Shown one piece after another: positions 1-64,000 of a DNA stretch of 64,000 nucleotides. Position 1 is the first letter of the stretch, and each line of letters opens with the position of its first letter. The stretch spans positions 1,736,001 to 1,800,000 of the forward strand of contig CAJSYZ010000005.1 of NCBI GenBank assembly GCA_910574455.1, read 5' to 3'. The notes beneath the pieces are model-generated. The model did not search any database, had not been told where the DNA came from, and saw only the letters and a list, made by a program, of their open reading frames with translations. A program made the translations under genes and the position numbers. The stretch is from Trichaptum fuscoviolaceum. Its lineage: Eukaryota; Basidiomycota; Agaricomycetes; Hymenochaetales; Trichaptaceae.

Positions 1-198
1 GTGGTCATTGGCCACTGACACTACGCAAAAGAGAGTGGACAAGGCAAAACTTGAAGTGACTCTGTGGGCCATTACATAATAATACTATTGCTATATTTGG
101 ACAGATATATACCTAATGTAGCACCAGTGGTTTACTTTCAACAAAAAACCACGGGCGGTACATCATGTATCCACCTTGTAATGTGGTTTAAGAGAAGT

Positions 199-206
199 GT
201 ATATAA
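199..206 (+). promoter_or_regulatory. TATA box of the first gene
   Basis: TATATAAG lies about 90 bp before the proposed ATG at 295. The spacing fits a fungal core promoter. It supports reading the downstream gene on the plus strand from 295 rather than from the later TTG at 355. Confidence 0.5.
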
Positions 207-294
207 GGCCTTTACGTGTAATTCAACGAACAGCTAAACCCTTTCAACCCAGCGATTCCACTAGTCTCCGCGCTTGCTTTCAGTTTAGTTCCTT

Positions 295-1269
295 ATGTTA
301 CCGGGTCCCGGCAAGGTCGAGAGAAGGTGAGATCCTTGAAACTAAAGACATTACTTGAAAGTTAATCCCAGTGCTCACCCCAGGCCGCAGCACAAGTCGC
401 AAGGGTCCGAGTATTCCACAAAGTCCTATTCGAGTACGAGCACAGCTGCGTCGAGCCTTTACGATTGGCCCTATATCGACCCTCCGAAGGTCCCGAAGAA
501 GCCATGGGCTATTAAAGCACTAAAGGAGCTTGGTATCAAGGTCAAAGGGTCGCCCATGTTCAAGAAGAGTAAGGAGTTTCCAGGTGGAAAGCGCCCATCG
601 ATTTGTAAGGAGGATATCCGGGTCCTCGGTCGAGAGGACCTGGATGATTTCCCAGACATTCCAGTCCTTGACATCAGCGCCGAATTGGTAGCGGCCACGA
701 AGGAAGCGCTACTTGAGAAAGAAGAAGAGCTAGATTTGCTTCCTGACTTCCCCAAGCCAAAGGAGTACAGGATGGATCGGAACAGCCATCAAATGAGGAG
801 GATGAGTCCACAGCCAGGACCTGGGGGCTTCCGTCTCCGTTCAGATTCAGCCCCGGACCTCAGGACCGCGTGTAGACGTTCGGGATCAACACCCAATTTG
901 CTGGCTGCTGCAGCAGCTGGAAAACGAGACTCTACGCCAGGACCTTTCTATCTTGAGGACCTCATCAAGAAATTTCCAAAGCCACCGGACACTATCAGTA
1001 TCCCCCGTATCATTGTTAGTCCACCAGAGGAAGGAGCTGACACGACGAGCCCAAGGCTGAGATGTACCTCTGATGCGTCCCTCTTAACCTCAACCTCAAG
1101 GCTATCCCCTGGGCCGAGTGGCTATGGCAAGCACAAGCCGTCGAGCATTGAGTGGGTCCCCATGCCTGTTGAACACGAGACAGTGCGTCAACGAAATCCT
1201 CGTCTGGCTCCAAAGGCATCTCTACCTTCTTTGCCTCGAACTGGATATGAACCCGAGAATTTAGCCTAA
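295..1269 (+). CDS. Ser/Pro-rich protein of unknown function with 14-3-3-like motifs
   Basis: I do not recognise a domain family. The start is the ATG at 295. A 45-nt intron (327-371, gtgaga...cccag) keeps frame and joins MLPGPGKVER to SAHPRPQ. The open frame without that intron begins only at a TTG (355). The product is about 300 aa, largely disordered, with a short acidic/Leu-rich helix in the first third (around EEELDLLPDFP). Two copies of an R-S-x-S-x-P motif (RSDSAP and RSGSTP) lie about 13 residues apart in the middle; this matches the mode-1 14-3-3 binding consensus, so a phospho-regulated adaptor is possible but unproven. No signal peptide or membrane segment is seen. The TATA box is at 199. 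Confidence 0.7.
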
Positions 1270-1450
1270 CGACAAACATAAACACTACTTACCGAGATAC
1301 TTTGCGATACCTCCCTCCTGCGAATCCGTCTTTCTTCACGACCTTTAACGAACATCCAATGATGCCCATTAACGACTATCCAATTATGCCCCTTTATGAC
1401 ATTATGCTCCTTATGTTACACACATGCTGACTCTTCGCCCGTACCTTACT

Positions 1451-4104
1451 TCACCAGATCCTTTTCACCATCGTAAACCGTGTCAACTCTTCCAATTTCA
1501 GTCGTCTTTTCTTATCGTTATTCATCGTCGTCTTCTCTCCAATGTCCGGAACTCGGGCAGCGTCATCTTCTGCGTCGTCAAGTAGAGTTTTTAAATCTCG
1601 GTTGTACTCCTAGAATTTGAATGTTAAAAATTATGTTTACTATAATTGTCAGAGTGAAAATTTGACTGACCCTTTCTTCCTTGCCTTCGCCAATCGGATC
1701 TCGACCAAAATCGTTGATTTTATCTGCTTCTTCTCGAGCCTCCATACCAGCTCTTCGACGGGCAGCATAGCTGACCAAGTTCACACCAATCATGACCTTG
1801 ATCACAACAAGACTGACAGACGGTATCAACAATAATCTGGGGACTGAAACGAGAAAACATACCAGACCCATGCAATTAACCCCAAGACTATCCATTGGCC
1901 TCTTTCGACCAGAGCCCCGTACATAGTTGTTGGGAATAGATAGTGTGTCGAAATAACTATCCCGACAGACTGTGAACCTATCAATGCGGCCAGAACAGCA
2001 AGTGGCAATGCAGGGAAGCCGAGACGCCGAGCAACGATAGGCGATTGATCAACGTAGGTGTGCTTTAAGGGAGTCATAAGTAGGCAGTTATACGGATTTG
2101 GACTGAGCATCTCACTTTGCGAGCACTCCTTCGACCTATCGCACTTCCGTTTGCTAGGTCTAGGCAGAGGACATCTGTGTACCTCTCAAATACTGATGGA
2201 CGAATGTGATTAAATTTAGTGATGAAGGCATGTTTCAACCAGTCAACTATGGCCTCAGACACCAGGACAGTAAGGACAGGCTACTTCACCATTTAGCGAA
2301 TTGATCCCATGAGTAGGGTGTCGTGTAGCTTACGTAGAAAATCGTCCAAAGAAGGCTCCCTCCATCCTTGAACCACCCAAAGCTCTTTGGAAGGATTATA
2401 GCTTCTGTGAAATCGAATTCCGATCCGCTTAATTCGATCAAATTTCGGAATGCGACAGCAGACAACATGAGGGAAAGAGTGAACCTCTCCACAATATCTA
2501 GTCAGACATCAGCGTAGCTCTTCTCTAGACAGGAAACAAGTTGACCTGCACATGTAATCTGAAACAGGTTATCTTTCTCAAACTTCTTGAAGACACTGCC
2601 TTTGATCTCTACAAATTGATTAGATACCAAGAGAGTCAACAATGCATGGTCGTAAGAGTTGATTGCAACGTTCAGTGCTATCAGCTGGTATACAAGTACA
2701 AGTGTATGCGACACTGAGGTCGGGGATGAGTTGGTCACCACTGAAATGCTCGCTTCTGTACACGCACCGACGTAAGCCGTCGCTATACTAAAGAACATAA
2801 GCGGCCTGAGGGTTTTTGAGGAGAAGAATGTCCGCCTGGAGAGCATAAGCAAGGTTGATCGAGAGAATACGCAATCTAATATGTCTTGGCCGAAGGATGC
2901 GCACAACCTGTCCGCTATCTGAACAAAAGTGAGAGCGAACTTAGGAGTATTTGTGCATGTTACTTACCTCTAACGCGTTGAATATTACATAGAGCTTAAT
3001 AGTTTCTTGTCCGCGGATGAAGTGATATATTTTGCTTGCGTCCGTTAATGGAATTAGGATAAGGATCGATATAATCAACAAGAGTGACCGGAGTATGTCG
3101 GCTTTCTGCGAGGGTGGAAATGGCTTGCTGTTCCTACGAAAGAGCAAGGCGAAGAAGTCGCATACGGCCAAAGCAAAGCGAATCGGGAGGATGGTAAAAG
3201 TGTAGAGAAATGAATCGAAACAGAGGATGAAACCAAACGCCAATATCTGGCATTGATTGTGAATTGCCAGTTTGAACATGCATACTTGAGCGCGTACCTT
3301 TTCGATGGCTAATGGTACACTGAGGAAATTGCTAACTCTTTCCCATTTTAATTCTTGGTGCGAATCAAAGTCTGTGGCCAGTAGCTCCTCTTTCAAATAG
3401 TCCCAGAGGGAGAAGGGCACGTAATGTTGTTGGCTTCTAGGGTCCTGAGAGAACGTAGTCGTAGGTGGGGGAGACATTGGAGGAGGTGAAAAGGAGACTG
3501 GTGAAGTGGGAAGTGAGGCGTATGCATATGTCTCCGTCTTCATCTGCCGACCGTGAGGACTTGCAGAGTGATGGAGAGCGGAGGACAGATAGTCAGGAGA
3601 GGATGACCTTCTTTCCTGCTTGACATCGAATTCCTCCCGCTTCACCTCGAACTGCTCTTCGCCGTAGTCTTCTTCCGAGTCGCCACTATAAGGTGACGAA
3701 TCCGGTGTTGTCAATCCACCTGGCTGTCTCTCTGAGGCCAGCGTAGATAGACGACGAGATGCCATGGTCGAGCCAGGGAAAAGATGTAGGCCTGAGAGCT
3801 TTCCTTCCGAACGACCTTGGATGTTGGCAGACGTAGATGCTCGTCTATTTGGGCGCGACCGACGTGGCACTTGAGTAGAAGTCATTCCGACAACAGAATG
3901 GGCTTTGCGCAGTCGCAGAGTACCAAAACTTGAACGCTCATCAGGTCTTAAACTGCTACGAGTTCGCAAGCTCTCCTCGTTCATTTGAGAACTGATAAAT
4001 GTCAGGCCCCAGAGACGTGATGGGGCACAGGAAGTAGTGTTGGCTGGATTGTCGCAAGTGAGTAAAAGCCGCACGTGTCGAAGCGCGTCTCTAACTAACT
4101 TCAA
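1451..4104 (-). CDS. TAPT1/Emp65 family ER membrane protein
   Basis: Matches the TAPT1 (DUF747) family, whose yeast member Emp65 works with Slp1 in the ER to protect newly made soluble proteins. The N-terminal ~190 residues are Ser/Pro-rich and disordered. The conserved core follows: FLYTFTILPIR, then IYHFIRGQETIKLYVIFNALE spliced to IADRLCASFGQDILD, which is the family's most diagnostic stretch. Several hydrophobic helices come next, and a charged C-terminus ends in TMVKRIW at the stop 1451-1453. At least five short introns interrupt it; the first core intron (gtaagt...ttcag) lies near 2922-2967. The start may be the ATG at 4104 or at 3984 (MNEESLRT); I give the longer. It is divergent from the next gene, with only about 40 bp between the two ATGs if 4104 is used, which slightly favours the later start. 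Confidence 0.88.
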
Positions 4105-4145
4105 GTTGAGAAACTCGACGCGCGAAAGTCGCCTACCAAGTCCCT

Positions 4146-5661
4146 ATGCTTAGTCGTACTTTCTCTACGTCCAAAGCGTATCTTTCCTGGCAGATAAGGC
4201 TGAGACGCAACTCAACTCTAGCACCGTTGCCACCTCTAGAAGAATGGAAGACATTATTCCCCTTCCACGCTCAACTTGGGCGAGTATTCGTAAAGGAGAA
4301 ATCTACTGCAGATAGTATTGCGCAAGCATGTTTAAAGGATAAACCACAAGACTACCCTACGGAAGGAAAGGTTATCATAGAGGCGTTTCCGGGTACGTCT
4401 CCTACTCAGTCTTGTTATGCATATGTTCATCGTCTAGTTTTTCTTAGGACCTGGAGTCTTGACTCGCAGTTTTCTGTCTTTGCCAAAGTCGAAAGTAAAG
4501 AAACTCATAGTCCTGGAGGATTCCCCCGAATTTATCGAGTACCTTAAGGTGCACACCTTCTTATCTGTCCTTGTCTCCTGTAAATGACACACTGCTTTGT
4601 TCAGCCATTGGAAGCTCTTGACCCTCGAGTTAAAGTGGTACCCTTGTCTGGCTTCCAATGGTCAACGTATAGTGATATTGAGGCGAGAGGACTTCTCGAA
4701 GATGTTACTAGAACCAATTGGGAGGATCCTATTCGTATGTTCTGTATTGAAACATACTGCAACGCACTCACAGCAATTCTACGCAGAAACGAACTTACAC
4801 TTTGTTGCACACATGCCAAACAGTGTCTTCGGCGATCAGCTCGTTGCACAGCTCTTTCGTCTTATTCCAGAACGCGGCTGGCTATTTAAGCACGGACGTG
4901 TTCCACTTAGCATGATAATCAGCGAGGCACTGCATCAGGTACGCACATTGGCTTCTTCCTTTACTTACGTTAACTCGACATATCATCCAAAGAGAACGGT
5001 AGCACCAGCAGGGTCGAGGTTTCGAAGTAAAGTAGGTGTAATCGCGGAGGCCGTGTCTGAAGTCGAAGATGCCCTTCCCCGTAGTCAGTTGGCTCCGTTC
5101 AATGACCATTTCCATCCTCTTCCCCCAAGTGGCGTAGCTAGAAAATCGAGAGGACACATAATGGGAGGTCCAGTCGCAGCTGTTAATCTCTATCCTCTCA
5201 AGGAGTCTGTAAGTGCCCATTGAAGATGATCATTATTCCTTTCTCATGCAGACTTATGGTAGCTCATTCAAACGGGGCTACTGGACAAATGGGATTATGT
5301 TCTTCGCCGCATGTTTGTCCTTAAATCCACACCTCTCAAGAAATCCTTGAGGCATGTTACCTTGATTTATCACCTTACACTAATGCTAATTCTTCAATGC
5401 GCCTACCATTCACTTAGTGCACTGGGACCTGGAGCTGCGAAGCTTGTCGAAGTTCTATCAAACCCAGAACTTCCTGCAGATCAAAGAGTTAACTGTGCGA
5501 AAGTATCAAGGGAACTAACGACTGCTGAATGGGCACTGGTCGTAAAGGCATTTGACGAATGGCCATTTGCACCGGAGGTGGGTGAAATTTTTATCCACCA
5601 ACAGCCAGCTATTGACTTTTATGACACAGGACCTATCCATATCCGACGCTCTTTACAATGA
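4146..5661 (+). CDS. Mitochondrial transcription factor B / rRNA adenine dimethyltransferase-like protein
   Basis: An SAM-dependent methyltransferase of the KsgA/Dim1/TFB family. Motif I is split by an intron (EAFPG-PGVLTRSFL), and the acidic motif II (VLEDSPEF) follows. The catalytic-region motif reads HFVAHMPNSVFGDQLV, where dimethylases have N-L/I-P-Y/F. A basic N-terminus (MLSRTFSTSKAYLSW) resembles a mitochondrial presequence. The sequence suits the fungal mitochondrial transcription factor Mtf1/TFB group better than cytosolic Dim1, but true rRNA methylation is not excluded. Two frame changes look like frameshifts and are explained by introns: a 52-nt GT-AG intron near 4735-4786, and a GC-AG intron at 5352-5417 that is the only one I found to keep frame into ALGPGAAKL. 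The stop is at 5659-5661, tail to tail with CTF4. Confidence 0.72.
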
Positions 5662-5776
5662 CATCGAGCGAGCTTGAGTTAAGATTTACATATAATACAA
5701 CATTGCGGTCTTGTCCGTGAAAATTACATTATGCATGTTAAGTATTATAAATAAAACTATCGCGGATCTACACTAC

Positions 5777-8700
5777 TCATGCTTCAGCGATGAGGGACTT
5801 TGCCTCCTGTACGGGCGACGCTGGCCAGCTGATGATACCGCCGTCCTCTTCATCCAGGGGCTGAGTCTGCCGGGGAAGAATTCATTTCGCAGCACAAATG
5901 TATATTGAATCAACTCACCTCGTCGGCGTTAACAACCTGTGTTTCTTCCTGTGATTGTGAGACTGCGACCGAGGTCGATAGGGTGCTCTCTTCGTCTACC
6001 ATGCTCACATCATAGGTAGACTCTTGAGACTCTTCATTGGCAAGGGTTTCTTGTGCAACACTATCAACTTGGGTGTTCTCCTTGGAACCCGACTCCGAGT
6101 CCTTGAGCGACTTCTTCACTGCGTTGCCAGCCGGAAGACCAAAAAGAGTCGTTTGTTTTGTTGCAAGCTTCTTGGACTTCGTACCCCCTGAATGGCCCTC
6201 AGTATCGCAAACTCCAAGCAATCAGTGAAGGATTACTCACGCTTGCCTTTCTCAGCCTCGGTCTCCGCTGCATTGACTTTGTCGAAGAAACTATCGCTTT
6301 TATGGAGGGATTTGGTAGTCGCGAGTTTTCGCGCAAATGGATTTGGTTTTCCACTCATGGAAGACTCTTCGCCGTTCATCGCCTTTTTTGCGAACGGATT
6401 GGCTTCTATTTCTAGATGAGTATAGAATGGGATATATTTGAATGCAACCAACGTACTCGGTTTGCTAGCTGAACTGCTCTCGTCTATTGCTCTCCGCTTC
6501 ACACCTGACTCGCTAGACGAAGTTTGGGATTCCTGACTCTCCTCGATAGGGTCCCTCTTGCGTTTCTCTGGAGGCGGCGAGTCTTCAACGTAAACCCTCG
6601 ACGAGCTCGCCGAACCATTTTGCTGCGCAGGTTTTCGCGAAAAAGGCGAAGGCTCTGCTGAGGGCGTAGCTGCCACAAGCCCGGGTCGATGTATAGCAGG
6701 CGCAGGCGTCGCATCTTGCAACGATCTATTCGTGTGCTGACCATAGCCCGCATAAATGTCGCGCGCAGGAGGAACAGGTCCAGCTGCTCTTCGCCAGTCT
6801 CGTCTCCTGTCCCGCTCATCACGCAGCCTGTCTGTTTCTTGCCGAATCGATTTCAACACGCTGATCTTTTCGCGCAGACCGGGCAAGTGATAGAATTCTG
6901 CGACTTTAATCGCTAGATCGAGGGCTGCGGTATTGTGTAAAAGCTTCGCTAGGTCGATGGCTCGTTGTAGTTTGTCGTGCTTGCACGCTAGTTGGATGAG
7001 CTGGATGATTTCTTTGTCGAGGTCCAGTTCACTTCTGGAGATTTCCTCCGTAGCCAGAGCATCGTCGTCTAATGTGTCCCGGACGGCGTCAAGTATAAGT
7101 GATTCACGCGCCAACCTGTCGTGAAAGAAATATCAAAATCTCTCACTGTGATCGGCTCGGAGAATTATTACCGTTCTTCTTTCTGGGACTCTGCAGCGTC
7201 CATATCAAGATAAGGCATAGTCATCTCAATTTCTTGAGCAAGTGGCCGAGGGAATCCTGGGTAATCTTCTCGTCCCTTTGTTAATAATGAGTTCGCAATT
7301 ACTTCTCGTAGTAATGAGACTTGCTAACCTTCAAAATAAGACACAATAGTGTACTCTTGCTTACTCCAATCGGCCAGTATGACTCGTCCTTTCCAGTACG
7401 TCTTGCAAGGGTTGACGCATCGAGTAAGACTACCCATGAACCTTGTGATGTATACCTATAGTGTTCAAGCATCATAACTCGCTCTTCCGAATCGTACACT
7501 ACAGGTGCCTGATACATATTTAGATAAAGGTTTCAACACATGGTAAGTTGCTTACCCCTTCGTCAGTGATGCCAATCCATTTGAGAGTTTGGCCCTTGTT
7601 GACAGGTAATCGTCCGGTGTGCATGACTCTGAATGTATCTGATGTCCGAAGTGTGTACTTCAAATTTTGATTACCATCAAGACTCGTCCCTCCTTCTCGA
7701 TGTACAACAAACACATAGTCCCTTCCTGCCACCATCGAGACAATATCTCCGTCCACAGCCCAGATGGGACCTCTTTGCACTCCACCCCCTGAGAAGAAAC
7801 GAATGATATTCTTGTCGGTAGCGATAGCCACATACCCGTTTCCCTCTAGGTCCGCCTCCTGAAGAGTTCGCAAAGACTTCGTTGGAGGTGTACCTCCAGC
7901 CGCGACAGCAATCGCTTTCTCGCCCTTTGGGAGCGAGTAGGTCCATTCACCGTGCGATGCCCAAGTGGAAAAGGGTTTATAGGTAATCTGAGACGGGTGA
8001 TCTGCCGCAGGTGGACAAGCGTATATGACTCCGCGTTCACCTGCAATTTCAGGCACAATGTCAGAGCATTCTCTCATTAATTCATTCCACTATATCGAGC
8101 TTACCAACAGCTGCCAAGTCAAACTTATAATGATCTGAGAAATGGTAGTTTTTGCGCGTCGACTGATCATGGAACTCGACGTTCACAATTTGCTGTATAT
8201 CCTGGTCGACAACCTCTACAACACCAATATTATTGAATGCTGGAGAAGAAGGTTAGCTATGCAGTTGAACACATGAAAGTCAACTAACAGAGGTAACGGC
8301 GCTTGTTCTGGAACGGTGTAGAGCCAGGCTGGAAAACTTTCTGAGCCTTTGTGACGCTCACTAGGGAAACAATTAGATCGAAGCATTTTAGACAATGCAT
8401 TTCTTATACCCATTTCACGCGGTCCATTTGCCGCATACTCCTTTTCTTCTTTCTCCTGTAATCCATCCCCGATGTCATCAATAATCCAATCATCATCTCG
8501 TTCTTCTAAGTCAGCGTCAATCTCAGCATCAACATCCGCATTCTCCTTCGCGGGTGTAGTATCGTCATCCTGGCCAAACAAAGGCGTGACTTGACGCCGG
8601 ACAGGTACAGACATTCCCGCTGAGGGTGCTGGTTTTATAGGGCTGGGTGCAGTGGGAGGTATGACATCTGGCCATCGCGTGAAAATTCCAGCACTGTCTG

Positions 8701-9975
8701 TCCAGGCGAGAAGGTTGTGAGCAGGAGAAAAGGCAAGTCGATGAATGAATGTGCCCTGTTCGATTGCATGTCTACAAAGCAGATGATCAGGAAACAGATT
8801 TGGATCAAAGATAGAAGTGTGTTTTCGCACCGAGAGATAATGCGTTTGTTAGCTGTGGACCACACGAAGATGTTTGAATTGCAAGCCGATGCAAGATATA
8901 CGCCGTTGACCGAGAGCGCTAAAGCCGTTACAGCGCCTACGCAATCCGGATCTGTGAATGTCGAAACTTGTGTCCAGTCCTTGCGGGAAATGGTGATTAT
9001 ATCTGACATTCAAAACTCAACAACCTGTGTCTCGGTCTTGCAATAATGTAATATTGCGTACCATGAGCCTTATTAGCAATAATAAAGTATTGACCTGAGT
9101 TGTGCCAAACGACCGAGCAATCATACCCGAACTCAGTGGACCTGACGATGAAATGAGTACAACATATGGTTAGCGTATGAAATCAGCTCACTCTGTGTCA
9201 CCCACGGCAGGAATGATGCCTTCAAGTGTCTTTAAAATCTTCGGTTCCCCGTCGCTAACGTCCCATACTACAATCCTCCCATCTGAGCCGCAAGATGCCT
9301 AGAATGTATGTCAGAGTCTATATGTCCATATTCGCCAGACAGCGCTCACCAGAATCGTTCCAGAGGGATGCCATGACAAGCTTCGAATCCCTCGCTTATG
9401 TCCGCCATCTAGCAGCATGATATTGGTAGTTTCGTCAAGGTCGATAATTTTGATAGCCAATTCACTGAAATCATTATTATTGCAAGCTCAGTAGCACTTG
9501 GAGAAGTAGTGAACGTACTCTGAAGCGACAGCCACTCTCCTTCCCTTCGGATCCACTGCAATACTTCGTATTGGAATGCCGCCAGCGCGAGTTATAAGAC
9601 TCTCCAGATCTGTACTCGCTTTCTTATATCTCCGGACGTGCGAATCGTCACTTCCAGATAGCCAACCATCATTCTGGAAGAGTTTTAGTTAAGCAAGAGA
9701 CATGGATTGTTTGCGGGATACGCACATCCGTTGCCAGAGCTGTTATTGGATCTTCCGCGTCTAAAGCCGTGTCTGGTTCCTCATCTATCCCACTCTCTGT
9801 CCTCCAAATGCGAACAAGAGAGTCGCATCCTCCCGTATACGCGTAGCTGCGAGTAAGTTAGCTGAGGTTTGCGAGTCCATCTATGAAGATTGAGAACGTA
9901 CGATCCGTCTCTAGAGAAAGCAAGGTAGGTTCTTCCAGCAGGATGGGCTGTATTTAGCAAAATTGTATCAGCCAT
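5777..9975 (-). CDS. CTF4: Ctf4/Mcl1/AND-1 replisome adaptor (WD40 + SepB domain)
   Basis: Replication-fork protein that links the CMG helicase to DNA polymerase alpha and other clients and supports cohesion. It starts MADTILLNTAHPAG at 9975. An N-terminal WD40 propeller is spread over several small exons (repeats such as WLSGSDDSHVRRY, SWHPSGTILVSAGSDG, VWSTANKRI). An acidic linker with DDDWIIDDIGDG follows. The middle beta-propeller (SepB/Mcl1-mid) includes WASHGEWTYSLPKGEKAIAV and GRLPVNKGQTLKWIGITDEG. A helical bundle carries QLIQLACKHDKLQRAIDLA, the Ctf4 trimerisation-region signature. The tail is basic and low complexity, with repeated NPFA-K/R-K motifs and KQTTLFGLP, and ends at 5777. 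It is multi-exon. Its promoter carries ACGCG boxes, as expected for an S-phase gene. Confidence 0.9.
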
Positions 9976-10043
9976 TTTTTGCAGGAAAGACAGGAAAGAG
10001 TGTAAATCGTTGATGGGAGGGAAGCAAAGGTGACTTCTTGTAA

Positions 10044-10098
10044 ACGCGTTGTAACCTGAAAGGTGTGACACTCGGACTGCGTGACGCGACGCGACGCG
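10044..10098. promoter_or_regulatory. MluI cell-cycle box cluster upstream of CTF4
   Basis: One full ACGCGT at 10044-10049 and three directly abutting ACGCG pentamers at 10084-10098, lying 69-123 bp before the CTF4 ATG (9975). ACGCG(T) is the binding core of the fungal MBF complex (Mbp1/Swi6; Cdc10/Res), which drives G1/S genes. The cluster fits CTF4's replication role. The motif reading is direct; MBF control is inference. Confidence 0.6.
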
Positions 10099-10776
10099 CC
10101 GTGTGACACCACTGGCAGTACTCCGGTGATGTCGTTTGGCACACTCCGCTGGCATCTCGTCCACCACCACGATCTATCGGTGTTCCCAAGCGCACAAGAA
10201 ATTCCAATGGTAACAGTCTGACATAGATGGATTGCCTCTTGCTTACCTTTCTCCAATCTACCGACGTACTGGAAACAGCTCATAGACGAGTCTTTCTTAC
10301 TTCAAGCATTAAGAATATCAATGATCTAATTGATTTCTTTTCATAAGCTTGTTCTCATCTTCCGTACGACTAAACTAGTATTCTTGCATAAATCCGAAGT
10401 CTGCTAATATCAGTCTGAAGCATGCGGCACCGCAAGTGGCTTGACTACCACATTAGGAAATACATTGTTTGTGCACCTCCGGCGTTTGTTTGTCCCAAGT
10501 TGAACTTGAACACGCCTGGTCCTCGTTGTACATGTGAGGTTAGTTTACCGTGCCGGCCTGACCACCACACACCAGCGCTACCATCCTCATACCCTGCTCG
10601 CCATTTAACACATTCCTATCTTTGCACGCACTTGCCTTCTTTCTAACCCCTGCACACCTCATTACCTCGTTTCTTGATTCGCCTTCTTTTTTATCAAGCC
10701 TTAAAGCATATAACGCTCTTATTCTCTCGAATTAACATCACGAACCGAAGCACCCACCACAACCTTACCTGGCATA
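10099..10776. other. Divergent intergenic region
   Basis: No supportable gene. It is the shared upstream region of CTF4 (leftward) and the disordered protein gene (rightward). It contains C/T-rich tracts near 10,560-10,700, typical of fungal promoters. The short open frames here lack coding character. Confidence 0.5.
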
Positions 10777-13700
10777 ATGAGCAATTCGGAAGTCCTTACG
10801 CCAATTCTCCTACGCTCAAGTACGCCAGGTACGCGCTTCTACTTGCTGTCATTGGAGATAAGTTGTTGATAATCTTTCCGTGCTCTAACAGCCCCGAGCG
10901 AAAAGGGTAAGTCCAGTGCTTGGTGATCTGCAGCGCAGCATTGACGTAGTGTCCGTTAGTTCTCCTCTATCTTGAAGGAATTGAAAGGAGCGGCGGTGCA
11001 AGTCCCGTGAGGGATAGCTTCATCACAGACGAGACTCCCTACGACCGAGCAAACTGGGATACGTTGCCTCCTGCTCCCAAATCTCGCGCTGGCTCCCGCC
11101 CTCCCTCGCATGCGGGCTCTCGAGCCCCTTCTCGCCGGCCTCAATCTCACCGCGAGCCATCTGTCCGCGCACCTTCCCGCCTTTCCAAAGTAGAACTTAT
11201 CCCTAATGATGACCTTGTTGAGCTGGGCATCGAGGAATTGCATTACGATGGGCTTGGAGATGCTGCAGAAATCGCTTCTAACGAACAAGATGGTCTGAGG
11301 TCAGAATTGGGCTCGCACAATGGGGACGCAGTGCATGCCGCAGTACGTTCTCCTGTTATAGGTTTCTACTGTCAAACTGAACCATTGCCACTCAGGCTCA
11401 CGATTTCCATGAACCTGGTCCTGAAGATGGACCAGGACCCAAATACGAGTCTTATGGTTCGTCATTCGGCAACCTCGGTCCTCCAAGGGAAAGTTTCTTC
11501 GGGCCGTCTCCCTCAAATCAACCCTCGGTTAGTTATGCTCCTGCGTATTCCCATTTTTGTCCCTAACTATATGTTTTCAATTTTAGTGGCTGCCTGCAGC
11601 TACACCCTCACGTGCAGCTCAAGTAGCCCTTCCCCCAGAATCAGAATGGATGTCGCCTCGCAGCGCAGCAAAAGCCGTGAGTTGTCATTTGCTCGCAGCT
11701 GGCCGAAAATTGACCGAACCTATATAAGTTTGGTAACCACAACTTCGGCCAAAACTCGAGGCCACTTGCGATGTCTCCTCCTCGTACAGCAGATGTACAC
11801 ATTGACATTGAAGCCCCTTCGGATCCGAGCAAAGCAGCAAGCGGATACTCTCGCGCTCCCTCTCGCCAATCGCATAGATCGCACGCAACTGCACGCCCGT
11901 CTGAAGCCCCGTCATCACCTCCCACTCCCGTTCCTCCACCGGGCACACATTCGTATTCCAATTCCAATTCCAATATTAACGTTGCTCCTGCTGCTGGCAT
12001 TACTATCAGCATTGGTCCCGATGGGTCAACAACCATCAATGTTGTACGTCTTTTTAATATTTTATTTTTGGCTGTAATTCTGTCTGATGCTTTGCATTCT
12101 TCCAGCCTTCTCCGGTTCAACCTCCGCAGCAGTCGAGGGTAGAAAAAGCTCCTACAGAGAAAGCTCCCACTGATATCATAGAGAACGGTTTATTTTCTCC
12201 TGGTGGACGATCTCAAGCTCGTTCTCGGCTCGGAGGATCAGTTGCTGGTTCTCGCTATCCGCCTTTGCCTTCAACTCGCGGGGCAGAGACAGATTCGGAC
12301 CCTGCGTCCCTCCTAGCCCAGGATATGAGGGCAAAATCGGCCATGGCCCCTTCGAAAGCTCCCAGTAAGTCGCCATCGAAAGCCGGGAGCAAAGCCGCCA
12401 TGAGTCCCAGAAGTCCGCATGCGCCCTGGGGAGAGGGCGGGTTTCAGTCCTTTGACTTTGGTGCTCCTCCATTGCAGCGGCCTTCAGCGTCTCACAAAGA
12501 ACCATCTGAGGCCGGAACAGTTCCCGGTAACGGTGATGCTGGCCACGGAGCCAATGGCAATGGGTTCGGGGGACAATACGGCAATCAGAGCGGCCCCAGC
12601 GCGTTTGGCGGTGATCGTTCTGAGCGTGGGGGCGCTAGTGCATATGGTGGAGGCGACCTTTTGGGTGCCGCAGGGATTAACGGTAGACGTTCAGCTGCAG
12701 CGCCCTCTGAGGCGGGTACAGCTAGGACAGGTGCATCGCAACGTCCTTCAGCTGCCGGTCACGCCCGCAGACCGAGCGATGGTACTGCTCGTAGTCGAGC
12801 CCTTTCTCCTTCAGCACAGTCAGGTCGTCGCAGTGTTGTGGCGGGAGGAAAGACAGATCCGCTCATGACACCGACGGAGTCACGCGCACACTCGCCAGAT
12901 GGACTGACCGAGTACGAAACGGGACTCGTCAACAGCATCTTGAATTCACGCACACCTAGGACTTCGATCGCGCCATCAACTTTGGAAGCGGCGCTGAAGA
13001 AGTCTCACTTCCACGATCAAGACTTATGTATTTTACTTCATGCCGCTGAAGACGAGATGCAACATGAAGTTGTGAAGAAGGCGGTTAGAAAAGCTGTCGC
13101 TGCTAGGATCAAGAAATTAGGTATGAAGCATGATCGGGAGGTAGGGCTAATGTTAAATTTTTATGTGTGATATTGACTGACTGATACTCCGCCCCAGAGC
13201 ATAAAGCAATACCGGAAGAATTTCCATGACCATGATCCTAGTTGGCACGATAACAACGGCCCAGGCTTCAATACGGATGTAAGCATACATGTCATACTTT
13301 TGTGCTCAAATCTCATAAGCACATAGGATCCTCCTGCATGGGCTAGAGAGATGATGGAACAGCTTTCGATGATGGAGCAGAAATTGGGTGCCCTTGGTCC
13401 TCAAATTGAACGCCTTAAGTCAAGTGAAAGCTCGCGCCCTCGGGCGCATAGTCATCAAGGCAGACTTCGACAGCAGCCTTACTCGGACATTCCGGACGAT
13501 TTCGAACGCACACCTCGAACGCAGACCATTGGACTCGAGACTCAACCGACGGGCACGATGGCGGAATCGATGTTCCGAGGACCAGGAACAATCCCTGGTG
13601 AATCCATGGGCGGGTATGGTACGGTACCCGGCTCCATGCATCATCATGACGGATCAACTCACGGCCTCACAGATCATCACGACGAATTCGAAGACGACGA

Positions 13701-14917
13701 GACCCATCGCAATGGTGCTTACACAGAAACACAAGATGGCGACTACCGATACAAGGGTCATGATATGCGTGGTGAGTCTCCTGGTCGACAGGTGCTGGAG
13801 GAGGAGCTATACAGGCTTCGTGTTCGTGAGCCTAGTCAATCAGCACCCACGCACCGCAGCTGGGAGATTGCCCGTGAAGACATTGACCACGATTCGCGCG
13901 CTGATCCAGATGCAGAAATGCCTGATATTGATGACCAGAGGCCGGAGTCACCCCCTCTTCCCCCTATTCCTTCTGAGAACCGTGAGGTTGTCGAAACACA
14001 ATCCCACAACAACCAGGCATGGCAGCCCGATTTCCAGGAGACGCCGACTATTCCGCCTTGGCAGAAAATCCATCAGCGTTTACTGAACTGGGCTATTGTC
14101 TGGCCAATCTCTGAACTCGATGGAGCTCTCAACAGCACATTGCGCGGACAGCAGGTCGACGAGGTCGCTTTGAGTATCTGGTCAACACAGATGTATAAGC
14201 GCTATGTCCGTCAGCAATTGACGGAAGTTCCGCCTGGTCGCGTGGACAGATTGTTCGTGCCCCCGAACATGGCGGACGCCATTAACAATGCTGTCTTCCA
14301 CGGAAGGCATGGAGATGCTTGTGGTATGCTTCGTGATCTTTGGACACCTTTCGGTTTGGAAGGTATTCCTCGCATCATTGTTGTTCTTTGCAAGCATCGG
14401 AGTGATCCCAACCACTGGGTTGCCCATAAGTACGTGTAAATCCTATAATATGAAATTTTAGATCTTAACTTTAGGATAGATTCTCCCTTCCCGAGGGTAC
14501 ACTTACTACGTACGATACGTACCCGGAGAAGTGCTTGCCAGATGGCAGGGTATGTTCAAGTGACTATACCGATAAGAAAGACTAGCTAACTCTTTGTGGT
14601 GTCAGCCGTTGGGATGGTGGTTTGCTATACGTATCGCATGGCCGGGTGCGATGTACCCAAGCCCCGATCATCTCATGCAAAAGATGGTGCGACTTCACAG
14701 GCCCTTACAACTCCCGATCGACAACTCCGTCGCAGCGGCGGGTATCTGGCGAAACCTCCTTATGGGATCAAGGGCAGAGCGTCCTGTAGATCTCGAGCGC
14801 CTGCGCGATTTGATCAACACTGAAGTAAAAAATCTACGCCAACGAAAGGAACAGGGTAAGCTTTCAGTAGCGGCAGCTATGCGTCAAAACTGGAACTGGG
14901 AGGAAATGGGTGGTTAA
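10777..14917 (+). CDS. Large disordered protein of unknown function, probably conserved in agaricomycetes
   Basis: I do not recognise a named family. The model starts at ATG 10777 (MSNSEVLTPILLRSSTP). A 15-nt exon (10892-10906) follows, then exon 3 from 10960. Further short introns lie near 11343, 11530, 11680, 12043, 13141, 13280, 14431 and 14552. The first two thirds are Ser/Arg/Pro-rich, with many S-R-x-P-S and APSKAPSK-type repeats plus a Gly/Asn-rich patch, and look disordered. Ordered segments appear later: a helical block around ILLHAAEDEMQHEVVKKAV, a coiled-coil-like MMEQLSMMEQKL, and a globular C-terminal domain of about 230 residues (from PPWQKIHQRLLNWAIVWPI to the end) rich in Trp. 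That C-terminal domain is the likely functional core. No membrane segment or catalytic motif is seen. Confidence 0.75.
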
Positions 14918-15277
14918 AATTACGAGTGTTTTGTGACGACTTTTTACGGAACTTTTTATCACATCCTGTTCGAATTCTAGATTGTACTTTGGTGAACTTT
15001 TGTTTGAGAAGAAAAGACCTTTGTGATGGAAGATGTAGTAACTCTCACTTGTACTTCTTGGATGATCTGTTCGAGGCTTTGCGATACCTTGTATTCTACT
15101 TCTACTAATCTTTGTACGTACTGAGCTACTTCTATAAGATTAGAAATTCGATATTATTTTTATTCAAGTGAAATGGGTTGAGTTGAGCACATGACGCCAT
15201 CAACTCCAGAACTTCTCGTGCAACTCTCTTGGACTGATACGTGAGTCCAACTTCAGTCCTGGATGCACATATCCCTT
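14918..15277. other. Intergenic region before THI6
   Basis: About 360 bp, AT-rich, containing the 3' UTR of the upstream gene and the THI6 promoter. I looked for a TPP riboswitch and see none. The ATG at 15191 opens only a short frame that cannot be joined to THI6 without meeting a stop. Confidence 0.5.
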
Positions 15278-17448
15278 ATGGCTTCAGCTATTGATTATTC
15301 TGTTTATCTTGTGACAGGAAGAGAGTTGGTACCTCCTGATCTTGTGAGTATGGGCGTCGTTCGTTCTATTTATGTAACAAGAACTAAGTTAACTGCTATC
15401 GTGGTGAAACAAGGATTACTATATCTCCTTAGAAGAGGTTCGGTGTTCAATATCAGCTCACACTTGGTCGTCTGAAACACATGTTATAAGTCATTGAAAG
15501 GAGGTGTAACAGTTGTCCAAATCCGCGAAAAGAACTGTGAAACTCGAGAGGTGGGTTGACTCAGACTACCCCTGCATATGTACTGCTTAACCACTCTATC
15601 CATCTAAAGTTTCTCGAAATCGCAGCCAAAAGCAAAGAAATATGTAGACGTTACAGCGTTCCAATACTCATCAATGATCGAATAGACATTGCTTTGGCCA
15701 TGGGAGCCGACGGTGTCCATGTTGGGCAGTCCGATATGCCTCTCTCGGTTGCTCGAAAACTCTTGCCCAAAGGTACAATCATCGGTGTATCTTGTAACAC
15801 GCCAGAAGAGGCAGATGTAGCTGTCTCTGAAGGTGCTGACTACATTGGAATCGGTCCAGTGTGGACAACCCAGACCAAAGCAGACATCAAGAATGTCGTT
15901 GGGGTCAGAGGGGTTGGCGAAATCCTCGACCGCCTTCGAGGAAGCAACGTTAAATCAGTTGGGATAGGTCGGTTCGCTTTCATTATATCGACAGGCGCTG
16001 CTCTGATGAGATCTCATTAGCCGGTATAAACGCAAGGAACGTCTTGCGCACACTCCACGGTACCACTTCACCGGCCGGACGAACACTCGACGGGGTTGCT
16101 GTTGTTAGTGCTATCATGGCATCACGAACACCGAGGGAGGCGGCACTTGGTCTCTCGAAGGTGGTAAAGGCCTTCCTGTCATCACCTTCTTTCCTGTCTA
16201 CGCCATCTTCGATTCCAATGCAGAAGAAGGCATTGATTGAAAATGCAGCCAAATTGCTGGACAATGTTCGTGAACTAGGACCTCTGATTCATCAGGTAAG
16301 TCCGTTTGCGATTTGCGATTTTCACAGGACATTGAGTCTTCATCGTTCTTCCATCAAAGATCACAAATAATGTCGTCATGACTCAATCAGCAAATGTTAC
16401 TCTGGCTCTTGGCGCAAGCCCCATCATGGCAACTGCAGCACGAGAGATGGAAGATCTCAGTAAAGTCAGCGGTGCGTTACTTGTGAACTTCGGTACTATC
16501 GCAGACAAGGCCGGTATGCTGGAAGCAGGTGATCGTCACAATTAATATCCAATTTACATCATTTAAGCGTATCAATGATTAACAGGTCGCTGGGCGAACA
16601 TAACCCGAAAGCCTGTTGTTTTTGATCCCGTTGCTGTGGGAGCTACGGAGTTCCGTCGCACAGCTGCAAACGGTATTAATCACAAGCTTTCATGTATATT
16701 ATAGTTTTGACTTGCTTGATATAGAGCTCATGAATACATGGCAAGCCTCTGTGATCAAGGGGAACCCAGCAGAAATCGGTGCACTGGCAAAATCCGCCGA
16801 GGTTCGTCGGTATCTGAGGCTCACCTCCATGATCTACTCACGTCAATCGTAATTTCCAGGTGCAATCGAAGGGCGTTGACAGTGTGGGCAAAGGCTTTGC
16901 GGACCCGGCATCGATCGTGAAGCTATTAGCTCGCAAAGAACGTGCGCCCTTCTACCGAGTGCTATATTACGTGAATTAACTTATATGCGCCTATACATAG
17001 GTTGTGTAATTGCGATGACAGGAGAGACAGATTGGATATCAGACGGTAACATCACGATCAGTTTGACCAATGGCGATAAGCTCCTTGCACATATCACCGG
17101 CTCTGGATGCATCGTCGGTACCAGTGTTGCGACGTTCTGTGCAGCGGCAAATTTGACAGCAACGAGAACCGAAGCTGAACTCGATCGGCTATTGGTCCGA
17201 GGAGATATGCTCCTTGGGTCCATTGCGGGGTATGTCTTACTCGTTGGCTTGTACGCGATTCTGCTAACGACGATATGCAATGTTCTGAAAACAGAATCCT
17301 CGCCATCACCGTTGCATCTGAATTGGCAGCGCGTAGAGATGATGTTAAGGGAACAGGGACCTTCCTCCCAGCATTAATCGACGAGTTATACAACTTGACA
17401 CCCGAGAAGATTATAGATAATGCGCGCATAGAGATACACTCATACTAG
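15278..17448 (+). CDS. THI6: Bifunctional thiamine-phosphate synthase / hydroxyethylthiazole kinase
   Basis: Last cytosolic steps of thiamine synthesis: the C-terminal half phosphorylates hydroxyethylthiazole, and the N-terminal half condenses it with HMP-pyrophosphate to TMP. The N-terminal ThiE half shows YSVYLVTGRELVP, GGVTVVQIREKNCETRE, INDRIDIALAMGADGVHVGQ and DYIGIGPVWTTQTK. The C-terminal ThiM half shows ANVTLALGASPIM, FDPVAVGATEFRR and ITGSGCIVGT with the conserved Gly-Ser-Gly-Cys. It ends at the TAG 17446-17448. The start chosen is ATG 15278 (MASAIDYSVYLV), which matches the usual family N-terminus; an in-frame ATG lies at 15263. At least seven introns interrupt it. Length and both active-site regions look complete. 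Confidence 0.92.
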
Positions 17449-17592
17449 TAGATACACCGGATAAGTGGACAGTGGTTACATCGGCACTACACCGCACAAG
17501 TACATATCCTCCGGACATCGTATATCGAACTAACAATACATACGTCAACTTCTTTGAACGAAATAGTGCGACGCATACATATTTGTCAAAGT

Positions 17593-19121
17593 CTACGCAA
17601 CTTCTAAGATCTTTGAGAAAGGCATGTCTCGCGTGGGTTGGAGCCAGTTCTTCTCGTCATACTTGGCATAGGGCTCGCTTTCAATCATATGGAATGTATA
17701 CGCGAAACGGGTATTCGGGCTCGTATTCTTCGATGATTTATGAAGGACACTACCATGAATCAACACCAGGTCACCTAGCCGAAGCTCAGATGTCAACAAT
17801 TCTCGCATGCCAATCGCAGATTCAGAATGACTCTCACCCGGTTCGCATGTCTCCATAACGTATTTCCCTTCAGGCTTTGAGGGGGAGTTTGACTCGGGTA
17901 TTAATTCTTCGAATCCTGTGCCACCCTCCGGGAGACGAACAAAGCGTTTCCGCACGGGGTTTGTCAGATGGGAGCCAGGGAGGAAGGAAAGTGCGCCATT
18001 CTCTGGAGTGCACTTCTCAAGAGCGAACCAAAATCCAAGTGCACTCGGAGGGTCGGTGTACTGCAGTGAGCACGAGAGTCAAACAAATGCCAATTGGATG
18101 TACACGAAATGCCCAAACGCACTAAGAAGGTGCTGTAAAGCAAAGCAAAGTATATATAATCGGTGTATTGACAGCGTGAAACTCCCGGGCCCACTTACGA
18201 GTCATCGTGTTCAGGCACTGTTCATAATATGTTAGCTATGCATATGTACCGCGTATAGCCCAGGAACGTTGAGATTGGCACGAACCTTCACCACCAATCT
18301 GCATTTGTTTGCATATAACCATTGACTGTAAGGCTGGGTGCAATGAGTGTTCGCTACTAGGCTGACCGTAGTCCGTCTCCGTCTTCAGTGCTTACCGGCT
18401 GGATCTTTGTGAAAGCGCAAGTCTCGGACAAGGGACTTTAGTTTATTATTCTGCAGAGTTACCTCCCGGAATACTGGGTCCAGTTCGTGCAGTGCTAATC
18501 CCACAGTCAACTTCACTGTATGCGTTCGGCAAAGTCAAGCGTTGCCTTACCATGTCCTATCTTGTTGACAGCCTTAGTCTTGTCTCGTGTCAGACGGCCA
18601 TCCTTATCAACAGCGTCTTCCTCTAAGAAAAATCGGATTTTATCGCCCGAGTTCAAGAAGTAATCATCGCCAATGTGATTATCATCTCCGGTAGTGAATT
18701 TAGTCTGTAGATAAGGGCGCCAATGCATTATGACCTGGTGTACATCGCAACGAATGCCGTTAACCCATTGCAGTGAGTTTAGTGACGAACCTTCGGGTGT
18801 TCATTGACGTCGAAGTCTTCAAGGAGTTGCTTCGCTCTGTCAATGAGGCCGACGGTTTCCTTTGGACTGAGAAATCCCGGAATACACAAATACCTAGAGA
18901 ACGAACGTATACAGTATCCTTAGAAATAAGCTACTTGCTTCAAATTGCAATCGGAGTTACTGACCCATCACTGTAAAACTAAGAGATATGTAACGAGCCA
19001 TGCGCACGCCGTGTACATCAATCAATCACTCTTCAGAATCTTGCAGATTGCTAGAATGGTTCCTGAAACGCACTTGATCGACCTGCGCTTGTGTCAGGTA
19101 CTCCAATTGGCGGTTTGACAT
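17593..19121 (-). CDS. Phytanoyl-CoA dioxygenase (PhyH) family protein
   Basis: Fe(II)/2-oxoglutarate dioxygenase of the PhyH/PHYHD1 type. It starts MSNRQLEYLTQAQV at 19121. The family opening DGYLCIPGFLSPKETVGLI is assembled over two introns. The metal-binding HxD is in VPEHDDSTFL, interrupted by small exons, followed by YTDPPSALGFWFALE. The distal part has GDLVLIHGSVLHKSSKNTS (second metal His) and RFAYTFHMIE (Arg for 2-oxoglutarate). It ends at 17593. Family members usually have W-H-Q-D before STF; here the Gln position is Asp, which keeps the HxD triad. The substrate cannot be told from sequence. Confidence 0.85.
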
Positions 19122-19792
19122 GGCTAGTACGAAGCTAACGTTTCAATTGGAATGAAGGGTATGAAGGGTATGTGATAGTTTGAGTCTGAGTTAAACTTAG
19201 CTGCCAGTGTAGCCTGCTAGGTCACGGTATATCGCCGATACCTTGCTTGACCCTTCTTGATATGGATGACTAGCTAAGTCACGGTTATGAGTCACTCTAT
19301 TAAGATACTGGAAATACTTCCTTGTCAATTAATGAAGTAAAATGCATTCGGGACAGCAGGCTTTCATTTCCGGAACCATTATCCATACGTCTATTTGAGT
19401 TGCTAGTACATAATCGTACGCTTTCTTATTAAAAAGCTAGAGCGAAACGATAGATCCACAATACCAGAATAAGTGTAGCGAGAGAGAAAACGAATAAAAG
19501 GAACGGTGAGATATTCATGGAGTTATAGGGGTAGAGATCAGACATCTTCCCTTCCGAAACCAAATGCATGGCAAAACGAGGAAAACATAACATAGTACAA
19601 TGAGACCGAAAGTAATGTACGCGACGATGTGGAAGCACCGTCCAAATGGTGTGGGGGAAAGCTCGTGATAGTGCCGTAATGAGTAGGAAAATGCTTTTAG
19701 GTCGTGGTTAGGCAAGGCAAATGATGTGAACGGAGATGAATAAGAGATCCACAGAGTGCAAAGACGATCACAGACAAAAAGGAAGAACCAGC
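19122..19792. other. Intergenic region between PhyH start and CDC24 end
   Basis: No supportable gene. It holds the PhyH promoter and, at the right end, the 3' UTR of CDC24. A 69-residue hydrophobic frame at 19429-19638 (-) reads like membrane sequence but lacks splice or family support. Confidence 0.5.
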
Positions 19793-22700
19793 TTAAGACA
19801 CATAAAGTGTAACTTGGTTACCAGGGCGCATGGTCTCGAATGCCATCTGTACGTCCTCGGTAGACCCTAACGATACCATATCGCCATCCTCATCGATGTA
19901 CTTGACTTTTAGCGGTCCATCTTCTCGACGAGGTCCGCAAAGTCTTATTTTTTTGCCGACCTTTTCAACGAGATCTTCGTATTCCGTTGATCTGGGTACC
20001 TGGATGACGAAAATGTCTTCAAGGAAGTGCACCTTCACTTTCACCATTGGCGAAATACCGATCTGAGGAACACCGCTCCCAGACTTAGTTAAGACCTGAG
20101 ACCGGGAGGTGCGAAGGGTCGCTCCGGCTAGTGATGAATCACTTGAGCCAAAAGGCGTAATGGGAGACGTGCTGTGTGGCGAATACTCTGAGCTGCCGCC
20201 GGTAGATTCGCTTGACCCGCTTCCCCGTTTGCTGCTCTCAGCAGAACTAGTCACAGACCCTGTCACCGAACCTGCCGTCGACTCAGCCCAAAGCGATTTC
20301 GGCAATGGCGGAGGAACCTCTGCCTGGGGAGGTGGATGATACGCGCTCGGCTGGCTCTGACTGCGAGAGCGCATCGGCGGCCGAGATGGGGCTCGAGTTA
20401 ATGGCGAACCTGCTCGGTCGCTTTCATTATCGTAAGCCGAGTTCAGTCTATTCGAACTGAACTTGCTCCGTAAAGACGCTGGTTGCGTCCTTATTGTACC
20501 AGCAGACCCGAAACTAGCCTCTGACGCATCGGAGGCCACTCGAGGCGGGCCCTGCGGTCGGTTCATGCTCGCCATGGGGTTGGGAAGGGCGCTCATAGGA
20601 GGGGGAGGTGGCGCAGGCATCGATTGTCCGTTCTTCCGCCACTGGCGCATTAAGGGACCATTCTGATCTTCAGTACGCGCCCGAGGTCGATCGTATGCAG
20701 ATACTGCATCGCGCTCCTGTAGCATACTTTGAGAGACGTTCCCGCGGCGGGAACCTAGTGGAGTCCCCCTTCCGGAAGACGATGCGTACTGGGCCGCTGG
20801 AGGGTATTCCTCGTAGTTCTCTTCCGATTCGACGTCGTCGTCCTGAGGGTAGCCACTGGGTCCAGCACCACTACCGAAATAGATGCCACTAGCAACACTA
20901 TCAGCTCGAGAGCGTTGATCATCGTATTCGTACGGCGGGGCGTTGTATCTTCGGCCCATAGAGGAAGACGCAGCGCTCATGGGCATGCCCGAAGAGTATG
21001 CAGAATAGCCCGAAGCTGTCGAGAATTTCCGCGATGCATCATAAAGCATACGCGACTGCGAAGGGTTGGTGCTGTTCGCTTGATGCATACTTGAGTTGGA
21101 GTTTTTGCGAGCTTGGGTTTTCTCGATCAATCGTTTGATTGCTGAGTCCCATTGCTTCAGTTGTTCCTCCGTTCGACAACGCAGAGTAAAGTACTCATTG
21201 TCATCGTCACCTCGCCACCAAACCTGTAAAGAATAAGACGGAGTCGGTTGGCCCGCTGGATAATGTCAGATGAGGCTTCAGAGAAAAGTGTAGAGGTGAG
21301 CTCACTTGCTATTACTTGAGCCTTCGTATGCGTAACGTTATTCAAAAAGATACGGCCTTTGAGTAAAAGAGGGGTATTCTTCTTTCGAGGTGGACCGACA
21401 CCTCCCGGCAGGCTTGCAGGGTGCTTCTTGAGGATAGAGTTGCTTTTACTCCCCTTCCGAGTACTGCCTCCAGTCACCTGCTGAACTACTTCCTTACAAC
21501 AGAGGATGATCTTCTCGAAAAGAAAGACGTGATATTCTCGGTCGATTTCCATCTTCATGACCATGAAAATGTCGTCCAAGATAAGTTCGCCGAAATTCGA
21601 CAGATGATGGCCCTTCCAATCCTCCACTCGCTGTTCAAGGCTCGCAACTGTCTGCAGGTTCTCAGATCTCCTTTGCGCTTCATTGATCCTATCTGTTACA
21701 CGCTTGGCAGCTTCAAGTCCCAGCTTCAGCTCGCCGTAATACGGATAGTCGGACTCGTTCGTTGCTTTCAGAAGGGACTAATAACGCATGAAAATCAGAT
21801 TTCCCGAGTTCCATAGAAAAACGCTTGAATGCGAAAATAACCGACCTCGAATAAAAGAGGGTACTTGCAGATCCGCTGAATGGGCTTGATGAGGAACGCA
21901 GTCAATTCCGTTTTCGCATCAATGAGGGTAACGACCTAAAATGGACCATTAGTCAGCTATCACAACAAAGTTTCAAGTCGTGTGAATTAGAAAATGAAGT
22001 GAAGGGCTAGACCCAATTTGATCGGGTTGTCAGGGATGAAATCGTGGGAAAACTCTCAGCAACAAGTGAAGCGAGGGTTGTTCTTCATGGGGAGGGGAAA
22101 GCGAGCAAGGAATGGAGAGGAAGTACTCACCTGTAGGTTTGCCTCCACCAAGACCTTAATGTCAACTGCCTTCGAGTAATTAGCGCAGTAAGGTTCGTAG
22201 ACTGCGAATTCTTCCTCCTATTGTTACGGAGCGAGAATGGACCGAAAAGTACAATGCAAACCATGTTGGAGGCAGTGTTGGCCACGGGATAAAAGCGGAA
22301 TAAAGCAACCCCGAGAAACAGAAGTGCGAGAATGAAGCGCACAAGGTATTGGTAGAGAATGGATAGGTTCCATTGAGTAACATCGCCACGGTCACAATAG
22401 AAAAGACGTACATTCTCGATGAAAGGCAATCCCCACCGTTGTTCTTTCCATGGCAACTCCGCGCAGCCTTCAAGCTTTATGAGGAGCCGGCGCTGGAAAT
22501 CTAGTAGTTTGCTGAGTCCTGGGAAGAGAAGATGGATAGTGTCTTGGTCGATAGCACTGCTTGCAGCAAGAGCATTTGCATATTTCTGTAGCGAAGACGT
22601 AAGCGAGCGCTAAAGCAACGCGGATGATTGGGCTACGAACCTGCATATGTTCAAGGTCTTGAACATATTTACGTTCTGTTTCCACGATTTCCCGTATAAT

Positions 22701-23405
22701 CCTGTTGCGGGTTGTCTCCTGTGCATTCACAGGACCAGATAGTGAAGGTGAATCGGGGTGGAATAATGAATCGGAAGTTTCATGGGAAGGGAAGGCAGAG
22801 GGTGGTGACATAGGCGGAGCTTCTTGGAAACAGTCCTCTGGTAGTCTGTCGACTAAGCGGGTAACGCAAGAGACAACCTACCGAGCATGAGCATCAAACA
22901 GGCTAAGGAATGTACAGAAAGAGCATACCTTGACAAAACCTTCTGTCGATTTTCGATCCAGCAACTGTGTTGCACGGAACTGTTCTGACTGATCAAATAG
23001 ATCCGTCGAGTTCGCTATCGCCATTGCAAAATGAACGATGGCCTTCTTGATGGACTTTTCATCGGCAGGGTCAATTGCTTCTGGGTTGGTGTCAATGCTG
23101 GAGATGGGGGAGACGTTCGGGAGCAGATTGTAGAGAAAACATAGGGGAACACCGAGTGCGAAGCAGTCCCATAGCTGCGTGACGGGGTCGGTGGATGTGC
23201 GCGTCTCGGACGGCGCATTGATGGCAAAGTAAGGAGAGAAGTCGTATATGCGCATTAAGCGTGCGCGAAGCTGGGTGCATTGTTGGTAGAGCGAGGTGGA
23301 CTGAGCGGCAGATTTGTTAAGGAACGTGTTGTTCGCGACGGGGGTCTCGATCTGGAGGCCAGCGGTGCTCACGACCGACTTTTTGCGGCCTGCAGCGGAG
23401 GACAT
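19793..23405 (-). CDS. CDC24: Cdc24-type Rho/Cdc42 guanine nucleotide exchange factor
   Basis: Polarity GEF that activates Cdc42 at growth sites. It starts MSSAAGRKKSVVST at 23405. The N-terminal Cdc24 calponin-homology-like domain includes QLRARLMRIYDFSPYFAI and LWDCFALGVPLCFLYNLLP. The DH domain begins with RNRIIREIVETERKYVQDLE. The PH domain includes FLFEKIILCCKEV and LLLKGRIFLNNVT. A long Ser/Pro-rich disordered region of about 300 aa follows, with polyproline APPPPPMSALP. The C-terminal PB1 domain has KVHFLEDIFVIQVPRSTEYE and IDEDGDMVSLGSTEDVQMAF (acidic OPCA motif), which in yeast binds the Bem1 scaffold. It ends at 19793. All modules are present and in the expected order. Confidence 0.92.
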
Positions 23406-26400
23406 TGGGGGCGGGGCGGGCGCGAAGGCTGACGAACAGCGAGCTCGCGAGATTGAGGAGGAGGGAGCAGACGTGAGATGGCAGCAAGTGAGAGTGACAA
23501 TGGCGACCGCGGCGGAAACACCAACCAGGCATGGATGGCCACAAACACGTACAAACACGAACATTTCTATTTCCTAATTCTTCCACAAACATTTTCCCTA
23601 TTCCCCATTTTCCATTCATTCGACTATTTCCATCTTGCAATTTTGTCTGCAATCTTTCGCAATATTATCCTTTTCGCCACCTCCTGCTTTGCCAGTAAAA
23701 CAGTTATAGCGCGCTCAGTAGTCTCTTTAGGCTTGCATCTGTGATCACGACGTTGCCATATACCCGGATGGAAGTCCCCGCCGCTTCACCGCAACTGTCT
23801 ACAGGCTTCAATTTCCCCTTCGAACCACCTATGCTCGCAAGCAAATGATACAGTGCATCAGACTGCGATCTACTTTGAGAGCCAACAGCCACAACCGAGG
23901 ATGTCAATTACTGCAGCCAATCTCGATGCCTCAACAAGCTTGTATTTCTATTTGCCCAGCTCATCCTTATCCAGCCGACAGCTGCCCTGACAACCTCTGT
24001 GATACTTCGGGTCAACACGAGCGCATGGTTGCTTTCCCGCACCCGAGCGTCTCCTCATGCACGACTTCCCGGGCACGGCGCCATCTAGGACCCTGGGATG
24101 ATGATCCAACCGCCCACGGACCATCGAAAGATCCCAACTCTCGGGATGACGCATGCAGCTGCAGCCCCTGCGCAATTTTCATAACAGACTGCAGTGCAGC
24201 TATCGATAGCATCAGGGCGCCACCGGTCCCAGTGTGTCTCATCATCTCAGAATTGCATATTCTCTCGAGACAGGCTCGCACGCTTACCGCCGAGGGAATC
24301 ATCCAAATTCAAGCTCGTTACCAGGGTAACGCTGAGTATACCGGTTAAGGAGGCTAAGAAGACTTGCCTATAGCGATGGTGTGGTCACCTCGTGTACATG
24401 AATTGCTCGGGGCGGAAAACTTCATCTGCGCTTTACGGTCGGCTTCCCTTTCCAAGCTCACTGGCTCTGGCGGCCTTCGACTTCGATCCATCTTCATCAT
24501 AACAAACTTCTGGCGCTTAGCGTGTGCCGGTTTGCATTCTGCTCGTCGAGCTGCGGCAGGATTCTCCTCGGATGATACATCTGAATTCAAACCTCTCTGC
24601 ACTTGGGAAAACTCTCGGTATGTCTTCTGAGAAAGTGGATCTCTCTTTGATATGATATGGCATGATATGGGTGTTCCCGTATCCACAACCCCGGTACCGT
24701 ACGTGCTTCGAATTCTTGTGTACGTGGTGAACGTCTGTCCGGACTCGTCTATCTCTGGGATTCCTTGACAGGCCCCACTAAATTCCAAAAGACGAAACAT
24801 CCCTTCAAGCCCGCGTGCGGCTTGTCTTCTCAGTCTTGATGTCGACGACGACTGACTGATTAAGTAAATAAACCTGATTGAGACTGTGCCTGTAGATGGG
24901 AATAAGCAAGGTGCCTGTTCTCTTCCCTTCTCTCATCCGCGATGTCGCAGTTAGAAGTCCACCGCGCTCATCCTTCTGGTTACACTCTACTTGTGGTCTT
25001 CTGCTTCTTTGCTCCCGGCCCGCCTCATCTGGCTGGTTTCTGATCGGCAGAACATACCCTGCAGCGTCTACCACATGATCTAACTTACGCGCTCACTCGG
25101 CCAATGATTGATCTGCGGGAACAGAGACTAGAAGCTGGCTCGTTTAGCGGCAGATCCTAGAACAGCTGAACATTCGCAGACCAGGTTGAGAAATTCATTG
25201 GGATCATACAGGTGCGGAGGTGCGTGACCACCTCTCTCGCACGAAACATCTGCCTCCAGTGTAATAGTGGGTGAATGCAAACGCTAATAGCGAAAATCAT
25301 CTGCGGCGTCTCCGGAAGTCCCACTGCTCCGAGCCACCGGAGATTCAAAGGACGAGCTTGGTACACCGGTATTTGCAGAGGAATTGCATAAAAAAAGACC
25401 GGCCGGACGTCGCAGGCGAAGATGCGATCTGGACGCGATCTGTACCGCGACGCCGTCCTTAGGCGGCTACTCCTGTATTTCACAAGAGGACGGAGAATGC
25501 AGAGAAACAATGATATGATCATGATCTGCAGTCCGGTATGTATGCGTATATGAATTGAATAATCAGCAATGATGTTTCGACTATAATCTGCGTAATCCCT
25601 GCTTGCCTTCTTTTAAATTTTAATCTATCTCGTGAACACCGACCATCGTCCTCGGCTACGTAAGAGGACCATACTAGTAATCCTTAGAGTACCCCCAAAT
25701 TCAACGCAGTTCCTCTCTCCACCCTCCAACTAGTAGTCAATAGAAGGATATAGCCACTTTAAGAGCATCTTCCCCTGGCATGGCGATTGATCAACAAAAG
25801 TGTACTCCTGAAGTGAAGAGTCCATCATCTTTGCCATGATATACCCTTCACTTCGATGCTCGGAAAACTTCAGCTAAAGCGAGGCGCTGGGCATCATTAA
25901 CTCGGAGCAGTTCATTTGCGGAAGGTCACTTCGATAACAGAATTCGGATAGCGCGCCATATCATCTTGACGCCCAAGTACTGTCAGGCGTCTTCGTTCGA
26001 TGCGCTTGAGAGTTGGTCTGATTAAAGTAGTATGAGAATGCATCTACTATAAATAACTGCGACTGGTAGTGTGGGGTTAACGATCATCATGTTGTAGTTT
26101 ACGTATATTCGTTGTGAATGATCATGATGGACTTTCTGTGCACTATTAAACCATAAGGCTGAATTACGGAGGCTACGCAAAATCAGTTGATCATCTAGGC
26201 ATAGTAGGCATAAATTAGATAGGACATATTCTTGTCCGAGTCAGCTAGCTGCTCAGAGTCATCAGAACCAGCCCCAGCGTTTGGTGGCTCACAGTAGATG
26301 GTCGTACTAGGCACAGACTACTGATGATCATATCGAGAACCCGAGAACGGAAGCATCCCGATCTTCCGAAAGATGTGTTCACGGGAAAAGGTGTGTTCAG

Positions 26401-27670
26401 CAACCCGAGCCCAGACTTGGCGACCGTAGAGAAAAGATATCGTCGGGACTGGCCACTGGACTAACAGCATACGTTGCAAGCGGAAGTTGGAGAGGAAGTC
26501 GATTGCGGGTCATGCTTGATCGATGGTTCTTCATCTTCGCCTACTGGATCAGATAAGAATGGCTCGAGAGATTAGAGCACGAAGACTGAACAATCCGAAT
26601 GTGCTTTGTGCCCCATCGAGACTTCTCTGTCCACAAAATCGGGCGCTCGGGGATACATATCTTCTATGAGCCTATGGCGACAGTGCTATTGTCCATGATA
26701 GCATCGGGCTGCCAGATGATAGAATTGCATTTTGTATGAAACAGCATGTCAAAGCACGGTCGACGATGACAAGTATCGAGGTAATCTCGACATATTGCTA
26801 TTGGGACCAAGTATTGTAAATATGTTGATTATTTATTAGAGAGAGATAACGTACTGTCAAGAGATAGTGTATCTCTTATGGCTAATACGAGATTTGTTTC
26901 AGGACGATGGATTTGGGTTATAGAAAAATATGAGATCAGCATGCCAGATCATATCATATCATGCATTTGTCATGTTCAAGAGAGCTCCAATTTTCGTAGA
27001 AGACATCGCAAGGGATTCCCTAAGCGTACAATTGCTGAAAACCATCGGCTGCATTCTGCCGCAGCTGCAACTTCCACAGAACGAACGCGGTCGAAATCTG
27101 AGCAAGCCGTGCCCAGAACAGCACAAGCGCCGGAGATTTGTACGGCACCGAAGAATTTAGAGAGATTAAAACACAGCGAAGACGGATCGAGGTCGAGAAT
27201 CAGCACAAGTCAGACGATGCTGGTACATTACTAGTAGACACTTGGAGGGGGAGCATGGGTTGGCCGTTCGATATAGTCAAGTTAGCAAGGCCAGTATCTA
27301 ACCGTGGTAGTGGCCCAAGCCGCTCTTATACCACGAATAAGATATAGATACTCAGAACACCGACTTGGATACTTACTCTTGGTACCAGGCTGCAGATTTG
27401 AGACAAATCTACTCTGATTAGAAGTACACGCGAGATTTTCCAGATTGACGACAGAGCCTACAGCGAATGAGTTATCAATTCGCAGGTGCAAAGGTGCGAA
27501 GGTGCATAGGCAAGGAGAGCACACGAACGAATTTTCAACGTTAATAAGGTTCAAGCTCCGATTTAATAAAAGAGTCGTGGGAGAGTTTGCTCAAGTTCAG
27601 GGTGAGAGAGTGGACGTTGTTTCTCGTCGCCCCCCAACCACCGATATCAACGTCGACAAGACCCCGGGCC
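23406..27670. other. Gene-poor 4.3 kb stretch
   Basis: I found no supportable gene on either strand. Several open frames of 80-170 residues occur (for example 23845-24348 + and 24354-24800 -), but they overlap on opposite strands, have no recognisable domain, and cannot be joined by convincing introns. The part at 25.5-26.9 kb is AT-rich and stop-dense. It could be a decayed mobile element or a large promoter region. No terminal repeats or target duplication were seen. Confidence 0.4.
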
Positions 27671-30436
27671 ATGGCACCGCAGAACAGGCCTCAAGCTCGA
27701 CACACCGGCGCGACCCAGAACGCAGGACGCAGTGCGAACGTCGCGCCCGACGCGTCGGAAGATGGCGCCATTGAGGACGAGCTGTTCCTCGACCCCATGC
27801 TGGGCACCCCGCTCGCGATATACGTCGAGAAGGACGTCGTTGACCGAGACCAACTTGTCGAGATTATCACGGTTCGTTACATATAGTTGACTGTCTTTGA
27901 CTGAGCGCTGAACGTCAAACAGAAAAACGGAGGGTCAGTCTCGCCGGGCTACAGTGGTGTTCCGTACATTCTTGGTACGCGATTGAAGTCTGCAGACTGT
28001 GTCAAGTCTGAGTCAACACTCATCTGGGTTCTATAGTTGACCCGTATAAGGAGTCTGGGCAAAGTCTGTATCGTCAGTACGCTGGAAAAAAGGGAAAAAT
28101 AGTCCTTGATGCGCGATGGATCCACGAGTGCGTCCGTGCCGGAGAGCTGCAGACTTTCCACACAAACTGGGCAGGATGCAAAGTGACCGGGAAGGAACAG
28201 TATGTCTAATGCAACCATTATGTCCAGCATCTTATTCATTGATTTTTCAAGAGCTGGTGCTCAAGCTGATCCCACTGCGCCGACTGTGCCTCCGACAACC
28301 AACCGTTCACCAGTCGCACCGAGGAGAAATAGGCCACCAGGCAGCGCAAACCGTACTCATGCCCCCGCCCCACCTCCACCACCACAATCGCAGCCGCAGC
28401 CGCAGGCTCAACCTCACCAAGCGCATCACCAACCTCACCCAGCTCAAGCCTCTCTGCCAAGTTTTACACATCCTCAGAGTCTACAAGCCCCTCAAGCTCA
28501 AGCTCCCCCCTCTGTCATGCATCCCGGTCCATCTCTTCCGCCCACTAACTTCCAGTTCCCGGTGTATCCGGCGCAGAATCAACATCCAGCCGGAAGACCT
28601 ACCTTGCAGCCACCTACAAGTGGGCCACCACAGACTTGGCAGACAACTGGATTAACTGCACATGTACCTCATCCGCATTTAATAGCACCTAGACCTCAGA
28701 ACCCCTATGGAAGAGATGACCAATGGAACGAACAAAGCTTTGCGCATCTTGACCCAACTGATGCCAGCAACACCTTGCCAGCCATCAACGGGGGACCTGC
28801 GGATAGCTATTACGACCAGAGATATAGAGATCAAAATGGGTGGCCTGAAAGCAGTCAGAATTACTATGAACAACCAGTAAGTAATGATGAAATCTCGAAA
28901 CTATAACAACTGACTTTCTTTTCAACAAAGCCTTATGTACCTCCGTATCAGCAGGAGCAGCCGCACCAACAGCAACAGCCACCGGATGCATTCTTGCCCC
29001 CGATTCCTGGACCTTCTACGCAACCGCAGGAGCCTACAGTGCCTTCAAACACTGGTCCTGAACGGCAACAGAGAGGAAGAAAGAGGACAAGAACACAAGT
29101 GAGTTTTAATCGTGAAGAATAGCTGATCAGTGTCTAATCATCAATTATCGATAGCCCCCACCAGCCCCTCCGGCATCCACTCTTGTGCTGAATAGGCGAC
29201 ATCCTCCAGCTCGGTCTCCGACTCCTCCAACTCGAATTATAAAGAGTACTTATGGCGGAAATCTCTTCACTGCTGATGACGTGCTATATCTCAAGAAGTA
29301 CATTGATTATTGTCAAGAACAAGGACTTGTTTTAAGGTAAGTAGATGAGTTACCCCTCTCAGTTTCTATTTTTCAATATGCTATAGTCTTCGTGAAATAT
29401 GTGAACGTATTGCAGTCAAGGTCAGTAATCAGTTTGGTACTCGAATATCGTTAATTGACAGAAAGCTTCATGTCAGGCTCCCCATCATACGTATGCATCA
29501 TTCCAAGTAGTTTTACCGCAGGTGGCTCACTTCTCCCTTTAGCTTCTATAGCTGGCGTCGTTATTGTAATAAACACCAAATTAGATTGGGTGGTTACGCA
29601 ATGGATGTTGAGGGTAATCGATCTACATCACATGGTGAACAGAATGAACCCCTTCCTCCGGTAATGGGACTAGGGCAGGTACATGGGCCTCTTCAGTCTG
29701 CAGTACAAGGGATGCAAACCATAGGTCTCGGCCCAGTTCCTGGGTCAAACCAAACCTCATCAGCCCCGAAAGGCAACGGACCATTTACTGTTCACTCTGC
29801 GATGCGTCACATCTCAGAGCAAGGCATGCGAAATCGCTCCCCGACGCCTCCTCGGGCACTCTTTAGGAGTACGACTGGTAAAGGAGTGGCATTCACAGAT
29901 GAAGATGTTGCGTTTCTTTGCAAGATGCTTGCATACAGAAAGTACGTATTGAAATAGATAACTCAGACACATCTGGTCTTAATCGTTGTGGTTTCAGATT
30001 GCAAGGAAGGTTGGATATGGTAACGTTTTGGAAAGATGTTGCTGGGAAAGCTCAACATCACTCTCGTGCTTCGTGGATGAAATACTATCGTCGGCATAAA
30101 CACGAACTGAACCGAGTGGAAGGGGACGAGCCGCTACCGGCTCCTCCTGCGAAGAAGATGCGCTATGGAAAGAATGATGACGTTCTTCTTGCGAGGTACT
30201 TTGCGAACAAGCCGGCGGGTACTTCTGATAAAATATTTCAAGAGTTCGCTAAAATTGTATGTGGCTTCTTGTCTTCCTGCTGGGAGCCGTGGTGCTCACA
30301 TCCCACCTTACAGCATCCTCATCATCCATGGAAGGGATGGCAGGAGCACCATCGTATCCACAAAGCAAAGATTGACCATCTGATTCAAAGGATACAAGGA
30401 GGGGAAACGATTGAAGTAGGTGAAGAAGATGATTAA
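27671..30436 (+). CDS. Rap1-like telomere protein (BRCT + two Myb-like domains)
   Basis: Probably a telomere/chromatin protein of the Rap1 (TERF2IP) type. It starts MAPQNRPQARHTG at 27671. An N-terminal BRCT domain runs over short exons (KNGGSVSPGYSGVPYILV, IVLDARWIHECVRAGELQTF). A ~250-residue Pro/Gln/His-rich linker follows. The first Myb-like module is FTADDVLYLKKYIDYCQEQG ... LREICERIAVK joined across an intron (about 29490-29540) to SWRRYCNKHQIRLG. The second is the better Rap1-type Myb: FTDEDVAFLCKMLAYRKRLQ ... ASWMKYYRRHKHELN. The tail is basic then acidic and ends at 30436. BRCT plus Myb order is the Rap1 layout; a C-terminal RCT domain is not evident. It could instead be another BRCT-Myb protein. 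Confidence 0.68.
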
Positions 30437-30639
30437 CGACTCTTACGATTGTATGAAAGATGCACAACTTTTTTTGTTTTATCTCTCCACTCTGAATCTT
30501 GCATTAAAGTTATACCTCCTCTTTCCTGGCATTGATGTATTTCATTCAAACTCTACAACTTCATTTTATGGGTGAAACTTTCAATTGAAATTCTTTTGCG
30601 CGTTGCAACGGTTTGGTGCATGCCTTTGTAGAAATTACT

Positions 30640-31280
30640 CTAGTAGCTACCGCCTGAGATGCCGCTGAAGCCGCTAACTGCGCCGGCGGAACCTCCAGTC
30701 ACCACAAGCTTAGACCAGTCCCAGGTGCCAGTGCAAGCACCAGATCCACAGTTCACTTCCACGCGTTTCGCACCGCTGTTGACAGCGATGGTGGTGGTCG
30801 AGCCAACAAAGTTTACACCCGAAATTATCACACCGGTTCCGGGAGTACCCAGCGTAGATGGGTAGCTCTCATCGATAATGACACCGTACTTCTTAATGCC
30901 AGTGGCAGTGTTTCCCTGTACACGACAAGGGCTGTTTAGAAGATTTATTGCTTGAAGAAACACAACTAGGACTTACGGAATAGGTGATGTTCGATACAGT
31001 GGAGCCAGTCGCGTCTGACTTCGTTTTGATGCGGAGCGCCTGGTCACTGCGACGTAAATCATGATTAGGAGAATCTAAGTGCCAAAGAGTACGCATTTTC
31101 GTACTTGTTAATTATGGTGTTGTTTGAGATGACAATTCCGGAGACAGTGACATCCGAAGAGATGGAACCAACGGAAATACCATGGCCACCAGAGCAGGTA
31201 TTTCCAGTGAAGACAATGTTAGAACCCTTGTTAATGGCAAGACAATCGTCCTGGTTCTTTATGACACTATTTTTGATAGT
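30640..31280 (-). CDS. GH28 endopolygalacturonase, 3' exons (gene split by the 22 kb element)
   Basis: The C-terminal half of a secreted pectin-cleaving enzyme; the 5' exons lie at 53484-54389. It keeps the catalytic signatures [20 protein letters not shown] and the substrate-binding ALRIKTKSD, and ends ...FSGISGGSY at the stop 30640-30642. At least two short introns interrupt it. The first exon here begins TIKNSVIKNQDD at 31280, directly after an AG acceptor. The intron upstream of that acceptor contains the transposon. No stop or frameshift is seen, so the gene may still work if the 22.2 kb intron can be spliced; loss of expression is at least as likely. Confidence 0.85.
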
Positions 31281-31296
31281 CTTTATGGTAGGAAGA

Positions 31297-31305
31297 AGAA
31301 AAGTT
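31297..31305 (+). repeat. 9-bp target-site duplication, left copy
   Basis: AGAAAAGTT immediately before the element. An identical copy follows the element at 53435-53443. Nine bases is the usual duplication for Mutator-superfamily elements. Confidence 0.85.
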
Positions 31306-32209
31306 GCAAAATGGGAGTCTGCCCTAAATGTAATGAAGTCAACCCACCATAAATGGGGTCAACCGTGAGAAATGAAGACAACCTGTATTTAATGTACTTC
31401 AACCTTTCTGAAATGTAAGTCAACAATTTCAGAATTCGAAGTCATCATTTGTAAGATTTCGGAATCAGCCTATTTTGAAATGGAAGTCAACATTTGTCAG
31501 AATTCGGAATCAACTTAATTAGAATTGTAAGTCAGCCTTTCATAATATGCAAGTCAAACCGGGGTATGTATTCGACATCAACCTCGAGAAGAAATATAGG
31601 ATGGCCTAAAAGAAATGGAAGACAACCAAGCAAAGTAATATAAGACACCATGAAAGTAATTGAAACCAGCCTCGTAAAGTAATCCAAGTCAACCTGCATG
31701 AAATATAAGGCAACCCAAAAGTATTCGAAGTTAGCCTCGAAAAGTAATGCAAGTCAGCCTGCAATAATTTCAAGTCACCCAGAAAGTATTCGAAGTCCGC
31801 CCACCAAAGTAATGCAAGGCAACCTGCAAGTATGCGAAGTCACCCAGAAAGTATTTGAAGTCAGCCTCGAAAAGTAATGCAAGTCAACCTGCAATAATTT
31901 CAAGTCACCCAGAAAGTATTCGAAGTCCGCCCACCAAAGTAATGCAAGGCAACCTGCAAGTATGCGAAGTCACCCAGAAAGTATTTTGAAGTCAGCCTCG
32001 AAAAGTAATGCAAGTCAACCTGAAAGTATAGCAAGCCACCCAGATGGTATTCGAAGTCAGCCCAGGCAAGTAATGTAACTCAACCTACAAGAAATATAAG
32101 TTACCCTGAAAGTATTCGAAGTCAACCTTACCAGAACAGCCAAGACAGAATATGCTATAACTCTCCAATTACTGGTCCGTTCAGTACGAAACTACCACGA
32201 ATCGAAAGC
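31306..32209 (+). repeat. Left inverted arm: array of ~30-bp subterminal repeats
   Basis: Roughly thirty diverged copies of a unit like AAAGTAATGCAAGTCAACCT, with the core AAGTCAACC recurring about every 30 bp. A higher-order unit of about 130 bp (four small units) is repeated near 31740, 31870 and 32001. The innermost ~80 bp (to 32209) is not repetitive and is also present inverted at the other end. Such arrays are candidate transposase-binding sites. Confidence 0.85.
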
Positions 32210-32359
32210 TTATTTAAAGGAGATTTGACACAGCTCTTGCAAATTGAGCAAGGTGAATCAGTCATTTGGTAGATTTGATTTTTGTCATTTCTGTGTCTTA
32301 TAGCCCTCTTATACAGTCACTGTCCGCTGCTGCTGCAATCATGAGAGGGGAACCAATAG

Positions 32360-32835
32360 AAGGTGAAAGCAAGGTCTTGATATTGGTTTGTATTGAAGTC
32401 TTTGGTACTCTCAGGTGCTGATCATCTCGTTCGGGCAATTCAGAAATGCAAGGCAGGCGAATTTAATCTCATGGTCTCTACTTCTATAGGCAATGAAGGT
32501 CTGGTTATCGGTGAAATCAATGAAATTATTTGCTTCCTCTTGCCGAACTGCGCGAGGACCAGAACAAGGCCTTAATTTGCTTTGAGAAGGGAGGCCCAAG
32601 GTGAAAGCAAGGTCTTGATATTGGTTTGTATTGAAGTCTTTGGTACTCTCAGGTGCTGATCATCTCGTTCGGGCAATTCAGAAATGCAAGGCAGGCGAAT
32701 TTAATCTCATGGTCTCTACTTCTATAGGCAATGAAGGTCTGGTTATCGGTGAAATCAATGAAATTATTTGCTTCCTCTTGCCGAACTGCGCGAGGACCAG
32801 AACAAGGCCTTAATTTGCTTTGAGAAGGGAGGCCC
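32360..32835 (+). repeat. Perfect 238-bp tandem duplication
   Basis: Two head-to-tail copies (32360-32597 and 32598-32835) that appear identical by eye. Each carries the same helicase-like coding fragment. The lack of divergence suggests a recent duplication inside the element. Confidence 0.9.
32393..32813 (+). pseudogene. Captured MPH1/FANCM-type helicase fragment, in two copies
   Basis: Each 238-bp copy encodes KAGEFNLMVSTSIGNEGL followed by VIGEINEIICF. This resembles helicase motif V of the Mph1/FANCM/Hef family, where the usual form is a T-S-I-G-E-E-G-L-D-I-G-E stretch. Here E is N and D is V, and the frame leaves the family sequence after ICF, before motif VI. Only about 35-40 residues match. 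It is a gene fragment of the kind MULEs pick up, not a working helicase. The homology is recognised by eye; a database search against MPH1 would settle it. Confidence 0.6.
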
Positions 32836-34216
32836 GGAAACCATTGGAAGAAGAATATCTTGATTTCAATGGTGAGTGAGACGAACATATAACACTAGAT
32901 AATTTATAGATGTGTAGTTCCCAAAGTTCTAAGAGCCTTGGACAGGTAAAAGATGACAAATGTCCAGTTTTGTCGTTGCGAGCCTCGACCAGCGAGAACA
33001 CAGTTGACTTGCCTTCATCCAGCCTTACCCAGAATACCACGTAGGTGTCACACCATAGGCACGACAGCCTGAGAAGGTGTTCCTGCGCTCCCGCTCGCTC
33101 CTGTCCGTCGTCGATAATCTAAAGAGAAAGGCTTCCTCGAAGGATGCAAGAGTGGAAAATTGGGCTGGCAGGTTATTGTGGGAGAAGCCACCCTGGAGCT
33201 CGCTGAAAAGGTCCTTGCTCTAGAGCGTCTTGGGGTTGCCGAGGGACCAACGAGTCAAGCCCATGACCGAAGGGAGACGCAGCCTCTGACAAGGAGAAAC
33301 CTTGACAAACCCACAAGGAAAACTAAACCGACCGAAGGTCTCCATACATAGTGTCACCCATGTAAATAGACATTCAATTGCAATACTCACCTTACTTCTG
33401 TTACACACCAATGAGCTTTGATATAGCAGGTGGCTCTGCTTGGTAGCGTCCGCAAGGCCTCGAGCAGTAAGTTGGGTGGCGCGAATAAGGCCTCGTCCGA
33501 ATGGCTTTGTTGGAGCGGGTAGCGTCCGCTAGGCATTGATAAATGGGTCTTCATCTTGCGTTCTTATGAATATTCGCGTCTTCATTGTGCGTCGCCGCTG
33601 TCTTGAGGCGCGGAGTCGTCTTTGTTGTTGTGGTCGATGGTGAAGAAATGCGACGCAGTTTCACGCGTGAAGTACACGAGCTCCCGCTTGTCACGAGTCG
33701 TGGTAGTTCTTCGAAGTCCTTCCAATGACATCTGTCATCAGGTATTTCACAAGGAACAAAGGAAGCTCCGTATCTGAATAGAAATCTGCCATGGTCATCT
33801 TGACATGAATATCATGAAAGGAAATATAAGAATTGAATGCAGTTACCAGGTTATACCATTGTCCATCAGATAGGTTACCTAGGTCCAATATATGTAAGCC
33901 ACTGGAACATGCAGATAGAAATGAATACCACATACTGCGTTGTAGAAGTTTTTTTTTTTAAAGTCCATTAGATGACTTAGACAAATCAAGCTCGTGAACT
34001 GAGTAAGCCGCTACATGTAATACGCAAACGTAAGCATCCCACAAGGGTCATATGCTGTATAGTATTATCTTTTCAGTTCGCACGCACCACGTGATCATCG
34101 GATGTACGGAAGCTTGCTTACCGGAGCCGAGTAGCATCATTTGCTTCCGTCTCCGTCGGCAATTTACGGCCTGCTGTTTTCACCTCTCTTTCCCCATCCC
34201 CAATTGTCGTCTCACC
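32836..34216. other. Left interior of the element without a clear gene
   Basis: Contains short frames of unknown origin, including an 80-residue one at 33691-33933 (-) with GLHILDLGNLSDGQWYNLV, which looks protein-like but is not recognised, and a near-repeat of GGTAGCGTCCGC at about 33446 and 33516. This segment may hold further captured fragments and the promoter of the small gene at 34217. Confidence 0.4.
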
Positions 34217-34668
34217 ATGCGTTACGGCAAACTTCCCTGCAGATTGAGACGGTACGTGCTACGTACAACCACTGATTTTCATTAGAAAGATTCTGATTCG
34301 TAAATATTGCATACACTTACAGGCTTTTTGCGAGACTGCTCGACCGCGTGGTCGCGCTTTTTCGAGCTCGTTTCCCAGAGGATTGGGCCGGGAAGATGCT
34401 CGTTGAGGGTATGTCTTCTCCGTCCATAAACACATAATTGGAGTCTAATATCTTGATAGAACGACCGCGCAATCCTCACGTCGTTGCTGAGCGATTGGCC
34501 AGCATAACAATGGTACTCGAGGTAGTCATTGCCGAGTACACCGTCATTGCGGTACGGGAAGTCACGACGGATGGGCAGGAGGAGAGGGAATGGGAGGCCA
34601 AGAGGGAGGCGGAGAAGCTTGCAAGTGTCTGTGCGGAGTTTTTGGCAAAGATTGATCACCCCCGTTAG
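34217..34668 (+). CDS. Small basic/helical protein of the element, unknown function
   Basis: Three exons: 34217-34251, a second from 34323 (after gtacgt...ttacag), and a third after an intron ending ...cttgatag near 34459. The spliced product is about 110 aa. It has an Arg-rich N-terminus (KLPCRLRRLFARLLDR), then a long amphipathic helix region (ERLASITMVLEVVIAEYTVI), then a Glu/Lys-rich helix (REWEAKREAEKLASVCAEFL). No family is recognised. It runs opposite to the large genes and faces them. It could be a DNA-end or transposase cofactor, but that is a guess. Confidence 0.55.
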
Positions 34669-34880
34669 TGGGTAGTAGATGGACTATTCCACTCAGACCT
34701 TTTTAAATTGTGTAAATAGTATACCCTCACATTCCCTACAGAAACTCTCACCTTTTACATTGTATCATATGTGAAAAATGAACACTTCCTCCAAGGACTG
34801 AGTGAAAAGGAATGAAATTAGACTTAAGCACTCATCACAATGAATTACGGATACAAGTAGATCATTAGGAGTGTCGGCTA

Positions 34881-37800
34881 CTAGTATCTTTTCCTTCCTC
34901 TCTTTGCAATACTCACCATAGACCCTGCCTTCTGGATTATCCGGAAAAGTAAACCCAAGCGTACACTTTCTGAGTCGGCCTCAATGAGCTTGATGAGACT
35001 TTTGCTTGGTTGAGCCTGCAGAGACCCGAAAAACACCAAGCAAATCATGAATATGCACGAGAATGCACCGCAATCATGTCCGTTTGTCTGACGAGGAACC
35101 TTGATTGCCTCGTTAGCATGGGATAGTTGCGTAGGGTAGAGTTTCAGCTTACATTGTCTTGCATCTTCGTTTTCCATTTTGAGCGTACAAACTTCTGCTT
35201 TTCTTCTCTCGACTTGCGTTCCAACCAGGAAATAATTTGCTATAGAACCGGGAAGTCTTTCATTCAGTGTGTAATGCAATGGAATATGTGCCACCCACGT
35301 TAAGATACGTGGAGTATGTCTTGTCAGACGCTTTTGCTGATGAAAGACTATCGTAAACCTCAATAGTTGTTTTTTCGAAAACGATACAAGCGACAATCCA
35401 GTGGTCATTATTGACATGCATTGGGAGAACGAGAGATGACATGTCAGATAATGAAATCTATCGATTTGTCAAATGTACACAGTTCATAAGTCTCTTCATA
35501 TTAAAGTGCAACTCACCATTAGCAGAGGATCCTTCTTAAGTCGTTGATCAGCCTTCCCTTTGATAGAGTTGAGAAAGAAGGTATGTGCAATAAAAACATC
35601 CTTGGGGCGCTTCGTCCTACAAGATGGAGGTTAATCACAAATGCAGTGCCAAGGTGTTGGTCCACGTACGATTTTTGAATTGCGTGAACCACTGCATTTA
35701 CTAGATTGTCGTCAAACCAACTGGGTGGCTGGAGGCGCTCCAGATGCTCTCTCTCTATCACCGCCATCCCAGCTTCCAGACTATGTCCTTTGCGGAACAA
35801 TTCCAGGTCCTGCTTGTACTGTATATCCATTAGCTCGTGATCCTGGACATTAAAGGGCAGGAAGCACTCACCTCAGCCTTTAATAAAGTCCTCTCCTGGC
35901 GTGCAGATACCATGGTCCATTGCAACGACATTATCACCTCCTGTAACGTTTTATCCTCTTCGTCTTGGACAGGAGTTGCGCGGTCATCACTCGAACACAT
36001 TGCTGATTCCTCTGGGACAGGAGTTAACTCACTCGCCCCACTACTGGGTATGTCATCGACATCCATCGCGTCTGGCACCGAAGACTCTCCATTTTGAGCA
36101 ACAACCCCTGCGGCAGGAACTTCCGGAAGACTTGGCGTAGCAACATCGTCTGTAGCTAGTGGTGAACCATTCCGATCGACATTGTTAGGAGCAGTTCCAA
36201 TTTCGTCATCTCCTTCGCCTTCGCCTTCGTCTCCTTCGCCTTCATCTGCATCTGCAACGTTGTCTTTGTCTTTGTCCTGTTCTTCGTCTATCTCCATCGC
36301 TACTGGTTGAACATTAAGATCCACTCCATCTTGCTTATTCTGACCGGTTCCTGTCTTATCATCTTCTTGTCCATCTTCAGGCATAGCTGTCGCATGATCT
36401 GAATGAAGATCTGATGGAACACGGTTAGATCAGATCATTAACTATATTATGGATCCATGTCAGTGCTTACCTTCGAGGCGAGTATCATTAGGATGCATTG
36501 AAGGATCCATATCCTCTTTGGACTGGATGCAATCTATATAATCGGGCCGAATAGCAACCTAACATGCATGAAATGAGAACAATCCAATGTCTCAATGATT
36601 TCACTTACGCATTCTTTTGCACCTAGCTTATTTGACCATTCATTCTTCATGCCTTTCCCCTTGAACTGAGACAGGAACGCCTCTAAAGTTTGTCGATCTA
36701 GGCCTTCTGTCTTACTGGAACGGAAGGACGATGCGGCAGAGATCCAGAATTCCTTGATGCCAGTAGGTCCTAACTCGACCAGTTTTCTCTTCACGGAATT
36801 CGCTTCCACATTGATGGAGAACGCTAACAGCAGGGCAATCGTGGCTGCCCAGAACCCGCAGGAACTACCATCAACTTGTACACCCAATGGCACATATGGG
36901 TAGTTCATCAGAGGTCCATCCAAAGGCTAATTAACAGGGTGAGGTGAATCATGAGCAATTACTGATCATTTATTGACTATTGACTACTTACCTTTTCCAG
37001 TCGCGCACCATTGACAGTGTGGAAGAAACTAGTGATGAGCTTTGGTCCACGTGCGTTGGTGCGGTTGGCGACATTCATTGAATCAAATGCCTTGAATTGC
37101 TGTTTCCTATAGTCGTGAAAGTAGATAATCCAATGGGTGCGTTGCTGATCGTGATGAAAAACGACCGCCTTCTCGAGGGTCTGGGCTGTACTAAGGTTCC
37201 AACAATGAGCCAGAGCACCATCTCGAGGAAATGCATCCTGTATAGAACATCAGCTTGAGATATCCATACCCAACAACGTCTTTGTACTCACCGAACCATC
37301 GGGCTTTATCGGAAATTCGTCATTTACCACCGACCAATCCGCCGCGTCGATCTGCGTGGCAAATGATGAGTGGTTATGGGGAACAAAAATTGTACGAAGT
37401 TGGCATGTTCTCGACAGGGCGTGAAGTATAGGATGTAAACAGTGGTCTAATTCGTCTTCGCGCATTAAGTAATTTGGGTTGGACCATAATTCCCGGTACC
37501 GGCCTTGTGATATGGCCAAATCCTCATTGTCGAATGCTCCCTGTGTGACGACGACATCGTTGTTGATTGTCTCCAATGTCTAAACAGAAAGATGTTAGTT
37601 AATTGACACATGAACACAACACGGCATTTTGCCCTTCGTACCTCTCTTTTGTCACTGTCTTGCTTGACTTTGGCAAACTCTGCAATGAGCTTCTTTGCTT
37701 CTTTCCTATCCTCGGGGTTCATTGCCGGTAGTAGACTACCCTTTGGTTTGGGTCGAGGTCCGGGCTTCTGATTGAAGACGACTTTATCCTTTCCTTTTCG

Positions 37801-38940
37801 CTTCTTGGAGTGCATAGGTTTCTTCGAATTTCCACAGTCCACATCGTCTAAGAGATCTTTGTCGCTGGCTTTCTTTCGGTTGTGCAAGGGAGTAGTCGCT
37901 GCGGTCGTCCGGCACTCGGTTTCACTACATATCACCCGCGTCAGTCAACGAAAGCGTGCCTTATATGGATCATCTGCGACATACCTCTCTGGAATCCATT
38001 TTCATCCTCTCTGGCTTCCTTCTGGCGATCTGAATCAACCTCTCCTTCCTTGCCTGCCCGGTCTGGATCCTCCACACCTTTCAGGTTCGTTCCGCCTGTA
38101 ACATATCAATCCATGAATAGGTGTAACACTGCACAACTACATTCCAGCTTACCTTTGGGTTCGACAAGTGCCTTGAAATGATCTACCTGAGAGATGTCTA
38201 CGTCTCTCCCAGTGTCATCATTATCCTCACTCTCGACTTCCGTCTCTTTATCCTTAAGCTTTTTTCTCTCCTCCGGTCCCAGTATCGTAGGAAATGGCCC
38301 AGTCTTTTCCATCAAGAATGCCTCAATGCTTTCAGTGTCCTTGTCTATGTTCGAATCTTTCGGGGGTTGGCCTTTCCACCTCATATTCTCTGTTCCGATT
38401 ATCGTCTTCCCTTTCTTCCCTTTCTTCCTTTTCTTCCCTTTCTTCCCTTCCGAGTCTTCCGATGATTGTACGTCATCCGACTCGTTTTCGTTCTCTGGCA
38501 CAACATAAGCATCGCGTTGCTGCCTGCGTTTCGGTCTCGCCGTTTCAGCTTCTAATGCGACAAATCTAATCAGTATGTACGCCACTAGTACGGATATACG
38601 ACGACTTACTAAGGTAACTCTCCACAGGACCGTATTTTTCTAGACAATCCTTCGCATATATATGCTCACATCTTTTTCCCGTCTGTGTGAATCTCGCGCA
38701 GGGGCATACGTGCTTTTCATGTTCAAGCTTCAGCCTGAGTGCCTGGCGTCTTTCCTCTTCATCTAAAGACATGTTAGGGAAGTCAAAGGTGTTGCACACA
38801 GAACAATTTTCTCCAGTGTCCTTAGCACTTAAGTTCTCTAACTTGTTTACTACGAAAAATTTGCTTCCGGCATAATCCGACCACCGTTCGGCTCCCTGTT
38901 TCTCGACAACTGGTCACATTTGTTGACTTACGACGTTCAT
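34881..38940 (-). CDS. SWIM zinc finger protein with tandem Ulp1 (C48) protease domains
   Basis: The coding order is SWIM finger, Lys-rich linker, Ulp1 domain A, acidic linker, Ulp1 domain B. SWIM is CPCARFTQTGKRCEHIYA (CxC...CxH). Domain A has THWIIYFHDYR (His), FKAFDSMN (Asp) and VQVDGSSCGFWAA (Gln and Cys), about 37.1-36.8 kb. Domain B has NNDHWIVACIVFE, IEVYDSLSS and RQTNGHDCGAFSC, about 35.4-35.0 kb. Both keep His-Asp-Gln-Cys. The linker between them is rich in Glu/Asp (EGEGDEGEGEGDDE). The product ends KRGRKRY at 34881. Many introns interrupt it. I place a start at ATG 38940 (MNV, then a 36-nt intron). An alternative is fusion to the upstream transposase through a 154-nt intron (38896-39049). 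Ulp1 enzymes remove SUMO; the pair may act on host SUMO or on the transposase. Confidence 0.78.
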
Positions 38941-39030
38941 ATTAATTCACATAGTTAGTCAAGCAGCATATACATCCGATTTTTTGTTAATTAAGTATAA
39001 TATATGCATCCAAAACTTCTTCAACCTTTC

Positions 39031-42028
39031 CTAAGGACTAGCAATCACAATATAATCCCCTGTCTCTTCATCTCGAGTTACAGCTCCAGGAATGCTCCAA
39101 ATACGATAGCCGAGTGCCCTCACTTCTTCCTGTGCTCTATCCGTTGACTTGCCTTTCGGTTCCCAGTGGGCGTAATAGGGGAACCAATCATTAACAAATA
39201 TCAGCACCAGACGATATATACTATTCACACAGGATCAGTAACATTTGACGACTTTTTAGTTAACCACTTACGACTTGTTAGCCCTACTGCGTAGGAAGAC
39301 CTGGTCAAATGTCTTGAAGGCTCGCTCTATATAATTGTTAGTCGAAAGGCCGTCATCGCGATATGTACCTGGTGGTAAGCCCATGTCCGTCCAATAATCT
39401 TTTTGATATGTTACTGATCAGCGTTTCGCACTTAGAAATTACTGCTCTACTCACTTAGCCATTCCTTCGTGAACCAGTTTGCTTCAAAATACGCCATAAC
39501 GTCCGATTGCAGGCTTGTTCCGCCATCCATAATGCGTCTAATTCGGTCTGCGAACTCAGTCTTCTTCGTATTCCAGTCCGACATGTGTGCGCATCGCTGT
39601 AGCTCTCTCAGAGCCCAGAACATCATATTTTTGCGATACTTATTCAGAGTTGGCCGCGTTTGTCGATCAGTTCCTTCATCTCTATCCCAGCGTAGAATTG
39701 CCTGCGACGATGTCATGATCTACAGACAATTCCGTCATGTACTTGCACTTACCTGAATGACATGGAATTGACAGATGCGAATGGTCATGTCCGGCCATAC
39801 TAATGAAGCAAAGGTCATTATTTTGCTAATAAGTGACTGAGACTTGTGGCTTACCTCTCAATATACCATCTCTATTTGCTTTCGATTTATCAATCATGAT
39901 GAACTTCGGCTTGAATTCATTATCCTTCACGATACGTGCAGCCTCTTCCAGCAGCTCCGTCTTCGAGCCAAGGTGTCCTTCGTGTACTGTACTTGTGCCT
40001 GAAAACGATGGCAGACTTTGAGAGAAGAGACGACAAGATTGAGGTCATATTACTTACCATTGCACAAAGCCTCGGCTTCTGCTTTCACGACTTCACATGT
40101 CTCCCTCAAGAACTTTTCAACGGTATCCGTCCGAATATCACTGGACAAGTATACGGTGCCTCCAATAGTATGTCAGTTATTGTATTATTATGGACTACCC
40201 GGATCCCGTACCTGGTACCATGTGTTTTTGCTTGTTTAAAGTCGTCAAGAGTGTCACGGGAGCTCTGTTCTCGTTCTTGTGTCTATAGCTCGAGTCAAGT
40301 CCACATCCGCGCTTGCGCGCATTCAATATAAGCGATTGCGTCGAAAATTTGTCCTTCAGACCGGTCCGAAATTGGCCATCCCCGCTTTCAGTTTCATTCT
40401 CATATCTAGTTAACGGTAAGGCGTGGCTTAAAACATAATCACATGCTGCACGTACGCAAATACTGAGTCCGGGTTGGCTTCGGCAAATACTCCAATGCTC
40501 CTCAAGGGGTCATTATCCATTCGTTCTGCTCTGCGGCATTGTTGAACAATATATTCAACTTCCTTTGCTGTGTGCTGTCGATATCGGGGTGTGAGGGCAT
40601 GCATGTATAATTTGGGAATCACTATGATAGGAAACAGCTTGAAGTCAGATGTATTCCCAATACCAGTACATCACTAACCTTTCTTAATTTGTGAGGTCGT
40701 GTGTCCGTGAAGTGTCACTAATTCTTTTATACCTTGTCGAATGTAATGAGACGGCCTAAGATCGCGTAAGTCTTTCACGTGGCCATGGGTGTGCTGCATG
40801 AATATGTGAGCGTGACCAAGATCGTCCGCATTAATCTCCACCTTTTTTTGGTTTTGAGTTAGCGGTCCAGTGGCTGAAGGACTAGGACTTACATGCATCT
40901 TGACATTGCACTTTCTCCTCGGCCGCTGTCTTTTGTTCCTTTCCCTAGGTAACAACTGGTCTTCTTCATCCATATGCTCTTCTTCGTCCTCTTCGTCGGT
41001 GGAAACCCCTTTACCTATTGTGCATTCATAGTCATCCTCGGCAGGAGTACAATTCTTCGCGCAGCGCAGGACGACTCTGAAGACTACACGATCGTCCTTC
41101 GGATCCACCGGATCCTCTCCTCGTCGCTGAACGAAAAAGGATCTCGCACGGATGTCTTTCGGTCTGTCCATAGGATGACCCACGAAAGAAACATCCACTG
41201 CATTGTTGTCCACCTGATACGTATGAGGGGTGTAATCGTTCTTCTGTTGAGAGTGGATTAGTCCTGAAGATGGATTCGCGTTATCCATGCGATGAATGAA
41301 TCCCTACCTGATTATCGAAGAAGCGGAAGAGATAATTAGTTGTATGATGCCCAATGTATCGCCAACCATCATCGGCATAGTAGTGAATCTCAGGTACTCC
41401 AGACACCTTCTTTGGAGTGTGACTGAGGTCTACATTCAACAACCCGAAGACACCCATCCCACCCGCCTTAATCTTTACCGAACGTCTGGGAGATAAATAA
41501 TATTTTGGCACATTTTTGGTGGGGCGGTGTGGATGTGGTGAAGGCTGAGTAGCGGGTCTGAAGCCTGCCATAGGATCTCCTTTAGGCCCTGGTGTCCTCT
41601 TCGCATTCCGTATCGCATTTTCCTTTCGCTGTTGAGGCTAACATTCATTTCAGGATGTCAATACGTGATTCAGGACGTCAGTTTGAACATGTCTCCTTAC
41701 GGTCTCCTTTATCTTAACATACTTCTGAGCTTTTCTTGCACTAGCCTGTACCGTTGGACTGCTTGGCTCCTTCAAAAATGCCATTTAGCTTCCGACACGA
41801 TTAAACTGCTTGCGTAGAGATGACATACCTCTGTCTCTTTCGATGGATCATGCGCATCTTTATTGTCTATCCTCGGTTTCTTTTACAGATGCATTAGTCT
41901 TAAATGCCGAAGGATGGAGATGAGCATTCTATCACCTTCGGCGGCTGACCTTCGTTATCCGACGACTTCTGCGAGGCCTCCGTGTCTGAATATGTGGCGT
42001 TTTTGTGCGTGTACTTGATGTCTTGCAT
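39031..42028 (-). CDS. MULE-like DDE transposase
   Basis: The start is ATG 42028 (MQDIKYTHKNATYS). A disordered N-terminus is followed by a His/Cys-containing DNA-binding-like region (KCNVKMHV ... HTHGHVKDLRDL ... SHYIRQGIKEL). The catalytic core follows MULE order: first Asp in GLDSSYRHKNENRAPVTLL (about 40.29 kb), second Asp in PKFIMIDKSKANRDGI (about 39.9 kb), the CxxH signature in ICQFHVIQ, and the Glu in STNNYIERAFKTFD (about 39.33 kb). The frame ends GDYIVIASP-stop at 39031. MULE transposases normally continue into a SWIM finger; here the SWIM lies just downstream in the same orientation, about 90 bp past this stop. All three acidic residues are intact. At least ten introns. Confidence 0.82.
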
Positions 42029-42570
42029 TTTCGACTTGTGGGGGTGAATGATGGATTCGACCGACCGGTGGACGGTAAAATTTTACAGCGTGAGATCATT
42101 TAACCGTCTGCTTCAACAAATACAAATACAAGGGACTCAGCCATTTTCCAGTGACACTGACAGGAAATGTCTCCTCTATTACATACCGAACCCCCTTCTC
42201 CAATGAGCAAAAAGAGGGACTCATTATATGCGTTTGCTATACGCGGCAAGCATCGCATCCTCGGAGACTGCGGACTTGTGTTAAATATAGGCGTCTTCTT
42301 ATGCGCCGCTCAAACTCACTAAGTGTGGTTCATGAACGCGTTGACTAGCATACGCTGGCAAGTTAAATCCCATATTTACGAATGATAAAAAGGCAAGTTT
42401 AGTATTACAAAATAATCCAGGTAATTGTACCATATACTGACTATCTTTTTTTTTTAACCCCATCTTTGCGTCAAAGCTTGAAAGGACGTCCGCCCACGTT
42501 CTGATCCGAACGATATAAGGTTCAATGAAATGAAATGACTGGGTACGACTTCCCATGATCTTGAAAGGGA

Positions 42571-43180
42571 ATGGCTGTCCACGTCCTTCACGCCCTCATT
42601 GACTTGTCTTCATCTTTCGCCTCTATCCCTTCACTTACGCCCTTCATCTTCACCATGTTCACCTCTACCCGTTTCGCCAGCCTTCTCGGTTACGACGCAC
42701 GCGTGTGTCCGTTCGAGATTGTCTTCGTTGACAATCTGCTAGGCAATAAGAAGAACAAGGATGTACGGGCGAAGGTGGAGAAGTTAGTGGCCGATGTGGG
42801 GATGAACTTGGGGGTGTTGTACGACGTGATGCCCACGTCAATTGCCGTCGTGTAAGTACTTAACACATTAACAACCGTGACATTAACTCACTCATATGGC
42901 TAGACAATCGTTTCACAAACGAGACCGTCACTTGACCGGTCGGGTCTACGTAGAGGAGGGGTATCTTGGGACTTTTCATATCCCTGATGCAAACAGCTGG
43001 GTGAGCACTCAAACAGTATCGCGAATGATAATGAACTTACCTTGACTATGTTAGCTGGATTCTATGCTGGCCACTACGATGGTGATGCCTGATCAGCCAG
43101 GCGTACCTCTGCGTGTCTTTGCCGACGCGGACGAACTAGCCTTCCGCGAAGAAGGCAATCCTATCATCAGGGTAGTGTGA
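42571..43180 (+). CDS. Small protein of the element, plus strand, unknown function
   Basis: Three exons: ATG 42571 to the donor gtaagt at 42852; an exon after ...atggctag (near 42904) reading QSFHKRDRHLTGRVYVEEGY; and a last exon from about 43052 ending at TGA 43178-43180. The product is about 165 aa. The first part is hydrophobic (LIDLSSSFASIPSLTPFIF), followed by a mixed domain with LGYDARVCPFEIVFVDNLLG. No domain is recognised. An internal ATG at 42655 (MFTSTRFASLLG) is an equally good start. It is divergent from the transposase (ATG 42028) with a 540-bp shared upstream region. Confidence 0.6.
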
Positions 43181-43191
43181 GTCTTTCACCA

Positions 43192-43227
43192 TCGTCATCG
43201 TCATCGTCATCGTCGTCGTCGTCGCAG
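43192..43227 (+). repeat. Short trinucleotide repeat (CATCGT/CGT)
   Basis: Six-base CATCGT runs change to CGT runs just after the stop codon of the small plus-strand gene. Likely untranslated. Confidence 0.8.
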
Positions 43228-44094
43228 CGTCGTCTCTGATATCTCCCTCATATTTTGCTTCATCTGCTTCATTGTCATTATAATATTCTCCATTTTTACC
43301 ATTCATGCAAAAATTCATGCTTTGTCCATATGTAATTATATCACATCCAAAAAGAGATCCGATCTTGTCGGTATCTGCTAACGATCTGTATTCTACTGTA
43401 AGTAATGTACATGTATATAGACAATCTGTGTATCATATAACTATTGTATAGTAAACGTGCTCGATCGTATAACACGCGTTGACTCACATCCCGTAACGAT
43501 ATTCTACATCCATGTCAGTGCTTCGGCAAGAAAACTACAGAAAGGTGTCCTACTCGAATGAAAGACAGTAATTCAATCAGAAAGTTGAAAGAAAGATTAA
43601 TTAGCTTCAAGCAGATCAGGGCAGAAATATCTATCTAGATCTATGACACATGTATATGGCGTACACGCGGATCAAATTGCTTTAAAGGGAATAAGACAAC
43701 TCCATTTGAATTACATGTCGCCTATTACCGTAAAGTCCGAAATCAGCTTTGAATATCACATCTATCCGGAGACCCAGGGTCGAATGAGATCTACTCACCA
43801 TATTATACACATCGTCTGGTCTTTCCGTTCACCGCAACATCAATCGACCCGTAAAGACTCATATCCGTGTTCACACTCGAACCTGTTAAGTGGTTGCAAT
43901 GCCATATCCAATTCTAAAAATTGAGATCGACGCTGTCACTGGTCGTGGATCCTCACAGACTACGATTAACTTTTAACGTTTGGACATCAATCCCATACGA
44001 ATCGGGGACGCGTGATCGAATGGCAATAATGTAACGAACACCGTGATCGCAAAGACGCAATGGGAGCTATTAATGTAATACAGATATGAAAGTC
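43228..44094. other. Element spacer between convergent genes
   Basis: AT-rich and without a supportable gene. It lies between the 3' ends of the small plus-strand gene and the ~920-aa minus-strand gene. A 93-residue open frame at 43643-43924 has no family resemblance. Confidence 0.5.
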
Positions 44095-46890
44095 TCAAGC
44101 GCAATGATCGGTGATAAATCGAGCAGCCAGACTCCGTGCAGCTTTGTAAACCCTCTTTGTCTCCATCTCACATCTCATCGCATCTCTCCATTTCGAAGAG
44201 GATAATGGACCGCATCCCTTCTCCATGATTTCGTTCGTTCTGGAAAGGAACCACTGCTCGCAACGCGGCGTCCAGATGCCAAGGTTTAAACCACTTTCTT
44301 CAAACTTATTGAACGTTGGCCACCACGACTGTTCTGTCGGTGCGACGACTTTCGGGACTGCAAACATTTGTCAAGTACTCCATATTTGTGATCGCAAGAC
44401 GTAGAAGTTCTTACCTTTGAAGCTGTATAATCCAACAAACGTTGCCAATTCCTCAAGACTGACATCGTCGTCGAAGTACTCGCGTTTTTGACCATCGAGC
44501 ATTATAGATACACGAATGCATTTCCCGTCTGCATTCCACGTAGGACCGCTAATCACATCGTATTCGTCCACCAATCCTTCCGCCAATCTGGATATTATAC
44601 CGCCCCGTTTCACCACGGCACGAGCGATTCTCTTGTCCTGTAAGAGCTTCATTTTGACAGACTCATAGGCAATGTAGTCTGTCAGGTCAAGGACATGTCC
44701 TATTGGCCTAACGCCCAACCCAATCCGATTTCCAGTGAATACCTCAGATTTCCGTAGTGATCGCCCTTTAGAGTCGCAAGTGGAGTCTGGCAGGGGTCGA
44801 AGGGTATAGAACGCCGTTTTCGTGTCGATGAGGTCTCGGATGATCTCCATCAATGACAATGGCCTTGAGCGTATGCATTGTGCAGCAGTGCAGGGGTCTT
44901 TCACCGCCAGAACCCAATCATTCCCAATGTCTTCATTCCGATGACGTATAATGTATAAAGTTGTCTCCATATGGACGGCCTGGTGGACTACAACCGTTGA
45001 AGTTTGGTTACCCAGGAAAGATGGATTTTCCGGATACAAGTCGCATAGGGCACTCGGAACCTGATCGATGTCGATGTTTGGATGACCCACGGCATCTAAG
45101 TACATGACGTACTGGATGAAGCTTGCTTCCGCGCCGTCTAACATTGTGTACACAGGGGTATCGAACCCGTCGCCTATAACCCGAAGAGCCTTTTGCAGCT
45201 TTATCGGCGGCTTCTCCATTGACTCATACTTTGAACCGTTGACGCACGCGTACCCGAATCGAAGGCTTATAAGGTCGAAGGCTTCTAACACGACCCCTCC
45301 GCTGTCTCGCCTTTTTTGACCCGCAAGGTCCTCTGGTTTGAACGAGTTAGTCATCAGGTCCAGCTCAGCAGTCTCTGCGTCAATTGCAGAACCGCTCAGC
45401 CAACCTCCTAAAACGTCCTCATCATGCATTTCGTATTCCGAGGTGGTAACGTCGAAATCGTCTTCAACATCGAATGTAATGGCGGACGGGTCAAGTTCGT
45501 GACACAATTCCCATACATTCTCGACACAATTATACCATCGCTGTGTGTCTGCGAACATGCTCCAAGCCTGTTCTACGTTCGCTCGATTCACACGAGCGCG
45601 AACAGGTCGTTGATTCTCATCTCTGTCCCATTCGTATACGAAGGCACCGCGTGTTCCAGGACACTGAAAAGACTTTGCGGCTTCCTGACGTTGCATCCAC
45701 TTCGTACGTTTGAGTTGATCCGCATTCGCTAGTGCCTCAGCAATTAGGACTTCTTTCTTCTTTATCCATGCGTGCACGTCTTCGTGAATACATGTAGTCG
45801 AGTCCTTTGTCGTCTCCGCGAATCGGACTTGTTTGGAAGTGTTCGCGCAAGACTGATCCGTAGTCACTGCAGGCGGTAGCGTAGTGGCCGGTTTTGGTGG
45901 CGTAGCCGGTTTCGGTGTAATCCAGACTTGCGCTTCGCTTGACTCCTTCTGAGAAGGCCCGAAGGTTTTAGCCAAATCGAGGGTCCAGGTGGAAGGGCAG
46001 GTATCGTAAGGTCCTTTTCCCCATATGATCCAGACTGGGACATTGGAGACAATGAGGGCAAGTAATTTTGAACTATAGTACCAATCATTCGGCTTTCTCA
46101 GCACTAATCCGGCTCTTCGAATTCGAAAATCACATATGGCGGACATGCGAAGCTCCCACAACCATGCAGGATGGATTTTGCACTTGTATTGCAACGTTTC
46201 CACCCAGGACTTGTCCAGCATTACGTCGAGATCCACCCCAGGTGTATAGAGTGACCAGAACGTCAGGAGTCTGTGAAGAATTGCAGCCCAGGACGCATGA
46301 GCGATCAGAGCCTGGAACGCATCCCTTGAACGTTGGATAGCCGTCCGAGCAGCGTTACTCGAACTGTATGAGTCCAAATACCCTTGAAGGTACGGGGGAG
46401 GGGGAAATTTGTACTCCAGAGGAACAAGGGGTTCCCCTGAATGTTCCAACAGGCAAAGAGCTACTCCCTTCAATGCTCGCTCCAGGGACTGCCAACGGGA
46501 TGCAACAGTCGGGTCCAGAGAGTAACGACTACCAGTCTGAACAAGAGGGTATTGCTCGATGGTTTGAGATAGGCGCCCAAGGATGGCCCCAGAGTAGTCA
46601 GGCACTGCTGGGGCAGCACATAGATACGGGAATTCCTTAGATTCGTAAGCGGGAAGATGCAGATGGCGAAGCCTAGGTGTAGAATAAGGATCGACTTGCG
46701 ATGGAAACGGACGATCTGTGTTGTAGGCTATAACTAGATCGCCGTCGATCCTCATGACGTGTCGTCTTTCAAGTATGTACTTCTCTTTCGCCACCATAAC
46801 GGATGGCGGTGTCGAAGAACCTGAAGTAATGCTCAAATCAATTAGCAAAACGCCGGTCGCCATCAATAGACAAAGGGACCCACTTTCCAT
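44095..46890 (-). CDS. ~920-aa protein of the element, unknown function
   Basis: One long exon of about 830 codons from ATG 46890 (MESGSLCLLMATGV). A single intron (gtaaga...gtttgcag, about 44366-44422) joins it to a last exon ending ARFITDHCA at 44095. The C-terminal block SWWPTFNKFEESGLNLGIWT, then CEQWFLSR, is rich in Trp. From memory, similar C-termini recur in multicopy agaricomycete hypothetical proteins near transposons; this needs a search. The middle holds Pro/Lys-rich linkers (TPKPATPPKPATT), a Trp-rich segment (EYKFPPPPYLQG...) and a region FDDDVSLEELATFVG. No catalytic motif is recognised. Its unbroken large frame inside the element argues that selection maintains it. Confidence 0.75.
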
Positions 46891-47539
46891 TGAATGCGAG
46901 TAAAGCCTAGAAAGGGGTTGGAAGTCAGGATGTGGTTGAGGATAGGAGAAGTGCCCACGTACTGTAGCAGATAAGAAATCGGACCACTTTTACCCCTCTT
47001 CGCAACCGAATTTAGTCTATACCCAGCTCGCCTCGTGGGTGATAATCAGTAAATGTTATTTATATAGGACACGTACTTGGTCAATATACGAATGAGGATA
47101 TTTAGCACTCTAAATAGAGAAAGAAAACGAAGATGGTAGTCATTTTTCATCGGCAGACTCTATGTACATACATAACTATTCAAAACGTAGATGACACTGG
47201 GGTAGAGTGGTGTCCTAAATGATGAAGATACCACTTTTTTTAAGGAACGTATTCACACATTTCTTTTGATACAAACACTGTCATACGGAAGTCACCATAA
47301 CATGAAAGTGCAGAACAGACCGAAACGATGAATAACGGGGAAACGAAACTGACGAGTAAGACGAACGAGAGACCAGAAGCTCCATTGTGCCGCGACATCA
47401 AGGAAGGTGATTCACGGTGTGCCAGTCCTGGGTATAACACGATAATACCACTTCTGCGCCGACTTTTCATGTATGGGTTGGAGTCCTGAAGGACATACCA
47501 CTGTTCCGTACCGATACTTGCATAGCCGGCATCGAAGAT
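46891..47539. other. Element spacer upstream of the 920-aa gene
   Basis: About 650 bp with no supportable gene. It contains the promoter of the 920-aa gene at its left side and the 3' end of the finger/protease-like gene at its right side. Confidence 0.5.
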
Positions 47540-49439
47540 TCACTGTGCCTGAAGAGTTCTTTGAACTCTTTCCATAAAATCCTTACGCCATGGCAGAATC
47601 AATCCACATTTGATGCAAGAAATGTCCGGAAGGGTGCCATAAGGACGACTGGTTCCAGAACCCCATATGTACGTGCGCCAGCCATCGACACTGAAGAGGT
47701 TGATGTGAGCGTGACTCCCAACATCACTACCAGCAAGATGCTTCTCCAACGCATGGACGAAAGATTTACGGGACATAAAAATCTCATAGAGAGTCTCCGT
47801 CACAAGATGCGTGGCGAGGCTCGGTTGAAACTTTTCCGCAACAAAAGACATGATATTCTTCACAATACCGCTGGAATTGAAGGAAGGTTAGAGGTAAGAA
47901 TATAACTCAGATAGTTAGGCCCTCACCGTGCAGTCAGATCGTGTATGTTTGACATCTGGTGGGGACTCTTAACATAAGACCCACAACAGTTTAACACCAA
48001 CGTGGTCTCACGCTCGAACAGAAAGTTCTCAAGGTCGTGTAAAATCAGCCAATTGAAGAACTGAAAAACGTTAGGAAGGGCCATTCACGAATGGGATCAT
48101 GCTGCTTACTTCATCAAAGTCAGTGGCACCATGGACGGTGTGGTAAATCAGCCCTTCCGGGTTTGTGTGAGAGTTGATGAAGACGAGAACCCTCTTGAAG
48201 CGACGGTAACTGATGTCGGAATCGACTTCCGACAGCACCTTTTCCCGTTTTTCCTCCAGATCGGTGTTTTCATTGTCAAAAGTAATATGCACATAGCGCA
48301 GCTATCAATCAAAATAAAGACGAGTCGGTTGCAACACAAACGGAAAAACTCACATCTTCTGATTTCTGTTGATACGAAGACTTCAATATGTGATAGAAGA
48401 TTCTGCCCATTTCGAGATGCTCCACAGAAGATAGTGAGAGATTAATGATGAGTAAAGGAGAAGTGTTCACTCCTGATCTGTAATCACGAACGGAGCAGGG
48501 ACGGCGAATTTCCCACTACGGAAATTGATCAACAAGACATCTTTATACTGAATTTGCAGAACCCACTGGATATTTGCATGGCGCGTTACCGGGCGTATAC
48601 ACCGTGTTCACATGTTTGTTCCAGCACGAGGGACAGCTGAAGTTCTGCTTTTTCGTCTCCTCGACCATAACACAGTCGGAACACATGGCGAGTGGGCAAC
48701 TGTTTTTGGTACAGGGATAGAGTTCACCGCCATCGTGACACCAGCAGCAATGCTACAGACAGGAGGTTAATAAGTGCTTGGAATATGTCAACCAATACTC
48801 ACATCATCTGTCTTCGTTAATAAAAGAAAAGTAGAATTGACATAAGCCGAAACGTCTTGTACCCTGTGAAACATTCGCTCACCTGTCCGCTATCCATACC
48901 GAAGTCAATCTCCATAGCTGCCGGATCCAGCGTGCTTTGCCTCTCCATATTGAGTTCGGGCTTGGGAGGTAGTGGATGGAATGGTGCGGAGTTTTGCGCC
49001 ACATGGCCGCCATCGCTTCCAGTGGATATTTCTTCAAGAGACAATCAGATGAGAGGACGAAGATAAGAGTTATATGATACACACACCTATGTCATCGGAA
49101 GGCGTAATCAGCATTGCAGGCGCCTTTCCTCCAGTAATCACTGTAAGCACAGAAGGTAAATGGGACGAAAATAAGCCGACACAAAATACGGTAGCTCACA
49201 TGACCTTCGTGGTACATGTCCAGTAATCACTGTAAGCACAGAGGGTAAGTGGGACAAAAATATGCCGACACAAGATACGATAGCTTACATGGCCTTCGTG
49301 GTGCATCCCCACCCACTGACGATCGTGTTCCTCCACCCCTCTTAGCCCCATTGCCACCTCCACGACCTCCGCGACCCCGTCCACCACTTCTTGCGGGGGC
49401 CATTGGAAGAGAAGCTAAGGGAAAGGGCAAGAACGACAT
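47540..49439 (-). CDS. PHD/RING-like finger protein with a CHAT/caspase-like domain
   Basis: A multi-exon gene whose exons all join in frame. The N-terminus is Gly/Arg-rich (RSGGRGRGGRGGGNGAKRGG), like RGG motifs that bind nucleic acid. A doubled LITG segment follows, made by a local 89-bp duplication. Next is a Cys8 finger: CCWCHDGGELYPC, CPLAMCSDC and FSCPSCW, resembling PHD/ADD fingers. The C-terminal alpha/beta region shows VLVFINSHTNPEGLIYHT and, about 50 residues later, TTLVLNCCGSYVKS. The strand-His and strand-Cys spacing resembles the His-Cys dyad of CHAT/caspase-fold proteases. A further CIKCGLILPWR ends the protein near 47540. The start is ATG 49439 or 49403 (MAPARSGG). The finger is fairly clear; the protease reading is inference. 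Confidence 0.68.
49131..49308 (-). repeat. 89-bp tandem duplication carrying a whole intron
   Basis: Two copies (49131-49219 and 49220-49308), about 90% alike by eye. Each holds a few codons and a complete GT-AG intron, so the gene gained a second copy of both. One intron uses GTAAGC and the other GTGAGC. Both end in TGCTTACAG. Confidence 0.85.
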
Positions 49440-49920
49440 GGACGTCAGTACTGGTCATCCTTGCGCCAAGCTCTTCGAGCTAGGCTCCGGATCCAGGTGT
49501 CCATGAAGATGAAGAAGGAAAGGATACAGACTTCTGCTGTATGACAATAATAGTGAGAGATGGCAATAACAAGTAATAGATCGAGATAGCGGAAGCAAAT
49601 TTGCTGTCCGATGTGAAGACACGGAAGCAAAAGTTAAGTTGAACTGTAGGCGAAAATTGCCACGCCGTTGCATGAATTATGTAAGCACGGCGTTCGAGAT
49701 TTTTGCCTAAGTTCCGTTTTTCACTCAAGCTTTCCTTCATCACCACCTCGCCACTAGCATGCACTGCGCGAAGCGCAATGTACAGCCTTCAATGTCTCTT
49801 CATCATTTGTTCCTCGCGTTGGGCATTTCCTTATCACCTTCTTCTTTTCCTTATGAACTCAACTGACACTGTGCGAAGCGCAATGTCCCGTGTTGAGTCT
49901 CATGTTTATCTCGTGCTCTT

Positions 49921-50320
49921 CCCCTTCCTCTGGCTGCGGCCACCCGAACATGTCTGCGGAACGTGTTCTTCCCCTTCCTCTGGCTGCGGCCACCCGAACA
50001 TGTCTGCGGAACGTGTTCTTCCCCTTCCTCTGGCTGCGGCCACCCGAACATGTCTGCGGAACGTGTTCTTCCCCTTCCTCTGGCTGCGGCCACCCGAACA
50101 TGTCTGCGGAACGTGTTCTTCCCCTTCCTCTGGCTGCGGCCACCGAACATGTCTGCGGAACGTGTTCTTCCCCTTCCTCTGGCTGCGGCCTCCCGGACGC
50201 CTCTGCGGAATGCGTCTTTCCCCTCAACATGGCTGCGGCCACCCGGACGCCTCTGCGGAAGGCGTCTTTTCCCTCAACATGGCTGCGGCCACCTCGGACA
50301 CATCTGCGGACAGTGTTCAT
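49921..50320 (+). repeat. 50-bp minisatellite, about eight units
   Basis: Units start at 49921, 49971, 50021 and 50071 and appear identical. The fifth lacks one base, and units 6-8 (to about 50320) diverge. The unit carries CTGGCTGCGGCCACCCGAAC. Because 50 is not a multiple of three, all three frames stay open through the array, so long frames here are not evidence of a gene. Confidence 0.9.
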
Positions 50321-51624
50321 TCCTTGCCTCAGGACTCATCCCCTTTTCTTAAGGTTGAGGCCTCGCAAGTGCGTATGTGGAATGCCCTGTCCACTTCAAG
50401 GGTCTGCTACCACCTTAATGGAACAAGCAGACTACACCCACATCTCCGTCCCCACTGGCCGCGACCACCTTATGGGCCTCTATGGTAAGTGCCATCTTCA
50501 CTCCGACGAACGTACCAGGCTCAGTTCTTATACCAGGACACCATGGGAGTTCGTGACGGGTGAAGGGAGGGACCTTGTGACTGTTTGGATGAAGGAAGTC
50601 TATTCGTGAGTGAATACACGGCTTACAAGTGCGCGGCGAACTCATTAGAAGCTATCACCCCTATCAGCTTTCATTAGATACGCTGCTGTGATTCAGTTAC
50701 TCGGACCATCTAATGCTCCGATGCAAGATAGGCAGCTATTCCAACACACGTTGTGATGCAATATCAAGGGTGGCTCTAATTCAAGTGCTCCGTTTCCAAA
50801 AGGGTAAGTGATCCAACACACATCATGATGTATGTCCGTCAATGATAACCCGTTATAAAGCCGCAATCATGCTACATCTTTGAGTGTGGCAACTATAGGT
50901 CAGATGAAGCTAAGTAGCTCATGTTTATAATTCTTATCATGATACGACGTTGATGTTACTATTTCATAACAGTTCAGTGATTGTAAAATGATGTTTTATA
51001 AGAGGAATGTAGGACAGACCTGTCGCCTTTATGACCATGTGTAATATTATGCTATTTAATGCACTTAGTTCCAACTGTGATGTGTCGACCTCCTCTTTTC
51101 ATCGCCATAGGAACAGTGATATTTAGCAGAGCGAACCAATGATCCTTTTATGGCCCTTGTGGAACATGAGTATAAATATTGCAGTGGTTACCTATGCCCT
51201 AGCATGATTTTCGGCAGAGTTTTAACAAACAAACACAAAACCCGTCGTCCATCTTCTCGCTTTGGGCAAATTTTGTGCATGCGCAACAAATGCCTTCAAC
51301 TTTCTTTCCATTCCAGTGGCACAAATGTCTGCGTAGGATTGCCTGACAATGCTGTTCCGTGTAACTACTCTTACCCTCAATGCTCTCGCCATTCGGGAAA
51401 AGCGGGTTAGAAGGGCTCAGAAAGTCCACTTTTCGCCGCCTCGTTTGAAATCACCACCCTGGAGCTTGATCGCGGACCCAAGCTTTCCGGGGCAATGGTC
51501 ATGAATGACTGCTGTGTTTTTGGATCTTGGCCTGGAACTATTTAAGCTGTCGCAAGATCTGTTACACCTCTTCGTCAAGGACCAGTGCCTCCCTCAGCTT
51601 CTTCCCGCACTATCGTCTGACAGC
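50321..51624. other. Right interior of the element without a clear gene
   Basis: No supportable gene. A protein-like stretch at 50421-50609 (HISVPTGRDHLMGLYG, then SSYTRTPWEFVTGEGRDLVT, split by a possible intron) may be a decayed or captured fragment. The rest is AT-rich. Confidence 0.4.
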
Positions 51625-51969
51625 ATGTCTTCTTTCGAGACCTTTAAACAGCAGTTTCATGGGGATATCATCACCTCTGAGCACCCTGAATACGAGCAAG
51701 CCATATCACAGTGGTCAGCCTGCTCGGTCAAGAGGGCAAGGATCGTTGCCTTCCAGAATGACGAAGACATTGCGACCGCTATCAAGTAAGCCTCTTCCGA
51801 AAATATCCCTCTTGCCGTTCGTGGTAGTGGTCATAGTGCTTCTGGTGCATCATCAGTCGAAGCTGGTGTTGTCATTGACCTATCGCGATACCTAAATGGC
51901 GTACGCATTGATGCTGACAAGAAGCTTGCATACGCCGGCGGAGGAGCATTATGGGCGACTGTCGAAAAG
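51625..51969 (+). pseudogene. Captured N-terminal fragment of an FAD-linked (BBE-like) oxidase
   Basis: Reads MSSFETFKQQFHGDIITS at the start, then, after an in-frame TAA (51787-51789), ASSENIPLAVRGSGHSASG, GVVIDLSRYLNGVRIDADKK and AYAGGGALWATVEK. This is the FAD-binding-4 (PCMH) N-terminal region of berberine-bridge-like oxidases, where R-G-x-G-H holds the flavin. The TAA replaces what is normally Tyr in AIKYA. The family sequence stops after about 115 residues, with no substrate domain. A fragment caught by the element is the simplest reading. Confidence 0.75.
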
Positions 51970-52340
51970 GTTGTTCTCTGAGATACCATACATAGTATGT
52001 ATTAATGCGTTGGAGTAGATTTGTGTTAATTCCTTGTGCAAGCAGAAGACTCAATGTCACTTCTTACAGAAATGCTCAGTGCCAAAGTACTCGACTTAGG
52101 ATGTGTCCCTATAAACGTTGCAGTCGATCATATGAGTAAGTGATTGTACATGTCTTGGTTGAATGCAGATACCATTGTTTGTATCATTTCAGACAGAGAG
52201 AATAAGGCTGCATGAAGTCGCAGCAAGTCTGCCTCGCAATAATTACAGTATACGTGGTCAACAACTCTTCATCCACGCGCAATTGAAATTTTCTCCAAAC
52301 GCCGTTTTGCGTATCCGTTACAATATTCTACTTTCAGAGA

Positions 52341-53434
52341 GCTTTCGAATCGTGGTAGTTTCGTAGAAAACGGATCAGTGGTTGAGGAGATATAGCATAT
52401 TCTGTCCTAGTTGTTCTGTCAAGGTTGACTTCGAATTCTTGCAGGTTGACTTGCATTACTTGCCTCGGTTGGTTCCGAATACTTTCAGGGTGACTTCGAA
52501 TTCTTGCAGGTTGACTTGCATTACTTGCCTCGGTTGGTTCCGAATACTTTCAGGGTGACTTCGCATACTTGCAGGTTGACTTGCATTACTTGCCTGGGCT
52601 GGTTCCGAATACTTTCTGGGTGACTTGCAATTCTTGCAGGCTGACTTGGTTTACTTTACAAGGCTGACTTCGAATACTTTTGGGTTGACTTATATTTCTT
52701 GTAGGCGGACTACTATTACTTAGACAGGTTGATAACAAATACTTTCTGGGTGTGTTGAAATACTCAAAGGTTGACTTACATTACTTTTGGGCTGACCAGT
52801 ATTTCTGAAGGGGTAGTTTGCATTACTCGTCAAGGTTGACTTCAAATACTTTCAGGCTGACTTACATATCTTGAATGCTGACTTGCAATATATGTTTCGG
52901 CTGGTTTCAAATTCTTTTAGGCTGTTTTAGAATTCTTTCAGGCTGACTTATATTTATTGCAGGTGGCCTTGCAATACTCAGACGGGTTGATATTGAATAC
53001 TTTCTGGGTGACTTGTATTTTTGACAGGCTGATTTGTGATACTCTGTTGGGCTGGCTCCCATTACTTACAGGATGAGTTACATTACTACTTGGATCGGTT
53101 GGATTCAAATACTTTTAGTTTGATTTGCTTTACTTTGGCGGGTTGATATGGAAAACTTCGAAATGTTGACTTCCATTTTGAAAACGGCTGACCTCTATTT
53201 TTAAACTGGCTGATATCTAATTCGAAAATGGTTGACTTCTATTTTGAAAAAGGTTGACGCATATTTAAAAAGAGGTTGACTTGGAATACTATTTTGGGTT
53301 GATATCAATTACTTCCTACTAAACAAGAAGGTTGACTTCGATTACTTCCTTGGGTTGACTTCGATTACTTTAAAAGGTTGACCTCAATCCCGAACGGGTG
53401 ACCTCAATATGTTCAGGGCAGACTCCTATTTTCG
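52341..53434 (-). repeat. Right inverted arm: array of ~30-bp subterminal repeats
   Basis: Mirror image of the left arm: on the plus strand the core reads AGGTTGACTT, recurring about every 30 bp, with diverged copies. A ~60-bp higher-order repeat occurs near 52430-52560. The inner ~80 bp (52341-52420) matches the inverted inner end of the left arm (32133-32209). The outer terminus is TCAGGGCAGACTCCTATTTT followed by CG at 53434. Confidence 0.85.
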
Positions 53435-53443
53435 AGAAAAGTT
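53435..53443 (+). repeat. 9-bp target-site duplication, right copy
   Basis: AGAAAAGTT, identical to 31297-31305. Removing the element and one copy restores a 65-nt intron in the GH28 gene. Confidence 0.85.
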
Positions 53444-53483
53444 AGTGTTGTATTGTTGCCGTCGCAAGAAAATGAGGATTTAC

Positions 53484-54389
53484 GAGGTCAGTGGTCGATG
53501 CATCGAAGCCATCCGTGTTGTGCCCCGCGGCAATGGAGCCACTGGCTGAATTGGTTTGGTCACCCTGAGCTAACAACAGGAAAGAAAATGGTCAGATTGA
53601 CTGATCCCGCTCTTTTTCTTCACACTTACAATTATCGATGTTAACGTTCGAGATGACAAGAGCAGCGGGGTTCGAGACGCTAAATGTCTGTGCTGGGGAG
53701 TTTACAACTTTCACATTGTCGAATGTGCCCGAGATTTTAATCCTGATAGGCATTGGGGTTAGTGGTAAGTAACTCAAAAAAGAGGGGATGATGTTAACAA
53801 ACTTCATCATTGGATGAGGCTTAGTGACGCCGCCGTTGGTACCTAAACCGTCCTGCAAGAGAGCTTCTATTAAATTCGGATGAGAGTTCCGAATAATAAA
53901 GAACTAGTACCCAGTAGAACGGTCCTCCACCGTCAAACTTGTGACCATTTCCTTTGACTGTAGGAGGGAGTCCATCAAATCAATAAGGTCATACAGTCAG
54001 GAGCTCTGAGATCGACGAACAGGTAATGTCAGTGCCACCTAGAGATAAATCGAATGTTAAGATGATGGCTTTATTGATTAAAGCTGAAATAAACTGACTG
54101 ATGGTGAAGAGAGGCCCGGCCCAGCTTTCGTTTCCAAAGTAGATATCACCGTCTTCGTCCTTTTAGCACTATTCACTGCAGTTAAGAATGCATGGAACTC
54201 ACTAAGGTTCACGGTCGTTCCCGAGGCAAGAGAAAGGGTGAAACCTTCGCCAGCCGGCACCGTGAATCCGTTAATGTTGACAGTCGTGCAGGACGATGCA
54301 GCAGAAACATCGCTAAGGGAGTTAATGGTCGCAGTGCAAGCAGCCTTTGCGCCACTTGCAAGAAGGGCAGAAAGTAGAAGAGATAACAT
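53484..54389 (-). CDS. GH28 endopolygalacturonase, 5' exons (gene split by the 22 kb element)
   Basis: Starts at ATG 54389 with a signal peptide (MLSLLLSALLASGAKA) and mature sequence [18 protein letters not shown]. Exons follow with GGGPFYW, DGLGTNGGVTKPHPMMK, TFSVSNPAALVISNVNID and the catalytic-region [10 protein letters not shown], up to TTDL at the donor gtaaat (rc of 53478-53483). The 3' exons continue at 31280. Every exon lines up with the intact paralogue at 55438-57015, and I see no stop or frameshift. Confidence 0.85.
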
Positions 54390-54450
54390 CCTGAGTTAAG
54401 GAACGTAGATCCACAGCTTGAGATTGAGGTAGCAGATGGAAGCCAAGCAT

Positions 54451-54457
54451 TTTATAT
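54451..54457 (-). promoter_or_regulatory. TATA box of the split GH28 gene
   Basis: ATATAAA on the minus strand, about 65 bp before ATG 54389. Confidence 0.5.
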
Positions 54458-55437
54458 GGCTTCGAGCTTCGTGGCTATACGTTCGTAGTGGATACAACAA
54501 ATTAGCTTCCGGGCCGCCTCAGTAGTTGTTTGTCTCTTTGACGAAGAGCACGAGATGCAAAATCGAGTAGAATAGATGTCGAGTATTTTTCCGCTGGTTG
54601 GTATTGTGTATTGCATATGATTCCAGAAAAGTCGAAGATCGTCGCCAAGACAAAGTCGGCAACCGCCGTCACGGTCTTCTTCACTTAAGTGAGAGTCAGT
54701 GGGGAATAGACGGTTCGTTTAATCGTCTGTAAATACAGTATGAGTGTTTAGATCAAGACAGCGACCTCAATTACAGTGCTCACAACTTCGGTGGTCTCTG
54801 CTATCCCCATTCCATACCATCGCTGAAGTTGTTCATGCATTACTAGTAGCGGGACCTGATTTTTTGCAAATAGGCGAAAACTGAAGAGACCCTTCTAGTC
54901 TGTGATGAGAGTACCGGCGGTCCGCATAATGATTGCCAGCGCAACCTGATTTGAACCGAATCTTTGCAGAGGGTACATAAGCATTGATGACTCTTCAAGT
55001 TGGAATTTACATATTGTATGCCACGGCGGTATTCACGCACTCGCGGGCCGCTTGCTCGAGTGCGATTCCGAGCCTGTTTCGATAGCCAATACATGCTTTC
55101 CTTAGTACATAGCACCTACATACACAGTGCTCCTTTCAGAGAGAATCTGCCACACTGGGGTCAATACTTGATGTACGGCGGGAGTGGCGGTCCGTGACAG
55201 ATTTGAAGAGGGTGCACTAATCTCCATAGATTAGCCTTTTTCATGGGATTTCAAGCTAACCTTTGCGTTCAATGATGGGAATGTACCACATGGGACGTTG
55301 TTTTAATTATCCAGTAAGAGTTGATGATCGAGGGAAGGAATGCCATTCAAATATCGAGAAACAACCACGTATTTAGATCCATCGTCGTCAAACAAAGATC
55401 ATTGCGAAGACAGGAGAGCCCAGGCGTAGCAAGTGCA
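54458..55437. other. Intergenic region between the two GH28 paralogues
   Basis: About 1 kb with no supportable gene. It holds the upstream region of the split copy and the 3' UTR of the intact copy. Open frames here are under 95 codons and unrecognised. Confidence 0.5.
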
Positions 55438-57015
55438 TTACTGGCTGAACCCGGTAATACCGGCGAAATTGGTGATCGGGCCAGCCTTGCCACCCGACAC
55501 CTTCAGGGCGCTCCAATCCCATGTACCCGTGCAAGCGCCCGACCCACAGTTAACAGCGACACGGTCAGCACCACTGTTGACGGTTAAAGAGGTAGTCGAA
55601 CCGGTGAAACTGACACCAGAGAGCTTCACACCCGTGCCGGGAGTACCGAGAGTGTCAGGGTAGCTCTGGTCAATCAAGATACCGAACTGGCGGAGACCAG
55701 TACCAGTGTTCCCCTATGAGATTCGTTAGAAATATGTTACAGGGTCACAGAGGAAAAGACATACGGAGTAAGTAATGTTCGAGACCGATGAGCCGGTCGC
55801 GTCGGAATCCATCTTGATACGAAGCGCTTGGTCACTGAATGAAGGGCGTTGGTATGTGACCGGCATAATTTTCAATCGTGGCTACTCACTTGTTGATAAT
55901 ATTGTTGTTCGATATGACAATTCCTGAAACAGTGACGTCCGAGGAGATAGAGCCGATGGAGATACCATGTCCGCCGTTGCATGTGTTTCCGGTAAAGACA
56001 ATGTTGGATCCCTTGTTGATAGCGAGACAGTCATCCTGGTTCCTGATCGAACTGTTTTGAATTGTCTATGGGGTAAATGGGCTTTAGAATTATGAATTAT
56101 TTGTGTTTGTAATCCGCTTACAAGGTCAGTGGTAGAAGCATCGAAGCCGTCAGTGTTGTGTCCAGCAGCAATTCCATTGCTCTTGGAGTTAGGGAGATCA
56201 CCCTGAGCTGTTAATCATAGTTGAGTTGGAGCAAAGTACGAAATTCTTTTAGACTTCTATATGCGTACAGTTGTCGATAGTCATTCCGGATATGACAAGG
56301 GGACCGGGGTTGGAGACACTGAAAGTCTGAGCAGGAGAGTTGACAACTTTAACATTCTCGAATGTGCCAGAAATTTTTATCCTAGATTATCGGTTTTAGC
56401 AACTCTCCAAGGCATTTATGTAACGCGCCATATGTACGTACTTCATCATGGGGCGTGGCTTTGTTGTACCTCCGTTTGACCCCAGGCCGTCCTACAGAAC
56501 GATAGTGATAAAGATATGGACAATACGTGAATGCCAAACTTCCTTACCCAGTAGAAGGGACCTCCACCATCGAATTTGTGGCCATTTCCATTGACTAAAC
56601 ACGATGAGCAAGCAAATAAAAGAATGGGATTGTCAGGCTACCCACAGACAATGTTGTCGCCACCTGATATAGTTGATTAATCCGCACATGTAAGAAATAA
56701 TAAAGGGTACTCGCTGATAGTGAAGAGCGGTCCTGCCCAACTCTTGTTACCGAAGAGAATATCGCCGTCTACGTGCACCGTGTTAGCAAATTCCCATCGA
56801 GTTCAGCGGGAGTACGCACTCAAGTTCACGGTTGTTCCAGTGGCTAGCGACAAGGTAAACCCTTCGCCTGCTGGGACGGTGAAGCCGTTGATGTTGACCG
56901 TTGTACAGGAGGCAGCAGCAGAAACATCACTGAGGGAGTTGATTGTCGCGGTGCAGGCTGTGGCGGCAGATAATGCACCAGGAAGGAGAGAAAGAGCAGC
57001 GAGGAGGACGAACAT
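55438..57015 (-). CDS. GH28 endopolygalacturonase, intact paralogue
   Basis: Secreted enzyme that cleaves alpha-1,4-galacturonan in pectin. It starts at ATG 57015 with a signal peptide ([17 protein letters not shown]), then [19 protein letters not shown]. About nine short introns occur at the same places as in the split copy. The GH28 motifs [27 protein letters not shown] and ALRIKMDSD are present. It ends ITGFSQ at 55438-55440. The tandem arrangement with the split copy shows a local duplication that predates the transposon insertion. The intron matching the insertion site is 56 nt here. Confidence 0.92.
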
Positions 57016-57080
57016 TCTGACGAGAGCTTAGACCTGGTGTATGTCTTGGGAGACATCAGTACGTGGAGATTGACGAGCAT

Positions 57081-57088
57081 TATATATC
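57081..57088 (-). promoter_or_regulatory. TATA box of the intact GH28 gene
   Basis: ATATATAA on the minus strand, about 66-73 bp before ATG 57015. The position matches that in the split paralogue. Confidence 0.55.
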
Positions 57089-58791
57089 ATTGGCGGAAGC
57101 ACTGAGCACTCGTGACGGACTTGGAGGAGATGAAGAGAACATGTTGCTGCCGGGCCGCCTCTTGTTTCGCTTTAAAAATAACCAAGGACGTCGTCGTTTC
57201 TCCGACTGCTGGCTGGTATCCACGCCAGAGTTCATGGGATGGGATAGCTAAGTGAGACCAAGTGTAGATCAGCTAAATTTAACGCGATGCACGAGTGCTA
57301 AAAATAGATTAATTCGTCACCCTGGTATATTAGTAGTGACAAAAGTCTAACAGACTCATAGACTTCCAATAAATGCGAAGGAAAGAAACACGTAGCTCAT
57401 CTTGTCTCTTAATCTTTTCCCTGCCTATATGACATTGATCTGTGGTCATGGCTTTTGTGAATTGCTGTGGTGTAGAGTTTGCACGGGAGCTGTACAAAAT
57501 TAGCCCCGAGTAATCGAAGCAGATTCAATAATACACTTGACTGTCTGATCTTCGCATACGCGTTTCTTTCCATCTATAGCTGCTTCGATCATGCTCCCTT
57601 CTGTACTCTTGCGTTAGCGCCATTCGTGCTCTGCGGACATTGGATGAGCCCCTTAGATCGCTGTCGCATCGCTACATTGTCGTGAGTGCTGTTCATAGCA
57701 TGTCTCCCGAAGGTCCGGGCGGACCGGTCGTTGTGGTCGCAATACGAGTAAGTTCAGTAGTGTAATACAGTGAAAAGCATTTCCTCCGAATATTAAGAGT
57801 CGATGGCATCCGAAGCACTTGCGATGAATAGCGCTCAGTTGTAGCCTGGTAATCCCATGATGATCTTGCAGAGGGGCTCGGAGAGCTGTCATAGACCCGA
57901 GTTCAGTCGCCCATTGTATGCATAGTGCGCGCACTCAGGATTCTGGATGTTCTCACCTTCATCTATTAGGCCCCACTTAAGCCTTTTTTGCAATGTGGGT
58001 GAGTCCTTCTTCCCCATTCGAGTGAAGTCTACGGAACATGAATACTTTCGGTCGATAAGATATATCTCGTGAACACTCACTATTCATCCCGAACAAATCT
58101 AGCGGACCGCTGGCCAGTAGTGCACGCCATCACTTCCCTTGAAGAGTCTAGAGTATGGGTTTGACGGCCATGAAGTTCCAGTTCGCATGCTACTAGAAAG
58201 ATCCTAATCACATTGCACAGTCAGATGAGCACCTTTTCTACCTTTTCTTCCTGCATAGTGTTTAGAGGTCATAATAAATTGTGAGCAAATACTTCTTCCG
58301 CATATACGTATGAATGATGCAGGAAGACCTCAAAACAGCCGGAGAAGCACAACCACGACAGAGTGCCAGCACATGCCTACACACACAGGAGAAGGCGTCG
58401 TTGCTAAGGCAGTATTGATTGAATAAAAACAGACAATCTGGGGAAACAGTGTATAAGTTTGCAATCATATCTATAACTAGATAATTCTCACCATCTACAA
58501 GTGCTATTGTGACTATCAAAAGATAGAGTGACTAGGCTTTAGACCGCAGACAGAGATTTACAATTGGAAAAGTATAGCGCCTCATACTTGAGAGTATCCT
58601 ATCATAGAGGCCGCAAACCCCCTCGGAGTCACAGACAGACAGCAGATTAGGTGCCACATTTGTAGTAGATGTACGAGAGCAGAAGTCAATAACTAATAGG
58701 TGTCCATGAGTCCAGATCTAGAGTCGACGAGCAGGATTGTAGCGAATTAGGATTAGAACTGAGCTGAGTTGGCGTGAGTAATGGAGGATAT
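57089..58791. other. Intergenic region, no gene seen
   Basis: About 1.7 kb. The frames at 57479-57685, 57653-57934 and 58262-58519 are short, unrecognised and lack splice support. It is likely the GH28 upstream regulatory region plus the MND1 3' flank. Confidence 0.5.
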
Positions 58792-59966
58792 TCAGCAGAA
58801 GTCTTCAAATTCCTCGCCAATCCCGAGATATTCCCGAATTTCTCTTGAGTCTAAATTATTCTGGCGAGTGAAATAAGACAAGAGCAGAGCCACATTATCT
58901 GTTGGTTGTTCGCGGGTCCATGTTCGAAGGCACATATGTAGAGGAAGGAATCGCAAGATAGTGAGACATTAATCCGGTTTTAAGATACGTCAGATATAGG
59001 AATACAAAACTCAGTAAATGCGTACCTGTCCAACGTATCGCCGCTTCGTGCGCCAGAGTCGACGCACGCCGTTTTGCCTCGATCTTTGCTGGATCACACG
59101 AACCGTATTTTGACAGCTCCTTCTCGAGCTCCGAAAGCTTTACGCGAGCGGTCGACAATCGTGACAATGCAACTGACCGCTCTTCCTATTTGAGCCAAGT
59201 ACAGAGCAGAAATTTAGAATGCAAAAGTAGACATTGTGAGATAAACAATAACGTTCGGAGGAATATGAGACCCCACTTACCGTTTCCTCTCGCATGTCTT
59301 TTTCTAATTCAAGATTATCGTTTATCTCTTGCAACTGGTTTTGTAAGCTTTGTCGAGTTTCTTTTCCCGCGTTCAATCGATTGCTCATCTATATAATTAC
59401 ATTAGTTGCGACTAGAACATCACTTGAAAATAGGTTTTGAACCGCACCATTGCGCCACGCTCGGACGGAAAGCTCCAGAAAACTAAACAATAGATCACAA
59501 CAGGACGAAGCCGTTAAAAATGGGTGGGACCTACAGTTAGAGGAGCCGATTTTGTCTCCTTGAACGAGGCCATCATCCACAAGTCCTTGCAGCACTTCCT
59601 TCACAGATTGAGAGACTATGATGAAGATCTGTTATAATAGAGCACTGTAGTTAGATTAGACTCATCTCACCAATTCCCTTAAGTTTGGGCCCCAGTTTCT
59701 CCAACTCCTTCAACTACACCGCAGAAAGCATGAGTCGAATTCCAGAGTGACTAAGGAAGTGCATATACCTGGAAGAAATCCTTCTACATACCGCAGTTAT
59801 TAGCTCCAGCTCAGGATTAAGTCCACAATAGTATAGTACGTACACTTTCGTGGAATATTTCCAGAAGCTTGACACGCTTCTCGTTCGCGGAGAGTCCTCT
59901 TGGTGCCTAAGGTTTGACAAAGTTGAACATGAGATCCAGGTCATCGAGAAAGAGAGTACTAACCAT
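58792..59966 (-). CDS. MND1: Meiotic nuclear division protein 1
   Basis: Coiled-coil partner of Hop2. The pair stimulates Dmc1/Rad51 strand exchange in meiosis. The spliced protein reads M-APRGLSANEKRVKLLEIF, then KDFFQLKELEKLGPKL (winged-helix DNA-binding part), VKEVLQGLVDDGLVQGDKIG, AWRNGA, NAGKETRQSLQNQLQEIND (coiled coil) and a conserved C-terminal helix region (AIRWTDNVAILLSYF, then REYLGIGEEFEDF). The initiator ATG is a coding exon by itself (59964-59966), followed directly by an intron. A later exon is only 15 nt (KDFFQ). The length, about 210 aa, is normal. It is divergent from 5MP with 477 bp between the ATGs. Confidence 0.93.
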
Positions 59967-60443
59967 CACGAAAATTTAGAGATGGCAGACACGATGACGA
60001 TATAGCTAAGTAATCGGGTTAGAAACAACTAGAGTGATGAATTGGCTGAGAGTTGTTGTGGTAAGAGACAACTTGCAGTCTACTCAACGTGAAGAATTGG
60101 ACGCGACCAGTCACACAGATGTCACACAAGTGTCCGTGACAGACACCGATAGTATGCGCATACTTGAATAAATAACTTTATTGCATTATTCAGGCAGATA
60201 AGTCACATCTTGAAAACTGAAGAACTACCCTCAGTATGTTCCGAATGGTCGAGAATAAAGAATGAGCAACTTCATTGTGTGAGTCACGTCCCCAATGATA
60301 ACGCAGCCTGAAATTTCCTATTTGGGCTGTTGAAGGAAGATGGCGCCAAGTTCCGTTCGTTTCGTTCTTTCCTCCATCGACCAGCAACCTTCGTTTTATT
60401 CCTCAACTAGTCGCGCATCAGAAAGGTCCAGGCGACTTAGTGC
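59967..60443. other. Bidirectional promoter region of MND1 and 5MP
   Basis: 477 bp without a gene. Repeated GTCACAC/TGTCCGTGACA-type words occur near 60110-60150. No function can be assigned. Confidence 0.45.
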
Positions 60444-62137
60444 ATGTCTCAGCAATCCTCAGCGCAAAAGCCTTCGCTGACGGGGGTCAAAATCAAAGCC
60501 AGGAAAGGTGCGGTAAAGGCCCAAGCAAAGCACGAACCGACCGGTACTATCTCGTTGTAATGCTATATTAGCCAGGCTCTGCTGACAATGTTCGTGTGGT
60601 AGTCTTCAGAGATTCACTTTACAAGCATCTTGAAACTGTACCAGAAGGAGATTTTGACGGCTATTACAATAAACTCGTTCAAGCTGGATCTACTCTCGAG
60701 TTTCTCAAATATGTCGATGCCTTCTACGACCTCTTCTTCACGGGAAATTTGCTCCAGCCCGGTGGAACCAATATTCAGGACGGAGCACCCACTTCGCCAT
60801 TCTCGGTCGCCAATGCCAAGTCGCCGGCGCAGGCGGATGACTTGAAGAAATACGTTGATGTTTTAAACAAGCTCATTAGGAGGCACGTGGCACATATGTC
60901 GCATCTGATATTATGCTGATTTTCTTGTTCAGATATAAGTATCTTCAGAAACCTCTTGAGGAAAACTGTCTCCCAAATCTCATCCAATACGTCAACCGAT
61001 GGCCAGCTGAGCAAAGGGACAGGTTCTCTTTGACGACTGGTTTACTCATGTCACAAGGCATCGTGACGGCTGCCGTCTTACAGAATCTATCGAAGGACCA
61101 CCTTACTAAGGATGGTTCGTGTTTCTACGGATCTGACTGTATCGGTAGACTAACGAACAACTAGGCCTTGCTTTGAGTGTCGCCACGACCGTCTTTCGTG
61201 CTTATCTCATTGATCAGTCGATGGATCATTTAGGCGCTGCACTCCGTCGCGGGGGTATAAAAGACCTTCTTGTATTCCTCCCAGCCAATAAGCGAGACCC
61301 CAAGGCACTTGAAGAACACCTGAAGAAAGAAGGGTTACCCCAGGTTGCTGACTGGTTTGCAAAGAGACAATATGCAGTTGCGAAGGATTCCATTGTCAAG
61401 ACGCTGAAGGAACTGTGTGAAGATGAGTCCAGGTCAAATGATGAGGTACGTCAATACTCCATTGCATGTTTATATCCTTTGACATGCTACTCATTGTCAT
61501 CCTTATCACAATTTCGTAACTTTTGCTCTCCTTCCAGATCATCGACGCGCTGAAGACAAGCCAGGAAGAACAGCCAATCCCGCCTTCTGACTTTGTCGGC
61601 TGCATTTGGCTGGGCCTTACGTCTGTCATTGACTTCAGCGCCAATACGAATCAAGTTGAGCAAGTTATAGTTCGTGAAGTAGATGTGAGAAATATGCAAT
61701 CTTTTGAGGCGACTTCCGTATTGACTGGTGATGAATCGCTAGAAATATGCGCCTGTGCTCGAGCCGTTCTGTGACAGCGGAAAGACGCAGGTGGCGCTGA
61801 TCAATGCTGTTCAAGTGTATTGTTATGAGGAACAGAGGGCTACGAAGTCATTCCCTCAACTGTTAAAGGTAACAAACCTCTGGCCTCCATCTTAGCCCAT
61901 CTTATCCTCGGACCTCTACAGATATTGTACAACAAGGATTGTGTTACAGCCCAGGCTATTATCTATTGGCACCAAAAGGGTGCGAAGCCTCAGGGCAAGC
62001 AGAGCTTCCTTAAAGCCACCGAGGCCCTTGTGAAGGCAAGCAAATACAATTACGTCAATTGAACTATACTTACACTCCCATCGCTCCAGTTCCTCGAGGC
62101 TCAGGAAGAAGAGGAAAGCGAGGAAGACGGGGAGTAA
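60444..62137 (+). CDS. eIF5-mimic protein / BZW family (W2 domain)
   Basis: Translation regulator of the 5MP (BZW1/2) family, which copies the eIF5 C-terminal domain, binds eIF2 and tunes start-codon choice. It starts MSQQSSAQKPSLTGVKIKAR at 60444. An intron near 60545-60603 joins to FRDSLYKHLETVPEGDFDGY. The MIF4G-like N-terminal helices (LEFLKYVDAFYDLFFTGNLL) and central helices (FRAYLIDQSMDHLG) are typical. The C-terminal W2 domain ends in the acidic-aromatic boxes IIYWHQKGAKPQGKQSFL and KFLEAQEEEESEEDGE, the eIF2-binding AA-box form. It stops at 62135-62137. The length is normal for the family. Confidence 0.92.
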
Positions 62138-62484
62138 ATGATCGATGTACTACTATATATGCATTTCCCGCGTTATCTCGAAGACTACGGACATCCTTAT
62201 GCCCATCCGATGTTATCATCAGCTCTGTTTCTAAACCATACTTGTACAACCTGGGTTATAGATGAATCAGACAATCCAAGCAAAATCTGATATGATACAC
62301 AAAGCAAGGCTAAACGTGATTGTTACAAAATATTATGCTAAGAATATTTCCTAATAAAATATCCTTCGTTCTTTCTTCGATCACCTTCTCTGCCCCTACC
62401 CCTAACACAACCTGCTTTCCCGAACTAATTTTCACATTCACTGTGAAACTTTTCTTACACGCTAATTTTTGCCTTCCTATCGCC
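62138..62484. other. Convergent 3' flanks
   Basis: About 350 bp between the tail of 5MP and the tail of the transcription factor gene. It is AT-rich with no gene seen. Confidence 0.5.
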
Positions 62485-64000
62485 TCACCAGGCTTCTGGC
62501 ATGGGCGCGAAGTCGCCCATCCAGCCGGTTGGTCCGGAGAGCTGGAGGAATATTCCATCGGAGCCGTTTATCGGTATCCCCAGATCGGTTAAGCTCTGCA
62601 CAGAGGAAAAGTGGGCACGAATTTGCGGATTGCACAAAAACGTAAGGAAGGTGAGGAAAAAGCATTTAGGATTGTATTGTACTATTAGGAATAGCGAAGG
62701 TAACTTACGCCCTCTTGCAGCCACGCTGGAATGGCAGAGGGACTGAATATGCCCCTTTCGCTTGGCCAAGCAAATCCGAGCTCCTCCATCGTCATTGGCG
62801 CTGGTACAACGGTAGGGTCGACATAGGATGGTGGCACGAGCATATTTTCGGCCCCTGCTGGCAAGGGCATCGTCGGAGGCGGGGGCGGGGGCGCAAGACT
62901 TAAGCCGACCTTCCGCCGAAGGTTGGCAAGCATAATTCGCAAAGTCAACGCGTACCTGGTAGGCAGAAGACACGATACAAACCGTCAGAGAAATGCGTCA
63001 GTAACAGCGAGAGACCGCGGATCAACCAGTCGTCCAGGAAAGGAACGGGGGCGAAAAGGTGTGTACTCACCGCTCTGCCGCGACATCTGATAGCAGCTGT
63101 GCGAGCTGTTCGACTTGCGCCGTGATAGCCGACAAATCAAGCTCCGAGGGGAAGAGATTCGCCATCTTGAGTAGGAATAAGCCTGAAAATGCGGCGGTGA
63201 CAAGGCAGTCATGTACGGCGTAGCGTAGTGCCGCACGATACGATGGTGAGCTGAGGAAGATAGACAAACAAGCCGATGCAGCGTCCTTTGCTTGGAAGGC
63301 AAGCTCACGCTGCTCAAAAGGCATCTTATCCCAAGATACGCCACGAAGCGCAACACATACAAGCCAGAGCTTCGCGTAGTGAAGATCGCCAGCAAGTATC
63401 TTCCGGAGAAGAGAATCATCCTCTAGCGATCGTGCTGCAGAAACAGATGCTGAGTATCTAGCATCGCCTGAGACATCGGTAGGAATACCATGCAGCTCAT
63501 CACAGTCCTGCCACCATTTATCAAGGGCAACATTTGCCCGCCGTATAAATGCCAGAGTATTGTGGTTCACCTGCCCGTTGAGTGGTGATAATGTTTCGTA
63601 TATTTGTGCTGATGAAATTCTCAGTCTAGGCTCCAATAACCAAAGAAAATGATGGATTTCTCACTCTTTTGAGCGATAAGCTCAATCAGAGAGATGAGCC
63701 GGACGTCCGTCGGCGAAGCCATTGGATGCGATAGCAGCAGTCTACAATGCCGGATAGAGCTTTCATCGCGCAGGACAATAGGTCGCCCAGTCCCCAAACT
63801 CATCCTAGAAAAACAATATCGTTAGATGCTGTCCCATAAAATAGGCGGGTTTCCCGATATGAAGCTCAAGGATACACGAACGTGCGAGGAGCACATTGGT
63901 CTGAATCTTATCGTATCCTTCGGAGCAACGGAGATGAATAGACGTCGACGCAACACTCACTGATGATCGAACCAATATAGACATAGCCAGATGCGCGCAG
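62485..64000 (-). CDS. Fungal-specific transcription factor, C-terminal part (runs off the right edge)
   Basis: Partial: the N-terminus, where a Zn(II)2Cys6 cluster would normally be, lies beyond 64000. The visible part includes LGTGRPIVLRDESSI, the G-R-P motif typical of the fungal_trans regulatory domain, then helical segments (ALRYAVHDCLVTAAFSGLFL, QVEQLAQLLSDVAAERYALT). A Pro-rich stretch (APPPPPPTMPLPAG) follows, and the acidic/aromatic C-terminus ends GDFAPMPEAW at 62485. Several introns interrupt it. The target genes cannot be told. Calling the missing part Zn2Cys6 is inference from family layout. Confidence 0.72.

Follow-up and report, generated by a model that had tools for sequence, protein, structure and literature searches.

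The GH28 locus and the inserted element

The window analysed here (the whole 64,000-nucleotide stretch of DNA) contains a split host gene resembling GH28 polygalacturonases, which raises the question of what separates its two parts, both on the minus strand. The 3' part (30640..31296) matches PF00295 with E values of 2.9e-17 and 2.4e-6, while the 5' part (53444..54395) was recognized from its ORFs and, by eye, from its likeness to a tandem paralog, its own PF00295 match (E 0.028) lying under the cutoff. Between them lies an element of 22,129 bp (31306..53434; strand is given below for oriented features), a single insertion of which splits this cell-wall enzyme gene. We are confident that it represents a DNA transposon of the Mutator (MULE) superfamily, giant in size and recently mobile, hosted by a fungus that the homologs of its transposase mark as agaricomycete-like; it would move by the mechanism proposed below. 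The assignment combines a 9-bp target-site duplication (TSD; 8–11 bp, usually 9, in the superfamily), terminal inverted repeats (TIRs) and a MULE-type DDE transposase identified by homology and catalytic triad.

Boundaries, terminal arms and genomic copies

Direct reading shows the TSD, AGAAAAGTT, to be exact on both sides of the element, at 31297..31305 (left) and 53435..53443 (right), the probability of a chance 9-bp match at fixed boundaries being about 4e-6. The perfect duplication reported earlier from the sequence alone is therefore confirmed, as are the matching inverted ends: the termini, GCAAAATGGGAGTCTGCCCT and CGAAAATAGGAGTCTGCCCT, are identical at 19 of their first 24 bases and continue inward into tandem-repeat arms that are complementary up to 81% over 342 nt. 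In the left arm (31306..32250, plus strand), the terminal motif is followed by an array of 21–22/65-bp repeats in which the core TCA[AG]CC occurs 15 times and never in the opposite orientation. The right arm (52330..53434, minus strand) contains the left-arm repeats inverted, with 26 occurrences of the core GG[CT]TGA and, again, none in the opposite orientation.

The 59.09-Mb genome (12 contigs) was searched with both terminal patterns (33 and 30 bp), allowing up to 3 mismatches. Each pattern matched six places, all with 0 mismatches, and this search found neither end alone and no small derivatives. The six copies (A–F, A being the window copy) are spread over four contigs within six different flanks, and all six carry a perfect 9-bp TSD that is different at each. 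The sequence-only reading had proposed a search with both ends for further copies, and this is its outcome.

The interior contains repeats and a stretch without an assigned gene. A 238-bp unit forms an exact tandem duplicate at 32360..32835 that, by alignment, is double in copies A and B and single in copies C–F. A dispersed repeat (33079..33726) recurs at many further genomic places, in pieces and at about 74–94% identity among the matches listed (162 matches; 40 of 161 candidates scored). The stretch from 42300 to 44050 is without an assigned gene and has DNA matches in the genome only at the six copies; ten further ORFs gave no Pfam match.

The transposase gene

The transposase gene (38153..41288, minus strand) was modelled as 11 exons with 10 predicted introns; the exon joins are predicted, and two of them are weak (40442-40399 and 39038-38910). 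On the same strand, its product comprises a Cys/His-rich N-terminal region (RCAKNC, 41066-41049; KCNVKMHV, 40913-40890; GHAHIF, 40817-40800), a DDE core (D298, 40296-40294; D394, 39891-39889; E528, 39327-39325) and a SWIM-like CPC..CEH motif (38712-38653) whose Pfam SWIM match falls under the cutoff (E 0.084). With the predicted splice model, the score against PF10551 is 26.7 bits, just under the curated cutoff of 27.6, which counts against the assignment, as does the fact that this profile also exceeds its cutoff in three control genomes of 14, all with prokaryote names. Nineteen homologs were found, six of them with a precomputed PF10551 assignment, and the catalytic triad aligns in the 15 homologs examined, except in P0004 (N at the first D) and at gaps. 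The transposase tree comprises 15 homologs, and the fold of a relative is that of Mutator/IS256 transposases. KDZ/Zisupton identity, considered first, was rejected on the MULE evidence. The earlier description of an open MULE DDE transposase stands as to MULE and DDE, through homology and triad; the open frame gives way to the 11-exon spliced model.

Does this enzyme move the element? The 22-kb copies might instead be non-autonomous, with a transposase gene that has decayed or no longer functions, and depend on a different MULE family of the genome acting in trans, so that the size would be that of a cargo carrier. Seven other places in the genome match MULE profiles, with frames of up to 908 aa, and four of the six copies (B, D, E and F) carry 1–2 single-base indels relative to A in the modelled transposase exons, where read errors are indistinguishable from real damage. 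A precedent has been reported in Ectocarpus, where giant families have pseudogenised transposase genes and mobilisation in trans is presumed (PMC12477816). Against this, the modelled exons of copies A and C show no indel relative to each other, and amino-acid changes are under-represented among the transposase differences that separate the copies (14:13, P 0.006), which indicates constraint on the transposase. In our judgement non-autonomy is unlikely.

Ulp1-type and Ulp1-like protease domains

The giant Mutator element that we favor also encodes a Ulp1 (Peptidase_C48) domain (34962..35869, minus strand; four modelled exons, the last join weak). It matches PF02902 with an E value of 4.8e-13 for the spliced model and 2.5e-4 for a single exon, and NNDHW, VYDS and QTNGHDCGAF correspond by eye to His-Asp-Cys triad motifs. 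The SUMO-protease gene of the sequence-only reading is thus upheld as SUMO-protease-type. A divergent Ulp1-like domain (36576..37860, minus strand; four modelled exons) displays THW ... FDS ... VDGSSCGFW by eye and shares 44% identity with Mycena rosella P0016 over 41 aa; it gave no Pfam match, the C48 profile included, and a single chance-level match (E 0.74) among PDB sequences. An acidic low-complexity ORF (35830..36429, minus strand) lies between both protease-like domains.

Probable cargo genes and their proposed origin

Gene Y (44374..46815, minus strand) is a long open frame running from stop to stop over 44374-46989; similarity to a relative begins near 46797, and one more exon probably extends the gene to about 44104. 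Among 7,996 candidates scored it has 12 matches (11 from source lgn, 1 from ena), none of them named. Pfam searches of the 12 members were negative except for VRR_NUC in one (E 0.0015), an assignment on which we do not rely; gene Y had no match among PDB sequences, and the predicted structure from 12 sequences has a mean pLDDT of 49. Gene X (47543..48752, minus strand; five modelled exons) has a Cys-rich start, CWCHDGG...CPSCW, that is finger-like by eye, followed by an unclassified part; the frame near its end spans 115 codons in the window copy versus 158 in the other five, and its one homolog is short (275 aa). No Pfam match was obtained, so the earlier label "finger/protease-like" lacks Pfam support, and a PHD-finger plus CHAT/caspase-like arrangement suggested by eye is not claimed. 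Constraint was detectable in neither gene Y (11 N : 7 S, P 0.15) nor gene X (5 : 2, P 0.54).

Upstream of gene X lies a 50-bp minisatellite (49844..50293); a sequence flanking the X-Y locus at C4:4.93M is 68% identical to 49917-50333. The X-Y units at C5:5.19M and C4:4.35M have 14,977 bp in common at 99.67% identity with a sharp left edge, not seen in the stretches examined from C9. The X-Y unit suggests transfer of cargo from one dispersed unit into another. A fragment of a FAD-binding oxidase gene (51206..51970, plus strand) is 86% identical to C7:1724686-1725457 and matches PF01565 (E 3.6e-14) when read through one stop, bearing out the captured fragments noted earlier. The "full gene set" of that reading applies to the probable own genes (transposase, Ulp1), with which probable cargo (X, Y and the FAD-oxidase fragment) is mixed.

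This mixed origin of the cargo (FAD-oxidase fragment, dispersed repeat, X-Y unit) is what would be expected had two separate MULE ends fused around ordinary genome, the middle being host DNA and the transposase belonging to one end. We consider such a composite very improbable: both arms are one repeat array, mutually inverted, the search turned up neither end pattern on its own, the transposase is internal, and a single protein of Mycena rosella, P0016, resembles the element in uniting transposase homology with SWIM and C48 matches that exceed their cutoffs. That the copies reflect segmental duplication or an assembly artefact in place of transposition, as the near-identity of A and B, separated by some 100 kb of the same contig, might suggest, has a negligible chance of being right given six different flanks, six different perfect TSDs and four contigs, along with a 100% gene Y protein match in another public collection (P0020, possibly not independent material).

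Proposed mechanism and significance

The giant-transposon reading leads us to propose a model whereby the element's DDE transposase would bind the two terminal repeat arrays, probably reading the DNA through its Cys/His N-terminus, excise the element and insert it at AT-rich target sites cut with a 9-bp stagger, which would account for the 9-bp duplication at every insertion. Copies would accumulate because a sister copy repairs the excised sites or because the element moves during replication, and it may be active at present. The Ulp1-type protease(s) travelling with the transposase may strip SUMO from the transposase or from host silencing factors. Genes X and Y would have been captured by the element together, as one segment of a unit dispersed in this genome or in a related one, and part of a FAD oxidase gene would have been acquired as well.

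DNA transposition is reportedly less efficient above about 6 kb of cargo (PMC6431247). Six end-to-end 22-kb copies, partly almost identical, suggest that long multi-gene DNA is within the reach of a Mutator-type enzyme, and the element would offer a natural system for asking whether long end repeat arrays and a Ulp1-type protease make the difference.

Comparison with known systems

Starship-type giant elements have a DUF3435 tyrosine recombinase as their first gene; the present element is placed outside that type because of its 9-bp TSD, TIRs and DDE transposase. It is an unlikely, though conceivable, extension that this MULE lineage carries whole multi-gene cargo in mushrooms as a DDE counterpart of Starships, that it acquired both genes of a complete unit from a different giant mobile element, and that X, Y and the proteases aid spread or evasion of silencing.

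Compared as proteins, the transposase is 38–44% identical to MULE transposases of Mycena, Flammula, Dendrothele and Piloderma (nine best matches), with DDE motifs alike; the source names of these homologs are hypothetical, MULE-domain or SWIM-domain protein. Mycena latifolia P0018 also resembles the element in combining transposase homology with C48.

The ends resemble those of Muta1 of Aedes aegypti, an active foldback-type MULE whose TIR consists of a short terminal motif and, internal to it, subterminal tandem repeats, and whose TSD measures 8–9 bp (PMC5225508). The terminal motif, tandem-repeat arms and TSD are shared; unlike Muta1, which is 3.2 kb long with a predicted 504-aa transposase and >300 putative derivatives (PMC5225508), our element spans 22 kb and no derivatives were found. 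A C48 (Ulp1) peptidase domain is likewise carried by the Kaonashi (KI) MULEs of plants (PMC6117577), and host gene fragments between MULE ends recall Pack-MULEs. The claim that the element is several times the usual size is sustained: >95% of candidate coding MULEs in maize and rice fall within 2–10 kb (PMC3903597), and the Pack-MULEs of Jiang et al. 2004 all stay within 7 kb (as cited in PMC6431247). In the open-licence literature, as available in excerpts, we found no fungal large, cargo-bearing or SUMO-protease-bearing MULE or comparable giant element; a description may exist elsewhere. Jittery-group MULEs of red algae have a SWIM finger, long TIRs (192 and 500 bp) and "various inserts, potentially host derived" (PMC6446971), and the present element resembles them in its SWIM-like motif, long TIRs and inserts. 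The giant KDZ, EnSpm and Sola1 DNA transposons of Ectocarpus, generally >10 kb and some >30 kb, carry accessory genes and nested insertions (PMC12477816) but, unlike the element described here, belong to other transposase superfamilies.

Boundaries, copies and age of the element

The Mutator (MULE) element at 31306-53434 is flanked on either side by AGAAAAGTT in direct orientation, and 19 of its first 24 bases are identical to the inverted last 24, bearing out the 9-bp target-site duplication (TSD) and matching inverted ends claimed in the sequence-only reading. Inside these termini lie long inverted arms (left, 31306-32250; right, 52330-53434) made of a 21-22/65-bp repeat, with complementarity of up to 81% over 342 nt. 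The repeat core is strictly oriented: TCA[AG]CC occurs 15 times in the left arm and GG[CT]TGA 26 times in the right, neither being accompanied by its reverse complement, while the 19.4-kb interior, taken for comparison, contains 10 and 12 cores in the two orientations.

Searches of the whole genome (59.09 Mb, 12 contigs) with both ends, the check proposed for further copies, located six places for the right 33-bp end and six for the left 30-bp end, that is, five besides the window copy (A); allowing these patterns up to three mismatches revealed neither imperfect nor unpaired ends in the genome. The first 1001 bp likewise matched six places from base 1, and all 30 of its matches fell inside those six copies. 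Perfect 9-bp TSDs, different in each case, border copies A (22,129 bp; AGAAAAGTT), B (22,126 bp; ATTAAAAAT), C (21,928 bp; ATAAAGCTT), D (21,905 bp; ATTTATGAT), E (21,812 bp; AATATGCAA) and F (30,424 bp; ATTACTAAT). Pooled, 46 of the 54 TSD bases are A or T (P 5e-7).

Between A and B there is a single substitution, together with 11 indels, of which 10 involve one base. Divergence from A across the interior (32700-52300) is 0.005% for B, 0.036% for C, 0.12% for E, 0.68% for D and 0.84% for F, from which we infer that the element moved in several rounds, the latest very recent. Over its left 1.3 kb (31306-32597), A shares just ~97% identity with copies C, D and E, even though it matches C at 99.96% in the interior; this end was perhaps exchanged between copies. 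Two nested insertions account for the greater length of copy F (C1:1054933-1085356). One spans ~4.5 kb, has 83-bp inverted ends that are 92% alike and contains stretches that by eye resemble HAMP histidine-kinase gene fragments; the other, LTR-like, spans ~4.2 kb and shows a pair of identical 777-bp direct repeats but no clear genes.

Copy A interrupts a minus-strand GH28 gene whose two parts lie on either side of it within 30640-54395. Left of the insertion, the GH28 profile is matched at E 2.9e-17 over positions 153-213 and at E 2.4e-6 over 240-310; right of it, positions 101-135 score E 0.028, below cutoff. An adjoining tandem GH28-like paralog (55438-57027; Pfam GH28 match in one of three ORFs submitted, E 4.5e-7) is uninterrupted and, by eye, has an intron at the corresponding place; thus, the insertion of A probably lies within an intron. 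The flanks of B look like a permease and those of D like DNA2 and PUF6, both judged by eye.

Protease-like domains and probable captured cargo

The claimed SUMO-protease gene was recovered as a C48 (Ulp1) domain at 34962-35869 (Pfam E 4.8e-13, spliced model). A second Ulp1-like domain nearer the transposase gene (36576-37860), open over four exons and displaying THW, FDS and SCGFW motifs, had no match in the Pfam search. Over 41 aa around the cysteine it is 44% identical to P0016, a 1388-aa Mycena rosella homolog of the transposase that combines SWIM and C48 in one protein, each above cutoff. Because the C48 match of P0016 (residues 898-977) lies outside the similar stretch (686-724), this domain is a candidate protease only.

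The claim of captured fragments is borne out by 51206-51970, a typical one: it shows 86% identity with C7:1724686-1725457 and, when one stop is read through, encodes the beginning of a FAD_binding_4 protein. Two places within C7:1724686-1728620, 86% and 81% identical to it, are likely its source family. A dispersed repeat occupies 33079-33726, and 42300-44050 has genome matches in the six copies only.

Gene Y (44374-46989; 872 codons stop to stop) adjoins gene X (47543-48752). Exon 5 of X has 21 genomic matches, 6 in element copies and 15 elsewhere; Y is matched by 38 genomic pieces, with identities of 22-68% outside the element copies, and by 12 protein-database entries (11 from source lgn, one from ena), one 100% identical and none named. 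At C4:4.93M, X, Y and a 50-bp minisatellite occur in the order seen in the element, and nothing resembling the MULE transposase of the element was found in the 19.8 kb examined. X-Y is therefore read as a captured segment, given the loci elsewhere in the genome and the database matches of Y. Alternatively, X-Y in the element and elsewhere may descend from a common ancestor whose MULE part was later lost.

Two further X-Y loci, C5:5.19M (5191193-5206165) and C4:4.35M (4345258-4360231), represent a second dispersed unit: they have 14,977 bp in common at 99.67% identity with an abrupt left edge, and so either were duplicated recently themselves or belong to a different mobile element. To the right they share sequence in opposite orientation, including at C5 a Gypsy-like retrotransposon, recognized by eye (5206874-5211783; two long open frames, 468 and 1259 codons in length). 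An ORF ~10 kb from an X-Y pair (C4:4922346-4923023; HTH_23 E 0.0012 and integrase-like start, rva_4, E 0.004, both below cutoff) may be part of the unit that originally carried X-Y. Nonsynonymous and synonymous changes between copies number 11:7 in Y (P 0.15) and 5:2 in gene X (P 0.54), so that neither gene shows detectable constraint. At 47570-47580, one base distinguishes X of A from the five other copies, shortening the frame from 158 to 115 codons, through mutation or assembly error.

Proposed mechanism

The transposase would bind the arrayed terminal repeats, and the element would be excised and then integrated at staggered 9-bp cuts. The repeat core includes TTGAC, which is the core of the plant W-box, the target of WRKY fingers; WRKY-GCM1 fingers and transposons are reportedly the subject of work by Babu et al. 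in 2006. Our guess is that the N-terminal Cys/His region of the transposase reads this core. The putative role of Ulp1 may be to strip SUMO off the transposase or silencing factors.

Comparison with known elements

Among published elements, Kaonashi elements are MULEs with a C48 peptidase (PMC6117577), red-algal MULEs carry possibly host-derived inserts (PMC6446971), and giant DNA transposons with accessory genes are known in other superfamilies (PMC12477816). The end structure resembles that of the 3.2-kb Muta1, with its terminal motif and subterminal tandem repeats (PMC5225508). The size exceeds the range reported for MULEs in PMC3903597 and PMC6431247.
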